64,000 nucleotides of DNA, taken from assembly GCA_963920575.1 (NCBI GenBank), contig OY986974.1, positions 21,621,042-21,685,041 of the forward strand. The letters run 5' to 3'. The notes beneath the pieces are model-generated. The model did no database searches. It was not told the DNA's origin and saw nothing but the letters and a program-made list of their open reading frames with translations. The stretch comes from Narthecium ossifragum. Taxonomy: Eukaryota > Streptophyta > Magnoliopsida > Dioscoreales > Nartheciaceae. Positions 1 through 64,000 of this stretch are shown one piece after another. Numbering within the stretch: position 1 is the first letter of the stretch; every line of letters begins with the position of its first letter. Position numbers and translations under genes: made by a program.

Positions 1-832
1 GTACTACAATAGCCACTGAAATATGGTTCTCAATGACCTCTTAAGTCATTTCCTGATTTTATTTCATTTCGAGCTGACATGGAAATTCTAAGGAATCCAA
101 ATTGTCTCTAATATGGAAACATCTAGCACCGGGGGCACATCTCTGAGGAGTACTTTACGATACGATATAGATTTTCGAATAAATATCAATTTAATAAATA
201 CTGTCAGTGAACACCATCAATTTCTTGAATCTTGAGCTGACAGATTTTCCTAGAGACTCGTATAGAATGCAAAGATATCTGTAGTAGGAGTTCAAGATTA
301 TAAAATAATATATATCTCGATGATGATATACACTATGAGGCCTTAAATTTGACTCAACTGATTACTTGATATCTAATATATTGAGGATGTGATTGATTCT
401 GAAATGTGTGCAACATAGTCCAGAAACACAGTTAAGCTGCTAGCATGAATGCTACCTGAGTGCATTCAGCAACCCTAACCTAGGTCATCCACCTCAGAAC
501 TTCGTATTTTCTTCTTTTGTTTTAGCTCTTTCCTCTACTGTCTATGTGCTTACCATAATACATGCTTCACTAATACATCTGAGACAAGCTTATGCTGATT
601 TTAGTCATCCATACTCTGTTGGCATTTTTTTTTTCTTTTTTTCTTTTTGTGAAAGAATTATTGGCTTCCTTCTCTCGCTGTCATCTATATGTTCTGAGAT
701 GTGTACATTAGTAGATGTTGATTTGTCTAAAGATTGTCTTGTCAAAAAAATTCAATCTACTAATGTACAATGTCCTGAAACCTGACTGATTCATATTAGA
801 ACTAATGTGTTCTAATCTCTTGTTTATTGCAG
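1..832 (+). other. Upstream intron sequence of the AARE gene
   Basis: This stretch has no exon that I can recognise. It is AT-rich, contains a pyrimidine-rich run near 620-650, and ends with a clear acceptor (ttgtttattgcag) at 831-832 directly before the AARE exon at 833. I read it as intron of the AARE gene whose earlier exons lie left of the window. Confidence 0.6.
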
Positions 833-3042
833 GCTCCAGATAGGTTTGTCGTGGCAGCTGTCAGAAATCCTGTATGTAACCTCTCACTGATGGTAGGTAC
901 AAGTGATATACCCGACTGGTGTTATGTGGAGGCTTTTGGAAGTGAAGGAAAGAAGTTCTTCTCTGAAGCACCCTCAGCAGAACATCTTAGTGTCTTGTAC
1001 AATAAATCTCCAATCTCCCATCTCACGAAGGTGTGCAATAGCTTGTCCTCCGACCTTTAGCAGGTTCTTGAGAATTGGCAATTATGGTCAAATAGAGTGT
1101 TCAACAACTTAATACTAATAAGTTTGCCCCTTTAAGTTTACGTTTGTTCACTAGCTCTTACTTGTAAGTTTGTCTGCTCGCAAATCTTTCTATATGCTTT
1201 CATCCATTTTAGTTGCGTGTGAATGTCTACCCAACTATTCTTACGTTGAGGGACAAGATACTTTCTCAAATTTGCAATGTTTGAATCTTTTATTTTTGTA
1301 AACATCAGCGTTATATTTTAATTTATGCAATTCATATGAACAGTTCAAAGCAAGTTGAAAAGCAGAACTAGAATGTGTTCTGATTTCAACTCCAAGTAGC
1401 AGAATTGTCCTCCTTAAGACGACCCTTGTACCGCAGCGTACAATAAAAATCGGAAGCTTCTAGAAAACAACCTCCAGATAATTCACGATGATCAATAAAA
1501 CCAACTCAGCTATTTCAGGTTCTATCAGTGATCGTAATTAACTATAGACAATCAAGAAACAAGCGAATAGTATGATTGGGAAACGTTTTGCTAATCCTTT
1601 TCAATGTAAATGCTTTCCAGTTATACCTATGAACTAATCTATAAGAATGTGAGTTGTCTGATAAAAGCCGACTTTTTGAACATGACCTTTATAGCTAGTT
1701 GTGGTTGAGCCTTGTTAAGTTCATAATTGCAGGTTAAAGCACCGGTTCTTTTCCTCTTGGGAGCACAAGATCTCCGAGTTCCAGTCTCCAATGGTTTACA
1801 GGTGCAGTACCCATTGATTTTAGCTTTAAACTGTGTGCCGGAGTAGACATGGTAACTTTGATAATCTATACATGGCAAATATTGTATATTTTCTTTCTGA
1901 ATTTCTCTAATTCTCATCAACTTATGTGATTATGTGATGCCTGCTGATGAATTCCAGAAAATTTGCTCTGCTGCAACTTTTCACTCTTTTATTGCAAGAG
2001 GTCATGCACCAAGCTCAAGTCTAATGTATTCACCTTAAGCAGGATGTGTGGATAGTTGGTATAACTGGTCAATATATTTTAAATTAGGTGGGCCCCGGGT
2101 AACCAGTCACCCCCACTACCCCCTAACCAACCACCCACCCTCACTGCTCTCTCTCCCTCCCATTTCTATGACTCAGCTGCCACATGTCCCCTTCTCTCCT
2201 CTTCTTATGACTCTGCTGTCATATGTGAGAAAATAAATGAGTTAGATTGTGATTCATAAAAGCTAATCTTATATAATAGATATGTGTATGTTTGTGGTTA
2301 AGTATGGAGCGGACATATGGCAATACAAAGCATTCTAGATTGCATTATGCTTTTGAAATTGATGAATATAAGAACCATCTTATTAGTTTGTATAGCATGT
2401 TTTAGCAACTCGTTCAGCTTATTATGAGTGGATACAACACAATAACATATAGCCTATGCTTCAGTGCTTCCTTTTGAGAGAGTCGATATGTCATTTTATG
2501 CTAAACATCTACTTGGACTTACCAGGACTTGAACTAGGAACCATGTGGCTAATTACATTGCAACTTAGCCTAGAGGAAGGACCTCTGGTTCCCGCCCCCT
2601 CTTTTAAACTGGAAGTAGATATGATAGTGCTGCAACACTTGATGTTTAAGAGAGATACTTTAGTGGTTGATTACAATATGTTCAATTGTATTATTTCCTA
2701 TCAGCATTAATTTGCAATTATTATTTTGTCATTTATAGGTTTGAGAGATATCTTTCAGCTTTTCATAGGCTACATTGAAACTGTTCATTGATGCTTCTAT
2801 TTCATGTTTCTGGAATCCTGTAGTATGCGAGAGCTCTCAAGGAAAAGGGAGGTGTGGTTAAAGTAATTGTGTTCCCTGATGATGTCCATGCAATCGACAG
2901 GTTTCCTTCTTTCATCTCTTGCCTAATGAAAACTTCAACGTGATCTTCCTCATTGCTCTCTCTTTGTCTCTGTTGCAGGCCGCAATCAGATTTTGAAAGC
3001 TTCCTGAACATTGGCGTCTGGTTCAGAAAATACTGTAAATGA
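833..3042 (+). CDS. AARE: Acylamino-acid-releasing enzyme, last four exons (5' part outside window)
   Basis: Four exons join in frame: 833-1030, 1733-1801, 2824-2900 and 2979-3042 (TGA stop), each with GT-AG boundaries. They encode the C-terminal part of the alpha/beta-hydrolase domain of a prolyl-oligopeptidase-family enzyme that removes N-acylated residues from peptides. Recognisable blocks are NPVCNLSLMVGTSDIPDW in the first exon, LFLLGAQDLRVPVSNGLQ (second exon, carrying the catalytic Asp), VFPDDVHAIDR (third exon, carrying the catalytic His) and PQSDFESFLNIGVWF in the last. The nucleophile Ser (a GGSHG-type motif) must lie in exons left of the window, so only about 136 residues of a protein usually near 760 residues are visible. 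Nothing in the visible exons is broken, so this copy is probably functional. A decayed duplicate of its last two exons lies at 7774-7995. Confidence 0.9.
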
Positions 3043-3334
3043 TCAGTCTTTACGCGAGAGAGAGAGCATTCTTTTCCATTGCTATTTGTACTCGGGTTCT
3101 CGGATAAGAAGATTTTCATGGCCAGTAATTTAGCAAAACTTATTGTTCGGAATCATGCACAGCAAGAAATATTCTCCTTGAACTCAATTTATCTTGTAAA
3201 CAAGGGAGATTGATATAAAGGTTTTAAATTAGATATGATACTGACTAAATTACATATATTATGTTGACGTGGCATTTCATGTGGTCGGCAGCTCAGGCCA
3301 CGTCAGCTGCCACATAAGATGCACATTGTATCAT
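3043..3334. other. AARE 3' UTR and spacer
   Basis: Non-coding. The first about 110 bases are shared with the duplicate at 7996-8110, which fits a 3' UTR. The remainder runs up to the 9-bp target duplication of the MITE at 3335. Confidence 0.5.
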
Positions 3335-3696
3335 GAATAAAGGAATAAAGATTGGTGTGCATGTCATCGGTAGCTGACTACTGATCGGATAAATCAATGA
3401 ATCGATAGTTGACTACCGATTGAATATATTGGTAGTGAGAAATCGACTGATTGAATTATTTCATGGGTAGTGAGTATCGATGGATTAGATTAATCAATTG
3501 GTATCTCATTACCGATCCGATCATTAGTACATTCAATCGGTAGTGAGGTGCTGATTGATTTGACTATTGATTCGATCATTGGTATATTTAATTGATCGTA
3601 AGGTATCGATTGATTGATCTATTTCTTGGATAATAAAATACCAATAGATTATATTAATTGATTGGTATTCCACTGCATGTATAAAAATCAGCGCTC
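3335..3696. mobile_element. Foldback MITE of the ATCGGTA family (MULE-like)
   Basis: A 362-bp element flanked by a perfect 9-bp direct repeat TTGTATCAT at 3326-3334 and 3697-3705. Its ends carry related inverted blocks (GATTGGTGTGCATG on the left; the reverse complement of the right end reads GATTTTTATACATG). The interior is an array of the inverted motifs ATCGGTA and TACCGAT separated by short AT-rich spacers. A 9-bp target duplication is typical of Mutator-like elements. Related copies lie at 49812-50123, 50417-50757 and 63800-63940. It ends about 90 bp before the PPR start codon, so it may form part of that gene's 5' region. Confidence 0.75.
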
Positions 3697-3787
3697 TTGT
3701 ATCATTAGCCCTGGAGGCTACCAGCGTTACCATTTGAAAGCATAACAAAGGGTACCCAAACGGTTAGTAACCGTTACAATCCCTTGG

Positions 3788-6004
3788 ATGCTCTCCAGGC
3801 TCCTCCAATGGCCAACTCCTTCCTCTCTGAAGCAATCCACCCAACTCCATGCCCATCTCATCGTCGCCGGAGCAGCCCTTTCCTCCACTCCCGCAACTAC
3901 CCATCTCCTCAAATCCCTCGCCGACCCCGAAACCGGCCATCTCTCCTGCGCTCTCCGCCTCTTCGACCAAATCCCCAGCCCCTCGACCTTCCATTGGAAC
4001 ACCATCATTCGCGCATGCCACCGACACGGATTCCCGGAGCAGTCTATCCATTTTTTCCGGCGGATGCGACGAGCGTCCGTGCCGGCTGATCCTTACACTT
4101 TTCAATTCTTGTTCAAATCTTGCGCCATTTCTTCGTGCATTCGTGAAGGTTTGGTGGCGCATGGACTGTTTATTAAGCTCTTTCTGGAATCAGAAAGCTA
4201 CGTTGTGAGTTCTTTGATTTGTATGTACCTGGAATTTGATCGGATTAATGATGCAAGGAAGGTGTTTAGTGGGGCAGACATGAAGGATGTTTTCTCGTGG
4301 ACGACCATCATTGGTGGGCTCACGAAAGCCAGGTTGATGGACGAAGCGCGGCACCTGTTTGATCAAATGCCGGAAAGGAATGTGGTTTCATGGACTAGTA
4401 TGATTTCAGGCTACTCCCAGGCTGGTCGAGCGAAAGAGGCTGTCGAATTTTTTGAGAAGATGGTGTCGGATGGTGTGGCACCAGATGCCGTCTCATTGGT
4501 TTCGGTGCTCTCGGCGTGTGTGCAGTTACGAGATATGGAGTTGGGCAGATGGGTTCATCGGTTTGCCAATCAAGAGTGCATTGGCATCAGTGATAACCTT
4601 GCTGTCGCTCTTATCGACATGTACTCAAAGTGCGGTGACATGGAATCAGCTCGTCGAGCATTTGATTCCATGGGCCAGAAGATTTTGCCGGCATGTAACG
4701 CCATGATTGATGGGTACTGCAAGATAGGTGATATTGATGTTGCCCAGACCCTTTTTTATCAGATGAACAGCCACGATGTTATCACATACAATTGCATGAT
4801 AACCGGGTATGTTCAGCATGGTAGGCTGAAAGAGGCATTGATGCTGTTCGCGAAACTGCGATCCTCTGGATTGAGCCCGGATAAGTTCACGATAGTCGGC
4901 TTGCTTACAGCTTGCGCGAGCTTAGGTGCGCTTGATCAAGGCAAGGCCTTGCATGCTTTTATCGAAGAGAGGTTGGTCGGATTTGATGTATTTCTTGGCA
5001 CCGCGCTAATGGACATGTATGCAAAGTGCGGAAAGATGGACCAGGCGGTGCTAATGTTTGATAGAATAAATTTCAGGGATCTTCAAGCTTGGACTGTGAT
5101 CATTTCAGGATTTGCAATGAACGGAAAGGGAAGGCTCGCACTTGAATATTTCCACAAGATGCAGAATGAGGGGATTAGACCCAATGCCGTTTCTTACATT
5201 GGTGTTCTGAATGCTTGTAGCCACTCAGGGCTTACAGAGGAAGGTCGTAAGCACTTTAAGGATATGAAATCTTTGTACAACTTAGAGCCGGAGATTGAGC
5301 ATTACGGGTGCATGATCAATCTTCTTGGTCGAGGGGGTTATTTAAAAGAGGCCGTGGAGCTTATTGAAAACATGCCAATGGAACCGAATGCTGTCATCTG
5401 GGCTTCTTTGTTATGTTCTTGCAGAATGACCAAAAACGTGGATTTAGCTGAGAAGGCAGCGAAGAACATTCTTAGATTGGAACCTCATGAAGATGCAGCA
5501 TATGTACAATTATGCAACATATATGCAGATTCTGGGAGGTGGTCAGATGCTTCTAAAATCAGAGCTCTCATGGAAAATAGAGGAGTTAGAAAGACAGCAG
5601 GCTATAGCTCAATCACAATCAATGGACAAGTGCACAAGTTTGTAGCAGGCGATCAATCTCACCCTGAGATTTTGGATATCCAAGGGATGATGAGTGAGAT
5701 CTCGAAGAGATTAAAGTCCGCCGGATACTCACCGATCATATCGCAAGTGTCAATGGATTTGCATGATGAGGAGAAGGAGCAGGCTTTGTTCTTTCACAGT
5801 GAGAAGATAGCCATTGCTTATGGGATCATGAAATTAGGAGCTAATCTCACAATTCATGTGATCAAGAATCTACGAATCTGCGAGGACTGCCATTTGGCAA
5901 TCAAGTTGATTGCAAAGCTCTGGAATCGGGAAATTATTGTAAGAGATCGGAGTCGTTTCCACCATTTTCATGATGGTGATTGCTCTTGCAATGAATTTTG
6001 GTGA
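3788..6004 (+). CDS. Pentatricopeptide repeat protein, PLS class with E and DYW domains
   Basis: A single uninterrupted 738-codon ORF from ATG 3788 to TGA 6004, intronless as is usual for plant PPR genes. Tandem degenerate 31-36-residue helical repeats run from about residue 40 to 560 (for example WNTIIRACHRHGFPEQSIHF, WTSMISGYSQAGRAKEAVEF). E/E+ motifs follow, with a PG-box-like AGYSSITINGQVHKF. The C-terminal DYW cytidine-deaminase-like domain keeps the zinc signature H670-x-E672 and C698-E-D-C701. It ends CSCNEFW, so the terminal triplet is EFW rather than DYW. Proteins of this class act in mitochondria or plastids in site-specific C-to-U editing or other RNA processing. The N-terminus could hold a targeting peptide but I cannot assign the organelle or the RNA target. 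The gene lies between the AARE gene and its partial duplicate. Confidence 0.95.
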   Translation: MLSRLLQWPTPSSLKQSTQLHAHLIVAGAALSSTPATTHLLKSLADPETGHLSCALRLFDQIPSPSTFHWNTIIRACHRHGFPEQSIHFFRRMRRASVPADPYTFQFLFKSCAISSCIREGLVAHGLFIKLFLESESYVVSSLICMYLEFDRINDARKVFSGADMKDVFSWTTIIGGLTKARLMDEARHLFDQMPERNVVSWTSMISGYSQAGRAKEAVEFFEKMVSDGVAPDAVSLVSVLSACVQLRDMELGRWVHRFANQECIGISDNLAVALIDMYSKCGDMESARRAFDSMGQKILPACNAMIDGYCKIGDIDVAQTLFYQMNSHDVITYNCMITGYVQHGRLKEALMLFAKLRSSGLSPDKFTIVGLLTACASLGALDQGKALHAFIEERLVGFDVFLGTALMDMYAKCGKMDQAVLMFDRINFRDLQAWTVIISGFAMNGKGRLALEYFHKMQNEGIRPNAVSYIGVLNACSHSGLTEEGRKHFKDMKSLYNLEPEIEHYGCMINLLGRGGYLKEAVELIENMPMEPNAVIWASLLCSCRMTKNVDLAEKAAKNILRLEPHEDAAYVQLCNIYADSGRWSDASKIRALMENRGVRKTAGYSSITINGQVHKFVAGDQSHPEILDIQGMMSEISKRLKSAGYSPIISQVSMDLHDEEKEQALFFHSEKIAIAYGIMKLGANLTIHVIKNLRICEDCHLAIKLIAKLWNREIIVRDRSRFHHFHDGDCSCNEFW

Positions 6005-6499
6005 ATTCTTAGATCTCGCTTTGTAGCCTGAATCCTTCCTTGCCTTCTCACCCTCTATCCACTCCCCTCTCTCCTCCACGTGAGACATCTTTCTCTCTCT
6101 CTTGGTTTCCATTATGCAGGTGGTTTGCAGATGATTACTATGTTTGCAGCATGAATTTTGAAGATTTTAGGGGCCCTAATACTTCTTGATCATTCTTCTT
6201 GATGTGCCCATTTGTGCATTCCAAGAAAACTATTTGTAGCAATAACATCATCTTGATACTCACCTTTGGGAACTTTAGTTGTATAGGATCTTCCATGATA
6301 GTTTTGATGCTTCCATAAGGGTACATTGGATACTTATATTCAACTTTGTAACAATGACATTTGTGTTTATTAGAATCATCAAGGAAGACGAATTGGAGTT
6401 CCAAAGTTATGTATTTACTGAGAAAATCACAAGGGAACACGAGTTAGAGGTATAAATCTATTAGTTTATCAGAAGCTCATCAGGGAGATGAGCGGCAGA
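6005..6499. other. PPR 3' flank, no gene seen
   Basis: Likely 3' UTR followed by intergenic DNA. A CT-rich run lies at about 6030-6110. I see no coding potential or recognisable repeat before the duplicated AARE segment begins near 6500. Confidence 0.5.
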
Positions 6500-6706
6500 A
6501 GTTTAGGTTTACATTAGTTCACTGGCTTATAAGCTTTTTGGCTCGCAAATCTTTCTATACAGTTCATCTGTTTTAGTTGTGTATGATGTCTTCTTCTACC
6601 CAACTATTCTGACATTGAGATAAAGTATACCTTTTCATATTTCCAATGTTTAATCTTTTATTTTTGTAAATATCAACCTTATATGTTTTATTTATTCAAC
6701 TCATAT

Positions 6707-6805
6707 GGGTGAAGTAGTACTAGATGGGTGACCTCCTGGGAAGTCTTTGTGTTGCACATTTCTGAAATCAAGATAAAAAGCTTAACTAATTAAAAAAAAA
6801 AAACC
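6707..6805 (+). mobile_element. 5S-rRNA-derived insert with A-tail
   Basis: Bases 6711-6759 match the 3' half of plant 5S rRNA (AGTAGTACTAGATGGGTGAC, then CTCCTGGGAAGT and a GTGTTGCA end). About 30 bases of linker and a 12-base A-run (6792-6803) follow. The duplicated AARE intron gives the empty site: at about 1338-1345 the equivalent sequence runs directly from tcatatg to cagttcaaagca. A 5S-derived SINE or a retroposed 5S fragment is the simplest reading. It is too short to be a functional 5S gene. Confidence 0.65.
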
Positions 6806-7773
6806 CAGTTCAAAGCATAGTTGTTAGCCATAAATATAATAATGTCCTAAAAGTCATTTGGACGATTTACAAGAATATTATCATTGAATGGTCATCATCT
6901 TCAGCTTTAACATAGCTGAAGTATTTTGACCATAACGTTTACAACAAATATCCAAATTTGTCGATTCTTGAACCATTGAAAAGATGACGAAAAAATCTAC
7001 AACTTTCATGTTAACAAGATTTTCATATTCTATCGTTTAGTGTGTTAAACTGGCGGCCAAAGTGTTCAGTGGTAAAATAGTAAATAATGATTGAATTTCC
7101 AATCGCCCGAAGAATCCAATCGGTCATATTTTGGCCGATCATTTTAATAATGATTGTCGACTATTTCCGTCATAACTTTCTCATACGATATTCAAATGAG
7201 TTGATTCTTAAACTGATGGAAAGGGAATTCGAAGAACTACAACTTTTATATTTAGAGGTTTTTCAAATTCGAAGGTTATCATCGACCAAATTACAGTGAC
7301 AAGACGTTTTATCTGATGACAGTTTCGTAAATAAATGAATATGTCAACCAAGATTCCATTCTGATGGTTCCGAATTCAGTTCTAACGGTTCCAGAGCAGT
7401 TCCATACGATTTCAAAGTAGTTATATCATAAGCACTATAAAAGACAGGAAAATGAAGAAGAATCCATCTCCCGAAATCAAGAGCAACACTACTTTTATCT
7501 TTATTTTCAATATAGCCTTTTATCTTTATTTTCAATGTAGCCTTATCTATCTTCATGTACCTTTAAATTTCAACAATGAAGCTTTCATTCAAGTAGTTCT
7601 ATCACTCATATATAAGAGTAGTTTTAGCATAGTCTCATCGTCCATTTCTCATCTTTCATTTCCCATCACCAACATTTCTCATCCTTTCTCGACAACTTCG
7701 ACACCTCTATTTGCCAGTCAACAGTAAGATTTCCTCGTCAACACTTCTATTTCATATTTCTGGAACCGTGTAG

Positions 7774-7995
7774 TATGCGAGAGCTCTCAATGAAAAAGGT
7801 GGTGTGGATAAAGTACTTTTGTTCGCTGGTGATGTCCATGCAATCGACAGGTTTGCTTCTTTTATCTCTCGCCTTTTGAAAACCTTCAACGCGAAACTTT
7901 TACTCATTTCTATCGGTGTCTCTGTGGCAATCCGCAATCAGATTTGGAAAGCTTCCTTCAAAATTGGTGTCTGGTTCACAAAATACTGTATATGA
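7774..7995 (+). pseudogene. AARE pseudogene fragment (last two exons)
   Basis: Exon equivalents at 7774-7850 and about 7931-7995 match the AARE exons at 2824-2900 and 2979-3042, including the ALxEKGGV and DVHAIDR regions and the IGVWFTKYC end. Phe-Pro-Asp-Asp before the His is changed to Phe-Ala-Gly-Asp. The acceptor AG of the last intron is lost (gcag in the gene, gcaa here), so the exons could not splice normally. With no upstream exons nearby this is a dead fragment. Confidence 0.85.
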
Positions 7996-8174
7996 TCACA
8001 TCATTACGAGAAAAGGTATATTTTCATGGCTATTTTGTTCAGGTTCTGAAATAAGAGTAATTTTATGGCTAGTCATTTAGGAAAACTTGTCGCTCAGAAT
8101 CATGCACATTCACAAGCAGTCTCATACTTTTGAATCCATCTGCAAGACTCTCGGAAGGTCTTTGTTGTAATAAT

Positions 8175-8894
8175 TATTGGGGAATTTGAGGGGTCCCGAC
8201 GATGTCGGAGATACGCCAGATAGATACGGGGATGTCGCAGCGGAAGAGAAACAACCAAACCACAAAAGAAAAGGAAAAAGTGGAGACAATGATTTACGTG
8301 GAAAAACCTACCAGCAACAACTGGAAGGAAAAAACCACGGGCAGCAGAGGAAATCTTCAGTATGAAAGAGAGATTACAACACCCAAACCCTAGCAGAGAC
8401 AAAGATATCTCTCTTTAGGGTTGTTTACTCTCACACCTCTCACAATCCTCTCAATAACATCTCTATCACAAAGAGAAACCCTAAAAGCACCCAATTAATA
8501 GCCTCCAATAAACACAAATCCGGATTAGATCTGAGCCGTCGGATTTGCCCGTCCATGAGAGAAAGATCGATCCCACTCAAGGGAAGGATCGATCCTTGTA
8601 TGCATGAGATTGAGGGATTCCAGAATTCCCGAGTCGGATCGATCCCACTATGTAGGAGCGATCGATCCGTCCCTAAAAAAACTCAGCATCTCGAAGAAGG
8701 ATCGATCTGCGGATCGATCCAACCTTGACCTTCGAAAATAGGTGCTCTCTGTCTCTTTGTTTTCCGAGTAGGATCGATCCCTCTTGGAGAGATGGATCGA
8801 TCTGTTGATATTTTTCAAGGAGCGATCGATCCCTCTCTTAAAGAAGGATCGATCCTACCTCTTCTGTCGTCATCTCATGGGAGGAAAACTCAAC
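8175..8894 (-). repeat. 3' LTR of the gag-only copia element
   Basis: About 720 bp, nearly identical to 10169-10914. The conserved TTGGGGAAT start is present on the plus strand, but the outer dinucleotide is mutated (TA in place of TG). It contains ten GATCGATC palindromes in five pairs starting at 8565/8587, 8637/8660, 8700/8712, 8772/8795 and 8824/8847. Its TATA region (about 8489-8500) is degenerate compared with the other LTR. Confidence 0.9.
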
Positions 8895-9289
8895 AAACTC
8901 CCCCGTCCGACACATGAGGATAAGCCGTCGAACCTGGATACTTCATCAAGCTCGAAAACTCCATCAAACTCGGATACACCATCGAATTTGGATTGCGCCG
9001 CGGTCATGCCACCTCCAGTGCTGCCAGCTAGCCACTTTTATGTTGCCGTCGAAGTTGGATAACACCATCAACCTCAGATCTACCATTGAACTCCGGATCT
9101 CCCATCGGATTCAGAACCATCATCGAGAACTGTCCACCAAGTCTTGGATGTCGCCGTCAAGTCTTGATCTTCTCGGTTGCTTTCTTGCCTTCAAGTCACA
9201 GTACGTCCCGGGCTTGTAACTCAGATATCCTCGGCCGCTTCGATCGACCGGATACACCTCCTCGTGCTCCCAGCACGAAAGCTCACCCG

Positions 9290-10077
9290 TCACAGGACAT
9301 CCACGTCTCGCGTGACGATCGCAGTGCTCCCATCTTCACCATCATCAACCTTGTCATCTCTGACGTCCTTGTACTTCCTGCACTGCTTCTTTACATGGCC
9401 TGGTTTGTCACAGTAATAGCAAGTGACACTTTTTCTTCTGCCTTGGTTCACGGCCACCATAGACTCTGAATCTATCTGCCTTGTTTCAGCAGCCTTCCGT
9501 CTGGTCTCTTCGTTCAGCAAATAGCATGTAACTTGGCTCAGAGATACTGCTCCGTCAGGCGCTGAGTTGCTGAGCGATACTACCATGCTCTCTCAAGAAT
9601 CTGGCAAAATACTAAGCAGGAGTGATGCCTTCAGGTCGTCATTCAAAACCATCTTCATGGTTGCAAGTTGATTGACGATGCTCTGGAACTCATTCAGGTG
9701 CTCGGCTATCGACCCTCCACCTGGTACTTCATATTCACAAGCCGTCGGATCAAGAAAGTTTTGTTTCCAACAGACTTCCTCTCGTAAAGCTCGTGAAGCT
9801 TGTCCCACAGATCTTTGGTTGTCATCATCGTCAACACGTGGTGGTAGACGCCATCTTCCAAACACTGTCGGATAGTTGCCAAGGCCTTCCTGTCCAGCTT
9901 GTTCCATTCTCCTTCCTCCATCTCTTTAGGCTTCTTTTTTATTCCATGCAGAGGCTCGTAGAGATCCCTGCATAATAACATATCCTCCATCTTTGTCTTC
10001 CATAGGCTCCAGTTGTTTCCGTTGAGTAGATTCATCCGTATAACATTGACGTCCATCTCGCTTCTGTCAGAATCCAA
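9290..10077 (-). pseudogene. Copia gag (UBN2-type) with CCHC zinc knuckle, broken
   Basis: Reading from 10077 downwards, the start region and LLNGNNWSLWKTKMEDML, then ALATIRQCLEDGVYHHV and DLWDKLHELYE are typical of copia gag capsid regions. The frame shifts near 9710 and continues as HLNEFQSIVNQLATMKM. A stop (TGA) near 9590 follows, then the same frame carries on to a zinc knuckle CYYCDKPGHVKKQC (C-x2-C-x4-H-x4-C). The protein would have packaged element RNA. With one frameshift and one stop it is no longer functional. Confidence 0.85.
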
Positions 10078-10154
10078 CCCAGATGCTTCAGATCTTTGAT
10101 TAGGGACTTAGAATCTTGATCAGGGATTCGAATCCCCCTAATCTCAGAACCTAG

Positions 10155-10166
10155 GCTCTGGTACCA
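10155..10166 (-). other. Primer-binding site
   Basis: On the minus strand it reads TGGTACCAGAGC, one base from the common plant initiator-Met tRNA site TGGTATCAGAGC. It lies two bases inside the LTR, which fixes the element's orientation. Confidence 0.85.
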
Positions 10167-10168
10167 CT

Positions 10169-10914
10169 TGTTGGGGAATCTGAGGGGTCCCGACGATGCC
10201 GGAGATACACCAGATAGATACGGGGATGTCGCAGCGGAAGAGAAACAACCAAACCACAAAAGAAAAGGAAAAAGTGGAGACAAGGATTTACGTGGAAAAA
10301 CCTACCAGCAACAACTGGAAGGAAAAAACCACGGGCAACAAAGGAAATCTTCAGTATGAGAGAGAGATTACAACACCCAAACCCTAGCAAAGAGATATCA
10401 CCCAAACCCTAGTAGAGACAAAGATATCTCTCTCTAGGGTTGTCTACTCTCACACCTCTCACAATCCTCTCAATAACATCTCTATCACAAAGAGAAACCC
10501 TAAAAGCACCCTATTTATAGCCTCCAATAAACACAAATCCAGATTAGATCTGAGCCGTCGGATTTGCCCGTCCATGAGAGAAAGATCGATCCCACTCAAG
10601 GGAAGGATCGATCCTTGTATGCACGAGATCGAGGGATTCCAGAATTCCCGAGTCGGATCGATCCCACTATGTAGAAGCGATCGATCCGTCCCTAAAAAAA
10701 CTCAGCATCTCGAAGAAGCATCGATCTGTGGATCGATCCAACCTTGACCTTCGAAAATATGTGCTCTATGTCTCTTTGTTTTCCGAGTAGGATCGATTCC
10801 TCTTGGAGAGATGGATCGATCCGTTGATATTTTTCAAGGAGCGATCGATCCCTCTCTTAAAGATGGATCGATCCTACCTCTTCTGCCGTCATCTCATGGG
10901 AGGAAAACTCAACA
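10169..10914 (-). repeat. 5' LTR of the gag-only copia element
   Basis: TG...CA ends on the plus strand and about 746 bp long. It is longer than its partner mainly through a roughly 22-bp tandem duplication around 10380-10415 (repeated acccaaaccctag block). On the minus strand a TATA box (CTATAAATAG, 10511-10520) lies just downstream of the GATCGATC array at about 10580-10880, so the array is in U3 next to the promoter. Confidence 0.9.
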
Positions 10915-11043
10915 AATAACGGCAAGGCTTGGCTATATAATATTGGATAGCTCGAACACCAATTCTTCTGTGCTGACTCTGTTAATGGTCGAATTTATTT
11001 CCATGCTGTTTAGCTGGAGCCTGGACTCAGCTTGCTTTTCTTT

Positions 11044-12329
11044 CCAGGATGATGGCTGCGGACTGGTGGTTTGGAGATGGGCCATTAATCCTCTCACCAT
11101 GCATGATGGCTGCGAAGGAATGCTTGTTCCATATGGGGGTTGGAGATTTTATTGATGATGGTGGTTCATGGAACAAAGAGAGGCTAGTGGAGTTTTTTCA
11201 CCCGGAGATGGTACAGTGCGTCACGGAAGTTCCGCTGGTTTTACGGGAAGAAGCCGGGATGCCGAGATGGACAGGGAGCTCAGCGGGGGTGGTCACCACC
11301 GCGTCATGTTACCAAATGCTTGAGCAGCAGAGTGGGTTCCAATGTGCAGAAGATCAAGTTATATTGTGGCGAAGTGTATGCAGAGCTCCGGCAGGGCCGC
11401 GAGTACGTATGTTTATGTGGAAACTAATCCACCAGAAAGTTCCTACTAAATTGGCGCTCTGGAGTCTTTGTTTGTGTTCGGAGCGGGAGTGCCTAAGATG
11501 CCAACAAGAGGATGAGACGGCGGAGCATGTGCTATTCAGGTGCACCTTTGCCGCGCAGGTCTGGGAAGGGGTGCTGGGAGAGAGGGATTGTATAGGGAGC
11601 ATTTCTAATGCTCTTGAGGAACTGCAAAGGCCTTCTAAAACAGAGGGAAGGGTAAGGCGCAAGTCATTGATCGCCTACACGATGTGGGGCCTTTGGAAAC
11701 AAAGGTGTCGGTACGTGATGGAGGAGAACACTTCTGAAGCCAGGGACCTGGCTAGATCAAATACTTGGCAGGTTAATGAATTTTTTTTGGTGGAAAAGGA
11801 GAAGAGGATGGGGTTAGTGGAATGGGATGGGCTACTTCTTCAGTCAAATGCAGCTGTTGACATGGATAGGGGGATGGTCGGTGTGGGCGTTGTATGTGTG
11901 GATAAGGAAGATGTGATGCTATGGTTAGAGAGTGGGTCTCGAGTGGTCTCATCGGTACTGATGGGGGAGCTACTAGCGGTGCAGCTAGCTTTACGGGAGG
12001 CACAGAAGAGAGGAGTTCGACGAGTCCTAGTGGAAACAGATTCTCTGTTTACGGCAAATATGATAGAGGGCCGGATGCCTCTAGTTCGCGACTGTGATCG
12101 AGTAGTGAAAGAGATATGGTGGGAGAGACAGAATTTCACGGAATTCATGGTCCGATATACTCCTAGAGAGGAGAATACTCGACGGATTGGGTCGCCAAGA
12201 TGGCCTTACAACTAACTAATGTATTTGATAGGGAAGAGGGGACTAGCGGGGATGTCCCTAGTATCTCTCGTAGTATGTAATCTCCTCAGTGGAGAATCTA
12301 GCCTTTCAGCTTAATTGTCCAAAAACAAA
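11044..12329 (+). mobile_element. 5'-truncated LINE (L1-type) with 15-bp target duplication
   Basis: The 15-bp direct repeat AGCTTGCTTTTCTTT occurs at 11029-11043 and 12330-12344 and exactly brackets the element. The 3' end has a short A-rich tail (AAAAACAAA). Only the C-terminal third of the second LINE ORF is present, as expected for incomplete reverse transcription. The sequence from 10915 to 11028 and from 12345 onward was continuous before insertion. Confidence 0.9.
11049..12280 (+). pseudogene. LINE ORF2 fragment: zf-RVT and RNase H domains
   Basis: An open frame runs 11049-12215. It contains a zf-RVT-like segment (RMFMWKLIHQKVPTKLAL, then CLRCQQEDETAEHVLFRCTF) followed by an RNase H (RVT_3) domain with GVGVV, ELLAVQLALREA and VETDS motifs. 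The normal C-terminal DWVAKMAL block is found in the next frame at about 12183-12210, so there is a frameshift just before it. The reverse transcriptase and endonuclease domains are absent. It is a non-functional retrotransposon remnant. Confidence 0.85.
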
Positions 12330-12344
12330 AGCTTGCTTTTCTTT

Positions 12345-13183
12345 TGCTAGACCTAATTTGGAGCTCCGTAAGTCTGCATCGATGGTCACGTGAAAAAATA
12401 GACTGCTTTTCAGTTAAGCATGTTTGGATTGATATAAGTATGTATAAACCTCATTTATGCATTCAAATATTTTATTCATAATTTTATATAACTATTTTTA
12501 ATATTTATATAAATTTTTTTTTTTATCTATAATGTAAACTTATTATACCTTACTCTTGATTATATCAAAGTTATCATGCAATAACATAGACACAAGTTAC
12601 TCTGCATTATATTCAGGAGGTGTTTCTTTTTTTTCCCCTCTTTTGATCTGCCATTGACATCTATGCAAGATGCAAAACTTTTTTTTTTATTATCAGATGA
12701 GCCCGAAAAGCAGAACTAAGCAATACAACATGCCCCCAAAAGCTCAACTCATCAAAAAAAAAAAAAAAAAGAGGACCCCAAAAAGCCTCAGAACTATAAA
12801 CAAGCACTCATCAGAACTGCAAGAGAGGGGAGATCTCGAGTCCTGATACCAAAACCAGGAAAAACTTGGCTACTCGAACTCGAAAAATCCACTGTTTTAA
12901 GTGAGAACGTGTACAAGACACATCATTCAGATATACAATCCATATTCATCCCCTTTGGCAGAGGTACATCAACATGGTCATACAAAACGCAGATTGATCA
13001 AGTGCAATGATACAATCAACACTGGTAAAATTTCTATCCTTTTTTGTACAAGAAATATATGTTCGCTACAACTGCTATCCAGATGGTCACATACACTATT
13101 ATATCATATCATTGCTGGGTATGACACGATTGTTGGATCACTTCCATGTTGCTTAAAATAGATGAGAAGCTTTGCTATGCCAA
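12345..13183 (-). other. GCN5 3' UTR and spacer
   Basis: No coding sequence is visible. It contains T-runs (12509-12520, 12679-12688) and an A-run near 12753. The part from about 12900 to 13183 probably holds the GCN5 3' UTR, because the gene's stop codon is at 13184-13186 on the minus strand. Confidence 0.4.
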
Positions 13184-16100
13184 TCACTGCCCTTTGCCAG
13201 ATGTTTGGAGATTAGAGTGGACCTTGTTTGAGAAGTAATTTTCAAGCCTGAACACCACAAGAAACATGAGAAGAACCAATTACATCACAGAAGCATGACA
13301 CCGAAGTTTCAGAAAATTGAAAACTAGGAAGGAATCAGAACCATCGTTTCTAACCTCGTTGCGCACTTATAATATATGGTTTCCGGGGAGTTGTAGGTGC
13401 GTGCATTCGCGCACATTCTCTTGACATCGGCTACAAACATCTCAAATGTAACATAATATTGTTCCGATTCCAGCCTCTTTGACATGGTTCTTAGATCTGC
13501 AAGATCAGATACATGCTGAAGCCAATAACAATAACCAAGTCCACTTTAAGAAAGCAGGATGGCCTATTGCCTGATATGGAACCAAAATAAGCCATGGATA
13601 GAAGTAACAAACTGCAACCATTCTGTTAACCTTTCATGGAATTCTGTCTTAGATCAAGATTTATGTGAAAGGCCTCTTTGTAGCCTGGATAAAGATAAAG
13701 AGGAATAAAAGGTGGGCATATCGAAGTCAACACCATTGACAACTTTTACCTTGAGAAAAATGACACCCCCAATTTACAATCAGAATAAGCATGACACCAA
13801 GTGAGCAGAATATGAGCACATGTAACTCTGATTTGCATTGGGTTGGATCAGATCACCCAAGTGACCAGAATTTTGGTTTCTGGTCAGGTCACCCAAGATC
13901 AAGTTGAATCTGATCCGGGCAGGGTGTATGGTCCTTGCACCCTTGCTCAAGCTTGACCAAAGCCGACCTATTGCCACCCCCTAGTTATAATGTGGCTTGG
14001 TTGTTTTAAATTTTTTCACAAAGAAGATTCTTGTGCAGGCCAAATTTAGCTTATTTTCTAGGATAAAAAAAGCTACAAAAAATTAGAACTGCATTAGTAT
14101 TATGAATAGCAGTCTACTGTGTCCTAGAGAAAAGAACTGTGTGCATCATAAATTAAGGGAGTTTAATACTCGATCATAAACTGATGATATATAAGTCACA
14201 TTATAGAGATGAACATTCTTCCTTACCCATTGGATCTTTTATGACGTCATAGTAATCGGGCACATCACGTGCATCAACAGGCTCCTTAAATGGCCAAGCA
14301 TCAGGATGCTCATACATCATCTGCTAGAGAGCCATAGTTGTAATTTCGTACCAAAAAGAAAAGAAAATAAACTGTACTTTAACTTCATGATTGGGACTAA
14401 GCAAATATTCCTCTGATGAATATAATAGACCCCAATTGGTAACAACTAAATTGTACCTAGGCATGGTTCATTATATGCTCTGAAATTTGACAGTTGGATG
14501 AATTTGAATAGAAAGCCTAAAATTACCAAAGAATGGATTACATATACTGCCAGGTTAGATGTAGCACACGAAAGAGCATAGGTTAATTAGCATATCATTA
14601 TGGTACAAGTACAGAAAATCCAAATTCAGCCTTAAAAAATGTAACTTATAAACATATACATAGCATATGATATGCATGGATAACCAGCCGCATAGCCCCA
14701 TTGGCAAAGCAACCTGGATTTGGTGATCATTAGTCGAAGTGTCCTTATTGTCTCCAAAAAGTGACTCAGCCCAACAATTGAGGTCATTGAAAGGTGGGGA
14801 ACATCTAGAAGGCATTTGAACTTAACGTCTATTTTAATCCTCAATTTTGGGAAGATACCAATGACGTTCACTATGATTTCTAAACAATATGCTATTGACC
14901 ATGAAGCAAGGCATCAAAAACAACAATAAAGTGAAGATGATAGGTTGAAAACCAGCGGAAAAGGACAGAATTCACAACAGAAATGCCAAGTGAAGTCAAA
15001 CTGTAAATACGACTTAATTTATTACCACCTCGATCACAAAAAGCTAAATAAGGAATAACGAAATGAAAATTACATGAGAAATTAAAAACGACTGAGGAAC
15101 CTTCAGCTCTTGGCAGCCTTGGAAGGTTGATTCGACATCAGTGGAAGGAAGAATGCATCAACCACGGCAGAGGAGAAAGGACGGATCACCTGCCGATCTG
15201 TGATCAAAGAAAACGATACCTGAAGAATGGCATACAGATTGACCGGCACAAAAGCCATCTCCATCAATCTATGCTCATTGAGGAGACGGTGACAGGGGGG
15301 GATGAAAGAGATGTGTGGCAGAGGGGACGGCGTCAGGTGGGAAAAAAGTTGTATTGCATGCATTGAAATTCTTTCTGTCGGAGGTTTGAGAATCTATGAT
15401 AGGAAGGACATCTAAGGCTAAGGAAGAATTCTTTGAAGTCCATTACTGAGAAGTGGTGATATCAGCTCGTCTTGCTTGCAGGGAGAGAGGAAGCTTCCAG
15501 ACCACCTTTTCCCCACAATCATGACAATCTTGTTGAATCAGGCGAAGTCAGCTCACTTGAATGGCGACGATCACATATGCAATCTGAGAGAAAGCATGCT
15601 CCTTCCTTCGGTTCAGGTCTTTCCGAACCAAGGACTACATTCATTGAACCCCTTACAAATTTTATTGATGAGAGACGTAGCCTTTTCCCGGCTGGTCGAG
15701 TCAAGTCCAAGTCCTTTACTTTAGCCGGGTTCGCCTGTCTTTTCTTTCGCTTTCTAATTAAGACCCAGATGAAAATTCTATAAAGAATGAGGAGCATAGG
15801 ATCACGGTTGGTGTTGGACCACATAAACATGGACGAAGTTGGATAAATGACAAAAAATACACTGTATTTTCGAGATCAGCACCAAAAGGATCAATTCAAT
15901 GGTACAAAAGGCTCAAAAGGAGGAAGATCACTGCAAGTTAATCACCCAGTATGGACAGTGTCCAGCAACTGGTGGAAGCACAAAAACAACCTTTTGAAAC
16001 CTTCACGTATGGTTGGTAGAAGTAATTTCTTCCAAGAATGACAAGTGCTAGATGCAAAAATCCATCAAATAAATCCTACGAGGTGAAGAATCCAGGATGA

Positions 16101-19100
16101 ATTGGCATATGGTTCTGGCATCTGTGTTAACAAACAAGCCTACAAGTGGGTTACACCAGAAATGGAACTCGTACCACATATCATGACATTCATCTTCATG
16201 TGAAGATCAAAAAGGCAAATTTTGAGTTAGAAACCCTTCGAAAATGGAGCTGCCCTGATCATTGATCAAAAAATCAAACTGTCACTGCAATTATACTTCC
16301 ACAAAAAAGAAACTCTAATGGATAACTTTAATACCAAGGTAGCTCTCTCAGGCATCTATACAGCTGATGTATGTAATATCGTAGTGCATAAATTATAGTC
16401 TTATGCAAACTTCAGACAAAAGTTTATATACCCGATAATCACACGTGCATTTGGCCATGAGAAAGTAGTATTTTGGCACTTGCATATGGAGATAGATAGA
16501 CCATAAGATATAAACAGTCCTAGTGAGAGAAAAACAAGTTCCAAGGTCATAAAAAGAAGTGGCAGAAACATGATTAAAGATCTGCAAAAACATGTGGGTT
16601 CATACTTCAAAGCACAGTTTACCACTCCGGTTGACATGGACCTGCATGGCCAACAAATGTCACGCATGTGGGTTTCTTGCACCGACACACCTGTGGGTTT
16701 TTGGCACCGACACTATGGTCGGCACTCGCACATGAATTTGTACTTTGGTGCTGACTAGCAGCAGCACATGTCGACCGGCACAGGCCGGCATAGACCAGCA
16801 CGTACCGACACAGTTTTAATTGCCCGACAAGGAATCTTAAAATATTACAATTCTTTTAGTAACATTTTTTCATGTTTGATGCTCAAAACCAATTATTTTC
16901 AATTTTCATTGTCCAAAGACTCCAAACAACTCTTATCCACCCAAAAGGACCAAAACGCCCATTACGTACTCAAAATACTTTCTCAATGAATGTTTGTAAT
17001 TTAAATAACCTTCATCTGCTCTTTACTTTTTTATCTCTTTTGTTGCACAAGCTATGCAACATGTACTTCAAATGACAATTAAGTTCTCATCTTATTTAAA
17101 CTCACAATCAACCAGATTGATGGATACTTTAAAAGACACTTGGAATGGCTGCTGCTGTTAGTTTGAGGTTGCCTAAGCGTGCAGAGATGTTGACGTGGCT
17201 CTAGAACTATTGGGGCATATTTCATGACAACTACTGATTCCATAGCTAGGCTACTATTAAGAGCATGACTAGAGATGTCCAAGAACGATGCAACCAATTA
17301 AGAAGCTTAGAAGTTATATCGAAAGCTACCTACCTTTAGAAGTCCACGCATAAAGGTATTTAGTTGTTGACGATAGGCAACACTGTCTGTAGAAGTTGCA
17401 GTCTTAAATCGTGAGTGACCCCATTGATCGGGAGTCCATCCAGCCTCTCCTGTTATTGAACTAATTTAGTCCATAAGACAACTACACTGAAGCATGACAG
17501 GTGTAAAGTAATCGATCTACGGACGATCATAACTTGGAAGCACTAAAGATATTTGTATGTAAGCTTCCGTACAATCCTACATAAAAAGCTGAAATGGAAT
17601 AGGTTCTATGCTTCTGCATATTTGTATATAAGCTTCATTACAACATTTCAATCTCTAAATGGCCTAACTGCAAATTTGTGGACATCCTGATTACACAAAA
17701 ATCGACAGTTGCAGTCTAAAATAAGCTCTATGCTTCTAACGAAATGTATCAAGCAAGATATGATAAAGCCCTACACCATAGAAGCTTAAACATACCTCTG
17801 GGACAGCCATTTTTTCTCTTTCAGCATACTTCCTATTCCTTGTTGAGGAAGAGGCAAGTAGTTCAACAAGGTATTGTTTATCTGAGTCCACTTCCAGACC
17901 GTAATCACTAAGACCAACCAATTGAGATTTCACTACTCAGTCTTCCGACATAATACCAATGAAGAATTTGTCCCAGAAAGTTAGAGAACGTGCTTTTTTT
18001 GCATTGAAGTTTTAGCATCAATGATTACCAAAATCTTCACAATACCAGTCCACAGTGCCCTGGACTATCTCATATTCTAGAACTTTTAAGAGGTAATAAC
18101 TAATAAGATGTCACAACTAGAACCCTAAAAGGGCTACCTTCAAGAAATTCCTGCAATAGTTTATCAGCTACTATCTTATGATAACATCATCTGACCTTCA
18201 AAAGCATGGGCCAATTGAAAGTCTTAAACATCTCTGAGTTCTAAATGTAAAGATCATGTGTCCACAAAGTATTCATTAGATTGCATCTATTGGGTTTCAC
18301 ACAGAATGTCATATACATGAAGCAATTTAATGATAGTGAGAATTGAGTGGAACACCCAGATTGGCATGCCACCAACACATTAGGACTTCTGAAAATATAT
18401 GCAACATGGCGACACGTTTAAATGCTTCAAAAAAATTGGATGGTGGAACGAAGCAAAATTTCTGGGTAGAAATTCTACTTGCTCCACCAAATTCACAAAT
18501 CAGCTGATTTACTTGTACAAAATATGCCATGAGCATATGTTTTCAATTTTTCATGGTTTCAGTTGGCATTTAGAACTTTCCCAAAGTTCAAGCCGCGAGA
18601 CAACAAAACGACCTCAGCAGCAAATTGACGATCACATCGGGAAGTTCAGACAAGATAAGCATTGTGAGACCTAGGGTACCTGGGTATCGGTGTTCGCATG
18701 GAGGGCATGTGGCCGAACCAGTTAACCGAGTAAGCAACATAAATAATAAGAATATTAGTAACTCTTATAAGACAAAACACGTTTTAAAACCGTGATGGTA
18801 ATGATCCGCCAGAAAACTCTAAGGTTAAGCGTGATTGCCTTGGAGCGGTCCCGAGATGGGTAACCCACTGGGAAGTTTTCCCATATTTTCACGGTGAGCC
18901 AAAAGCAGACAATACTGTGTCGAGTGGGGCCCTCGGGTGGATCATGGACGGAGCCCACAGGCCCTGGCGGCCCCGGACGACGAGGGTCGTCCTACTCGTA
19001 TCAAAAGTTTGATGATTTTAAAATGGTGTATTATCTCACTATTTTTACCGCTTCCATATTTGCAAAAAAGAACTAGACGTATACATATGTTACAGAATAG

Positions 19101-22100
19101 GTAATGAGCATCAATGATTTCTTCAGAAAAGAGCCGGTAATTTGGAAGGAGAAGTCCAGTGCTAAACTCGAGCGGCATAATACAGTACTTTAAAGCAACT
19201 CATGGAATATAAAATAACATACAAGAAACTTCAAGGACTAAGACACGTGTTTTCTAATATTCAAAAGGAATAGAAAACCGAGAAAGGGAAAAGAACTACA
19301 GCTATTGTACTTACTCAAACCAGGAATATCCTCGAGTTTGGCGGGTTTTCGTGGAATACCAGCTTCCTTCTGCATGAAGAGAGTTGTTTACAAGAAATTA
19401 CTATGCAGAAAATTAAATTTCTCCCTTTTTTCAGTTTTTGGTTCATTCAAATCAAAGATTGCCATATCAGTGGCATGACCCATGCCACCAATTGACCGGG
19501 ACAGTACATACCGCCAGGACGGTCCATGCCGGTTGAAATGCCTTGGCACGGTTAATTGGGTCCCTTTTTTTGCAAAATTTTCCCCTTTTTGCTTCAATTA
19601 AAATATATTGAAGCTAAAAATTGTAATTGGCAATTACAAACAATATTCACCCATAATAAAAATCTCCAATTCATCCAAAAGACATACATTATCTCTTTTA
19701 TTCGAGTAGAGGGAAAATAAACAGTAGTACAAGTAGTATGATACATGGTACATAAAGTTTTAAAGTACATTATCAATACATCTCTCCTTTCCTGATTTTT
19801 CTTCTCCCCTCTCTCTTTTCCAAACCCTCATCTTCTTTCCCTCTTTGTTTCTTTCCTTCTCCCATCTCCCTTCTTCCTTCTCCTCTTCTTTCCCTCTTGC
19901 TCTCCTCGTCTCCTTTCCCTTTCTCTTCTCCTCTCCTCTCCTCTCCTCTCCTCATCCTTTTTGTTGAAGACAAAAGTGGGCATCGGGGCATCCCATCACC
20001 ACCAACCTCTGTAGTGTACCATACCAGTGTACACGTCAAAACCATATGTGATGGGTCTCAACCCGACTCCTGGCTGGGTCGGTAAATACCAGTCGGTACA
20101 GGACGTGCCGACCTGTATGGCAATCCTTGATTCACATCACTATTCGTAATTGACTTCATAATGGCAGTATTTAAAAGCTGAACATGTATAATCTTAATCA
20201 AACATGATTAGAAAAGAAGCAAACACATGATGATGCTAATCCTTTCAAGATATACAAACATTGAAACTTTTGGCAGGCATGGCATACAAAGAAGCAAAAC
20301 ATGAGAAACATCAACATCTGAAAACAGGAACCAGCATACCTTCTGAAAGTCAATTCCAGGGTAAACAATGTGACAGTTGGAGAGTTCTCTGATCTTCTCA
20401 TCAATTGCCTGTAGTTTTTAAAGAAAACATACGAAATGTTGATTGGAGTTGAAACTAATCACAAGATGAAATAACATTAGATTATAGAAGTTTGAAAAAC
20501 ATTTTGAAACTTATTGGACTTCATATATCCAGTAGAGGATCTAGATAGAGTTAGATAGCAAGCTAATGACTGCAACAAAGCGACTAGGTTACTACAAATT
20601 TGCAAGCCTGCAATTTAATCAGCTGAACTCTAACTGCTATAGTTAGATATTCATCTAACCATGTCTTGTGGTTTATCATCGAAGTGATCAATTGCAAACA
20701 AACTTGGTTTACTAAGAAAAGCTAGCTAGGGTAAATCCATGACGTCAATCCAAGTAAACAAAAGGCTTGGATAATATTAGGAGCTAAGACAGACTAATCT
20801 GACCTGCCTTTGACGACGTATCATTGTAGACAGATCAATGTAAGGAAGCTTCGGGTCAATTTTGCACTCCATTAGTATACCACCGTCATAGTCTTTAATG
20901 TAACTAAAATGTACAAGAAAAAGTATGGTAAAAATAATAACATAGAATATCCACTAAAAATAGCCATACACACTCTAATTCATGAACAAATGCACTAATA
21001 GTGCCATCAAAATTTAAAATCCATGGTACCAATAATTCTCACAAAAATCTGCAACATGAAGTGAAGCAGTTGCTGGGTTCATGATGAGAGAATATCCGCA
21101 TGTCTACATATCAGTGGCTAAGCCTTTGATTGGTAGGAGAGTTGAGAAATGAGACTAACGCGGAATACCTCTTTTATTCTAGAAAAAGGAACTGATATTT
21201 ATGCCATTCTTTCCATTTCTTTATCAGATGTAAGGTTATGTTCTTTATTTGCTACGATTATTTGGAATAAGTGAGGTGTGCGGCTGGAGTGAAAGCATTC
21301 AGCATGTAGCTAATATCATGTAGCCCCCCCATAAGATCAACAAAATCACTCAACCATATAAATAAATGATCTAGCTGAAACTGATACTCAACAGATGAGA
21401 TGTTTTCTTTTAAGGAGCATCCATTTGGAAAATTGAGAATACACCTACACTCTCTCACTGTTTTCTTTCTAACCAGAAGGTTTAATAACTTGGAACAACT
21501 ACAATGAAATCAGGCCGGACGGATAAGAGAACATAGATGTTAAAAAAAAACTGCAAAAGCCCATATCTCAAGAAATAAAAACTATGAAACAAAAATAAGT
21601 CGGTAGGCCCACAACTAATAAAAACTGATCTGGACCCCAACCTATGGAATCATGACCGAACCATTTCATCGGACTCAAATCATAGGCGATTCAATTAATA
21701 GGGTTCATCCGATCAATTCGAACTTGAGACACTAACAGGCCAGATTTGATAAAACAGGTTGGATCCGGCAATCGATCCCAACACTTCAAAATAAAGCTTG
21801 CTCCTTCCAATCGAAAGGTCCCTAACACTTTCACCGGCACCAAAACTGCCACTTACTGCTTGCCGGTATTTGGAAAACACAACCCCGGGTTCTTGCTTTC
21901 AATCCGGTGTTCTCTTCCATCTGTTGCTCCGTCAAATCATCTTATGCTTGATATAACCCTCGAGAAACATGTGTCGGCTACTTCTCAATGCCATTGGCAT
22001 GGCCATTCGTGCCAATTGTCGGCAAAGTGCACGTCATCCCAGACAAATGCCGGCATAGTGTGCTGGTGGCAAGAAAATCTGTGGCTATGAGTCGAGTATG

Positions 22101-25100
22101 AAAATTCTGCCGAAACCAAACTATTTCGGCCTATATTCAATTCCTAGGGAAGCGGAATCAAAACATTTCGGTATTAGCGTGAACACGATCCGAAACTGCC
22201 AACGAGCTTATTAGGTTTGGTATCGCCCATATCAAGTCGATTCAGGACCTTTTCAAACTGTCTCACTCAAAACAAACTGAAACAGTCTTGGTTGGACCAA
22301 TCAAGGTACTTCCAATCTGTCGGAGTCGATTTGGCTCCACTATACCAATCGAATTAAAAACCACACGTAGTAGTCTATTTCTTCCACCCCTTACCAATTC
22401 CAAAACTATTGTTAACTAGGTTATACTGGACCATGGTTTAAATTTCTGCCCATACCAAACCAAAACTATTGCTCAACTTCTATTCAGGGCAAAAACCAAC
22501 ATGCATTAGAAACGGACTGACTTCGGACAAAGTTTGTCATAAGACTCGAAACAGAACAATGAATCACTCATTCACATAATGTGTAATGAAGACAAAAAAA
22601 TTACAATATGATCTCTTAAAATGAAGTACAGGTAGCTTATTTTCCAAGAACTTTTTATGACATTTTCATGATGATGAATGTAGATGCCTTGACTGGACAA
22701 AATGATCACCCCACAAAGCAAATCAACACTTTAATGCTAGACCTCAAAATCTTATTACGAGTCAAAATTTGACAACATCTTGCAAATGCATGTTATGGTT
22801 AAAATTAAGGTTGAAAGAGGGCATTAGACTAATTCAACGACAAGCAAGAAAATGATGGGCCAAATGCTTGTTTATTGGCACAAGAAATGACTAACACTTT
22901 AGAGGAGCAAGGGAGGCACCTATTTAAAGGTAGAGATGACTTGAAAAGGAAGGATTGATGCCCTGGACTTTTCTCTTATTTACACAGAACTTTCATATCT
23001 TTTTTCTAACCTTTATTCCTTATTGTTTCTATATTTTTCTACCAAATCACTTAAACCAAAACGAAATAAAGGAAGCCACTGAAACTACCAGTTCATGTTG
23101 TTTCAGATCCCACCAAAATTGAAGCCGGAGCCAGTCTTAAAACCTTGAACATCCATGTTGACTATAATAATAGCCTTACGAGATTTATCCAAACAAAGTT
23201 CCTCTTGATTATTTCAAAAAGGAATCATCTAGCGATGTTGTAAATGTAAAATAAAATTCATACCCTTGCCATCTTTCTTTGTCCAATGTGATCTCCTTTG
23301 TAAAGCCCTATCACATAAATGCAGCATATCTCAGTCTGGTACTCCAAAAGCAAACCATTTTCTCTTTATTAGAGTAACTACAAACTGAAAACAAGCAAAA
23401 TGAACTTCCCAATTAATTATGATAACAGCGGAAAGGTACAGTTTTAAGAGCCATATCATAAGCACAAAACCTTAGAATGGAAAAGGACAAAACAGGCTGA
23501 CATTCAAAAGAAAGGGAGGGCAGATATGAGATTCAAGTATCACGTATACTGTGGGGTATCTATCCACAATAGTCACAACAAAGTAAACCAGCTGAAGACT
23601 CGTTGGGTGTCTAATGCATCACTAATGATCTAATGGAAAATGCATGAAACATGGAGAGAATTGCTCTCTTACTTCACCGGCGTATCAATACCAAAGGGCT
23701 TAGCCTTAGGAATCTCGATTGGACAGTTCACAACATGGATTACAGTGCTGCTCACATATTTTCATGCTGGTCTTTGGCAGGGATGGAGCTCTTTAAGCTC
23801 CAGTCGATGTACAACAGAGACCCCACACTAATACATGCTTCATGCTGATAAATTACCAGCACGGTTAGTGCTGCCCAGCACTGAATCTTTAGTTCAACTA
23901 AATGCTCAGCAACAAATTCAAAAGATTGGACCCAAGAAATATCACAAAAATATGCAAATGAATTCAGATATTGGCGTTGACAACCACACCTGCTTGATAA
24001 AATAACCAACAGCATTGTTGTCTGCATAGGTCAAAAAATGTGTGAGCCCGTCAACATCACGAGCATGTTGTTTTAGGTGGTTCATCAATCTCGTCCCATA
24101 GCCTTTTACTTGCTCATCTGCTGTAATTGCACAGAAAGCTATCTCTCCAAATCTCTGACTGTAACAAGACATAAAACCTTCCAAGATAAGTTCGCGCTGA
24201 ATAGATGACAGTGTCATACTTCATACAGGAAAAATAACAAAATGGAATGAAATTCCAGAGTCAAAGGACAAGATAGATCCAAGAATAAATAGCTGCAACC
24301 TCTAAAGCCTGGGCAAACAGTGAGGCAAAAGTCCTGAAAAGCGTCAAAACTAAGCAGACATTGAGGCTGCTATGGCTTTTAGATTAATAATCAAGCCTCC
24401 AGGAACAGGCAAAGGAAAATCAAGGTACAATATTCAACTTCTTAGTCTCATTAGAAACCGAATGATTACATACTATATTCCATTGACTCTGCATACAAAT
24501 TGCACACTAGAAAGAACATAATCTTGGAGCAAATTTGACAAATGACGCCATCAGTGAGCATGCAAGGCGATTCCATCCCCCCCACAAACTGATCTCTGGT
24601 ATAATCTCAATTTCAATCAAGCTTGCTAGTAGGCAAAAAAATCATACGTATCAGTGTACAAGGGAATGGTGCTCTCAAAAAGATTCATCCCTCGCCTTTT
24701 AGCTGTGGAAACGTAGGGCAGTTATATGGAACGGCCATTAAGAACAATAAATTTTGTATAATCTAGCAATTACCTGTGCAACTCATTAACCTAAATATGT
24801 AAACACACTTTAACCTCCAAACTTAAACAAGCCAAATTAGCATATAAGCATGTCAAATCAAAGATAAACATGTCAAATCACATTTATTTGTTCACAAGAA
24901 ACACATTCCAATGCATGTCATTTAACATTGTAGCTTTTCAACATTCTTTCTCCTCAACATAAGAACCTGATCTCCTTTCCCAGCCAACTTTACAAAAATA
25001 GTTAGAAACCCACTTTTTGCAATCATTTTATATTGTCAAGATTTTGATTACATGTTTAATTTTTATCACTCCACTTGCACATGCATCTAAAGGGATCAGC

Positions 25101-28100
25101 TAGGTCAATAGATTGAGATTGACAAATTTAAACGTGTCCAGATATCAAAAAATGCATTTTTGGAGGCTCACAACACCCTCACCAACTTTCTTTTGAAGAA
25201 AAGTGGAATTGATGCTTTACTGGGACAAAAGCAGCATGACTTTAGATGCAAGAACAATGTGCTTGAGATGATAACAGTACTCAAAACCAGTAGGATGAAA
25301 TACTCATGATGACAATTTCAAGCATGGACTAGAAGAGAGTTTCAAAGTCATCCAGATGCTACAGTAGAAATTATTGAACAGACCACTGCAATAGCATGAA
25401 AAGGTCAAATTGAATAACCATATCAACAATTGTCACAACTTATAATTGCACCTTGAAGAAGTTCACATGCAATTTTCCATCCATTGTTACGTGTGAAAAT
25501 TAAAACCAGTCCCAAGAAATACCTACATTAAAATGCAAAAAATGGAAACTGCTGGTAGAAAAACAATCTACAATAACTCAAGAACTATGCAAAAAAAGGA
25601 AAGTACACCAAAGATCCAAACTTACTAACAGCTTCTACCTGATATAAGGGCGATAGGTTATTCCACCAACAACTTGATTGTTCCTAATAACCATCATGGA
25701 CTTATGACTTCTGCAACATCGCATGCAAAAGTATTTAGGTACATATCAATAAAACTTTTAAGCACATATTCCACAAGTTCAAATGGTAATAGGGAAGGGA
25801 GAGAGCAAGAAATGTTTTGTAAAAATACTAGTAATATGTATCCAATGACATATAAGGCAATATAGTCGTACCCAAAGTATAATTCACATTCATTCATATT
25901 TTTAAAACAGATGAAACTTTGGAAATTATCAGATTAAAAAGAAGCAAAACATCAGAAGTAATAAGAGAAAATGGCAGGGGAGACACATTCACAGCAGACA
26001 TAAGCCAAAAAATGCATTAGTAGCAGAGATTAGTGTGCCAGTCAACACACATCTGCATAAATCCTGTGCCAATATGTTTCAGAAGAGCTTCTTTCTATGC
26101 CCAATGTCGGCATGTGTTGTGTTTGTCGCCAGCACAGTAATCATTGATTAGCAGTAGTCTAAGTGGAAACCTAAAACCATAAGCTAATGCGAGACTTATG
26201 ACTTTTATGAGGAGCTATGGCGGATGATTTAGATTCACGGTCCATAATCGAAACGAATTGTTCATACTAACTATATGAACCATTTGGCATATCCATTTAT
26301 CTACATACAAAAGATAAAAAACTTTTCCATTAACTCCTATGGTCCTTAAATTGTCATGAAAACTGCAAGATCTACATGAAACTTGACTATTCAGCTTAAA
26401 GAATGCGTCTTATGCAGTCCCTATGACAAACTTACTATCTTCCTTACTGATTGAAACTTTCCAAAGACAAATTTATTATGTTTTTCTCTAATACCACATG
26501 ACCTTGGAAATCCATAGAGAAAGAGAAGGAAATGCCTGAGGTAGTACTACGAAAGATCAGACTTGTGTGGAAGCTTTTGAATCTCCTAAAGCAACAATTA
26601 ATTGCATAAAACTTCTGATAATGCCAATTAAGGCATCAATTCATGCATTCATGATAGTTACCCATGCATCCCCTAAAATATGGGGGAAAGTGTAATACTT
26701 GAGAGACCACATAAGCTACATTCCTACATCTAAAACCAGTTTTCATAGCACGGCTAAAGCCAAATTCATAGTTGTAGACCAATACCAGTGAAAACATATG
26801 TCTGCTAGGATTTGGCTTTAACTGTACTTTGTGCCATTGTGGCTTATTTATTTAACACACATCATTCTCTTTTGGTTATTCTTAAGTAACTGTTATATCA
26901 GCACTCTTAGACTCATAATCTCTGGCATAAACATCTACTGATCTCAACCTTTTAGCAAGGTTTGCCTCATGTGAATTCAGATTATTTTTCAATGACATGC
27001 ATTTGGCTCGAGATCTAAAACCTCTAAGTGCAAATAAAAGAGGAAACTTTTCTGACAGACCTTATCTTCAATTGTTATGGCATATATATAAACTCAATTT
27101 GTACTAGGATGTTGAATCCCTTCCAATCACCCTCATTGTGCTAATGACCAAATAGCAACCTTTTTTCTTATAATGGATCCGGACCATGCCATAAACTTAT
27201 TCACCAGTAAATGGACACAGACTCATAGATTATACCTGAATTCCCTAGAAATGATAAATTCATCAGTGAGTACAGCTAGCACAATGTAAATATGTCAGGT
27301 TGTCGTTCAGTCTGAAGGAACTTCATAAAGTTATTGCACTTGATGAATTTAAATGAGATCTACTTCCACGTTCAGAAAGTTTTAAAGAGTATCATTGCGT
27401 AGCCTAATGGTTGAAACATTTGTACCCAGCCAGCGAGAACTCTAATCAGATCCTTTGTGTCACTTTCTATTTTAGCTTAAGCAAAAGAAGAGAATAAAAG
27501 GGTAGCAGATAAATGGTTCCAGTTCTTTGTCAGATATATGAAAACTAGTGGGGCCCCTGCCACTTGGCAGGGTAACACCCATCAACTTCCCCATTAACCA
27601 TTAACCACCCACAACCCTCTCCTCCTCATTAACCACCTCTCCCACTAAAGGCTCCATATAAGGATGATAAGGGTTATAATCTACCTTAGGAACTTATGAA
27701 CATGATAAAAATATACAAATCTAATTTAGAGGATATGAAATAATGGCAGGCTTATAAGGAGGAAACGGTTGTAACCGTTTTTACTCCTTATAAGGTTGAT
27801 TCATGTACCAACCAAAGGTATCATACCACAAACATGATGAGAGATGACTGTTCTAATAGCTAGTGAAGAATTGCATCCTTGATTTCATTAGTAAAAAAGA
27901 AAAGTAAAAGAGATATCCGGCACAATTTACAAAGAAGCTAAAATGCAATTCACTTTGCACAACAGTAATTATCATCACAAGTTTGGCAAGTTTTACCTAT
28001 CCATAACAAGTCGAACAATATACTCCTTGGGCATATTAGGTAATTGCCTAGCAAATATATTTTTCAATCCTATCAACCTGAAGAAGACAAGAAGCCAGAT

Positions 28101-29993
28101 GTTAATACTCGAAGTTTGCATTATGTCAACAGAGCTTGCAAGAAGCCAGAAACTAGTACTCGGATTTCCCACAATCCAACAGAGCTCTCACTGATGACAA
28201 CGTAATTAGTGAGAACATCGGCAAAACTATGGATTATACCAACAATCTAAAATAAAAGCATTAAAGTAGACAAATGGAAAAGGAGTTATACCAGATCATA
28301 TGTTCATCAATCCCGTCATTTGCATAGCACAAAAACTTGAGTCTTCCTGCATCTTCCTAAGAAAAAGGAAAAAAAATTGTCTAGTCTATTGTAGCTCAAA
28401 GAGCAAGCTAGCGTAATAACTGATGGAAGAAAAAGGTCCCATCCGCATTACTAGACTCGTTTACGCTGACTTGTATAGTTATGTGAATCTCCCACACACA
28501 CACATTCAGAAAACCAACATACATGCACCTTAGAGGACCTCTTATGCCATCAAGACCCCATTTGTATCAACTGAATAAACGAAAGGACATATATTGGAAA
28601 CTTTATCAATGACCCATCTTTTAAGAAAAAAATGAGTTAATATCTTTCTGTTCAATCTAGGTACAAGTATCACACAATTGAAATTCTATTCGTGTTACTC
28701 TGGGTCAAAAGAATAAACTTTTTAGACTATTTATATTGCAAATGTTTAGTTCATCATTCTGACACGGATCAAAACATTTGAACCACAATACCATATCTGA
28801 CCATATCTGATCTGATCATCAAAAAAATTCAATGTCTAAATACATTTGATAACTAGCAATTCGCTTTCCCAACGTGATTATCCATCATCAATGGGTTGAG
28901 TAAAAGTTATCGCCAAAGGCATGAAATAACTCAAGTGATATCCAGTATAACCTACATAGTGAGAAGCAAACCTCATTTAATACTTGCAATTTTCAAACAG
29001 TTATACTTGTCTGATTTCTTGAAAGTTGAAACTCCTTTAGGTCTTTAAATAATTATCATACCTCTTAAAGTTCCTTCAAAATCCACCATCCTACTTAGTA
29101 GTTGGAATGTAGGGCTCCCAACCGGTTTCATTTGCTTAGGAACTAGGAGTTGAGTGGCTCATTTTATTCAGTTTTGCTAGACCCGCCTCATTTCTTCTCC
29201 GAGCACTTCAGATGCCATATTTCACAAATGGAGGAACATTCTATTCATTCACAAGACAAATTAATTTGGACTACTTAAAGAAACTGGAAATCAAACACCT
29301 TAAAAACATTTGAAGTTGGCGTAATTCTGACAACCAGATTTATATGGCAAGAACTTTGCCTGCTTGATGCGTAGAGACAAGAGATCATACCTCTCTTTTG
29401 AGGCCTTCCTCGCGAGCACTATAAGCCCCACTAGTCTGTATATTATCCGTAAAAATACCCTTTACATTGTCCTCCTTCACCACAATCCCCGGTATCAATC
29501 CGCCTGCCGCCCCTGTCGCTGTCTGCTGCTGGCCCCCCACCACCGCGCCCCCACGCTCCTCTTTAACGCTCTCCCCTGCCACCGCCGGCTCCACCTTCAC
29601 ACCAGGCCCCTCAGGCTTCGGCGGCTTAGCACTCCTCGGATTTCCACCACCACCACCAGCATTGCCATGGGGATCAAGACGGGCGGCAGTGAACGTACGC
29701 ATGGAGTCGTGGCTCTCGTCCTCCTCATCATCGTCCTCCTCCTCGTCGACTTCTTCGTCGGTGTCGTCATCGTCCTCCCGGGCGGAGACGCTGTCGAGGT
29801 CGTCGTTGGATGTGAGGGCACCGGTGTCGGACAGTGAGAAGGGGCCCCCGGCGCCGCCGGCGGAAGGAACGGCGGGGGCAACAGCGGCGGCCTGGAACTT
29901 GCGCTTGTGGTGAACGGAGCTGGAGGCGGATGCAGACGCGGAGTGGGAAGGAGACTGGGATTGGGAGCTCCGGGATCGGCCTTGGCCTTCCAT
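13184..29993 (-). CDS. GCN5: Histone acetyltransferase GCN5 (HAG1), complete, 13 exons
   Basis: Exons from the start: 29391-29993, 28292-28356, 27997-28077, 25639-25710, 23990-24158, 23264-23307, 20804-20903, 20340-20408, 19315-19369, 17334-17449, 14227-14320, 13355-13496, 13184-13247. All boundaries are GT-AG and all phases fit, giving 557 aa, close to the usual plant GCN5 length. The N-terminus is Ser-rich, then strongly acidic (about residues 75-95). The GNAT domain (about 205-360) has GEIAFCAI with catalytic Glu279 and the acetyl-CoA loop QVKGYG. The bromodomain (about 440-548) has [19 protein letters not shown] and acetyl-lysine-binding Asn525 in TYNSPE. GCN5 is the SAGA-complex acetyltransferase for histone H3 in the nucleus. 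Introns are long (up to 3.0 kb), several loaded with repeats. The ATG at 29991-29993 is the first in frame. Confidence 0.97.
15103..15363 (-). other. 86-codon ORF inside GCN5 intron 10, unknown
   Basis: A minus-strand ORF, the same strand as GCN5, whose second half ([20 protein letters not shown]) looks more protein-like than the surrounding intron. I do not recognise a family. It could be a captured gene fragment or a chance ORF. No promoter or splice evidence supports it as a gene. Confidence 0.2.
16640..16815. repeat. Degenerate CCGGCA/CCGACAC-rich repeat in GCN5 intron 10
   Basis: Short imperfect repeats of accgacac, ggcaccgacac and accggcac. Similar wording recurs in other introns of this gene (about 19490-19555, 20075-20125 and 26025-26130). 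Likely debris of an old dispersed repeat; I cannot define ends. Confidence 0.35.
18663..19003 (+). mobile_element. 5S-like solo LTR, possibly of Cassandra type, in GCN5 intron 9
   Basis: A 341-bp stretch with TG...CA ends contains a 5S-rRNA-like core at about 18817-18877: AACTCTAAGGTTAAGCGTG, then GAGATGGGTAACCCACTGGGAAGT. Cassandra elements (terminal-repeat retrotransposons in miniature) carry exactly such a 5S promoter domain in LTRs of 240-350 bp. I see no second LTR and no target duplication, so boundaries and family are tentative. A 5S-derived SINE is the alternative. Confidence 0.5.
19480..20125. repeat. Composite old repeat with polypyrimidine tract in GCN5 intron 8
   Basis: The outer parts are rich in ccggcac/ggtcggta-like words (19490-19560 and 20060-20125). 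Between them is an AT-rich stretch and a CT-rich tract (about 19790-19960, including repeated ctcctctc at 19927-19953). Probably a decayed transposon; no coding content. Confidence 0.35.
27545..27665 (-). mobile_element. Helitron-like 3' terminus in GCN5 intron 3
   Basis: On the minus strand the sequence ends CCTGCCAAGTGGCAGG, a short hairpin, then 8 bases and CTAGT. This is the layout of a Helitron 3' end (hairpin followed by CTRR and a host T). The same arrangement, with related upstream sequence, occurs at 49300-49486. The 5' end is not identified. Confidence 0.5.
29391..29993 (-). other. GCN5 exon 1, Ser-rich and acidic N-terminal region
   Basis: This first exon alone encodes 201 residues. 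It has a Ser/Gln-rich start ([16 protein letters not shown]), an acidic run of Asp/Glu, a Gly/Pro-rich linker and ends [18 protein letters not shown], a block conserved in plant GCN5 proteins. It is GC-rich, unlike the later exons. Confidence 0.9.
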
Positions 29994-30069
29994 CTCTACC
30001 TAAGGGTTAGGGCTTCTCTCTAGGGCTATGGTCTATGCGAAAGAGATGAATTGGGATCCTGCGGTTTTG

Positions 30070-30935
30070 CAAAGCGCTGTTTGGTTGCTGTGAGTCGTAC
30101 TGAAATGACTTCTAGGAGTGGAGCGCATGACTTTTAAGGGTTTCTGAGTTCTGGTGTTTGGTTGGTGTTTGAATTGGGATATGATCACCCCCAACTATTT
30201 AATATTTTAATAATTTTCTTATATTAAAATATTAAAAATAATATTATTTTAGATAACGTAGATCAATCACGAGGTGCCACGTGACATGTGGGATCCATTT
30301 ATATTAATATTTTATTACAGTATGATATTATTAACATTATTTGCCATTTAAAACAATAAAATAATATTTTTAATCTTAAAATATTAATAATTTAATAACT
30401 TATATTAATATTTTATTACAGTATAATATTATTAATACTATTTTAGATGACGTGTACCAATCACGATGTGCCACGTGACATGTGGGATCCATTTATATTA
30501 ATATTTTATTACATTATGATATTATTAACATTATTTGCCACTTAAAATATTAAAATTAAAACATTAAAATAATATTTTTAATATTAAAATATTAATAATT
30601 TAATAACTTATATTAATATTTTTATTACAATATAATATTATTAATACTATTTTAGATGTCGTGGACCAATCACGAGGTGACACGTGATATGTGAGACCTA
30701 CTTATATTAATATTTTATTACAGTATAATATTATTAATATTATTTTCCACTTCAAATGCCACTCAAATGACTTCAGGCCAAAAAGACACGAAGTCGAAAT
30801 GGGAAGTGGCAGCTTTGGCTACAGTGATTTGGAAGTGGGGCTGAAGTCACTTCAGCCCCACTTCCGAGCAACCAAACACATGAAGTGCCTCGGAAGTCAA
30901 AAGTGACTTCCGACCACTTCATGGGAAACAAACAA
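30070..30935. mobile_element. AT-rich MITE-like element upstream of GCN5
   Basis: It starts with GTTTGGTTGCTG near 30080 and ends with related inverted blocks (GAGCAACCAAAC at about 30865-30877; AAACAAACAACCCC at about 30928-30941). The interior holds three tandem copies of a roughly 200-bp AT-rich unit, marked by ACCAATCACGAGGTGCCACG-like cores near 30258, 30452 and 30660. A perfect palindrome with 17-bp arms lies at 30831-30865. It begins about 80 bp upstream of the GCN5 start codon, so it may lie in the promoter or 5' UTR. Exact ends and target duplication are uncertain. Confidence 0.55.
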
Positions 30936-31581
30936 CCCCAAAGAAGTACAAGAATTCTGGAAAATTATGGGAAATACCAACTACGGGAACACAGGAGTTA
31001 TATTACAAAGGCTAAACTTCATATTGGGGTGTCCAAAAAGCTCAAATGGCCCGGCCCGAACCCGCCAAGGCCGTAGCCCGGTCCGGCCCGGGTATTGGCC
31101 CTGCTGAAACGGGATGATCCTGGTTCAGGGCCGGACTAAGGGCCATTGGTCAAAAACCCGAAGAATAAGGTTTACCTGGGCTATTGAATCATTGATTGTG
31201 ATATGTTATTTTAGTAATTCAACCGTTGATGTTTGCTTAGACACGAAGAAATGGAGTTGATGCCTTGATGGTGGTGGAGCGGTTCCTGCGAGAGGAGCGA
31301 GTGGGCACAGAACACTGCAGTCCTCCACCTCCTCTTGATGACACGGCCGCCGACGATCCTGGTCGTCGGATTTCACGCCTCGCCGGAGAGCAGGGTCCCC
31401 TCATTCACGCCGCCAGGGAGCAGGGTTCCACGCCTCGTCGTCGGAGTGGAGGAGCCGATCCCGTAGCGAAGGGCGAGCTTGTGGTTTCGTCGGAGGAGTG
31501 GAGGGGATCGTCTAGGGCAAGGGCAAGCTTGGGGTTTCGTTGTTGGAAGGGTGGAGGAGCCGATCCCGAGGCGAAGGGTCA
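30936..31581. other. Spacer with degenerate repeats
   Basis: It includes a gcccggcccg-rich stretch at 31047-31110. Around 31445-31580 a GC-rich unit (ggtggaggagccgatcccg with gcgaagggc) is present twice about 115 bp apart. The last part may be 5' leader of the broken ORF whose ATG is at 31582. No intact gene is seen. Confidence 0.4.
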
Positions 31582-31596
31582 ATGGAGGAGCTGCTA

Positions 31597-34344
31597 TGTC
31601 ACGCCCCGACCCAGAAAACCCATGCAGGCCGGGACGTGAGGGTCCTAAACTCTAAATCAAACGGCGATAGCCTCCCCTTTGAACATCAATTTAAAACCTG
31701 GTGCATGATTACAATATTCACAATTAATTTAAACTATCCTATCATCAAATCATAATACAATTTAACTTTAAAAAGATATAATAATGATTCAAGTCATCTA
31801 GTACAGCAATCTCTGATCAATTTACATCAAATTAAAATACAAATATATATCTCCTTCAAATTACAATTTATACATTTAAAGCTGTACATCAATTGAATAT
31901 AATAAACTGATGATATCCTCGATCTCACGCACCACTAAGGGGAGTGCCGCCTCCAACACCGCAACAACCTGAAAGAGAAGGGACTGCATCAACCTGCATC
32001 GCCGATGCAGCCCAGGTAGGAGTGAGCAACAAAGCTTGCTCAGTAGGGTTCTACTCTACGGCACACTGAAGGGAGGAAAACAACAACAGTGTTGTCCCCC
32101 AGCCTAAGTCTAAAGGATGCCACGGGTCCCATAACCCACCGATGTCCCAAGGGTTCCTGTCATGAAACCTCTCTCCTGAACATGTTACCAGGAGGACCAC
32201 GGAAACAGTAACATGCAGGCTCTAACCCTTACCCAGCAGGGATACCACTGCCTGGGGACCACGTCGGGAACTCCTCGGTTGCATCCTTAGCACTTAGCCT
32301 TGGGAAGACAACACGACCTCTAAACCTCAAAACAATATAATATTCCAGTCCGACTACCTAATAATCCTCGAATGATATCAAACATAATCACTGATAACAA
32401 TCACATCCTAATCCTCGACTACCCCAAACCCAGGCCCTAGGGCTAGATCCGGGCTACCCGAGAACCCCGGATCAATGATCGAAACCATCGTCTACCACCT
32501 AGCCTGATGCTTCTAATGCAAACAGATGCATGCAATGCTCAAGCACAGAGATACAGGAATAGCAGCATGCAACAATATGCCAAGACAACATACACGGGCT
32601 AGGCGAAGCGTCAAGCTTGCCGGAGGGTAAAAATGCATAAAGCAGGTAAAGGTTAAACTACAATTATACAATATTATAACGGCGCCCACGGACCGTTAGC
32701 AAGCAATTTCTACAACGGGGGCACAACCCCGGCCACACAGATAATAATCAACCACATTTAAGACACACCCTCTGCCATTTAATTAGCTAAACATCCCAAG
32801 GGGCACAACCCCCTTGGTTCAACTACAAGCTAAATATACATATAAATAAGCATGACATGTGATTAAATGCTAATTAAACAAGGATGATTTATACCTAATT
32901 AGACATGCCGAAAATCAAACAATTAATCATCTAAAAACAACCAATTAGAACATGCTAGCCATCAAAATCTCTAGGAATACCAATCACATGAATCCCGAAG
33001 AATCAAACATGATAAAACATCGAAAATCCACAAAAAACACTATTCATGGCTGGCGGTCGATCGACAGATCGACCGTGAAAAATCTAAGGTTGACGGTCGA
33101 TCAACGGATCGACCGTGAGGGTTAATTTCGCTATTTTTCGGGCTCACGGTCGACCTTGGAGACCTCACGGTCAACCGTGGAGACCGCGACGGTTGATCCA
33201 CGGATCATCCGTGGCACTATTCATCAGCAACTCTGCACCGACACAGTTTCGTATAAAAATCACCAAAACTCGTAGAAAAATCGGAAAAATATGAAATCAA
33301 TTGGGTTTGAAAGTAGACTCACAGATCTACAACTCTTGTCTGTCATAAAAAATCCAAGATCATGCATGTACAAGCCGGAAAACTCGCCGCAAGCCGACTG
33401 TTCTTCAAGAACAGCAGAAAACCGGAAATCCGAGATTTATCATGCTAAAATCCTACTGAAATCTTAACCAAAGTTCATGAAACTTAAATCAGAGACTAAA
33501 TTAAGCAACATGCATTCAACAACATAATTTCATCACAATCTAACGGCTAGATTTAACTAAACCCATTAATTAACTCATGTAGGTAGAACACCTACCGGAC
33601 TGCGCATTCCTCGGTTGATCCCTCACAAACCAGCCACCAACGAGGTTCCACACCACACCAGGAGTCTTCCTCTCGTTGCCACGAATCCAACAAGCTTTAG
33701 AATGCCCAAAATGGTGGTCGGAGGAGGGAGAACGGAGAGAAGAAAGCTGGCTGCCCGGAAAGAGAAACAGAGCAAGCTCTGCTTGCGGGAAGAAGAAACA
33801 GCCAGGGAGAAGAAAGAAGAAGAGAAGGAAGAAGAGGAGGAGGGAGAAGGGAAGGAGAAGGAAGGCCGGGGAAGGTGGGGGAGAGGGTGAAGGAGAAGAC
33901 CTCTCCTGACAAAGGAGGACGAAGGAGATCACCTGCCCTCCGCGAGTCCAACAACTGCCCAACTGCTCTAACTTGCTGGAATAGGAGGATCGATCCTTTC
34001 ATCAAAGAGGATCGATCTTCTTAACAGAAAGATCGATCTTCTTCTCAAGGAGATCGATCACCTTTGCCAAGAAGGCAAAACTTGGCTAAAACGCAAGCCC
34101 AAGCTCGGATCTTTCGATCCCGGGTCCACCTAGCCATTCTAAACAAACACTAACACAAATAAGGTCAGTGTGTGCAACACGGGTGTGAAACTGACCACCA
34201 GGGAGCATATTTACCAAAATGCCACTGGGGTCAAAAACAGCGATGCGATCAACCGATCGCATCCCAGGGCCAACCGAGCCAAACCACAAACCCAGACTCT
34301 CGACCTAACGCGGTCGGACCGGGTTGGAGGTACGGGTCCTCACA
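31597..34344 (-). repeat. 3' LTR of the gypsy element (2748 bp)
   Basis: In the minus sense it begins TGTGAGGACCCGTACC (34344 downwards) and ends GGTCGGGGCGTGACA at 31597. The part 32500-34344 is homologous to 57400-59243. It contains paired GATCGAT-type palindromes at 33053-33215 and 33988-34060, and a GA/CT-rich block at 33710-33900. Long ORFs in it are by-products of low complexity. Confidence 0.8.
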
Positions 34345-34361
34345 ACCTATTACCCTTAAAG
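34345..34361 (-). other. Polypurine-like tract next to gypsy 3' LTR
   Basis: On the minus strand CTTTAAGGGTAATAGGT abuts the LTR start TGTGAGG. This is the expected position for plus-strand priming; the tract is imperfect. Confidence 0.45.
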
Positions 34362-34530
34362 AAATTTCGTCCCGAAATTCAAGGGTAGGGCCGCAAAAGA
34401 AGAATCAACTAGTCCTAGTGGCACGAACGCCCACATAAGGGAAACTACCTGCTGGGGTGAACAGTCGGGGAAACTCCCGACGCACGCGATCCTCCCGCCC
34501 TCACGTCAAGCCCTCTGCACCATCATGCCT

Positions 34531-34722
34531 CTATCTGATCATCACCAACAGTACCGATCTACATCTCAGCCTCAGCTCTCGTCTGCCCACAATCTGCACT
34601 AGCTGCTCTATGTAGGCGACGTCCCCCTCGACTATGATGTCGTCGTGTCTGATCATGTGGGACGGATACTGACTGTACTTCCTCAACACCGAACATGTGA
34701 CAGTAGAACACGCCACTGACAA
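34531..34722 (-). pseudogene. Gypsy integrase C-terminal remnant
   Basis: The minus-strand reading contains HMIRHDDIIVEGDVAYIEQLVQ (positions about 34720-34590), matching the conserved stretch after the integrase core of plant chromoviral gypsy elements (usually HVIxxExLxLxEDLTYxExPxxI). It is followed by a decayed basic segment. Too degraded to act. Confidence 0.65.
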
Positions 34723-35163
34723 GTGCGTGAATAGATCTGATCTGTAAGCAAACTCTTTGTTGCCAGCTGTGAACTCTAACGGCTGTCACCTCTGACCTGA
34801 TCTGCACTAACCTGTCTACCTCAAAGGTGCAATGCTGGTGCTGAGCCGTCAACTGCGAAAGTAGGCAGACTCCGCCATGAGGATGTGCTCTCGTCGGCTG
34901 ACGTCTGCATCAATAACGCGTGCTCTAAGCACGTCACCATGGATCTGAATAGTCCTCTACTGAACGGCTGCCCGTCTGTACCGTGAGATGCTGTGCTGGA
35001 AGCCAACGATGCGATCATCGGCTCCTAAGAGCTGTACTGGAATAGGTCTGTGATCCTGGAATCATGTTTCGGAGTGATGAAAACTAAAGCATCACGCCAT
35101 CTGATCACCTCTCTGACATGTGGACTGCTATGTGGCACACATACTCATCACATATGGTATATG

Positions 35164-35343
35164 TGCTGATCTGACCTCTGCATCTGGTCTCTGAATCTGA
35201 TCTCTGCATCTGGTCCTGAATCTGATCTCTGCATCTTATCCCTGAATCTGATCTCTGCATCTGATCCTGAATCTGATCTCTGCATCTGATTCCTGAATCT
35301 GATCTCTGCATCTGATCCCTGAATCTGATCTCTGCATCTGGTG
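35164..35343 (-). repeat. About 27-bp minisatellite inside the gypsy element
   Basis: About seven copies of a 24-27-bp unit (CTGAATCTGATCTCTGCATC with variable ends). On the minus strand it reads as an Asp/Gln/Arg-rich repeat. It lies in the region where the integrase should be and is a local expansion after the element decayed. Confidence 0.8.
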
Positions 35344-36363
35344 TCAACCGAGCTGATGACGAAACTCATGATACACCTCCATGCCTCCTGGATGAACAGC
35401 AACATGAGAGGAGTGAACCTCACGTAGGATGTCCTCATGCAACTTTGGACCTACTACTCCACCTCTGGAGTACAATCAACTGTCTGCTAATACCGTCAAG
35501 AATCTCTATAGGCTCGATGTCGTCATCGCTCAACGCCGTCATGGTCCTGGTACAGACTCTCGGAGTAGGGCTGCCTCAGCCTCCACCTCATATGGCCTCT
35601 GCTCTCTGCCAACTCCGACTGATCCTCTGTGCGAAGGAATCTTCAGAAACACTCTGCCAGGAATTGAGAACTCCAAAGATCATCGCCTCTGACCTGAGTA
35701 GCTCTCTCGTCTGCTCTGTGCTAATCTCTCTGAGGGTTGTCTGATGACGTCTGGAATGGGGGATGGTGACTCAACAACCTCTGTTGATTAATCAAAAGAA
35801 CGGCCCGAACTGCCGTACTATGCCTCGAATGGTACTGCATCCGTCTGGACTGATGGCTACTGAAAAAGGCAAACTCCAACAAAGGAAGATACTCCTCTCA
35901 GCTGCCTCCTACAATCTGGTGATGACGTCCGCCACGGTGTGCTTCCGCTCCCACTCTGATACTAGAAGGGGCTGCTATGGATCTGCCGGATCTGCAACAC
36001 TGCTAACGAAGCACAATCTGCGGTCTGCTGATGCTGTCCAGCTCTCAGTTACGTGCCCGGTACCAACCGCAATATGGATCTCCACGAGCTATGGATATAT
36101 ATATCCTGGGTCTACACCACTCTAGCGGGGAGAGCTGGGATGCTGCAACCACCAAAGAGGAAGTCATCTGGAATCTGATCCTAGAAACCCGATCCAACTG
36201 ACTGTCCATCTCCGATGAGCTGATAATCTGCCAAATCTGCTCTAGCCTCTCTAGCAACTGCTGGTGGCTATTACCCTTAAAGGCACTGACGCAGTGACTT
36301 TAAGGCAAAAGCTCCGGTCTCCTGCCCACTCTGGTCAACGGGCCCGCAATCTTAGAGATGCTT

Positions 36364-36945
36364 CTACTGAATCTCGAATATCGTCTCAGACCTCTGCCGT
36401 CGCACATCTGTGTCGAGCCCAGCTGAATCAACTGAAATGTCTGCCGCTGAGACTGCCCGTCCGTCGAAACCTGCCTCTGAAGGCCAACACCTCGCGCTGG
36501 GAGCCAAATAACGCCGATACACCCTCGGCAGCTGCGATGCAAACGCCAAATATCGCTGGTGCTCCTCCTCAACGCGCCAGTAGATATGATGTTGTCGACG
36601 ACGCCACTGCAACTGGTCAGGATACGGCCTGAAGATTCTCCACATCACATCTGTGGAGATTTCTGGTGCGTTCGTCAGACTGAACGGCATCACTGTGAAC
36701 TCGCACAGCTCGTACCTCGTACGGAAGGCTGTCCCCGGGATGTCGCAATCCCGAATCCTCAGCTGGTGTAGCCGATGCGAAGGTCAAACCCTGAAGGAGT
36801 CGACGAATCTCTAAACTGCTAATCCATCATCATTACACTGCAGCGGGCGTATACTCTGTGCTGCAACACTGTCCAGCTTCCTGAAGTCTATGCATCTGTG
36901 GAGGGAACCATCTGCTCTGAGAACTGGAACACACTCTGAGGCAAT
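36364..36945 (-). pseudogene. Gypsy reverse transcriptase remnant
   Basis: Two minus-strand blocks are recognisable: LRADGSLHRCIDFRKLDSVA near 36930-36860 (the K-DGS-R-CIDYR-LN motif) and MPFSLTNAPE near 36690 followed by VVSA-like SAADISVD text (the MPFGLTNAPA and VSxxGIxVD motifs). The catalytic YxDD region is not readable in one frame, and several frames are used. Inactive. Confidence 0.7.
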
Positions 36946-36999
36946 ACACCTGGGCGAACGAAGTCCCGAGCTACTGACTCGGCCGACTGAGTCCTCGAC

Positions 37000-38767
37000 T
37001 CTCCAAACGCTGCTAGCATCCACGTGCGAACTCGCAACGCTCAAGACCGCCCAAAGGAACCTCAACCTCGAACTCGGTGTCCCGCGAAGGCGACAATACA
37101 GAAAGCTCTTCATAAAGGACAGCTGCACAAACAACAACAACAAAAAGAGGGGAAGCTGCTCTCCAGAGCACCCTCGAAAACAACGGGGAGGAAGTTCACC
37201 ACAAGCCGGTGAACAAACCCCGGCTCTCGACAACCAGATGGCGCGCCAACCAGCGACCTTCAACGAGAGCGAAACAACGCCGTCAGGTGTACCCGCGACA
37301 CCTTCCCACGGCCAAAGAAGCACAACTCGGTGCGCGACCAACCAGCGCAAACCGAGGAAGCCGTCGAACCCCAACGTGTACCACACGCGGGCGACGGACA
37401 CCTAGGGGTCTCCAACCTCTAGGGAACGCCCCGACAAGAGCAACCAACCCAAGCTCTTGTCCCAATCAGTGGCTACTCCCAAAGCCACACCTGACTCCAA
37501 TCCCAAGCCGGCACGGCCACACAGGGACGAGTCACAAGGGGGAAACCCAGAGCCACAAAGAAACTGCAGGCGACAAGACACTCCGAAAGCTGAAGGTTGA
37601 AGCTGAAAGCTGGAGGAAGGCGGCTCTGAAACGGGCTGCTGCTGAAGCTGCTCTCTGCCCAGGAGTCCGTGAAACTCTGGTAAGACTGGTCTCTGCCTCG
37701 TCTCCGGCAAGGCACTATCTGCAATCTGAATTTCTCTACGTCTGCCCCAGGTACCTGCCCCAACTGAGGCACTAGTCCACCGCTCTGGCCCACGCTGTGT
37801 GTCACGCCCGACTGCTCTGCGGTAAACACCCAGCGTCCCTCGCAACCAGCACCGTCGGCGGAAAAGACCCACAACGGCTAGCACTCGAGCACCCGGTGGA
37901 ACACCTCTCAGTATGGCGGCCCAGGCTACCTCTCAAAGGGCCGGCACGACGCTGCTGCTGCCACGGCTGTCGCTGATGCTGAAACCATTGAACTCTGCCA
38001 ACGGCTACCATGTCGTTCCTCAGAAGCAGAAACGACAACCCCGAAACTCACCACGACCACCGACCAACAGTCCGGTGTCAACCCTCAAGTCATCTGTCTC
38101 AGTATCCGGAGTACAGTCTAGGGCATCCCCCGCTGTCGCTCCAGCATACCGAGCCAAGTGATCCAACCAACCCGCGTGCTGCCACGCGGTGCGAGTACCA
38201 AGAACAGAGGAAGGTACTCCCAACTACACCACCCTCCAAGGGTAGGTGTCAAAGAACAGTACGCGAACTGTTCTCAACACACAACCAGCAGTGTCCCTAG
38301 TGGCCCCGACACGCGCTACTACATATCGCTTCCTAGGAAGGCAAGAAAACAAAGGCTTCCCAAACAAGCGATACTCCAGGATGTCCAAAACATCCAGGAT
38401 CCGGGACACCTCCTTCAATCAGTCCTCTACTGTCGAAGGATCTCCAACATCGCCCATGGACCACAACGGGTCCACCTCTCAGGATTCCAAGAGTATAAAG
38501 GCGACACACGTCTTATTCCCTACTCGCTCATCTCCAGCACGGGGGGAGACTGTTAGGCGAGGGAACAGACGACACCGGCATGCATGCACATCTCCCCCTG
38601 AGATGTCATGTCACAGCCGGAAAGCAACAAAACAGGCAACAATCAATAACGCGGAAACATATCACACAATCGCAAACAGCCATGCAATGATGTTCTAGAC
38701 CTAGAACTATCTCATTCCACACTCAAAACCTTAACCGCAAGCCTAATCCTATCCCTGGGACCTACAG
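37000..38767 (-). other. Expected gag/protease region of gypsy element, unreadable
   Basis: By position this should hold gag and protease. I find no CCHC zinc knuckle or DSG/DTG protease motif. Long open frames on both strands are shared GC-rich by-products. The region is heavily rearranged. Confidence 0.4.
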
Positions 38768-38782
38768 CCTGCTCTGATACCA
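38768..38782 (-). other. Gypsy primer-binding site
   Basis: On the minus strand it reads TGGTATCAGAGCAGG, complementary to the 3' end of initiator Met tRNA. It is three bases from the 45-bp terminal piece at 38786-38830. Confidence 0.9.
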
Positions 38783-39199
38783 AGTTGTCACGTCCCGGCC
38801 TACATGGGTTTTCTGGGTCGGGGCGTGACATGCTATATCTCCCCCCCCCAATCTAAGTGATCCAGCGTTGCTTCACTTCCTCGCCGAGCTGATCCCGGCA
38901 GTGGGCCCGCTCTCCAATCTGGAAGCTGATCTCCGCAGTCGGTGCTCCGATCTTGAGGCGTCCCTTGTCGATCTCGGCCGAAAGCTCTCCATCGCGGACC
39001 ACGCGTACCCAATCCTCTAACGCCCGCAGCCTCCTCATCACTGTCGGCTCCGTCCTTGTCCAGTCCATCGCCCTAACTCCGTCCTCGTCCAACCCGTCAC
39101 CCCTCGGTCGCTGCTTCCGGCCGGCCTACCTTGCCGTCCCCGATCCACATTATAAAAAAAAAGGGTCTGACCGGGTATTGCCTCCAACCTATGGACACC

Positions 39200-39622
39200 C
39201 CTACATGTAAAATATGTAAGTTACCACTTGAGTACCTGAGCTTTTTATTTACAAAATTGGTATTTCAAATACCTTAGCTTACCAATATAGTACATACCGT
39301 CAGCTGCCTTTATCCTCAGTTGACGGTATTCCGCTCACGTGATTTCACGTAAGCGATTTTGCTGGGTTACCACTTGAGTACCTACCGGCTAAATTATATA
39401 TTTGGTACATGTAAAATATGTGAGTTACCACTTGAATACTTGAGCTTTTCTTGCACTATATAGTCACGTGACCAGTGCTCTGTTAGGATTTTGACGCTGT
39501 TTGAGCTTCCGATCAAATTGTTACGGTATTGATACTTAACTTACCAATTTTGTAAATAGAAAAACTCATATACTCAAGTGGTAACTCACATATTTTACGG
39601 GTACCAAACATAAAATTTAGCC
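39200..39622. mobile_element. Inverted-repeat element (MITE-like)
   Basis: The left block at about 39205-39275 (ATGTAAAATATGTAAGTTAC, CACTTGAGTACCTGAGC, TTTACAAAATTGGTA) is present inverted at about 39540-39605. A second, partial left block occurs in between at 39388-39450 (ggctaaattatatatttggt), matching the inverted right end at 39622. So a smaller copy seems nested in or duplicated within a larger one. No clean target duplication seen. Confidence 0.55.
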
Positions 39623-40235
39623 TATTACATAATACAAAGGGCTCTTCTGGATGAACTGTGTAGAGTTGCATATAAACCCCTTCTATCGGATAATTTGCTT
39701 AACGGACCCTCTTTTGTTTTGTAAGGCAGTACCACTTTTATTATTTTATTGTAAATTAGTGGCACTTTTCCTATAAAATAACCTGAATGCCCTCGCTTAT
39801 GCTGACTCAACAAGTTTCTTGTATAATAAAAGTATGGCAACGGCTATCCGCACGTCATTTTTGACTTAACACATAACAGTTTCAAATGGTTTTTTTTATA
39901 CCTATAATACTCTAATGTCAAAGTTATTAAATATCCTTTCATAACTATGTTGTATTATCTCAAACCCTCCATAATTAAAATTTCTACTCTACACACCACA
40001 TCATCTTCCACCTCCAACCATCATCTCCACACCACCTGCCTCCTTCAACCTAAAACCAACCTCTCCAACCTAAAACCGTCTTCTCCTACCCTTCAAATGC
40101 TTCTCTTTTCTCCACCATGATCGAAAAAGGTGAGAAAATGATAGCAAAGAATATAGGTGTCCGCCTCATTCTTTTAAACGCTCGTCATTCTTTTTTTGCC
40201 GTGTCACGACCTAATCTGTGGTGTCAGACCGATTA
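39623..40235. other. Spacer, no gene seen
   Basis: AT-rich DNA with a pyrimidine-rich stretch near 40000-40110 (two cctaaaacc units). No coding potential or element boundaries recognised. Confidence 0.4.
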
Positions 40236-40625
40236 AGAAGATCATTCTATCGGTACCATGATACCGATGAGTATGAATATGTATCGGTAACTAACTATCG
40301 ATAATAAAATCGGTACCTCGAAACCAAACAAAGTTCCCACTTAAAGTCATATCTATAAAATGATCAGTACACAAGTACCGTTACTTGAAAATAGATATCA
40401 GTACACAAGTACCGATAGTTGTGTTAACGTATTCGGCACCCTAATACCACTTATTACTACAATCGGCACCATAGTCCTAACTACCGTTTGAACCAGGGCG
40501 TTGGTAATACATTATATATACATAACGGTAGTCCACTATCGATACCTAACAACATCCGTTCGGTATTGCAGTACCGAACATGCGGTGCTCATTCAATTCA
40601 AAAGGCACCGAATCCGGCGGAAAAA
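40236..40625. repeat. ATCGGTA/TACCGAT repeat region
   Basis: Scattered direct and inverted copies of atcggta, taccgat, agtaccg and cggcacc, similar to the interiors of the foldback MITEs at 3335 and 49812. I could not find terminal repeats or a target duplication, so it may be an older member. Confidence 0.4.
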
Positions 40626-41504
40626 TATCCATTTCTTGACATCAAATCACAAATCAAAACTCCAGCCATCAATAAAAAACAATAGGTAATAGATGTACGG
40701 ATTTAACAAGATTTAGGGTTTTAACATGGAGATGAAGATGAGTTTGGGCCGGGGAGGACTTTGGGCGCCGGCAGGGTGCTCGTCGAGTTTGGGCCGGGGT
40801 TTCTAGTTCATCGCTGGAGTTTAGTGGTCGGTTGTCGGAGAAGGAGAAGAGAGTGATCGGTAGGGAGAGATATGTGGTGTTCGGTGGTTTAGAGAAGAAT
40901 GGGAGAGCTAGCTTTCGTATTGTGGTGTATTAGTGTAAGGGTAGTTTGGGTAAAGAGAGGTGTTTGATATGGTGTGTTAAGTAAAGTATCATGTTTTAAA
41001 ATTTAGGTTGTGATACATTAAGCAGATGTGGTGTGTTGAGACGAAAATATGGCATTGATAGATGTACCCTAACATTATTGGCGAATCAAAGTTCCTTTTT
41101 TGCCAGAAAAAAATTTATTTGCATCACAAGTGCCAAATGACTTGATATCTATTGTGATAATTACGCATCGAGGACATTATCTGTGTATTTTTATATGAAA
41201 GAAAGAAAGCACTATTTTACAAAAATGACAAAAGTAATACTGTTTTGCAAAAAAGAATTATGAGCGGCACTATAGTGCAAAATATAAAGTGGATATAATA
41301 TACAGACTTTTCTAAAAACATAACTCGTTAATTCTTATTAATTAAACTTTTGGAATGATTCTAAATTCAATATTTACGTGCAAATTTGGGCTGTTTAATG
41401 TTGAGCTCACTTTTTTTAATTCCATTTTCTCGCTACAACTTCATCATCTTTATGATTTTATTATAAAAAATATTTTCTCAATAAAATTCAGCTTGAAGAT
41501 AATG
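40626..41504. other. Spacer, no gene seen
   Basis: Moderately GT-rich from 40730 to 41000, AT-rich afterwards. No ORF of note and no recognised repeat before the Pack-MULE target duplication at 41505. Confidence 0.4.
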
Positions 41505-41513
41505 TAAAAGAAA

Positions 41514-42788
41514 GGCCAAAAAGCACTTTAATACCCTGTAGTTTCCCAGTTTTGCAGTTTAGTACCACGTGCTTAAAAAATTATCAAAAAATGCTCCAAC
41601 TTACTATACTGGTCATTTTGGACCCAACGGACTGACGGTGTGAGATGGGGGTGACGGTAAACATTCACGTGAACGGTGAGATAGGAGAGCCCCTCCACGG
41701 CGCCCAGCAACCCATAACGCCCGGCGGGCAAACCCGACCGGACCTCACCCCCTCTAGCGCCCCCAGCGAGGCGCGGGGGCCTGGTGGCAACCCACATCCG
41801 GTTGTCTTAACCACGTAAAGAGATGCACGACACCGATCACCGGGGTCGCCACAAGTCCGTCCACCGCTGCCGCGATCTCGGCATCCTCCCTATCGCTCTC
41901 CGCCGGCCTCCACTCCATCGTCGACGAACATGCTGCATGCGACGATGAGGATGGAGATCTTAGAGGAGGGGATGCCAGACTTGGAGAGGAGAGAAACAGA
42001 ACATAGGAAGAAAAACAGAGGATCCCACGGACTTGGAGAAACAGAACAGAGCTACCCATGCTCGACCTCGCCGCCGCCCTCTCTGTCATCAGCCTCACCC
42101 CCGCCATCAGCCTCACCCCGCCCTCTCCGCCGTCGGCCTCGTCGTCAATGTCCTCATCACCCCCAAGAACCTCCATCTCCTCTCACCCCGTCCTACTTCG
42201 CCGCCACCCTTCACGTCCTCGTCGCCCTCTACCACCCTCTCCTCGCCTGGGCTCGACCCACCACCTCGTCGTCGACCTCGGCATCCCTCATCTCGTCTTC
42301 TGCCCATCCGGCGCGTACGCCGTCACCGTCATCGTCTTCAGCCTCTGGCGCCGCATGCCTCGTCGTCCTGACGAAGAAGATGATCACTTCTCAGTCGACT
42401 TCCCGGAGTACTAGTGGCGTCGTTGGCCGGCGAGGCAAGACGCCGGCGATGAAAGCTTGTGAGACGCCAGGTCTAAGCCAACACGGCTCCGTTGGACGCC
42501 GGATCTCCATCTTCGGCAGGTGCTCTCTCTCTCCCTCCCGTATCTTTCTCTCTCACGTCACCATGTCAGCAAAAACTAGCTCACGTCAACGAAAACCAGT
42601 CAAAATAGATCAAATACCGGTCAAAATTGAGTACAGTGACTGGTTTGCCGTTAAAATGTGTAACGGCGTCGGATGATGGGTTTATATTGCACTATTATGT
42701 AACTTGAAATATTTTTTGATAATTTTTAAAGTACATGGTATTAAACTGCAAAACTGAAAACTACATTGTACCAAACTATTTTTTGGCC
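41514..42788. mobile_element. Pack-MULE carrying a captured glycosyltransferase fragment
   Basis: Flanked by a perfect 9-bp target duplication TAAAAGAAA (41505-41513 and 42789-42797). Terminal inverted repeats of about 100 bp start GGCCAAAAA. Matching inner landmarks are CAGTTTTGCAGTTTA and AAAATTATCAAAAAAT on the left (41550-41590) and their reverse complements on the right (42706-42757). There is no transposase. The GC-rich interior (about 41650-42540) is host gene sequence. This is the standard structure of a non-autonomous Mutator-like element with a gene capture. Confidence 0.9.
42058..42414 (+). pseudogene. UGT89-like UDP-glycosyltransferase fragment (captured)
   Basis: Several frames together give the N-terminal domain of a plant family-1 UDP-glycosyltransferase: LDLAAALS, then (next frame) VLITPKNLHLLS, then PSYFAATLHVLVALYHPLLAWAR, then (original frame) LGIPHLVFCPSGAYAVTV and FSLWRRMPRRPDEEDDHF. 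UGT89-type enzymes glycosylate small phenolics and have the same order of motifs. At least two frameshifts break the fragment, and the UDP-binding C-terminal PSPG box is absent. It is not functional as an enzyme. Confidence 0.75.
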
Positions 42789-43399
42789 TAAAAGAAATGA
42801 CTTCAGCCAATAAATTAGCACACAAAGTAGCATCACCTCCTTATCTGAGAACGGATGCGGCAACTTTATAAGGGAGCTGCATGACACACATAGTCTGAAC
42901 ACCAAAGATGAATCGGCCTGTGAGCTTTAAATTTCTTGCCAACTTCCAACAACCTCCAACCAATATCTATATATATCAAGCTTCAATTAAAAGACTAGGA
43001 CATTGGGTCAAATCAGTCAATCAAGTCAACTTAATAATGGCATGGGTTCTAAAAGGGATAGAGTTGTGTGGAACCATCTCACGTAATTATTTCTGTATGG
43101 CATTTCATAGTCTAACTTCGTTTGTCTGTATTTTACACGGTAACACTTTTTTTTATTATTTTTGGGTCAATTTTTTTTCTAGAACATCTCTATTTTTATT
43201 TTTTATTTTGTGAATTTTTAATTTATACATCACAATTATATATCCCAAATTTACCGGTGAATATCGATTTTAAAGAGTAAACTTAGACGAGGTTTAAATT
43301 CAGGACCATTGCTCTAATATCATTTTTTAACTCAAGTAGTGAAAAAAAAAATGAAGGCTAATGCATAAGACATGAATTAAATTGCAATTTTAACATACC

Positions 43400-43595
43400 C
43401 TTAGTAGGGAACTGCAGAGCCGTGGTTCAGGATATTTGGTGACTGAGTCACAACCTTGCTGAGCTCGGTGTAACTTATATCCCTCGTGAGGTCAACCTCC
43501 GTGCAGACTGGTTGGCTCGTGAGGCCCTGACGCTCTGTCACTAACCCTTAAATGGGGTTTTTAGCCCTCGGGCTCAATTTATCAAAAAAAAAAAA
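43400..43595 (+). mobile_element. Short 5'-truncated LINE insertion
   Basis: An 18-bp target duplication (43382-43399 and 43596-43613, two mismatches) brackets a 196-bp insert ending in an A-run. The equivalent site in the duplicated copy (54676-54693) is empty. The insert reads like the end of LINE RNase H (VNLRADWLAREAL then stop). It therefore inserted after the segmental duplication. Confidence 0.85.
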
Positions 43596-44838
43596 CTGCA
43601 ACTTTAACATACCTCCTCAGTAATACATCTATGTTGCTTCTAGATGCTAAGAATTGAAATGTGATAGCAATGTGGAAGTCAAAACACTGGAATAGGTTGT
43701 CTCAGATTGGTAGGATAAGAATGAACTGCTAAACCATACTTCATATATATGATACGTAGTTAGAACACCTCATATGTGGCTTAAGTTTGTTGCCAACTAC
43801 AAACAACCTCCAACCAATGCCCATCAGAGCTTCAATTAAAAGATTTGAACCAGTCAAGCAAGCTGATTCAATTAAAAGTGGTCCAGCTTTGATGAGCCCA
43901 TCTCAGTTGTTTCTCATGTCTAATTCATCAATGTGCCAAACTATCCTTAGCTCATTTTTAATGGTTATAAATTGAAATGACCAATTTGCACTTATTGGCC
44001 TCCTCTCATTTACTCTTTTGAAGTTACCATATTAAGTGATTCAGGTTCAGAGTTTTGATTTCGGTTTAGGTTTTGGTTTGAATAAAAATAAGATCATTTA
44101 CAAAATTATCTTTGGAAAACTTTTGAATTGCACATTTATATTTTATAATTTCAAATACCAAATCTTTAGCTTCTTAACTACATGGATATCCTTGAGTTAG
44201 ATTATAGAGAATATTCCTATCGAAGCAAATTACATAGATATCCCTAGGTTAGATTATATTACACTATGTGACCCGTCACTTGGCACTGGTAATCATCCAC
44301 CTCTTCTCTCTCTCGGATGGATGTCACGTCATAACCCACAGTAGATGGACATCCCATTTACGTTTTAGTTCATAGAAAATTTTGTTTTGAGTGAACGAAA
44401 ATAATCCAGACTGCACAACAATATCTAAATTGTAGAACTATACTACTAATCTCAGCAAAATTTTGAATTTAAAAAATAAGTTTGTTTTTGTGATATTCCC
44501 GAGTTTCTTTTCTTCCCTGAAGAAGCATTCCAATGAGTTAGGGATGGGAGAAAGATTAGGAATAGAAATAAAAATAAGTATAATAATAATAAAATAATTA
44601 AGAAAGCAGAAAAAAACTGATAGATGGAAAGGAGAAAAAGTGCCGACTATTTAACCCTATCCCAAACTCCATCTTTAACCTCCGACCAAACGCTATAGTG
44701 TTGTACGTTTGAAAAGACTTTACTCGAAGTGACAAGCAGTTGTGTGACTGTTGCTTCCTCGCACTAATGTATCCAAGACTCCAAGTCTTTTGATAGGTTG
44801 GATTCATGGAGGATATGACACAATCAGGAATAGGTGTG

Positions 44839-46408
44839 ACGGGTAAAAAAGTGAAATAGGGTGAATTCATTTAACCCTTTGTTGACGTTTGGTTTAAAAA
44901 TAAAATAAGTTAATGGGTTAAGTTTGAATAAGCATAAAAATCATAAAATATATAAAATATATAATATTATAATAATGGGTAAGCTAGTGGGTTAAGATTA
45001 TAATATTTGAATTAACTATTAAATTAATTTAAATGTTTATACGTAAAGTGTATAAAATATATAATATTATAATAGTGGATAAGCTAGTAGGTTAAGCTTA
45101 TAATATTTGAATTAATTATTAAGTTAATTTAAATGTTTGCACGGAAAATATATAAAATATATAATATTGCAACTGTCCAGCAACTTTATTTATTTTTAAG
45201 TCAGCGCACGCTGACATCTAACCTCAGCATCACTCCTATAACCAATTTTGGTTGCAATCAATCCCCAAAACACTGGCTAACCCATCTTTCTCTATTCCAC
45301 AATTAAGTTAAGTTTTCAGTATTTGTGCGTTGAACCGTATAAAATTTATACTATTATAATATTACATAAATTAGAGTACAAATATATTATAATAAAGTAT
45401 AATATTACCACCCCATCCGTCCTGTTCAACGCCTCCACCGGCGAATCTCTCTTGTATCAACGCTCGCTTATTTACCATCTCTGGCAAACGCCCGTTCCTC
45501 CGCTATCGTCGGCAACGATGCCCGCCCATCCTCCACCGGGTCGTATGGCTCGCCGATGTTGAGGCCGTTATTGCCGGCGCCGTGACCGCCAGCGACGTAC
45601 TCTACCTACGACGAACGTGAAGAAGAATCGTATCGTCACATGGCATAGCATGGTGATGTGGCATGATCGTACATTTTAATGCATCCCAATGTGAACCCAC
45701 TTATAATAATATAGTAATAATATTTTAATATATATCATTAAAATAATATAAAATAAATAAATTTTGCATAATGTAGACCAATCATGATATGACATGTGGC
45801 ATGTGGACCCACTTATATTAAATATTTTTATTATAATAACATATAATTATTATTATTTATTAAACTACGCATATAAAAAATATTTTTACGTGCGCAAAAG
45901 TTTTTATATGCTCATAAAAAACCCATACAAAAATATTTATGGGCTCACAAAAATATTTGCACGTAGAATAACAAACACGCACAAAAAATGTTACTACGCA
46001 CGTAAACATTTTTATACCCTCATAAAAATATTTGCATGAATTTTTAGAAGCGCATAAAAAGTCTAAGCGCGTAAAAGCATTTTCCTATGCGTAGTGTATG
46101 AAATAATACCAATAACCTATTATTATAATAAAATATTAATATAAGTGGGTCCCACATGTCACGTGTCATGCCATGATTGGTCCACATCATGCAAAAAAAA
46201 TTATTTTTTTATTATTCTTTATATATTAGTATCATCAAAATAATATTAGGATAAATGATTTGAGTGTAAATGAGAGAAAGAAGCTTAGCACCATTTTTGG
46301 GTTTAACCCCTCTTAACCCCAAAAGCTTAACCTAATAGCATTTGGGGATAAAAATGGAGAAATCAAATAGCGTTTAGGGATAAGAATAAAGAAAACCAAA
46401 CGGGTCTT
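44839..46408. mobile_element. AT-rich 1.57-kb insertion absent from the duplicate copy
   Basis: Absent at the equivalent site in copy 2 (about 55490-55540). Weak terminal inverted blocks occur (GACGTTTGGTTT near 44882; AACCAAACGGGTC near 46397). Inside are two and a half tandem copies of a roughly 104-bp AT unit (44945-45170), a GC-rich patch (45405-45600), and an inverted pair of about 50 bp (45770-45818 versus 46137-46190) containing ACCAATCATG/CATGATTGGT. That motif is shared with the element at 30070-30935. The flanks carry a roughly 45-bp direct repeat (44793-44838, 46409-46456). Confidence 0.6.
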
Positions 46409-46981
46409 CATAGGTTGGATTCATGAGGGATCTGATACAATCAGGAATCTAGGTGTTTACAGTATGATATGAGAAAGGGACATCCAAATTGTTTGAACCA
46501 CCACAGTTAGAATAGCTGGATTTTGGTATCCATCAATCTTAGTTCTATGTCAACATGCATTGCAGTACTCCAAGAACACAAATAATTAACTAATCCTAAT
46601 TTATGCATCAACTACTTAACAGATGCAAAGTCGACATCCGGTTCTGATCTTGGCTATCGAGTTTTCACACCTAAGTTATCTCCTTAATTTGAATATATAT
46701 ATGGCTGATCAAATTGGTGAAAACTCCTAATCAGCTGATCAATGCGAGGAGAGCTAAGAAAGCAAGATAAGATCCTTCATGCATGCATGATGTCTATATT
46801 AATTTCTGCAACCCCTTTTTGGAATTGATATGAGTGTAATTGTTATTTTTTATACGAGGTTTGTTCAATACTATAGACTAACCCGCCGGACCGAAGCCGC
46901 CCGTTGCCATCCCTAACTGTCGCACTTCTTGTAGCTGGGCAACTTAAACCCAATCCTTCGCTCTACCTGATCAGCTTGCAC

Positions 46982-46982
<1 letters not shown>

Positions 46983-47039
<57 letters not shown>
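46983..47039. repeat. AT dinucleotide microsatellite
   Basis: An uninterrupted (TA)n run of about 55 bp. A shorter one sits at the homologous place in copy 2 (55924-55958). Confidence 0.95.
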
Positions 47040-47040
<1 letters not shown>

Positions 47041-47680
47041 TACGTTAGACAATCCGGACTGACATCCTTCTCACATGAAGACCTAATCAAGCATTATATT
47101 GCTCAGCAGACGGGAAGTCCACATCCAAATCGCCTATCCGTACTTGCATGCATGCATGCATACCCATCTGTCCCGTTTGTACCAATCACTAAAATCGTGG
47201 ACAATTTCTAAACTAGCTGAAATATCTCTATATTCCCGTAATTAAAATTTCATCATCAAGCACAAAATTAGCTTGTCCTCAATTTACCCCCTCCAAAAAA
47301 AAGAAATACAAGAAAATTAAGAGCTTTCCATTTTTCCAAGAAAATATTATCATAAGGTCATTGTTGTCCCTCTAAAAAGATGGTCATTGCTGTCCTCCCA
47401 TACATAGGGAGGAGGACAAGATTAGATAAAAAGCCCACTGTTGCCACTTCCATATAGAACCATGCACGCATCAGGATCCATGCATGGAGAAGTAGGATAG
47501 TAGTACAGGCGCATAGCTAGATCTCCCTCTATGAATGGCATTTTGGGCAACTCACTGTTACTTGCAGATGCTTCCTCATGCTGCAAAACACTCACGCTGG
47601 CAACATTCATTGCGTAGGGGTCTTGGTCTTCCCTTCATAATTAAAAACAGTTCGCTGGGGTAGTTGCACCCCTCCCTCTG

Positions 47681-47689
<9 letters not shown>

Positions 47690-47711
<22 letters not shown>

Positions 47712-47773
47712 GCCTTCCCTACGTAATTACTTCCCACACCTTATAAATGCCCTCATCTCCTTGTCTCCAGACC

Positions 47774-47809
<36 letters not shown>
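47690..47809 (+). promoter_or_regulatory. KCS core promoter: TATA box between two CT-repeat tracts
   Basis: A TATA-like TTATAAATG lies at 47741-47749, between CT repeats at about 47690-47712 and 47774-47809. The second tract would be in the 5' leader, where CT-rich stretches are common in plants. The start codon is 216 bp downstream of the TATA box. Prediction from sequence only. Confidence 0.5.
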
Positions 47810-47810
<1 letters not shown>

Positions 47811-47964
47811 GTTCTCATCAACACATTTCTTCAATTCTTGTTAGTTTAGCTACTGCCATCTAACTCATCTCCTCTAACAAAATCTTTCTGAAGTAGTACT
47901 ATCTGAGATTGCTTGGTTATCAAGAATCTTTCGTAAATTAACAGTGGAATTGAGGTCTCAGAAT

Positions 47965-50900
47965 ATGGCAGATAGAAAGCGGGATTCTGAAGCTGAACCT
48001 GCAGCACCAGCTGCTCCGGCGCCTCCCCTCCCGAGCTTCGTCCAATCCGTAAAGCTCAAATACGTGAAGCTCGGGTACCACTACTTGATCTCCCACGGCA
48101 TGTACCTCGTCCTCCTCCCTCTCATCTTCGCCGTCTCCACCACCTTCTCCTCTCTCTCCATGGCCGACATCCAGCTGCTCTGGGAGCACCTCCGGCTCAA
48201 TCTGGTCGCCGTGGTGTCCTGCGCGTCTGTCCTGGTGATCTGCTCGACCATTTACTTCATGACCCGTCCCCGGCCGGTCTACCTGCTGAACTTCTCCTGC
48301 TACAAGCCGGAGGACGCCCGGAAGGTCACCCGGGAGATCTTCATGGAGCGGTCGGCGCTGGCCGGGGCGTTCACCGAGGAGAACCTGGTGTTCCAGAGGA
48401 AGATACTGGAGCGGTCCGGGCTCGGGCAGGACACGTACTTCCCGGAGGCGGTGCTCAACGTGCCGCCCAACCCCTGCATGGCGGAGGCCAGGAAGGAGGC
48501 GGAGATCGTGATGTTCGGCGCCGTCGACGACCTCCTGGCCAAGACCGGGGTCCGGGCCAAGGACATTGGCATCGTGATCGTGAACTGCAGCCTGTTCAAC
48601 CCCACGCCGTCGCTCTCCGCCATGATCGTAAACCACTACAAGCTCAGGGGGAACATCCTCAGCTACAATCTTGGAGGGATGGGGTGCAGCGCCGGGCTCA
48701 TCTCCATAGATCTTGCAAAGCAGCTGCTCCAGGTTCGTAATCATCAACTCATGAATCACACAAAGATTTTGGCAGTTGGGTGGTTGAGCTGTTCATTTAT
48801 TATGAGGAGTGATAAATAGCCAACCCCAACCTCATGTGTCATGTCTGGATTGTCGCCACCTGGCGATCCATATTTCAGATGCCAAGATGGATGGAGGAGA
48901 TTGTCACCCAGCCAAATAAAGGTTAACGGGTTAACGGTTAAAATCCGACCCGGTAGATGATCATTTGCACACGTGATGGTGTGAAATCTGGATTGCCCAC
49001 ACGGCAACGATCATGAGGATAGCCAACCCCGCATGCGCTTAGCTATATATCACTACTCTTTATTATTTCATGGATGCTTAGATTTTGCTTTCTCATAATA
49101 TATGCATGTTTATCTATATTGGTGTTGTTTAGGACATATCTGGGTAGTTATCAGCAATTATGGAGCTTAAATGAAAAATTGATGTGGAAATTAATTATCT
49201 AGACAATAGCATCTGTCAAACCTCTAAATTGGTTGGATGAAAAATAAAATTAGTATGGGCTAGAAATCCAATTTGAACTATCATTCTTATATGAGGCTAT
49301 GGTTATAAGTGAAACTTTCGTTGTCCTACGTGGCGGGAGAATGCCCTAGGTGGAGCCTATATGACGCATATGTCGCATGATAATTATAAGTTGATGGGGG
49401 TTTAGTGGGAGGGAGTTATTGGGTGGTTATTGGGGTGGGGTTGGTGATTACCTTGCCAGGTGGCAGGGGATATAACTAGTATACATATATATATATATAT
49501 GTGTGAATTCTCATTTCCATTATTAAAAAAGCTTGCATTTTAAATCCACTTTACTTAATTTCTTCCTTATAATTTGGAATCGATTTGTATTTTCCCGGCC
49601 AAACAGACCATATTTTCACAGGTAAGTTCCTTACTAAGTGAAGCCCCAGTGAAAAACGGCTTATTTTGTAATCAAAACACAAAATATTATTAAATTATAA
49701 AGTAATATATAGATCAAAATTAATATGCAAAATTTTCCATTGTTGCATACACCTTATTATGGTCAAACTAGTCAAACTTCTAGAATGATTAGCTTAATTA
49801 GATTTCAACAAAAGTCGCGGTTTATGTACATGGGCAGAGCATGTATATTACACATGTTCTCGAATCGGTAGTGAGATACCGATTGGTTGATCTAGTCCAT
49901 CAGTATTGTTACCGATGGACTAAATCAACCAATCGGTATATACCTACCGATTGAATGTATTAATGATCGAATCGGCGGTGAGATCCTGATTGGTTAATCT
50001 AGTCTATCGATACTGTGATTGATCTAGTCCATTGGTAGAATAATACCAATGAAATAAATCAATTAATCGGTAGATATCAACCGATTAGATGAATATACAT
50101 GTCATGTACACAAATTTTTATCTTTTCAACAATTATTTTTTCCATCAAGTGATGAACTACATAGAGTCCCAACTAGTATTATGTCAGGATTGATGGATTC
50201 ATTCAGGTTTCAACTTGTAGCAATTAATTCATGAGAATTCGCACCACGATTAATTGAGTGAAATTATGAAGCTTATTAATTAATTAATTAATTAATTCAT
50301 GCGTGCAGGTGAAAGTTCCATTGAAAAACGCCCTGTTTTGTGATGCAAGCACAAAATGGTACTAAATCATTGATTTGGGTGCGCATGTACATCATAAATG
50401 ATACTAAATCATAAAAGACATTGATTTGGGTATATGGGTCAGGGTATGTACATCATGACATAAACATCATTCGATCGGTAGATATCTACGAATTGATTCA
50501 CTTGGTCCATTGGTAGAACATTACCGATGGATTAGAATCGATAGACATCCACCGATTGAATATATCAATTATCGAATAAGTAGAACACTACCGATTGATT
50601 GATCTAATCCATCGGTAGTCCATCGGTAAAACACTACCGATGGATTAGATGAATCAATCGGTAGACATTTACCGATTGAAAGGATGTGTAATGTACATGG
50701 CCACGTGGAGATTGCAAGGATGTGCAATGTACTTGTCATGTACGCAAATCTTTATCCAATCATAAAATAAGAATTTAAACACATTTAAAATGCAAATTCT
50801 CCACTATTAAAAACACCTTATCAGGCATGGTCAAAATAGTCAATTTTTTAGAATTGTCAGATTTAATGTCAACAATTATCTTTTCCCATTAATTGATGAA

Positions 50901-51903
50901 CTACTTAAAGTCCCAAGTTATGGGAAATTAATGTTGTTATTGGAAATTATCACACTAGTGCTGTGTTAGCTAGGATTGATGGATTCATTCAATTTTCTTT
51001 TCAACTTGTAGGCTTGTAGCTATTAATTTATGAGAATTAGCATCACTATTAATTGATTGAATTGGAATTATTAAGCTTAATTATTAGTTAATTAATTCAT
51101 GCATGCATGCATATATGCAGGTAAATCCAAATTCCTATGCTTTAGTTGTTAGCATGGAGAACATCACCCTCAACTGGTACTTCGGCAACAACCGCTCCAT
51201 GCTCGTCTCCAACTGCCTCTTCCGCATGGGCGGCGCCGCCATCCTCCTCACCAACCGCCGCTCCGACCGCCGCCGCTCCAAGTACCAGCTCGTCCACACC
51301 GTCCGCACCCACAAGGGCGCTGACGACCACTCCTACCAGTGCGTCTTCCAGGAGGAGGACTCCACCGGCAGCGTCGGCGTCGCCCTCTCCAAGGACCTCA
51401 TGGCCGTCGCCGGCAACGCCCTGAAGACCAACATCACCACCCTTGGTCCGCTGGTCCTCCCCATCTCCGAGCAGCTCCTCTTCTTCCTCACCCTCGTTGC
51501 CCGGAAGGTGTTCAAGATGAAGGTCAAGCCCTACATCCCGGACTTCAAGATGGCCTTCGAGCACTTCTGCATCCACGCCGGCGGCCGGGCGGTGCTAGAC
51601 GAGCTGGAGAAGAACCTAGAGCTCAGTGAGTGGCACATGGAGCCGTCCAGGATGACGCTGTACCGGTTCGGTAACACGTCCAGCAGCTCACTGTGGTACG
51701 AGCTTGCCTACACGGAGGCGAAGGGGAGGGTCCGGCGAGGCGACCGGGCTTGGCAGATCGCCTTCGGATCCGGGTTCAAGTGCAACAGCGCCGTCTGGAG
51801 GGCGCTAAGGAACGTCGATCCGGCGAAGGAGAATAGCCCATGGAGCAGCGAGATTGATAAGTTCCCAGTTCATGTGCCAAAGGTGGAGAAGGTGGCAACA
51901 TGA
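47965..51903 (+). CDS. 3-ketoacyl-CoA synthase (KCS11-like), two exons
   Basis: Exons 47965-48732 and 51121-51903 (stop TGA) give 516 aa. KCS enzymes condense malonyl-CoA with long-chain acyl-CoA, the first and chain-length-setting step of the ER fatty acid elongase, feeding waxes, suberin and sphingolipids. Two membrane segments lie near residues 46-64 and 80-99. The FAE1/CUT1 condensing domain follows, with catalytic Cys241 in GGMGCSAG, His408 in [11 protein letters not shown] and Asn441 in FGNTSSSS. The text [13 protein letters not shown] is typical of the KCS4/9/11/17 clade. A GTG-initiated frame extends upstream to 47944; I chose the ATG at 47965. The coding sequence is very GC-rich. The 2.4-kb intron contains a tandem duplication and two MITEs. 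All key residues are present. Confidence 0.95.
49300..49486 (+). mobile_element. Helitron-like 3' terminus in the KCS intron
   Basis: It ends with a hairpin (CTTGCCAGGTGGCAGGG), 7-8 bases, then CTAGT at about 49478-49482, as in Helitron 3' ends. Upstream gtgggagggagttattgggt-type sequence is shared with the inverted copy at 27545-27665, and weakly with 2075-2235. The 5' end is not defined. Confidence 0.5.
49812..50123. mobile_element. Foldback MITE of the ATCGGTA family, KCS intron copy 1
   Basis: 312 bp with a perfect 9-bp target duplication TTTCAACAA (49803-49811, 50124-50132). The interior contains a 30-bp hairpin (49876-49905 versus 49910-49939, 28 of 30 paired, 4-base loop) built from ATACCGATTGG...CCAATCGGTAT, with further ATCGGTA/TACCGAT pairs around it. 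The homologous position in intron unit 2 (about 50868) is empty. Confidence 0.8.
50417..50757. mobile_element. Foldback MITE of the ATCGGTA family, KCS intron copy 2
   Basis: 341 bp flanked by a 10-bp direct repeat AATCATAAAA (50407-50416, 50758-50767). The ends are inverted and related (left GATTTGGGTATATG; reverse complement of the right end GATTTGCGTACATG). The interior has repeated ATCGGTAGA..TCTACCGAT-type inverted motifs. It is an independent insertion from the one at 49812. Confidence 0.75.
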
Positions 51904-52799
51904 GAATTATATTATATATCATGATCACCACGCATGCAATTTATATTAGATTAAGTGTTTAATTAATGGTTTAGAAAAGTAGTAGTATTACTTTTTTTTT
52001 TTTTTAAAAGGTAGTGGGTGTTATATGTATTTTTATGAAAATTTATGAGTGGGGTTAAAATTAGTTGAGAGTGAGCGTGGATTTATCATTAGTTGTTTCG
52101 CATTAGAACTTTATTCGTGTGATAAATTAATTAAATATAGCACATAACATGTATATGCATCGCAACTCTTTTTAGGACACATCGTGTTAATGATTGGGGT
52201 TAAAATTAGTGGAAAAGAAAGAAAATAAAAATAAAAAGAAGAACCACGTTTCCAAGATTTTTTCTGATCTTAAAGCCTAGTCTTAAATTTCGGACCCGAA
52301 CCATCAGCTCGCTCTCAATTGAAATTAACCTGGTCGGGCTTTACCCAGGCTTGAGAGTCTGTGTCGGAGCCCAAAACAGAATGGGTCTCTTGGAACGATC
52401 CTGGATTAATCTTGAATAGGACCCAAATTTTGTGACAAAACTTCGGCCCAAGCCCATAGGAGATCAACAGGGCTGTATCCAGTCTTCATAAATTTATCAA
52501 TAATTATCATTACAAATTACTTTGTATGTAAAATTTTATTTCTTGACACAAAATTTTATTGGGTCAATTTCATAGGTACCCCAATAAAAGTTTGTATTAC
52601 GAAAACAGCCCCACCCTCAAAATCTATGATTATAAACAAAAATGCCCAAGTTACTTCCGGCAAATATATCCTCAATATATTCCTAAGCCACCACTTTATT
52701 CCAAGAATAATGATCCGTCCTCCGATCCACCCACATGGTCATGACACCCATATATGCATGTTCATGCATTACATATATACGTACTAATGTATTATATCT
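51904..52799 (+). other. KCS 3' UTR and spacer
   Basis: AT-rich. A T-run at 51991-52003. A GC-richer degenerate patch at 52290-52480 with repeated ggcttt/cccag words. No gene recognised. Confidence 0.45.
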
Positions 52800-52829
52800 A
52801 TTTTTATATATGCAAGTATCCATATATGT

Positions 52830-54025
52830 GTGAATGGTGACGCTTCAAATCTCTGATGGCTTATGCTATCTGGATCATTTGGAAGGAGAGGAACAAGGTT
52901 GGCTTTAAAGGGGAAGAAGACCTTGTGGAGGTGGTGGTTAGGAGAGTTTGACGGCAGGTGGAGAACTTCGACAGGGTGCGAGGAAAAATAGGAGACGTAA
53001 GACAATTACTGGCAAAGATGGAGGATTGTATCATACAAGTGGATGCCTCTTGGACCATAGACGCGGCATCGGTGGGTGTTGTAGGAGGAACCCGAGACGA
53101 GGCACGATGGGTTGTTGGTCGTACTGTTAAGGCCGGTTCTATCTTAGAAGCTGAGATGGCTGCTGTGTTAGAGGCTGTTAAAGAAGGTCGTCGTCGAGAC
53201 TTGACTAGATGCACAGTGGAGACGGACTCACGATGGGTGGTTGGCGCAGGGTAAACGTGGGATCTCTCGTCAAGAGAGAAGAATCGACCTCTCTATGGGA
53301 GAGACAATCAGATTTCTCAAAGGGGAGAAAACAAAACCCTAACTTTCATCAAAAACCAAAAACTTCAATACAAGCCCTAACTCCTTTTATAGACTAAGGA
53401 GATAGACTCAAATCTCAAATCAACTACTAATCAAACTAATCCTGAAATCAGAAAACGGAATTTACCAAATATGGAAAGTCCTAAAAAAAGGAAAATTACC
53501 AAATAAGGGAAGTTTTACTAAAAACGGAAATTTGAGGCATCAGATGAAGGAATTTGGGCTTTTGAGGGTCCGTTCATGGGGGATTGTAGGTCTCGTCGAG
53601 CCGGTCGTTTTGACACCTCATGAGCCCCGATCGGCCTCCGGGATAAAAAATTGTGCATCCTACGGCCACGGTCGTCCGGACACCTGATTCGAACGGAGGG
53701 AACTCCTTGACTTGCATCAGTGGTGGAGATACTCAATGGATGTAGATTATGGTCACCGGAGGTTGAGCACTGCGCTCGTATGGTATGGTATGAGGTTTTG
53801 GGTTTAGGCATTGTATTGTTCTTGTACATTCCTCGAGTTTGTAATGTGAACGCCGATGTTGTGATTCGGTCATGTAGGGAGTCTAACTCTGGTTTGGATT
53901 GGTCTTAGGAGGGAGGCCACGACCCTCCGATTTGGGCTGACTCTGATTTGGGCTGATTTGGGATTTGATGTAAGTGAAATTTTTCTACTAATATAGCAAA
54001 TCGGCTCAACTCAAAAAAAATAAAA
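52830..54025 (+). mobile_element. LINE 3' remnant interrupted by a solo LTR
   Basis: It begins within ORF2 (readable: LMAYAIWIIWKERNKVGF near 52855-52908) and continues into an RNase H domain (IIQVDASWT, EAEMAAVLEAV, VETDSR). After the solo LTR it resumes (RVCNVNADVVIRS). It ends in an A-rich tail (54010-54030). One stop precedes the RNase H part. Inactive. Its left end is uncertain. Confidence 0.8.
53242..53719 (-). mobile_element. Solo LTR (478 bp) inside the LINE RNase H region
   Basis: TG...CA ends with a perfect 5-bp target duplication GTGGT (53237-53241, 53720-53724). Removing the LTR and one repeat rejoins the RNase H reading frame. On the minus strand a TATA-like CTATAAAAGG lies at about 53385-53394, suggesting minus orientation. 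No internal region is left, so it arose by LTR-LTR recombination. Confidence 0.9.
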
Positions 54026-54041
54026 AAAAATATATATATAA

Positions 54042-55921
54042 GGGAGCTGCATGACACACATAGTCTGAACACCAAAGATGAGTTGGCTTGTGAGCTTTAA
54101 ATTTCTTGTCAACTTCAAACAACCTCCAACCAATATCCATATACATAAGCTTCAAATAAAAGTCTAGGACTCTTGGGTCAAACCAGTCAATCAAGTCAAC
54201 TTAATAATGGCATGGGTTCTAAAGGGGATAGAGTTGTGTTGAACCATCTCATGGTAATCATTTATGACTCTTGATAAAGTGATGTTTGGTCATTTTTGTA
54301 TTGCATTTCATAGTCTAACTTCATTTCTTTCCCATCATTTTTGGGCCGAAAATTTTCAAGAGAATCTCTATTTTTTATTTTTTATTTTAAGAATCTTTAA
54401 TTTATACATCAAAATTATATATGTAACTAAAGAGGATAAAATTGTACATGAAATATCCAATGATTTAGGCGAGACGAATCTAAAAGTAGTCCATCAGAAA
54501 CCTCTGGAAAAAATGACATGCATCATCACTATATAGCCCAAATTTACCCGTGAATATCGACTTTAAGGAGTAAACTTAGACGAGGTTTAAATTCAGGACC
54601 ATTGCTCTAATATCATTTTTTCACTTAAGTAGTCAAAAAAAAAAAGGAAGGCTAATGCATAAGACATGAATTAAACTGCAACTTTAACATACCTCCTCAG
54701 TAATACATCTATGTTGCTTCTAGATGCTAAGAATAGAAATGTGATAGTAATGAGGAAGTCAAAACACTGGAACAGGTGGTCTCAAATTTGTAGGAGAAGA
54801 ATGAACTGCTCAACCATACTTCATAGAAGATGATACATAGTTAGAACACCTCATCTATGAGGTGGTTTGTGAAGCTTAAATTTGTTGCCAACTACAAATT
54901 TAAAAGATTTGAACCAGTCAATCAAGCCGATTTAATAATTGCAAACATGGGGTTTTTAAAAGCGGTCCAGTTGTGATGATCCCATCCCAGTTGTTTCCTA
55001 TCATTGGCTCAAGCCTTTTATTTTGTCTAATCTCCAAGCCATCCTTAGCTCATTTTTAATGGTTATAAATTGAAATGACCAATTTGAATTTCTTGGCCTA
55101 CTCTCATTTACTCTTTTGAAGTTACCACCTCAATTGATTCAGGTTCAAAGTTTTGATTTCGGTATAGGTTTTGACATCCCATTTATGTTTTAATTCATAG
55201 AAAATTTTGTTTTGAGTGAACGAAAAGAATCCAAACTGCACAACAATGTCTTAATTGTAGAACTATACTATTAATCTCAGCAAAGTTTTGAATTTAAAAA
55301 ATAAGTTTGTTGTTGTGATATTCCCAAGTTTCTTTTCTTCCCTAAAGAAGCATTCCAATTGAGTTGGACTGCACACTCAATGACTCTATCTTACACTCAA
55401 ATTGTGTTCTACGTTTGAAAAGACTTTACTCAAAATGACAAGCAGTTGTGTGACTGTTGCTTTCTCGCACTAATGTATCCAAGTCTTTTGATAGGTTGGA
55501 TTCATGGAGGATATGACACAATCAGGAATCTAGGTGTTTACTGTATGATATGAGAAAGGGACATCCGAATTGTTTGAACCACCACAGTTAGAATAGCTGG
55601 ATATTGGTATCCATCAATCTTAGTTCTATGTCAACATGCATTGCAGTACTCCAAGAAGACAATTAATTAACTAGGCCTAATTTATGCATCAACTGCTTAA
55701 CAGATGGAAAGTCGACATCCGGTTCTGAGCTTTGCTTAATTTGCATATATATATGGCTGATCAAATTGGTGAAAACTCCTAATCAGCTGATCAATGCAAG
55801 GAGAGCTAAGAGAGCAAGATAAGATCCTTCATGCATGCATGATTTCTATATTAATTTCTGCAACCCCTTTTTGGAATTGATATGAGGGTGATTGTTATTT
55901 TTTATACGAGGTTTGTTCAAG

Positions 55922-55960
<39 letters not shown>

Positions 55961-56230
55961 TACGTTAGATAATCCGGACTGACATCGTTCTCACACGAAG
56001 ACCTAATCAAGCATCCAATCCAAGTCTTTAAATTTCAACACAAAGCTCGGCTTTATTAAAGCATGCAAATATTGCTCAGCAAACGGGAAGTCCACATCCA
56101 AATCGCGTATACGTACTTGCATGCATGCATACCCATCTGTCCCATATGTACGAATCACTAAAATTGTGGATAATTTCTAAGCTAACTGAAATATCTCTGC
56201 ATTCCCGTAATTAAAATTTCATCATCTAGC
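54042..56230 (+). repeat. Segmental duplication, copy 2 (downstream of KCS)
   Basis: Same order and orientation as 42868-47275. It lacks the LINE (43400), the 262-bp segment at 44084 and the 1.57-kb insert. Homology stops at 56230, exactly where the LTR-like sequence 56231-56820 begins. If the duplication originally extended further it would reach a second KCS promoter, now displaced. Confidence 0.85.
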
Positions 56231-56820
56231 TGTTCCCCGGAAAAACAGGGAGCACAACAGGGGGTGCGCCCGGGATGGGCGTGTTGTCGCAGTGTACGTG
56301 AGATGTGTCAATCGTTGCTCATGGAGAATAGCTCATGGAGAAGATCAGAATGATGACGGGTTCTGCCGCGCCTCAATTAAGAGGACTTTTGAAAGTTCTA
56401 CATCTAAGTTTATATTATGGTTGTAGCTACTCCTATTGAAGGTTGAAGACTATTCCTACTCCTAGGTAGATTAATGGCTACTCCTGCTCCTATATAAAGT
56501 AAGGATATGCTACTCCTAGGTATTTAGAGTGCTGGTTATGCTAATCCTAGGTAGAAGAAGAAGAGCTATGCTACTCCTAGGCAGAAGAAATAGTAGGAAT
56601 AAAGAGAATTCATTGATGATTGTATTCGTGTTACAATTCGCTTCTTCCACAAGATATTTATAGCAATCTCTAGAGAGTAACTTTGCAACTTCCCATGATC
56701 CCATATTGCCCCTATAACTTCTTACGGTTGCACCCCATGATCTCCTATGATTAAGCTCAACCATGTATCAGTTTTGACCATCTTTTTGACCCAAAAATAT
56801 GTCAAATTTTGGCGGTAACA
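56231..56820 (+). mobile_element. Candidate LTR (TG...CA, 590 bp)
   Basis: It starts TGTTCCCCGG directly at the break of the segmental duplication and ends GGCGGTAACA, with an internal TATA-like CTATATAAAG (56490-56499) and repeats of TACTCCTAGG (about 56458-56580). No partner LTR or target duplication found in the window. It could be the left end of a larger nested element. Confidence 0.5.
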
Positions 56821-57399
56821 CAATGCCCTCATTTTTTCCGTGTGAGTTGAAAAACTCGCATGGAAAAATAACGTCATCAAGCTCAGTGCCATGATAAGTC
56901 TTTCAACAAACAGGCATATTCGATTGGATTGAAGATTAAAACATGAACCAATGATAGAGAAAGAAACCCTAGTCCTTACTTAGTCATCCATCCGCCATGC
57001 CTGAAGATTTCTTGTCCATGGATGGTGGATTGGTCTTCTTCCTCCTCTAGAAAAGTAAGAAAAACGTTTGAAAAACGTCCCTTTGAAGCCCCCCTTGAGT
57101 AACCCTAAGTTTAATATTTATAGCCTCCAAAAGTCTTAAACTCAGGTTAGATCCGGTTTCGTATTTACGCTCGCGGTCGATCTAACGATCGATGAGTCGG
57201 TCGACCGTCAACTGTGCCACTTTATTTGGAAAAGCGGTGGTTGATCTTCGCATCGACCTTGAGAAGCCTTTTTCATGACAGAAGCTCACGGTCGATCTGG
57301 CGGATGATGCGACGGTCAATCATCACTATAGTGAGCACGACGGTCGATTTGACGGATGATGCGACGATCAACCCATCACCCACGCCTAGCTTAGAATGC
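56821..57399 (-). other. LTR promoter region with GATCGAT-type array
   Basis: Non-coding. On the minus strand a TATA box (GGCTATAAATATTA, about 57113-57125) follows an array of paired CGGTCGATC/GATCGACCG-like motifs at 57175-57370. The block is contiguous with the gypsy LTR fragment to its right and is probably its promoter part. Confidence 0.5.
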
Positions 57400-59243
57400 T
57401 TATAGTGCAATAAAATGCATGGATGCTCACACGCACATAAATAAGAATACGGGCATGCAACAATACGCCACAACAATATACAAGACTATGCATAACATAC
57501 AACTCGCCAAAGAGGGTAATCATAGCAAGGGTCTAAACAAATCGAATAAAGGCACAAAAGGCCTACAAGCCTCTACAAGGCTAACCAAACAATTAAGCAC
57601 TTCAAGCAATCCAAATTTCGGCATTACGACGGCAGGCACTTGTCGTCAACCAAAATTCTACAACAGGGCACGCTCCCGACCAAATCAAATACAATAACAA
57701 TGAGTAGTTACAATTTACATAAAAACTAGAGCACAACTTCAGCCCATTTACACTAAGCATTCCCGAGGGCCATCACTCCCTCGGTTAACCTACAAAGCGT
57801 TAAGGGGTACACCGTCGGCCCATTTAACTATCTAAACATCCCAAGGGGTATGACTCCCTTGGTTCAACCATGAACCTCACATAGGGCTTATACACACACA
57901 CACAATTCACATCTATAGCAAGGCATGTTTCTCAATTGAAAGCTAATTAAGCAATAGAATTAACAACTAAATAGGAATGCCAAGGCCGAGATTTAAACAT
58001 CCAAAATCCAACAAATTAGACATACTAACCCTAGATGTCACTAAGATCATCCAATTAAAGGTTCAAGGCGAATTAAACCGGAGAAATTATCAAAATCTGA
58101 GAAATCATCCTAAATTTGGATTGCTACAGTAACCTTAGAGAGGGTGAAATCTTCACAATTCAACGTCCAAACGACGTCAAATTTCAAATTAAACAAGATC
58201 AGATATAGAAAGAATTGTAGGAACATCGTATCCAAGAATTGGATCAATTTGATATCCAATTTCCACGGAATTTACTAAACTTCCCTAAGTTCTGTTTTAA
58301 CACAGTTTCGAAGAAAATTCACCACAATTGGTAGGAAAATTGGAAAATTATGAAATTAGTTGGGTTTGGGAGTAGACTCAAGGATCTACAACTTTTATGT
58401 AGAAGATTTCCCAAGATATATGCAGTTATGAGTCATAATTCAAGGTAGAACACGGCTGTTTCAATTAGAACATAAATCTGGAAAATTTAGAGAGAAAAGA
58501 TGCATAAATTCGGTATAAATCGAGATCAAACAATCCCAAACTTCAATCAATTATTAGTCAACCCTAGGAGGATTATCTAGCATGAAGAAATCAAAGGATT
58601 AACGGTTAAAACACTTAATTGCATCTAAACACATGCTTAGGTTAAGAACACCTACCTTAATACACAAATCCCTCACTAATCCTTACTTAATCCGACCTAG
58701 GATGGCCTAGATCGGTTCTTCAACTTTCTATTGTCGCCCCCAAGCCGCTAGAACTCCCTCTCTCACAAAACCCTAGCAACGGCGGAGAGAAGAATGAAAG
58801 AAGAAGAAACATAAGAGCTGGCAACTGCTTATACCAGCCGTGTCTGATCGATCACATAAAGCAGCGATCATTCAGACTAGGTCGGTTCATTGCCCTGGTT
58901 GACACCTGGCAAGCCGATTGATCGCTCCAAGGGCCGATCGATCGCTCAAAGGGTTGATCGATCTCTTCAGGGCTGAAAGCTGTCCTAAAGACAAGCTTTC
59001 GCGCCCGAGCTCGGATCGTCCAATCCCAAGCCCGCCTAGGGTTCTAACAAACGCATTCATCATTTATGGGGCCGTGTGTGCACTACGTGGGTGTGAAACC
59101 GACTGACAATGCATAATTTATCAAATTGCCCTTGGGGTTCAAAAATTCACCCGATCCCACCTGACGTGAAACAAAGCCATCCGAACCCACGGGTCCGACC
59201 CACGCGGTCGAACCAGGTATAGAGGTACATGTCCTCACAAAGC
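57400..59243 (-). mobile_element. Gypsy LTR fragment, homologous to 32500-34344
   Basis: Matching landmarks in order: gcatgcaacaatac, ccaaggggtatgactccctt, ggtaagaacacctacc-type text, then a right end GGTACATGTCCTCACA. That is the same end as the LTR at 34344. It contains a GATCGATC series at 58846-58963 spaced about 20 bp. It abuts the plus-strand gypsy pol at 59244, so one of the two elements inserted into or recombined with the other. Confidence 0.7.
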
Positions 59244-62200
59244 GAGCCTATTCTCCATCTAAGCAAACTTTGAGCTACCTTTTGAGGCACATATGGATGT
59301 GTCAGCAATAGCCATTGGCGGAGTGCTTGTTCAGGAGGGACATCCAGTAGCTTTCGAACGTCTAAAGTTGAACGAGGCAGAGCACCAATACTCTGCCCAC
59401 GAGAAGGAGATGCTAGTAGTCATACATTTTTTGAGGACTTGGCGTTTCTACCTTCTTGGGAGCATATTGATACGACTTGAAAAGTGTCGTGGCTTAACAA
59501 GACTGACCAAAATTACAATATATTCCGGTGCTCTACTTTAACTACTAAGAACTAGTAGATAGTGGAGAGTCCGAGTCGAGTCCACAGGGATTTCAGGGAT
59601 TTAAATCAAATACTTAGTAAATCTCCTACTAATAAGTTGAGAAAAGATTTAGAATTGAAATTAAACTAAACTTATACTAAAGGATTGAAGAATATGAGAG
59701 AAAGGACCATAGGATTCTTAATCAGTAGCTAAGGACATACCAGGTTCTCCAAAGATCAGGGTATGCAAACACGATAAATGGCTCCCTAAAAGTTGATAAA
59801 GAAATGGCTAGTTCTCATTATCACTCGACAAGTTCTGTTTAGGATTCCTTGTCGGCAAGAACAATTAACAAAATATCAGTGACCGAATGATTAGTTACAT
59901 TCACTGCTAATGAACCCTCTTACTCAGATGAGTTCATCGCAAACAAAGCCAAAGATATGGATTTAGGTGTAATATCGAGATGACTTCGCATCTCGATGGC
60001 CGAAACGACAAAGATAAGATACATGAAGGATTAGGGATGGACCGTAGTGGGACTAGCACTACTATAGTGGGACTAGCACTATACAATCCCTAATCACGAA
60101 CAAGATTCCATCCGAGATACCATGGGACTAGCATGGTCCTCTTATTTGGATGAATCCAATCCACGCCCTAACATACACAAGCTCTAGAATCAAGTGCAAG
60201 TAAGAACGATCCAAACATCCAGCAAGAAATCGACACCAAGATATAGGAAAATATAATCAATCCATAAAACCAAATAATCGTGTATACAAACCCTAAATCT
60301 GAGAAATCCATAGTAAAAACCCTAGTTACATCATAAGAATCCCATGGTTAGGGTTTTAGCTACTCATCTTCAGGGGATAATCCATCGGTAGAAGTTGATG
60401 ATCTCCTCCCGCCATGGATCTCCTCCAAAGGATCGTCAAAGAAAAGATGTAGAAAAGATAGGTAAACTCTCCCCAAAAACGTCTGGAAAAAGCCCCCTCA
60501 AATCCCTAAACAATGACTACTTATAGCCCAAGAGACAACCTCCCACGGATTAGATCAGAGCCGTCGATCTTTGCTTCTGGCCGCGTCCGATCGATCCAAC
60601 CTTTGGAGCCCGATCGATCCGACTCCTTAACTCCCTTAATATTGTGAGCGTCGCCCGAGCAGGATCGATCCAACTCTTGGAGTTCGATCGATCCTACTCC
60701 TTTATTGCTGGTAACTCCCGAGCTGGATCGATCGGGCTTGACTTGGCTGATCGATCGAACCACCGTTGTTAAGCTACATCCCTTGCTGGATCGATCGGGC
60801 TCTTGAAGTTCGATCGATCCAGCCGTTGTTGATCGTTCCCTTGTTGGTTGAGTTGGATCGATCGAGCCTGTAGAGACCGATCGATCTGGCTTGCCAAAAA
60901 TCGCCAAAATAGATTGTTTTAGCTCCAGAATTGATCTAACTCGTGGAAGGACCTGTTATGCCTGAAATGGAATAAAAGTAGTCAGTCCAGCATTGCTCGG
61001 GGCCCAACAAAGCCAAATTACAAGGGTGTTTTGTGCACTTTTCAAGTCTTATCACATATTTGTTGTGAGAACTAACAACGTCGCCAACATCTACTTTCAT
61101 GTGCAAAACAAGTTGTTGCCGAAACAAGCTGGATGGCAGGAGTTCCTACAACAAGATGACTTTGAGTGGCAGCACAAACCATGACGACACAATCATGTGG
61201 CAGACGCCTTGAGTCGAAAGGCAGTGCAAGAACAACTTGTGGCCATGTCTCAAGTTGAAGCTGACTTTCATTGCAAACTGAAGGCTGCAATACTAGAGGA
61301 CTCATGGCTGGGCTGGTTCGACGATATTGGATTGATGATGGCTTGCTAATGGCAAAAGGGGGTAGAATCTATGTGCCATGCGGAAAGCTATGGGCAAAAC
61401 TTGTCCGTGAGACTCACAATGCGAGATGGGCGGGGCATCCAGGCAAATATTGCAGTTTGGTGTTGCTTGGGCGATCTTTTTATTGGCCAAAGATGGAAGA
61501 TGATATGAACCTCTATGTCAGGACTTGCTTGGTGTGTCAGCAAGACAAGTCAGAGCATTCTCGTGTAGCAGGACTATTGCAACCTTTTCCAATCCCCGCG
61601 AGACCTTGGACTTCAATGTCCATGGACTTCATATCTAATCTACCAATGGTGGACGGCATGGGATCGATCTTGGTGGTTGTTGATCACTTTTCCAAATATG
61701 CGGTCTTCATCCCAACCCCTAAGGTATGTACTGCTGATATAGATGCGACTCTTTTCTTCAAGTATGTCATCAAATACTTTGGTGTACCTGAAGATATCGT
61801 CAGTGATAGAGATGTACGGTTTACTGGGTGGTTTTGGACCCTACTTTTCAACATGATGAGTTCCAAGCTCAAGTTCTCCACTGCAAATCATCCACAGACC
61901 AATGCGCAAACAGAGAGAATCAATGCTTTACTCAATGAGTACCTGTGACACTACGTCACAGTGAGCCAACGAAATTGGCTCGAGCTACTGGATACGACCC
62001 GGTTTGCTTATAATTTGCAGAAATCTTCATCGACGGAGTTGAGTCCGTTTGAGTTGGCAATGGGTCAACAACCACTGACACTCCATGTCCTGGCTGCCCA
62101 AGTCGAGGGAAGTCGATGTCATGCTGCCAATTGCTTTGCGAACGACTGTCAAGAGTTGCTAGAAGCTGCTCAAGACAGCTTAGCGAAGGCGCGGCGGAGG

Positions 62201-62660
62201 ATGAAGAAGTATGCGGATCACCTCTGAACTTTGAAATTGGTGACAAGATGTTGCTAAAGCTTACCCCTCAGATATGGAAGCAGTTTCAAAAGAATGTCAC
62301 GCACAAAGGCCTCATACCCAAATCTGATGGTCTATTTGTGGTGATGAAGAAAGTTGGGCGGGTGGCCTATCATTTCAATTTACCTGAACGGCTGAAGCTT
62401 CATCCCACCTTCCATGTAAGTTATCCGAATCCTTTCAACGTTGATTTGCTATAACAAGACCGCAACAGACCTCGAAGGGCTCCAACGAATGTTCGAGTTC
62501 AGTTCAAACTTGAGGTGGAGGTGATCTTCGATCGTAAAGAAAAAGGCAAGAGCAAAGTCACCATGAGGGTCTTCTACTTGGTGAAGCAGAAAGGGAAGCG
62601 CTAGGCAGAGGCTTCATGGGAAGGAGACATGACTTTATGACAGTTTTGAGGATCAGATCA
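59244..62660 (+). pseudogene. Ty3/gypsy pol (RNase H, integrase, chromodomain), interrupted and broken
   Basis: Plus strand, in order: RNase H (FEAHMDVSAIAIGGVLVQEG, YSAHEKEMLVVIHFLRTW; after the solo LTR, VADALSRKAV at about 61200). Integrase zinc region H-x3-H...C-x2-C (61271-61560). Catalytic core with Asp in MDFISNLP, Asp in SDRDVRF and Glu in QTERIN (to 61948). Then a stop (TGA) and LSPFELAMGQQPLT. Another frame carries FEIGDKMLLKLTPQIW and LHPTFHVSYPNPF (to 62454). A decayed chromodomain-like tail ends near 62640. Reverse transcriptase is missing upstream. The enzyme would integrate element cDNA; at least three breaks make it inactive. Confidence 0.85.
59468..61054 (-). mobile_element. 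Solo LTR (1587 bp) nested in gypsy pol
   Basis: Perfect 5-bp target duplication CATAT (59463-59467, 61055-61059) and long inverted ends TGATACGACTTGAAAAGTG / CACTTTTCAAGTCTTATCA. Removing it reunites the gypsy RNase H text. On the minus strand a TATA box (GGCTATAAGTAG, about 60516-60527) lies just downstream of five pairs of GATCGATC at 60589/60612, 60663/60686, 60726/60749, 60789/60812 and 60856/60879. Confidence 0.9.
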
Positions 62661-62704
62661 AAGACTATCTCCATCACAACCCAATGAGGACGTCAGACTC
62701 TTCT

Positions 62705-62715
62705 GGTGAGGGTGG
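62705..62715 (+). other. Polypurine tract of plus-strand gypsy element
   Basis: GGTGAGGGTGG immediately precedes the presumed 3' LTR start TGTCAGATCCC. It is in the right place, after the pol/chromodomain remnant. Confidence 0.5.
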
Positions 62716-62717
62716 TT

Positions 62718-63785
62718 TGTCAGATCCCTAGGACTTGGGCACAAGCTGGCTGGCGATGGCACCAAGCATCCCTGTTAGCTGCCCAAGCATGTGCATGGTT
62801 GAGGCATGCACAGTGCGGAGCTGGAGTTTCACACGGAGGACTTAGCACTTGGTGTTGTGGGGCGAGTCCTCAAGCCATGGCGCGGAGCATGGCATATGGT
62901 GACACAAAAGATCAAGACGCGACGGGATGCGATCAGCTAGCCAAGATGTGACACATGCGGTAGAGCGTGCCATGCAGAGTTATGGTGCGGCGCAACACAA
63001 CATTTACAATAAAATAGTGATGCGTCGGGGCAACATTCTGCATGACGCGGCCACACAGCGGGCGCACACGGGCGTGGCACACATCAGGCAATATCGCGGT
63101 GCCAAGCGAACATTGGTTATTGGTTGGCACGCAAGCAAGTCGGAGACCCAAGCGGATCAGGACTGCAACGACGCTATATTTGCAAAACATTGCAGTCCTA
63201 CTACAAGTAGGAGTCCCAGGAGGACTAGGCTAGCAGTTGACACGGAGCGGAGTCTTTGGTGGGCAAGCAATGTGGCACGCGCCAGTCCTAGTCGGACTAG
63301 GACTGCTTGGCGCGTGAAAACGCGCTGTAGACACGGTGTTTGTGCGGGTCGAGTCCTAGGCTGAGTAGGACTCAGTTTCACGCGTCACAGACTTATCATA
63401 GACGTGGTGTCTGGGCAAGCAGAGTCCAAGACTAAGCAAGACTCGAACTCTAGGCAAAGCTAGACTCTTGATCGATGTGTGGCGACTCGGAATTCTACCT
63501 TAACTCAAAGAGGACTCTTTGGGGTGGCAAGATAGCTATAAAAAGGCCTTGAAGACAGGGCGCTGGGGATCTTTGAAAATTGGCATTGAGAGCTAGGATT
63601 TTAGAGTGAGACAACTTTGTAATGGTGAGGCAAGAGAGTTTGATGGTGCGATCAAAGAACCGGTACAGATGAGTTATAAAGGCCTCGATCAACTCTCTTA
63701 TAAAGGTTTCTTCGTCAATAAAAGCCGGGGGCGTCGGACCTTTCACCTCGTCTGTACCGGTTCTTTGTGAAGAAGACTGACTAAA
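62718..63785 (+). repeat. 3' LTR of the plus-strand gypsy element
   Basis: It starts TGTCAG after the polypurine tract and contains a TATA box (GCTATAAAAAGG, 63534-63545) and an AATAAAAG signal near 63717. The right end is unclear, between about 63770 and 63790. The ORFs inside it are chance frames. No 5' LTR of this element is visible in the window. Confidence 0.55.
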
Positions 63786-63799
63786 GAGCTGTTCCTTAA

Positions 63800-63940
63800 G
63801 AACCCTGATTGGGGTACATGCCACGTGGGCATGTGCAATGCACATGCCCGCGTGGCATGTACCCCAACCGTTGGATTGAATCGGGATGTGTGCCCGATTC
63901 AATCCAACGGTAATGCATCCATGTACACAAATCATTTTTG
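63800..63940. mobile_element. Small foldback MITE with two adjacent hairpins
   Basis: 141 bp bracketed by a 9-bp direct repeat GTTCCTTAA (63791-63799, 63941-63949). The first hairpin has 29-bp arms with one mismatch and a 1-base spacer (63809-63837 / 63839-63867). The second has perfect 18-bp arms and a 7-base loop (63868-63885 / 63893-63910). The end motif (reverse complement GATTTGTGTACATG) is the same as in the MITEs at 49812 and 50417, though the interior differs. Confidence 0.8.
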
Positions 63941-64000
63941 GTTCCTTAATTAGTGCAGCGCGTGGTTAAAAATAAAAAAAATTACCCGCTGCCGTGTGAC

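Follow-up and report, generated by a model that had tools for sequence, protein, structure and literature searches.

Rows of paired GATCGATC palindromes above the TATA box in Narthecium ossifragum LTRs: putative U3 enhancer arrays in a gag-only copia element and a solo LTR

Why should retrotransposon LTRs with unlike ends carry rows of the same palindromic octamer, GATCGATC, above their TATA boxes? The octamers are real and exceed chance expectation in the window, by which we mean the entire 64-kb stretch of DNA analyzed here. It contains 36 exact copies, compared with a mean of 0.93 (maximum 3) in order-1 simulations (n = 60) and a mean of 2.1 (maximum 5) in order-3 simulations (n = 60); with an order-5 model, whose training already captures the octamer, the figure was 18.9 (maximum 30). 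Five LTR regions, together 7651 bp, hold 35 of the 36 copies, a figure that is partly circular because the LTR intervals were taken from the finding itself. Likewise, the 100% identity of the octamers is in part a selection effect, since they were collected as exact matches only. The 3′ LTR of a copia element (copA) holds 10 copies, its 5′ LTR (copB) eight, a solo LTR 10, and two long LTRs four and three, respectively. A passage in one paper gives GATCGATC as a Hi-C/Chicago junction sequence (PMC5288721). A junction artefact was rejected, since array positions agree between the two copia LTRs and the arrays follow a single motif.

Both copia LTRs lie on the minus strand (copA, 8175-8895; copB, 10169-10914), are 93.5% identical across 749 columns, and flank a short element that retains gag only. 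Between them, gag is found in pieces with Pfam matches (9293-10107, minus strand): Retrotran_gag_2 (PF14223) was detected in two overlapping open frames (E = 3e-16 and 4e-8), followed by a zinc knuckle frame (PF00098; E = 3e-5). The nine inter-LTR frames of at least 60 amino acids matched no family besides these two, and no pol family. We take this layout to be that of the TR-GAG non-autonomous elements. A search with the copia gag returned one relative of 135 amino acids, which was uninformative as to lineage. The copA array (8565-8854) comprises 10 octamers with successive spacings of 22, 50, 23, 40, 12, 60, 23, 29, and 23 bp. The copB array (10584-10873), which was absent from the listing in the earlier note on this DNA, comprises eight exact octamers with starts from 10584 to 10866. 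Below it lies the copia core promoter (10511-10576, minus strand), in which GACGGCTCAGATCTAATCTG precedes the TATA box GGCTATAAATAG (10511-10522, minus strand) with a box-TATA distance of 39 bp; in copA the TATA box has decayed to TATTAAT. Between the two copia LTRs, substitutions affect 2 of 80 octamer positions, 8 of 210 spacer positions, and 14 of 434 positions elsewhere. Because the octamer rate is not clearly lower, present-day constraint on the octamers is not apparent.

The solo LTR (59468-61054, minus strand) is bounded by a 5-bp target duplication, CATAT, and by 19-bp inverted ends (18/19 match). Its ends, TGATA...TATCA, are unlike those of the copia LTRs, TGTTG...CAACA. Its octamer array (60589-60886) consists of five pairs, each with a spacing of 23 bp, and includes one further, decayed copy at 60831; the 10 copA and 10 solo octamers have the coordinates and spacings that the earlier note had given. 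The solo core promoter (60517-60581, minus strand) consists of GACGGCTCTGATCTAATCCG and then GGCTATAAGTAG, again with a box-TATA distance of 39 bp, and its TATA box occupies positions 60517-60528 (minus strand). A protein search with the open frame running across the solo array produced 40 candidates, none of which reached E = 0.001.

The copA, copB, and solo arrays are built alike, with 8-10 octamers mostly in pairs of 22-23 bp and distances from the last octamer to the TATA box of 65, 65, and 64 bp, respectively. Compared with random placement, gaps of 20-23 bp between neighbors, a range picked after the data had been seen, are enriched in both copA (4 of 9; p = 0.005) and the solo LTR (5 of 9; p = 0.0007). 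Helical phasing was not demonstrated (p = 0.05 and 0.24). The copia and solo octamers form the center of a longer motif, G-N3-GATCGATC-N3-C, a 16-bp dyad. G at -4 together with C at +4 was present in 6 of 10 copA, 4 of 8 copB, and 10 of 10 solo octamers, compared with 0 of 4 in the long LTR at 31597 and 1 of 3 in the fragment of its homolog. The octamers are identical, whereas the N15 spacers agree in part: among eight 23-bp pairs (five solo and three copA; every copB pair and the copA pairs spaced at 22 and 12 bp were excluded), mean spacer identity was 44% pooled, 49% in the solo LTR, and 56% in copA, against a null of 25%. Solo and copA spacers were 39% identical to each other, again versus 25% (0 of 5000 shuffles), and C+4 and G-4 occurred in all eight. 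The arrays are rich in CpG, with observed/expected ratios of 1.04-1.29 (1.15-1.29 at a GC content of 0.47-0.53 in copA, copB, and solo). This richness provides no independent support because the ratio falls to 0.00-0.90 (0.50-0.90 in the same three arrays) once the octamers are removed.

How, then, are these LTRs related? An ACGGCTC box lies 39 bp ahead of the TATA box in all three of copA, copB, and solo. The core promoters of copB and the solo LTR align with a score of 28, compared with a shuffle maximum of 17 (0 of 2000). Compared end to end with the octamers removed, the copia and solo arrays are not similar (196 of 1000 shuffles score as high), downstream similarity is marginal (52 of 1000 and 13 of 300 shuffles), and at the LTR 5′ end it is absent (130 of 300 shuffles). 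The array motif and core promoter are common to the copia and solo LTRs, with nothing convincingly alike in the rest. The two may simply be one lineage whose LTRs have diverged, with no transfer of a module, a reading that we consider plausible, if slightly less likely than not. The homologous core promoter and matching array geometry speak for it, as does the downstream similarity, marginal as it is; against it stand the unlike LTR ends and the lack of anything better than marginal similarity outside the promoter block. Common descent of this kind is compatible with an enhancer role for the arrays.

The long LTR at 31597-34344 (minus strand; TGTGAGG...CGTGACA in minus sense) owes the label "gypsy" to the earlier note; none of the 12 frames beside it at 34.5-38.7 kb had a Pfam match. 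It carries four octamers (33988-34059) at 33988, 34010, 34031, and 34052. These had been described as pairs, but they form an evenly spaced tandem repeat (22, 21, and 21 bp). The same LTR contains 22-bp units reported previously, of which two are CGGTCGATCnnnnGATCGACCG palindromes (33054-33115, at 33054 and 33094), and more decayed copies extend to approximately 33215. In three pieces, blastn aligned this LTR to a fragment at 57366-59239 (minus strand), and alignment indicates that the two are homologous. The fragment has octamers at 58846, 58936, and 58956, as well as a TATAA at 58829-58833 (minus strand), 12 bp below the first of these. In the 20-bp series proposed for 58916, 58936, and 58956, the latter two are exact but the first is GATTGATC, with one mismatch. 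Tandem Repeats Finder reported rows at 33985-34059 and 58913-58963. Since the long LTRs are homologous and their arrays occupy a corresponding part of each, these arrays are explained by descent. With the copia and solo LTRs they have only the octamer core in common; because the flanks differ, the octamer was probably acquired separately.

Adjacent to the fragment is the promoter of another LTR (57114-57365, minus strand), composed of a CGGTCGA-type palindrome array, GGATCTAACC, and GGCTATAAATAT. Its TATA box (57114-57125, minus strand) is present, as are the two others previously noted in the copia and solo promoters, but the GATCGATC array claimed above it is not: zero exact octamers were found there, and the palindrome is of the CGGTCGA type. 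Its core promoter nevertheless aligns with those of copB (score 27, shuffle maximum 16) and the solo LTR (score 18, shuffle maximum 17; 0 of 2000 for each). Describing the octamer-bearing LTRs as unrelated is correct in part: the two long LTRs are homologs, and copia and solo have the core promoter in common.

The closest known system is the repeated motif (RM) of Sireviruses, in which many palindrome copies lie just above the LTR TATA box (PMC2829016). Each element has at least eight palindromic units with a CGG-CCG core, forming a CpG island; an exception is the Tnd-1 RM, ACAATCGATTGT, with an ATCGAT core (PMC2829016). The RM is common to elements that otherwise have little alike, yet was described as Sirevirus-specific and absent from the classic copia elements examined, and a common binding factor could not be named (PMC2829016). 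The arrays described here resemble it in unit number (10, 8, and 10 in copA, copB, and solo) and in lying directly above the TATA box, at 64-65 bp. They differ in having GATCGATC rather than CGG-CCG at the core and in being organized as 23-bp paired units in two LTR families, and represent a new, GATCGATC-core variant in a gag-only copia element and unclassified LTRs. The CGG-CCG form is limited in the window to the arrays at 33054-33115 and 57.1-57.4 kb, whose CGGTCGA palindromes resemble the Vitis RM, CGGTCGACCG. Whereas Sireviruses have several copies of the polypurine tract AGGGGGAG 10 bp before the 3′ LTR, the copia element has a single CGGGGGAG, with one mismatch, at that distance. The Sirevirus 5′ junction reads CA/ATTGG (or AGTGG)/TATCAGAGC; that of the copia element reads CA/AGTGG/TACCAGAGC, with one mismatch in the primer binding site.

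The U3 boxes of Tnt1 (BI and BII) and similar plant copia U3 enhancers are likewise tandem or symmetrical units above the TATA box and are thought to be bound by host factors, but they probably differ from the present arrays in sequence and in having fewer copies. Both PMC2829016 and PMC3601003 refer to enhancers of this type. Another parallel is the 5′ CpG island of Del LTRs, which are long gypsy LTRs with a variable, CpG-rich block in their 5′ part (PMC4029996); the string "palindrom" has no match in the main text of that paper, and the long LTRs in the window are without a Del assignment. No report of GATCGATC arrays in plant LTRs was found in the open-licence literature searched. Neither the extended pair nor the core promoter had a match in scans of viral contigs (0 each), a collection of which little was expected.

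We favor the interpretation, with a probability of roughly 0.6, that the arrays act as enhancers in the U3 regions of plant LTR retrotransposons, the palindrome rows probably serving to recruit a host protein that activates the elements. Each GATCGATC would form the core of a dyad site recognized by a transcription factor of the host, probably in dimeric form; with sites about two helical turns apart, several dimers could load side by side and drive the TATA promoter 64-65 bp below. Of the mechanisms suggested earlier, a U3 module for a dimeric factor fits best, given the dyads, the equal TATA distance, the exact octamers, and spacers that are 44% alike. The common copia/solo U3 block would either predate the visible divergence or have been exchanged between elements, template switching in the course of reverse transcription being one possible route. 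The proposed passage of the module between families is retained in a limited form only, for this block and not for the long LTRs.

Two other explanations have to be weighed. The arrays could function as hairpins at the RNA level: once transcribed, U3 from the 3′ LTR would fold and serve as a small-RNA template or in element RNA functions such as packaging or strand transfer. They do fold well: against 60 shuffles each, z was -6.3 for copA, -5.8 for copB, -9.5 for solo, and -5.5 for the long LTR, compared with -2.3, 0.0, and -0.3 for three control stretches, and spacer self-complementarity exceeds that of shuffled letters. Maize Sirevirus small RNAs accumulate on palindrome clusters (Bousios 2016, as related in a passage of PMC10760457). 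Good folding, however, is expected of palindromes whatever their purpose, and an RNA role needs no equal TATA distance in two LTR families. Moreover, the hairpin arms do not covary: when flanks were re-paired at 12 offsets, dyad pairs were within chance at each (lowest p = 0.26), and the N15 dyad count was 25 for true pairs and 28.7 on average for re-paired ones, few units being available in either comparison. Because the flank dyads follow the consensus without covariation, a dimeric DNA-binding site is favored over selection for a hairpin, and we regard the hairpin suggestion as improbable. To neutral tandem duplication, in which the octamers would be functionless simple-repeat relics of one ancestral LTR, we assign a similarly low likelihood. 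Regular spacing, the two tandem repeat rows in the long LTRs, the relatedness of solo and copA spacers, and the lack of visible constraint between the copia LTRs agree with it. Yet neither copA nor solo produced a Tandem Repeats Finder row, their spacers having decayed below threshold while the octamers are exact, and the octamer core recurs in the long LTRs within different flanks.

For the enhancer interpretation, candidate binders include GATC-core proteins such as the GATA factors GATA12, GNC, and GNL, for which binding to a GATC core is reported in part of PMC6918188; the literature searched yielded no protein that binds GATCGATC itself. According to PMC3224587, GATCGATC is over-represented in the sperm genes of rice (15 genes, 54 duplications). 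This link to sperm cells is no more than a lead, because GATCGATC and related octamers were also found in rice iron-response promoters, according to a section of PMC8207140. A bolder and rather unlikely scenario is that a cassette of approximately 360 bp, array plus core promoter, passes whole from one LTR family to another whose ends are unrelated, and that different retrotransposon families of one plant have converged on the octamer because a single dimeric host factor, perhaps active in the germline, recognizes it. Should the Sirevirus design recur, with a different core, in other LTR families of one genome, it would represent a more general solution among plant retrotransposons, and the 16-bp dyad, 23-bp pairs, and distance of 64-65 bp to the TATA box would provide a clean probe for the host factor.

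The octamer palindrome GATCGATC occurs in 36 exact copies in the 64,000 bases of the window, compared with a mean of 0.93 (maximum 3) in order-1 simulations and 2.1 (maximum 5) in order-3 simulations (n=60 each); an order-5 model, having itself learned the octamer, gave a mean of 18.9 and a maximum of 30. Among the palindromic octamers of the window, only ATATATAT and TATATATA are more frequent. All but one of the 36 copies fall within five LTR regions totalling 7651 bases, and the exception, at 61662, lies within a frame bearing integrase domains. These five LTR copies represent three independent promoters at most. The octamer coordinates of an earlier note were borne out with some corrections, but that note had overlooked the array of copB, the 5′ LTR of a gag-only copia element (10169-10914), which holds eight exact copies.

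The arrays are described here along the minus strand, on which all the LTRs lie. copB and the 3′ LTR of the same element (copA, 8175-8895) are 93.5% identical over 749 columns. The gag is broken up, with PF14223 in two frames and a zinc knuckle in a third, and a scan of nine frames of the element found no other family. Adjoining it is a frame with zf-RVT and RVT_3 domains (10986-12215), probably a non-LTR retrotransposon remnant. The solo LTR (59468-61054) is bounded by a 5-bp target duplication, CATAT, and has terminal inverted repeats that are long for an LTR (18 of 19 bases matching). The long LTR (31597-34344) and the fragment at 57366-59239 are homologous, as three blastn pieces of 61-70% identity cover 1214 of the approximately 1850 bases compared; "gypsy" is the earlier note's label for the former, and 12 frames adjoining it gave no Pfam match. 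An additional LTR promoter (57114-57365) truncates or adjoins the fragment. Elsewhere in the window, long direct repeats (42867-47261 and 54037-56230, with blocks of 76-94% identity) flank a 3-ketoacyl-CoA synthase-like gene (frames 47878-48819, with PF08392, and 51088-51903). A fold-back element of ~530 bp lies at 45715-46248 (self-complementary at 73% identity) and a 59-bp palindrome at 63809-63867 (94.9% self-complementary). The best-scoring relatives of the window's PPR gene, among the best 120 of 5331, are from Elaeis (68%), Canna (66%) and gingers (64%), which points to a flowering plant and most probably to a monocot outside the grasses.

The array unit was compared across eight pairs spaced at 23 bp (solo 5/5, copA 3/3 of that spacing), leaving out the 22- and 12-bp copA pairs and all copB pairs. 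Their 15-base spacers are on average 44% alike, against 25% in shuffled spacers, and solo-to-copA spacers are 39% alike against 25% (0/5000 shuffles); in the inner flanks, position +4 is always C and position -4 always G. Compared end to end with octamers removed, the solo and copA arrays showed no similarity (196/1000 shuffles reach the score), and their likeness is one of positional motif, not of alignable spacer sequence. A longer version of the site, G-N3-GATCGATC-N3-C, is found at 6/10 octamers in copA, 4/8 in copB and 10/10 in the solo LTR, against 0/4 in the long LTR and 1/3 in the fragment, so the long LTRs have little in common with the other arrays beyond the core. A test for helical phasing of the octamers came out negative (p 0.05 and 0.24). 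Open frames cross two arrays (60521-60955, 144 aa; 8366-8728, 120 aa), and since none of the reading frames of GATCGATC contains a stop codon, such frames may be mis-annotated as genes.

The last octamer lies 65 (copA), 65 (copB) and 64 bp (solo) upstream of the TATA box, which is decayed in copA, and an ACGGCTC box stands 39 bp upstream of TATA in all three. Over the proximal 94-109 bases (2000 shuffles per pair), the core promoters scored 28 for copB and solo (shuffle maximum 17), 27 for copB and the 57 kb LTR (maximum 16), and 18 for solo and the 57 kb LTR (maximum 17), with 0/2000 shuffles reaching the score in each case. Outside this block the likeness of copB and solo is marginal at best: their scores were reached by 52/1000 shuffles for the 200 bases downstream of TATA, 13/300 for the whole 3′ part and 130/300 for the 5′ end. 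LTRs that the earlier note had called unrelated are thus related in U3, and elsewhere not convincingly. Downstream of its promoter, the 57 kb LTR gave no convincing match to copB (198/1000 shuffles) or solo (55/1000). Since its similar core is joined to a different palindrome, of the CGGTCGA type, the core promoter is not bound to one type of array. This second type (CGGTCGATC...GATCGACCG) occupies 33054-33215 and 57150-57365, with the highest CpG ratios among the regions measured; one array sits inside one long LTR and is absent at the aligned position of its homologue.

The ratio of observed to expected CpG ranges from 1.04 to 1.29 across the five GATCGATC arrays and is higher still in the two of CGGTCGA type (1.63-1.73); the LTR remainders have 0.44-0.70 and the window as a whole 0.72. 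With octamers removed, the five arrays drop to 0.61, 0.90, 0.50, 0.00 and 0.70, so their richness comes from the palindromes and their edges. Substitutions between copA and copB (octamers 2/80 sites, spacers 8/210, rest 14/434) reveal no post-insertion constraint, as expected of inserted copies, and lend no support.

A less likely reading takes the arrays for hairpin modules in RNA; the earlier note had raised a hairpin-forming DNA module. Four GATCGATC arrays fold with z of -5.5 to -9.5 and two CGGTCGA arrays with -5.3 and -2.1, against -2.3, 0.0 and -0.3 in three control stretches, but palindromes yield strong folding z regardless. In 13 pairs, none of them from copB, the spacers are more self-complementary than shuffled ones (39/88 positions against a null of 22.9, p 0.0002), and control gaps between pairs likewise exceed their null (24/63 against 15.1, p 0.007). 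When left flanks were matched with the right flanks of other units (27 octamers, 12 offsets), the complementary count stayed the same within error at every offset (lowest p 0.26), and re-pairing N15 spacers raised it, from 25 positions to 28.7. On these few units, the dyad therefore belongs to the consensus, as it would in a protein site, and not to compensating arms, in keeping with U3 enhancer arrays that would bind a host factor.

Such designs have precedent. PMC2829016 describes 13 of its Sireviruses as having palindromic repeated motifs, at least eight per element, associated with CpG islands and followed by TATA at an average of 37 bp after the island; in maize, small RNAs are described as mapping onto such palindrome clusters (PMC10760457). 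The present arrays resemble the Sirevirus motif of PMC2829016 in where they sit, in how many copies they hold and in their symmetry. Their core differs, however, and the copia element shows Sirevirus hallmarks incompletely or not at all, with a single-copy PPT carrying one mismatch and a PBS junction one mismatch from the Sirevirus form. Together these features indicate a variant of a known design. GATA12, GNC and GNL, which are among the reported GATC-core binders (PMC6918188), may be candidate binders, and are offered as a lead only.
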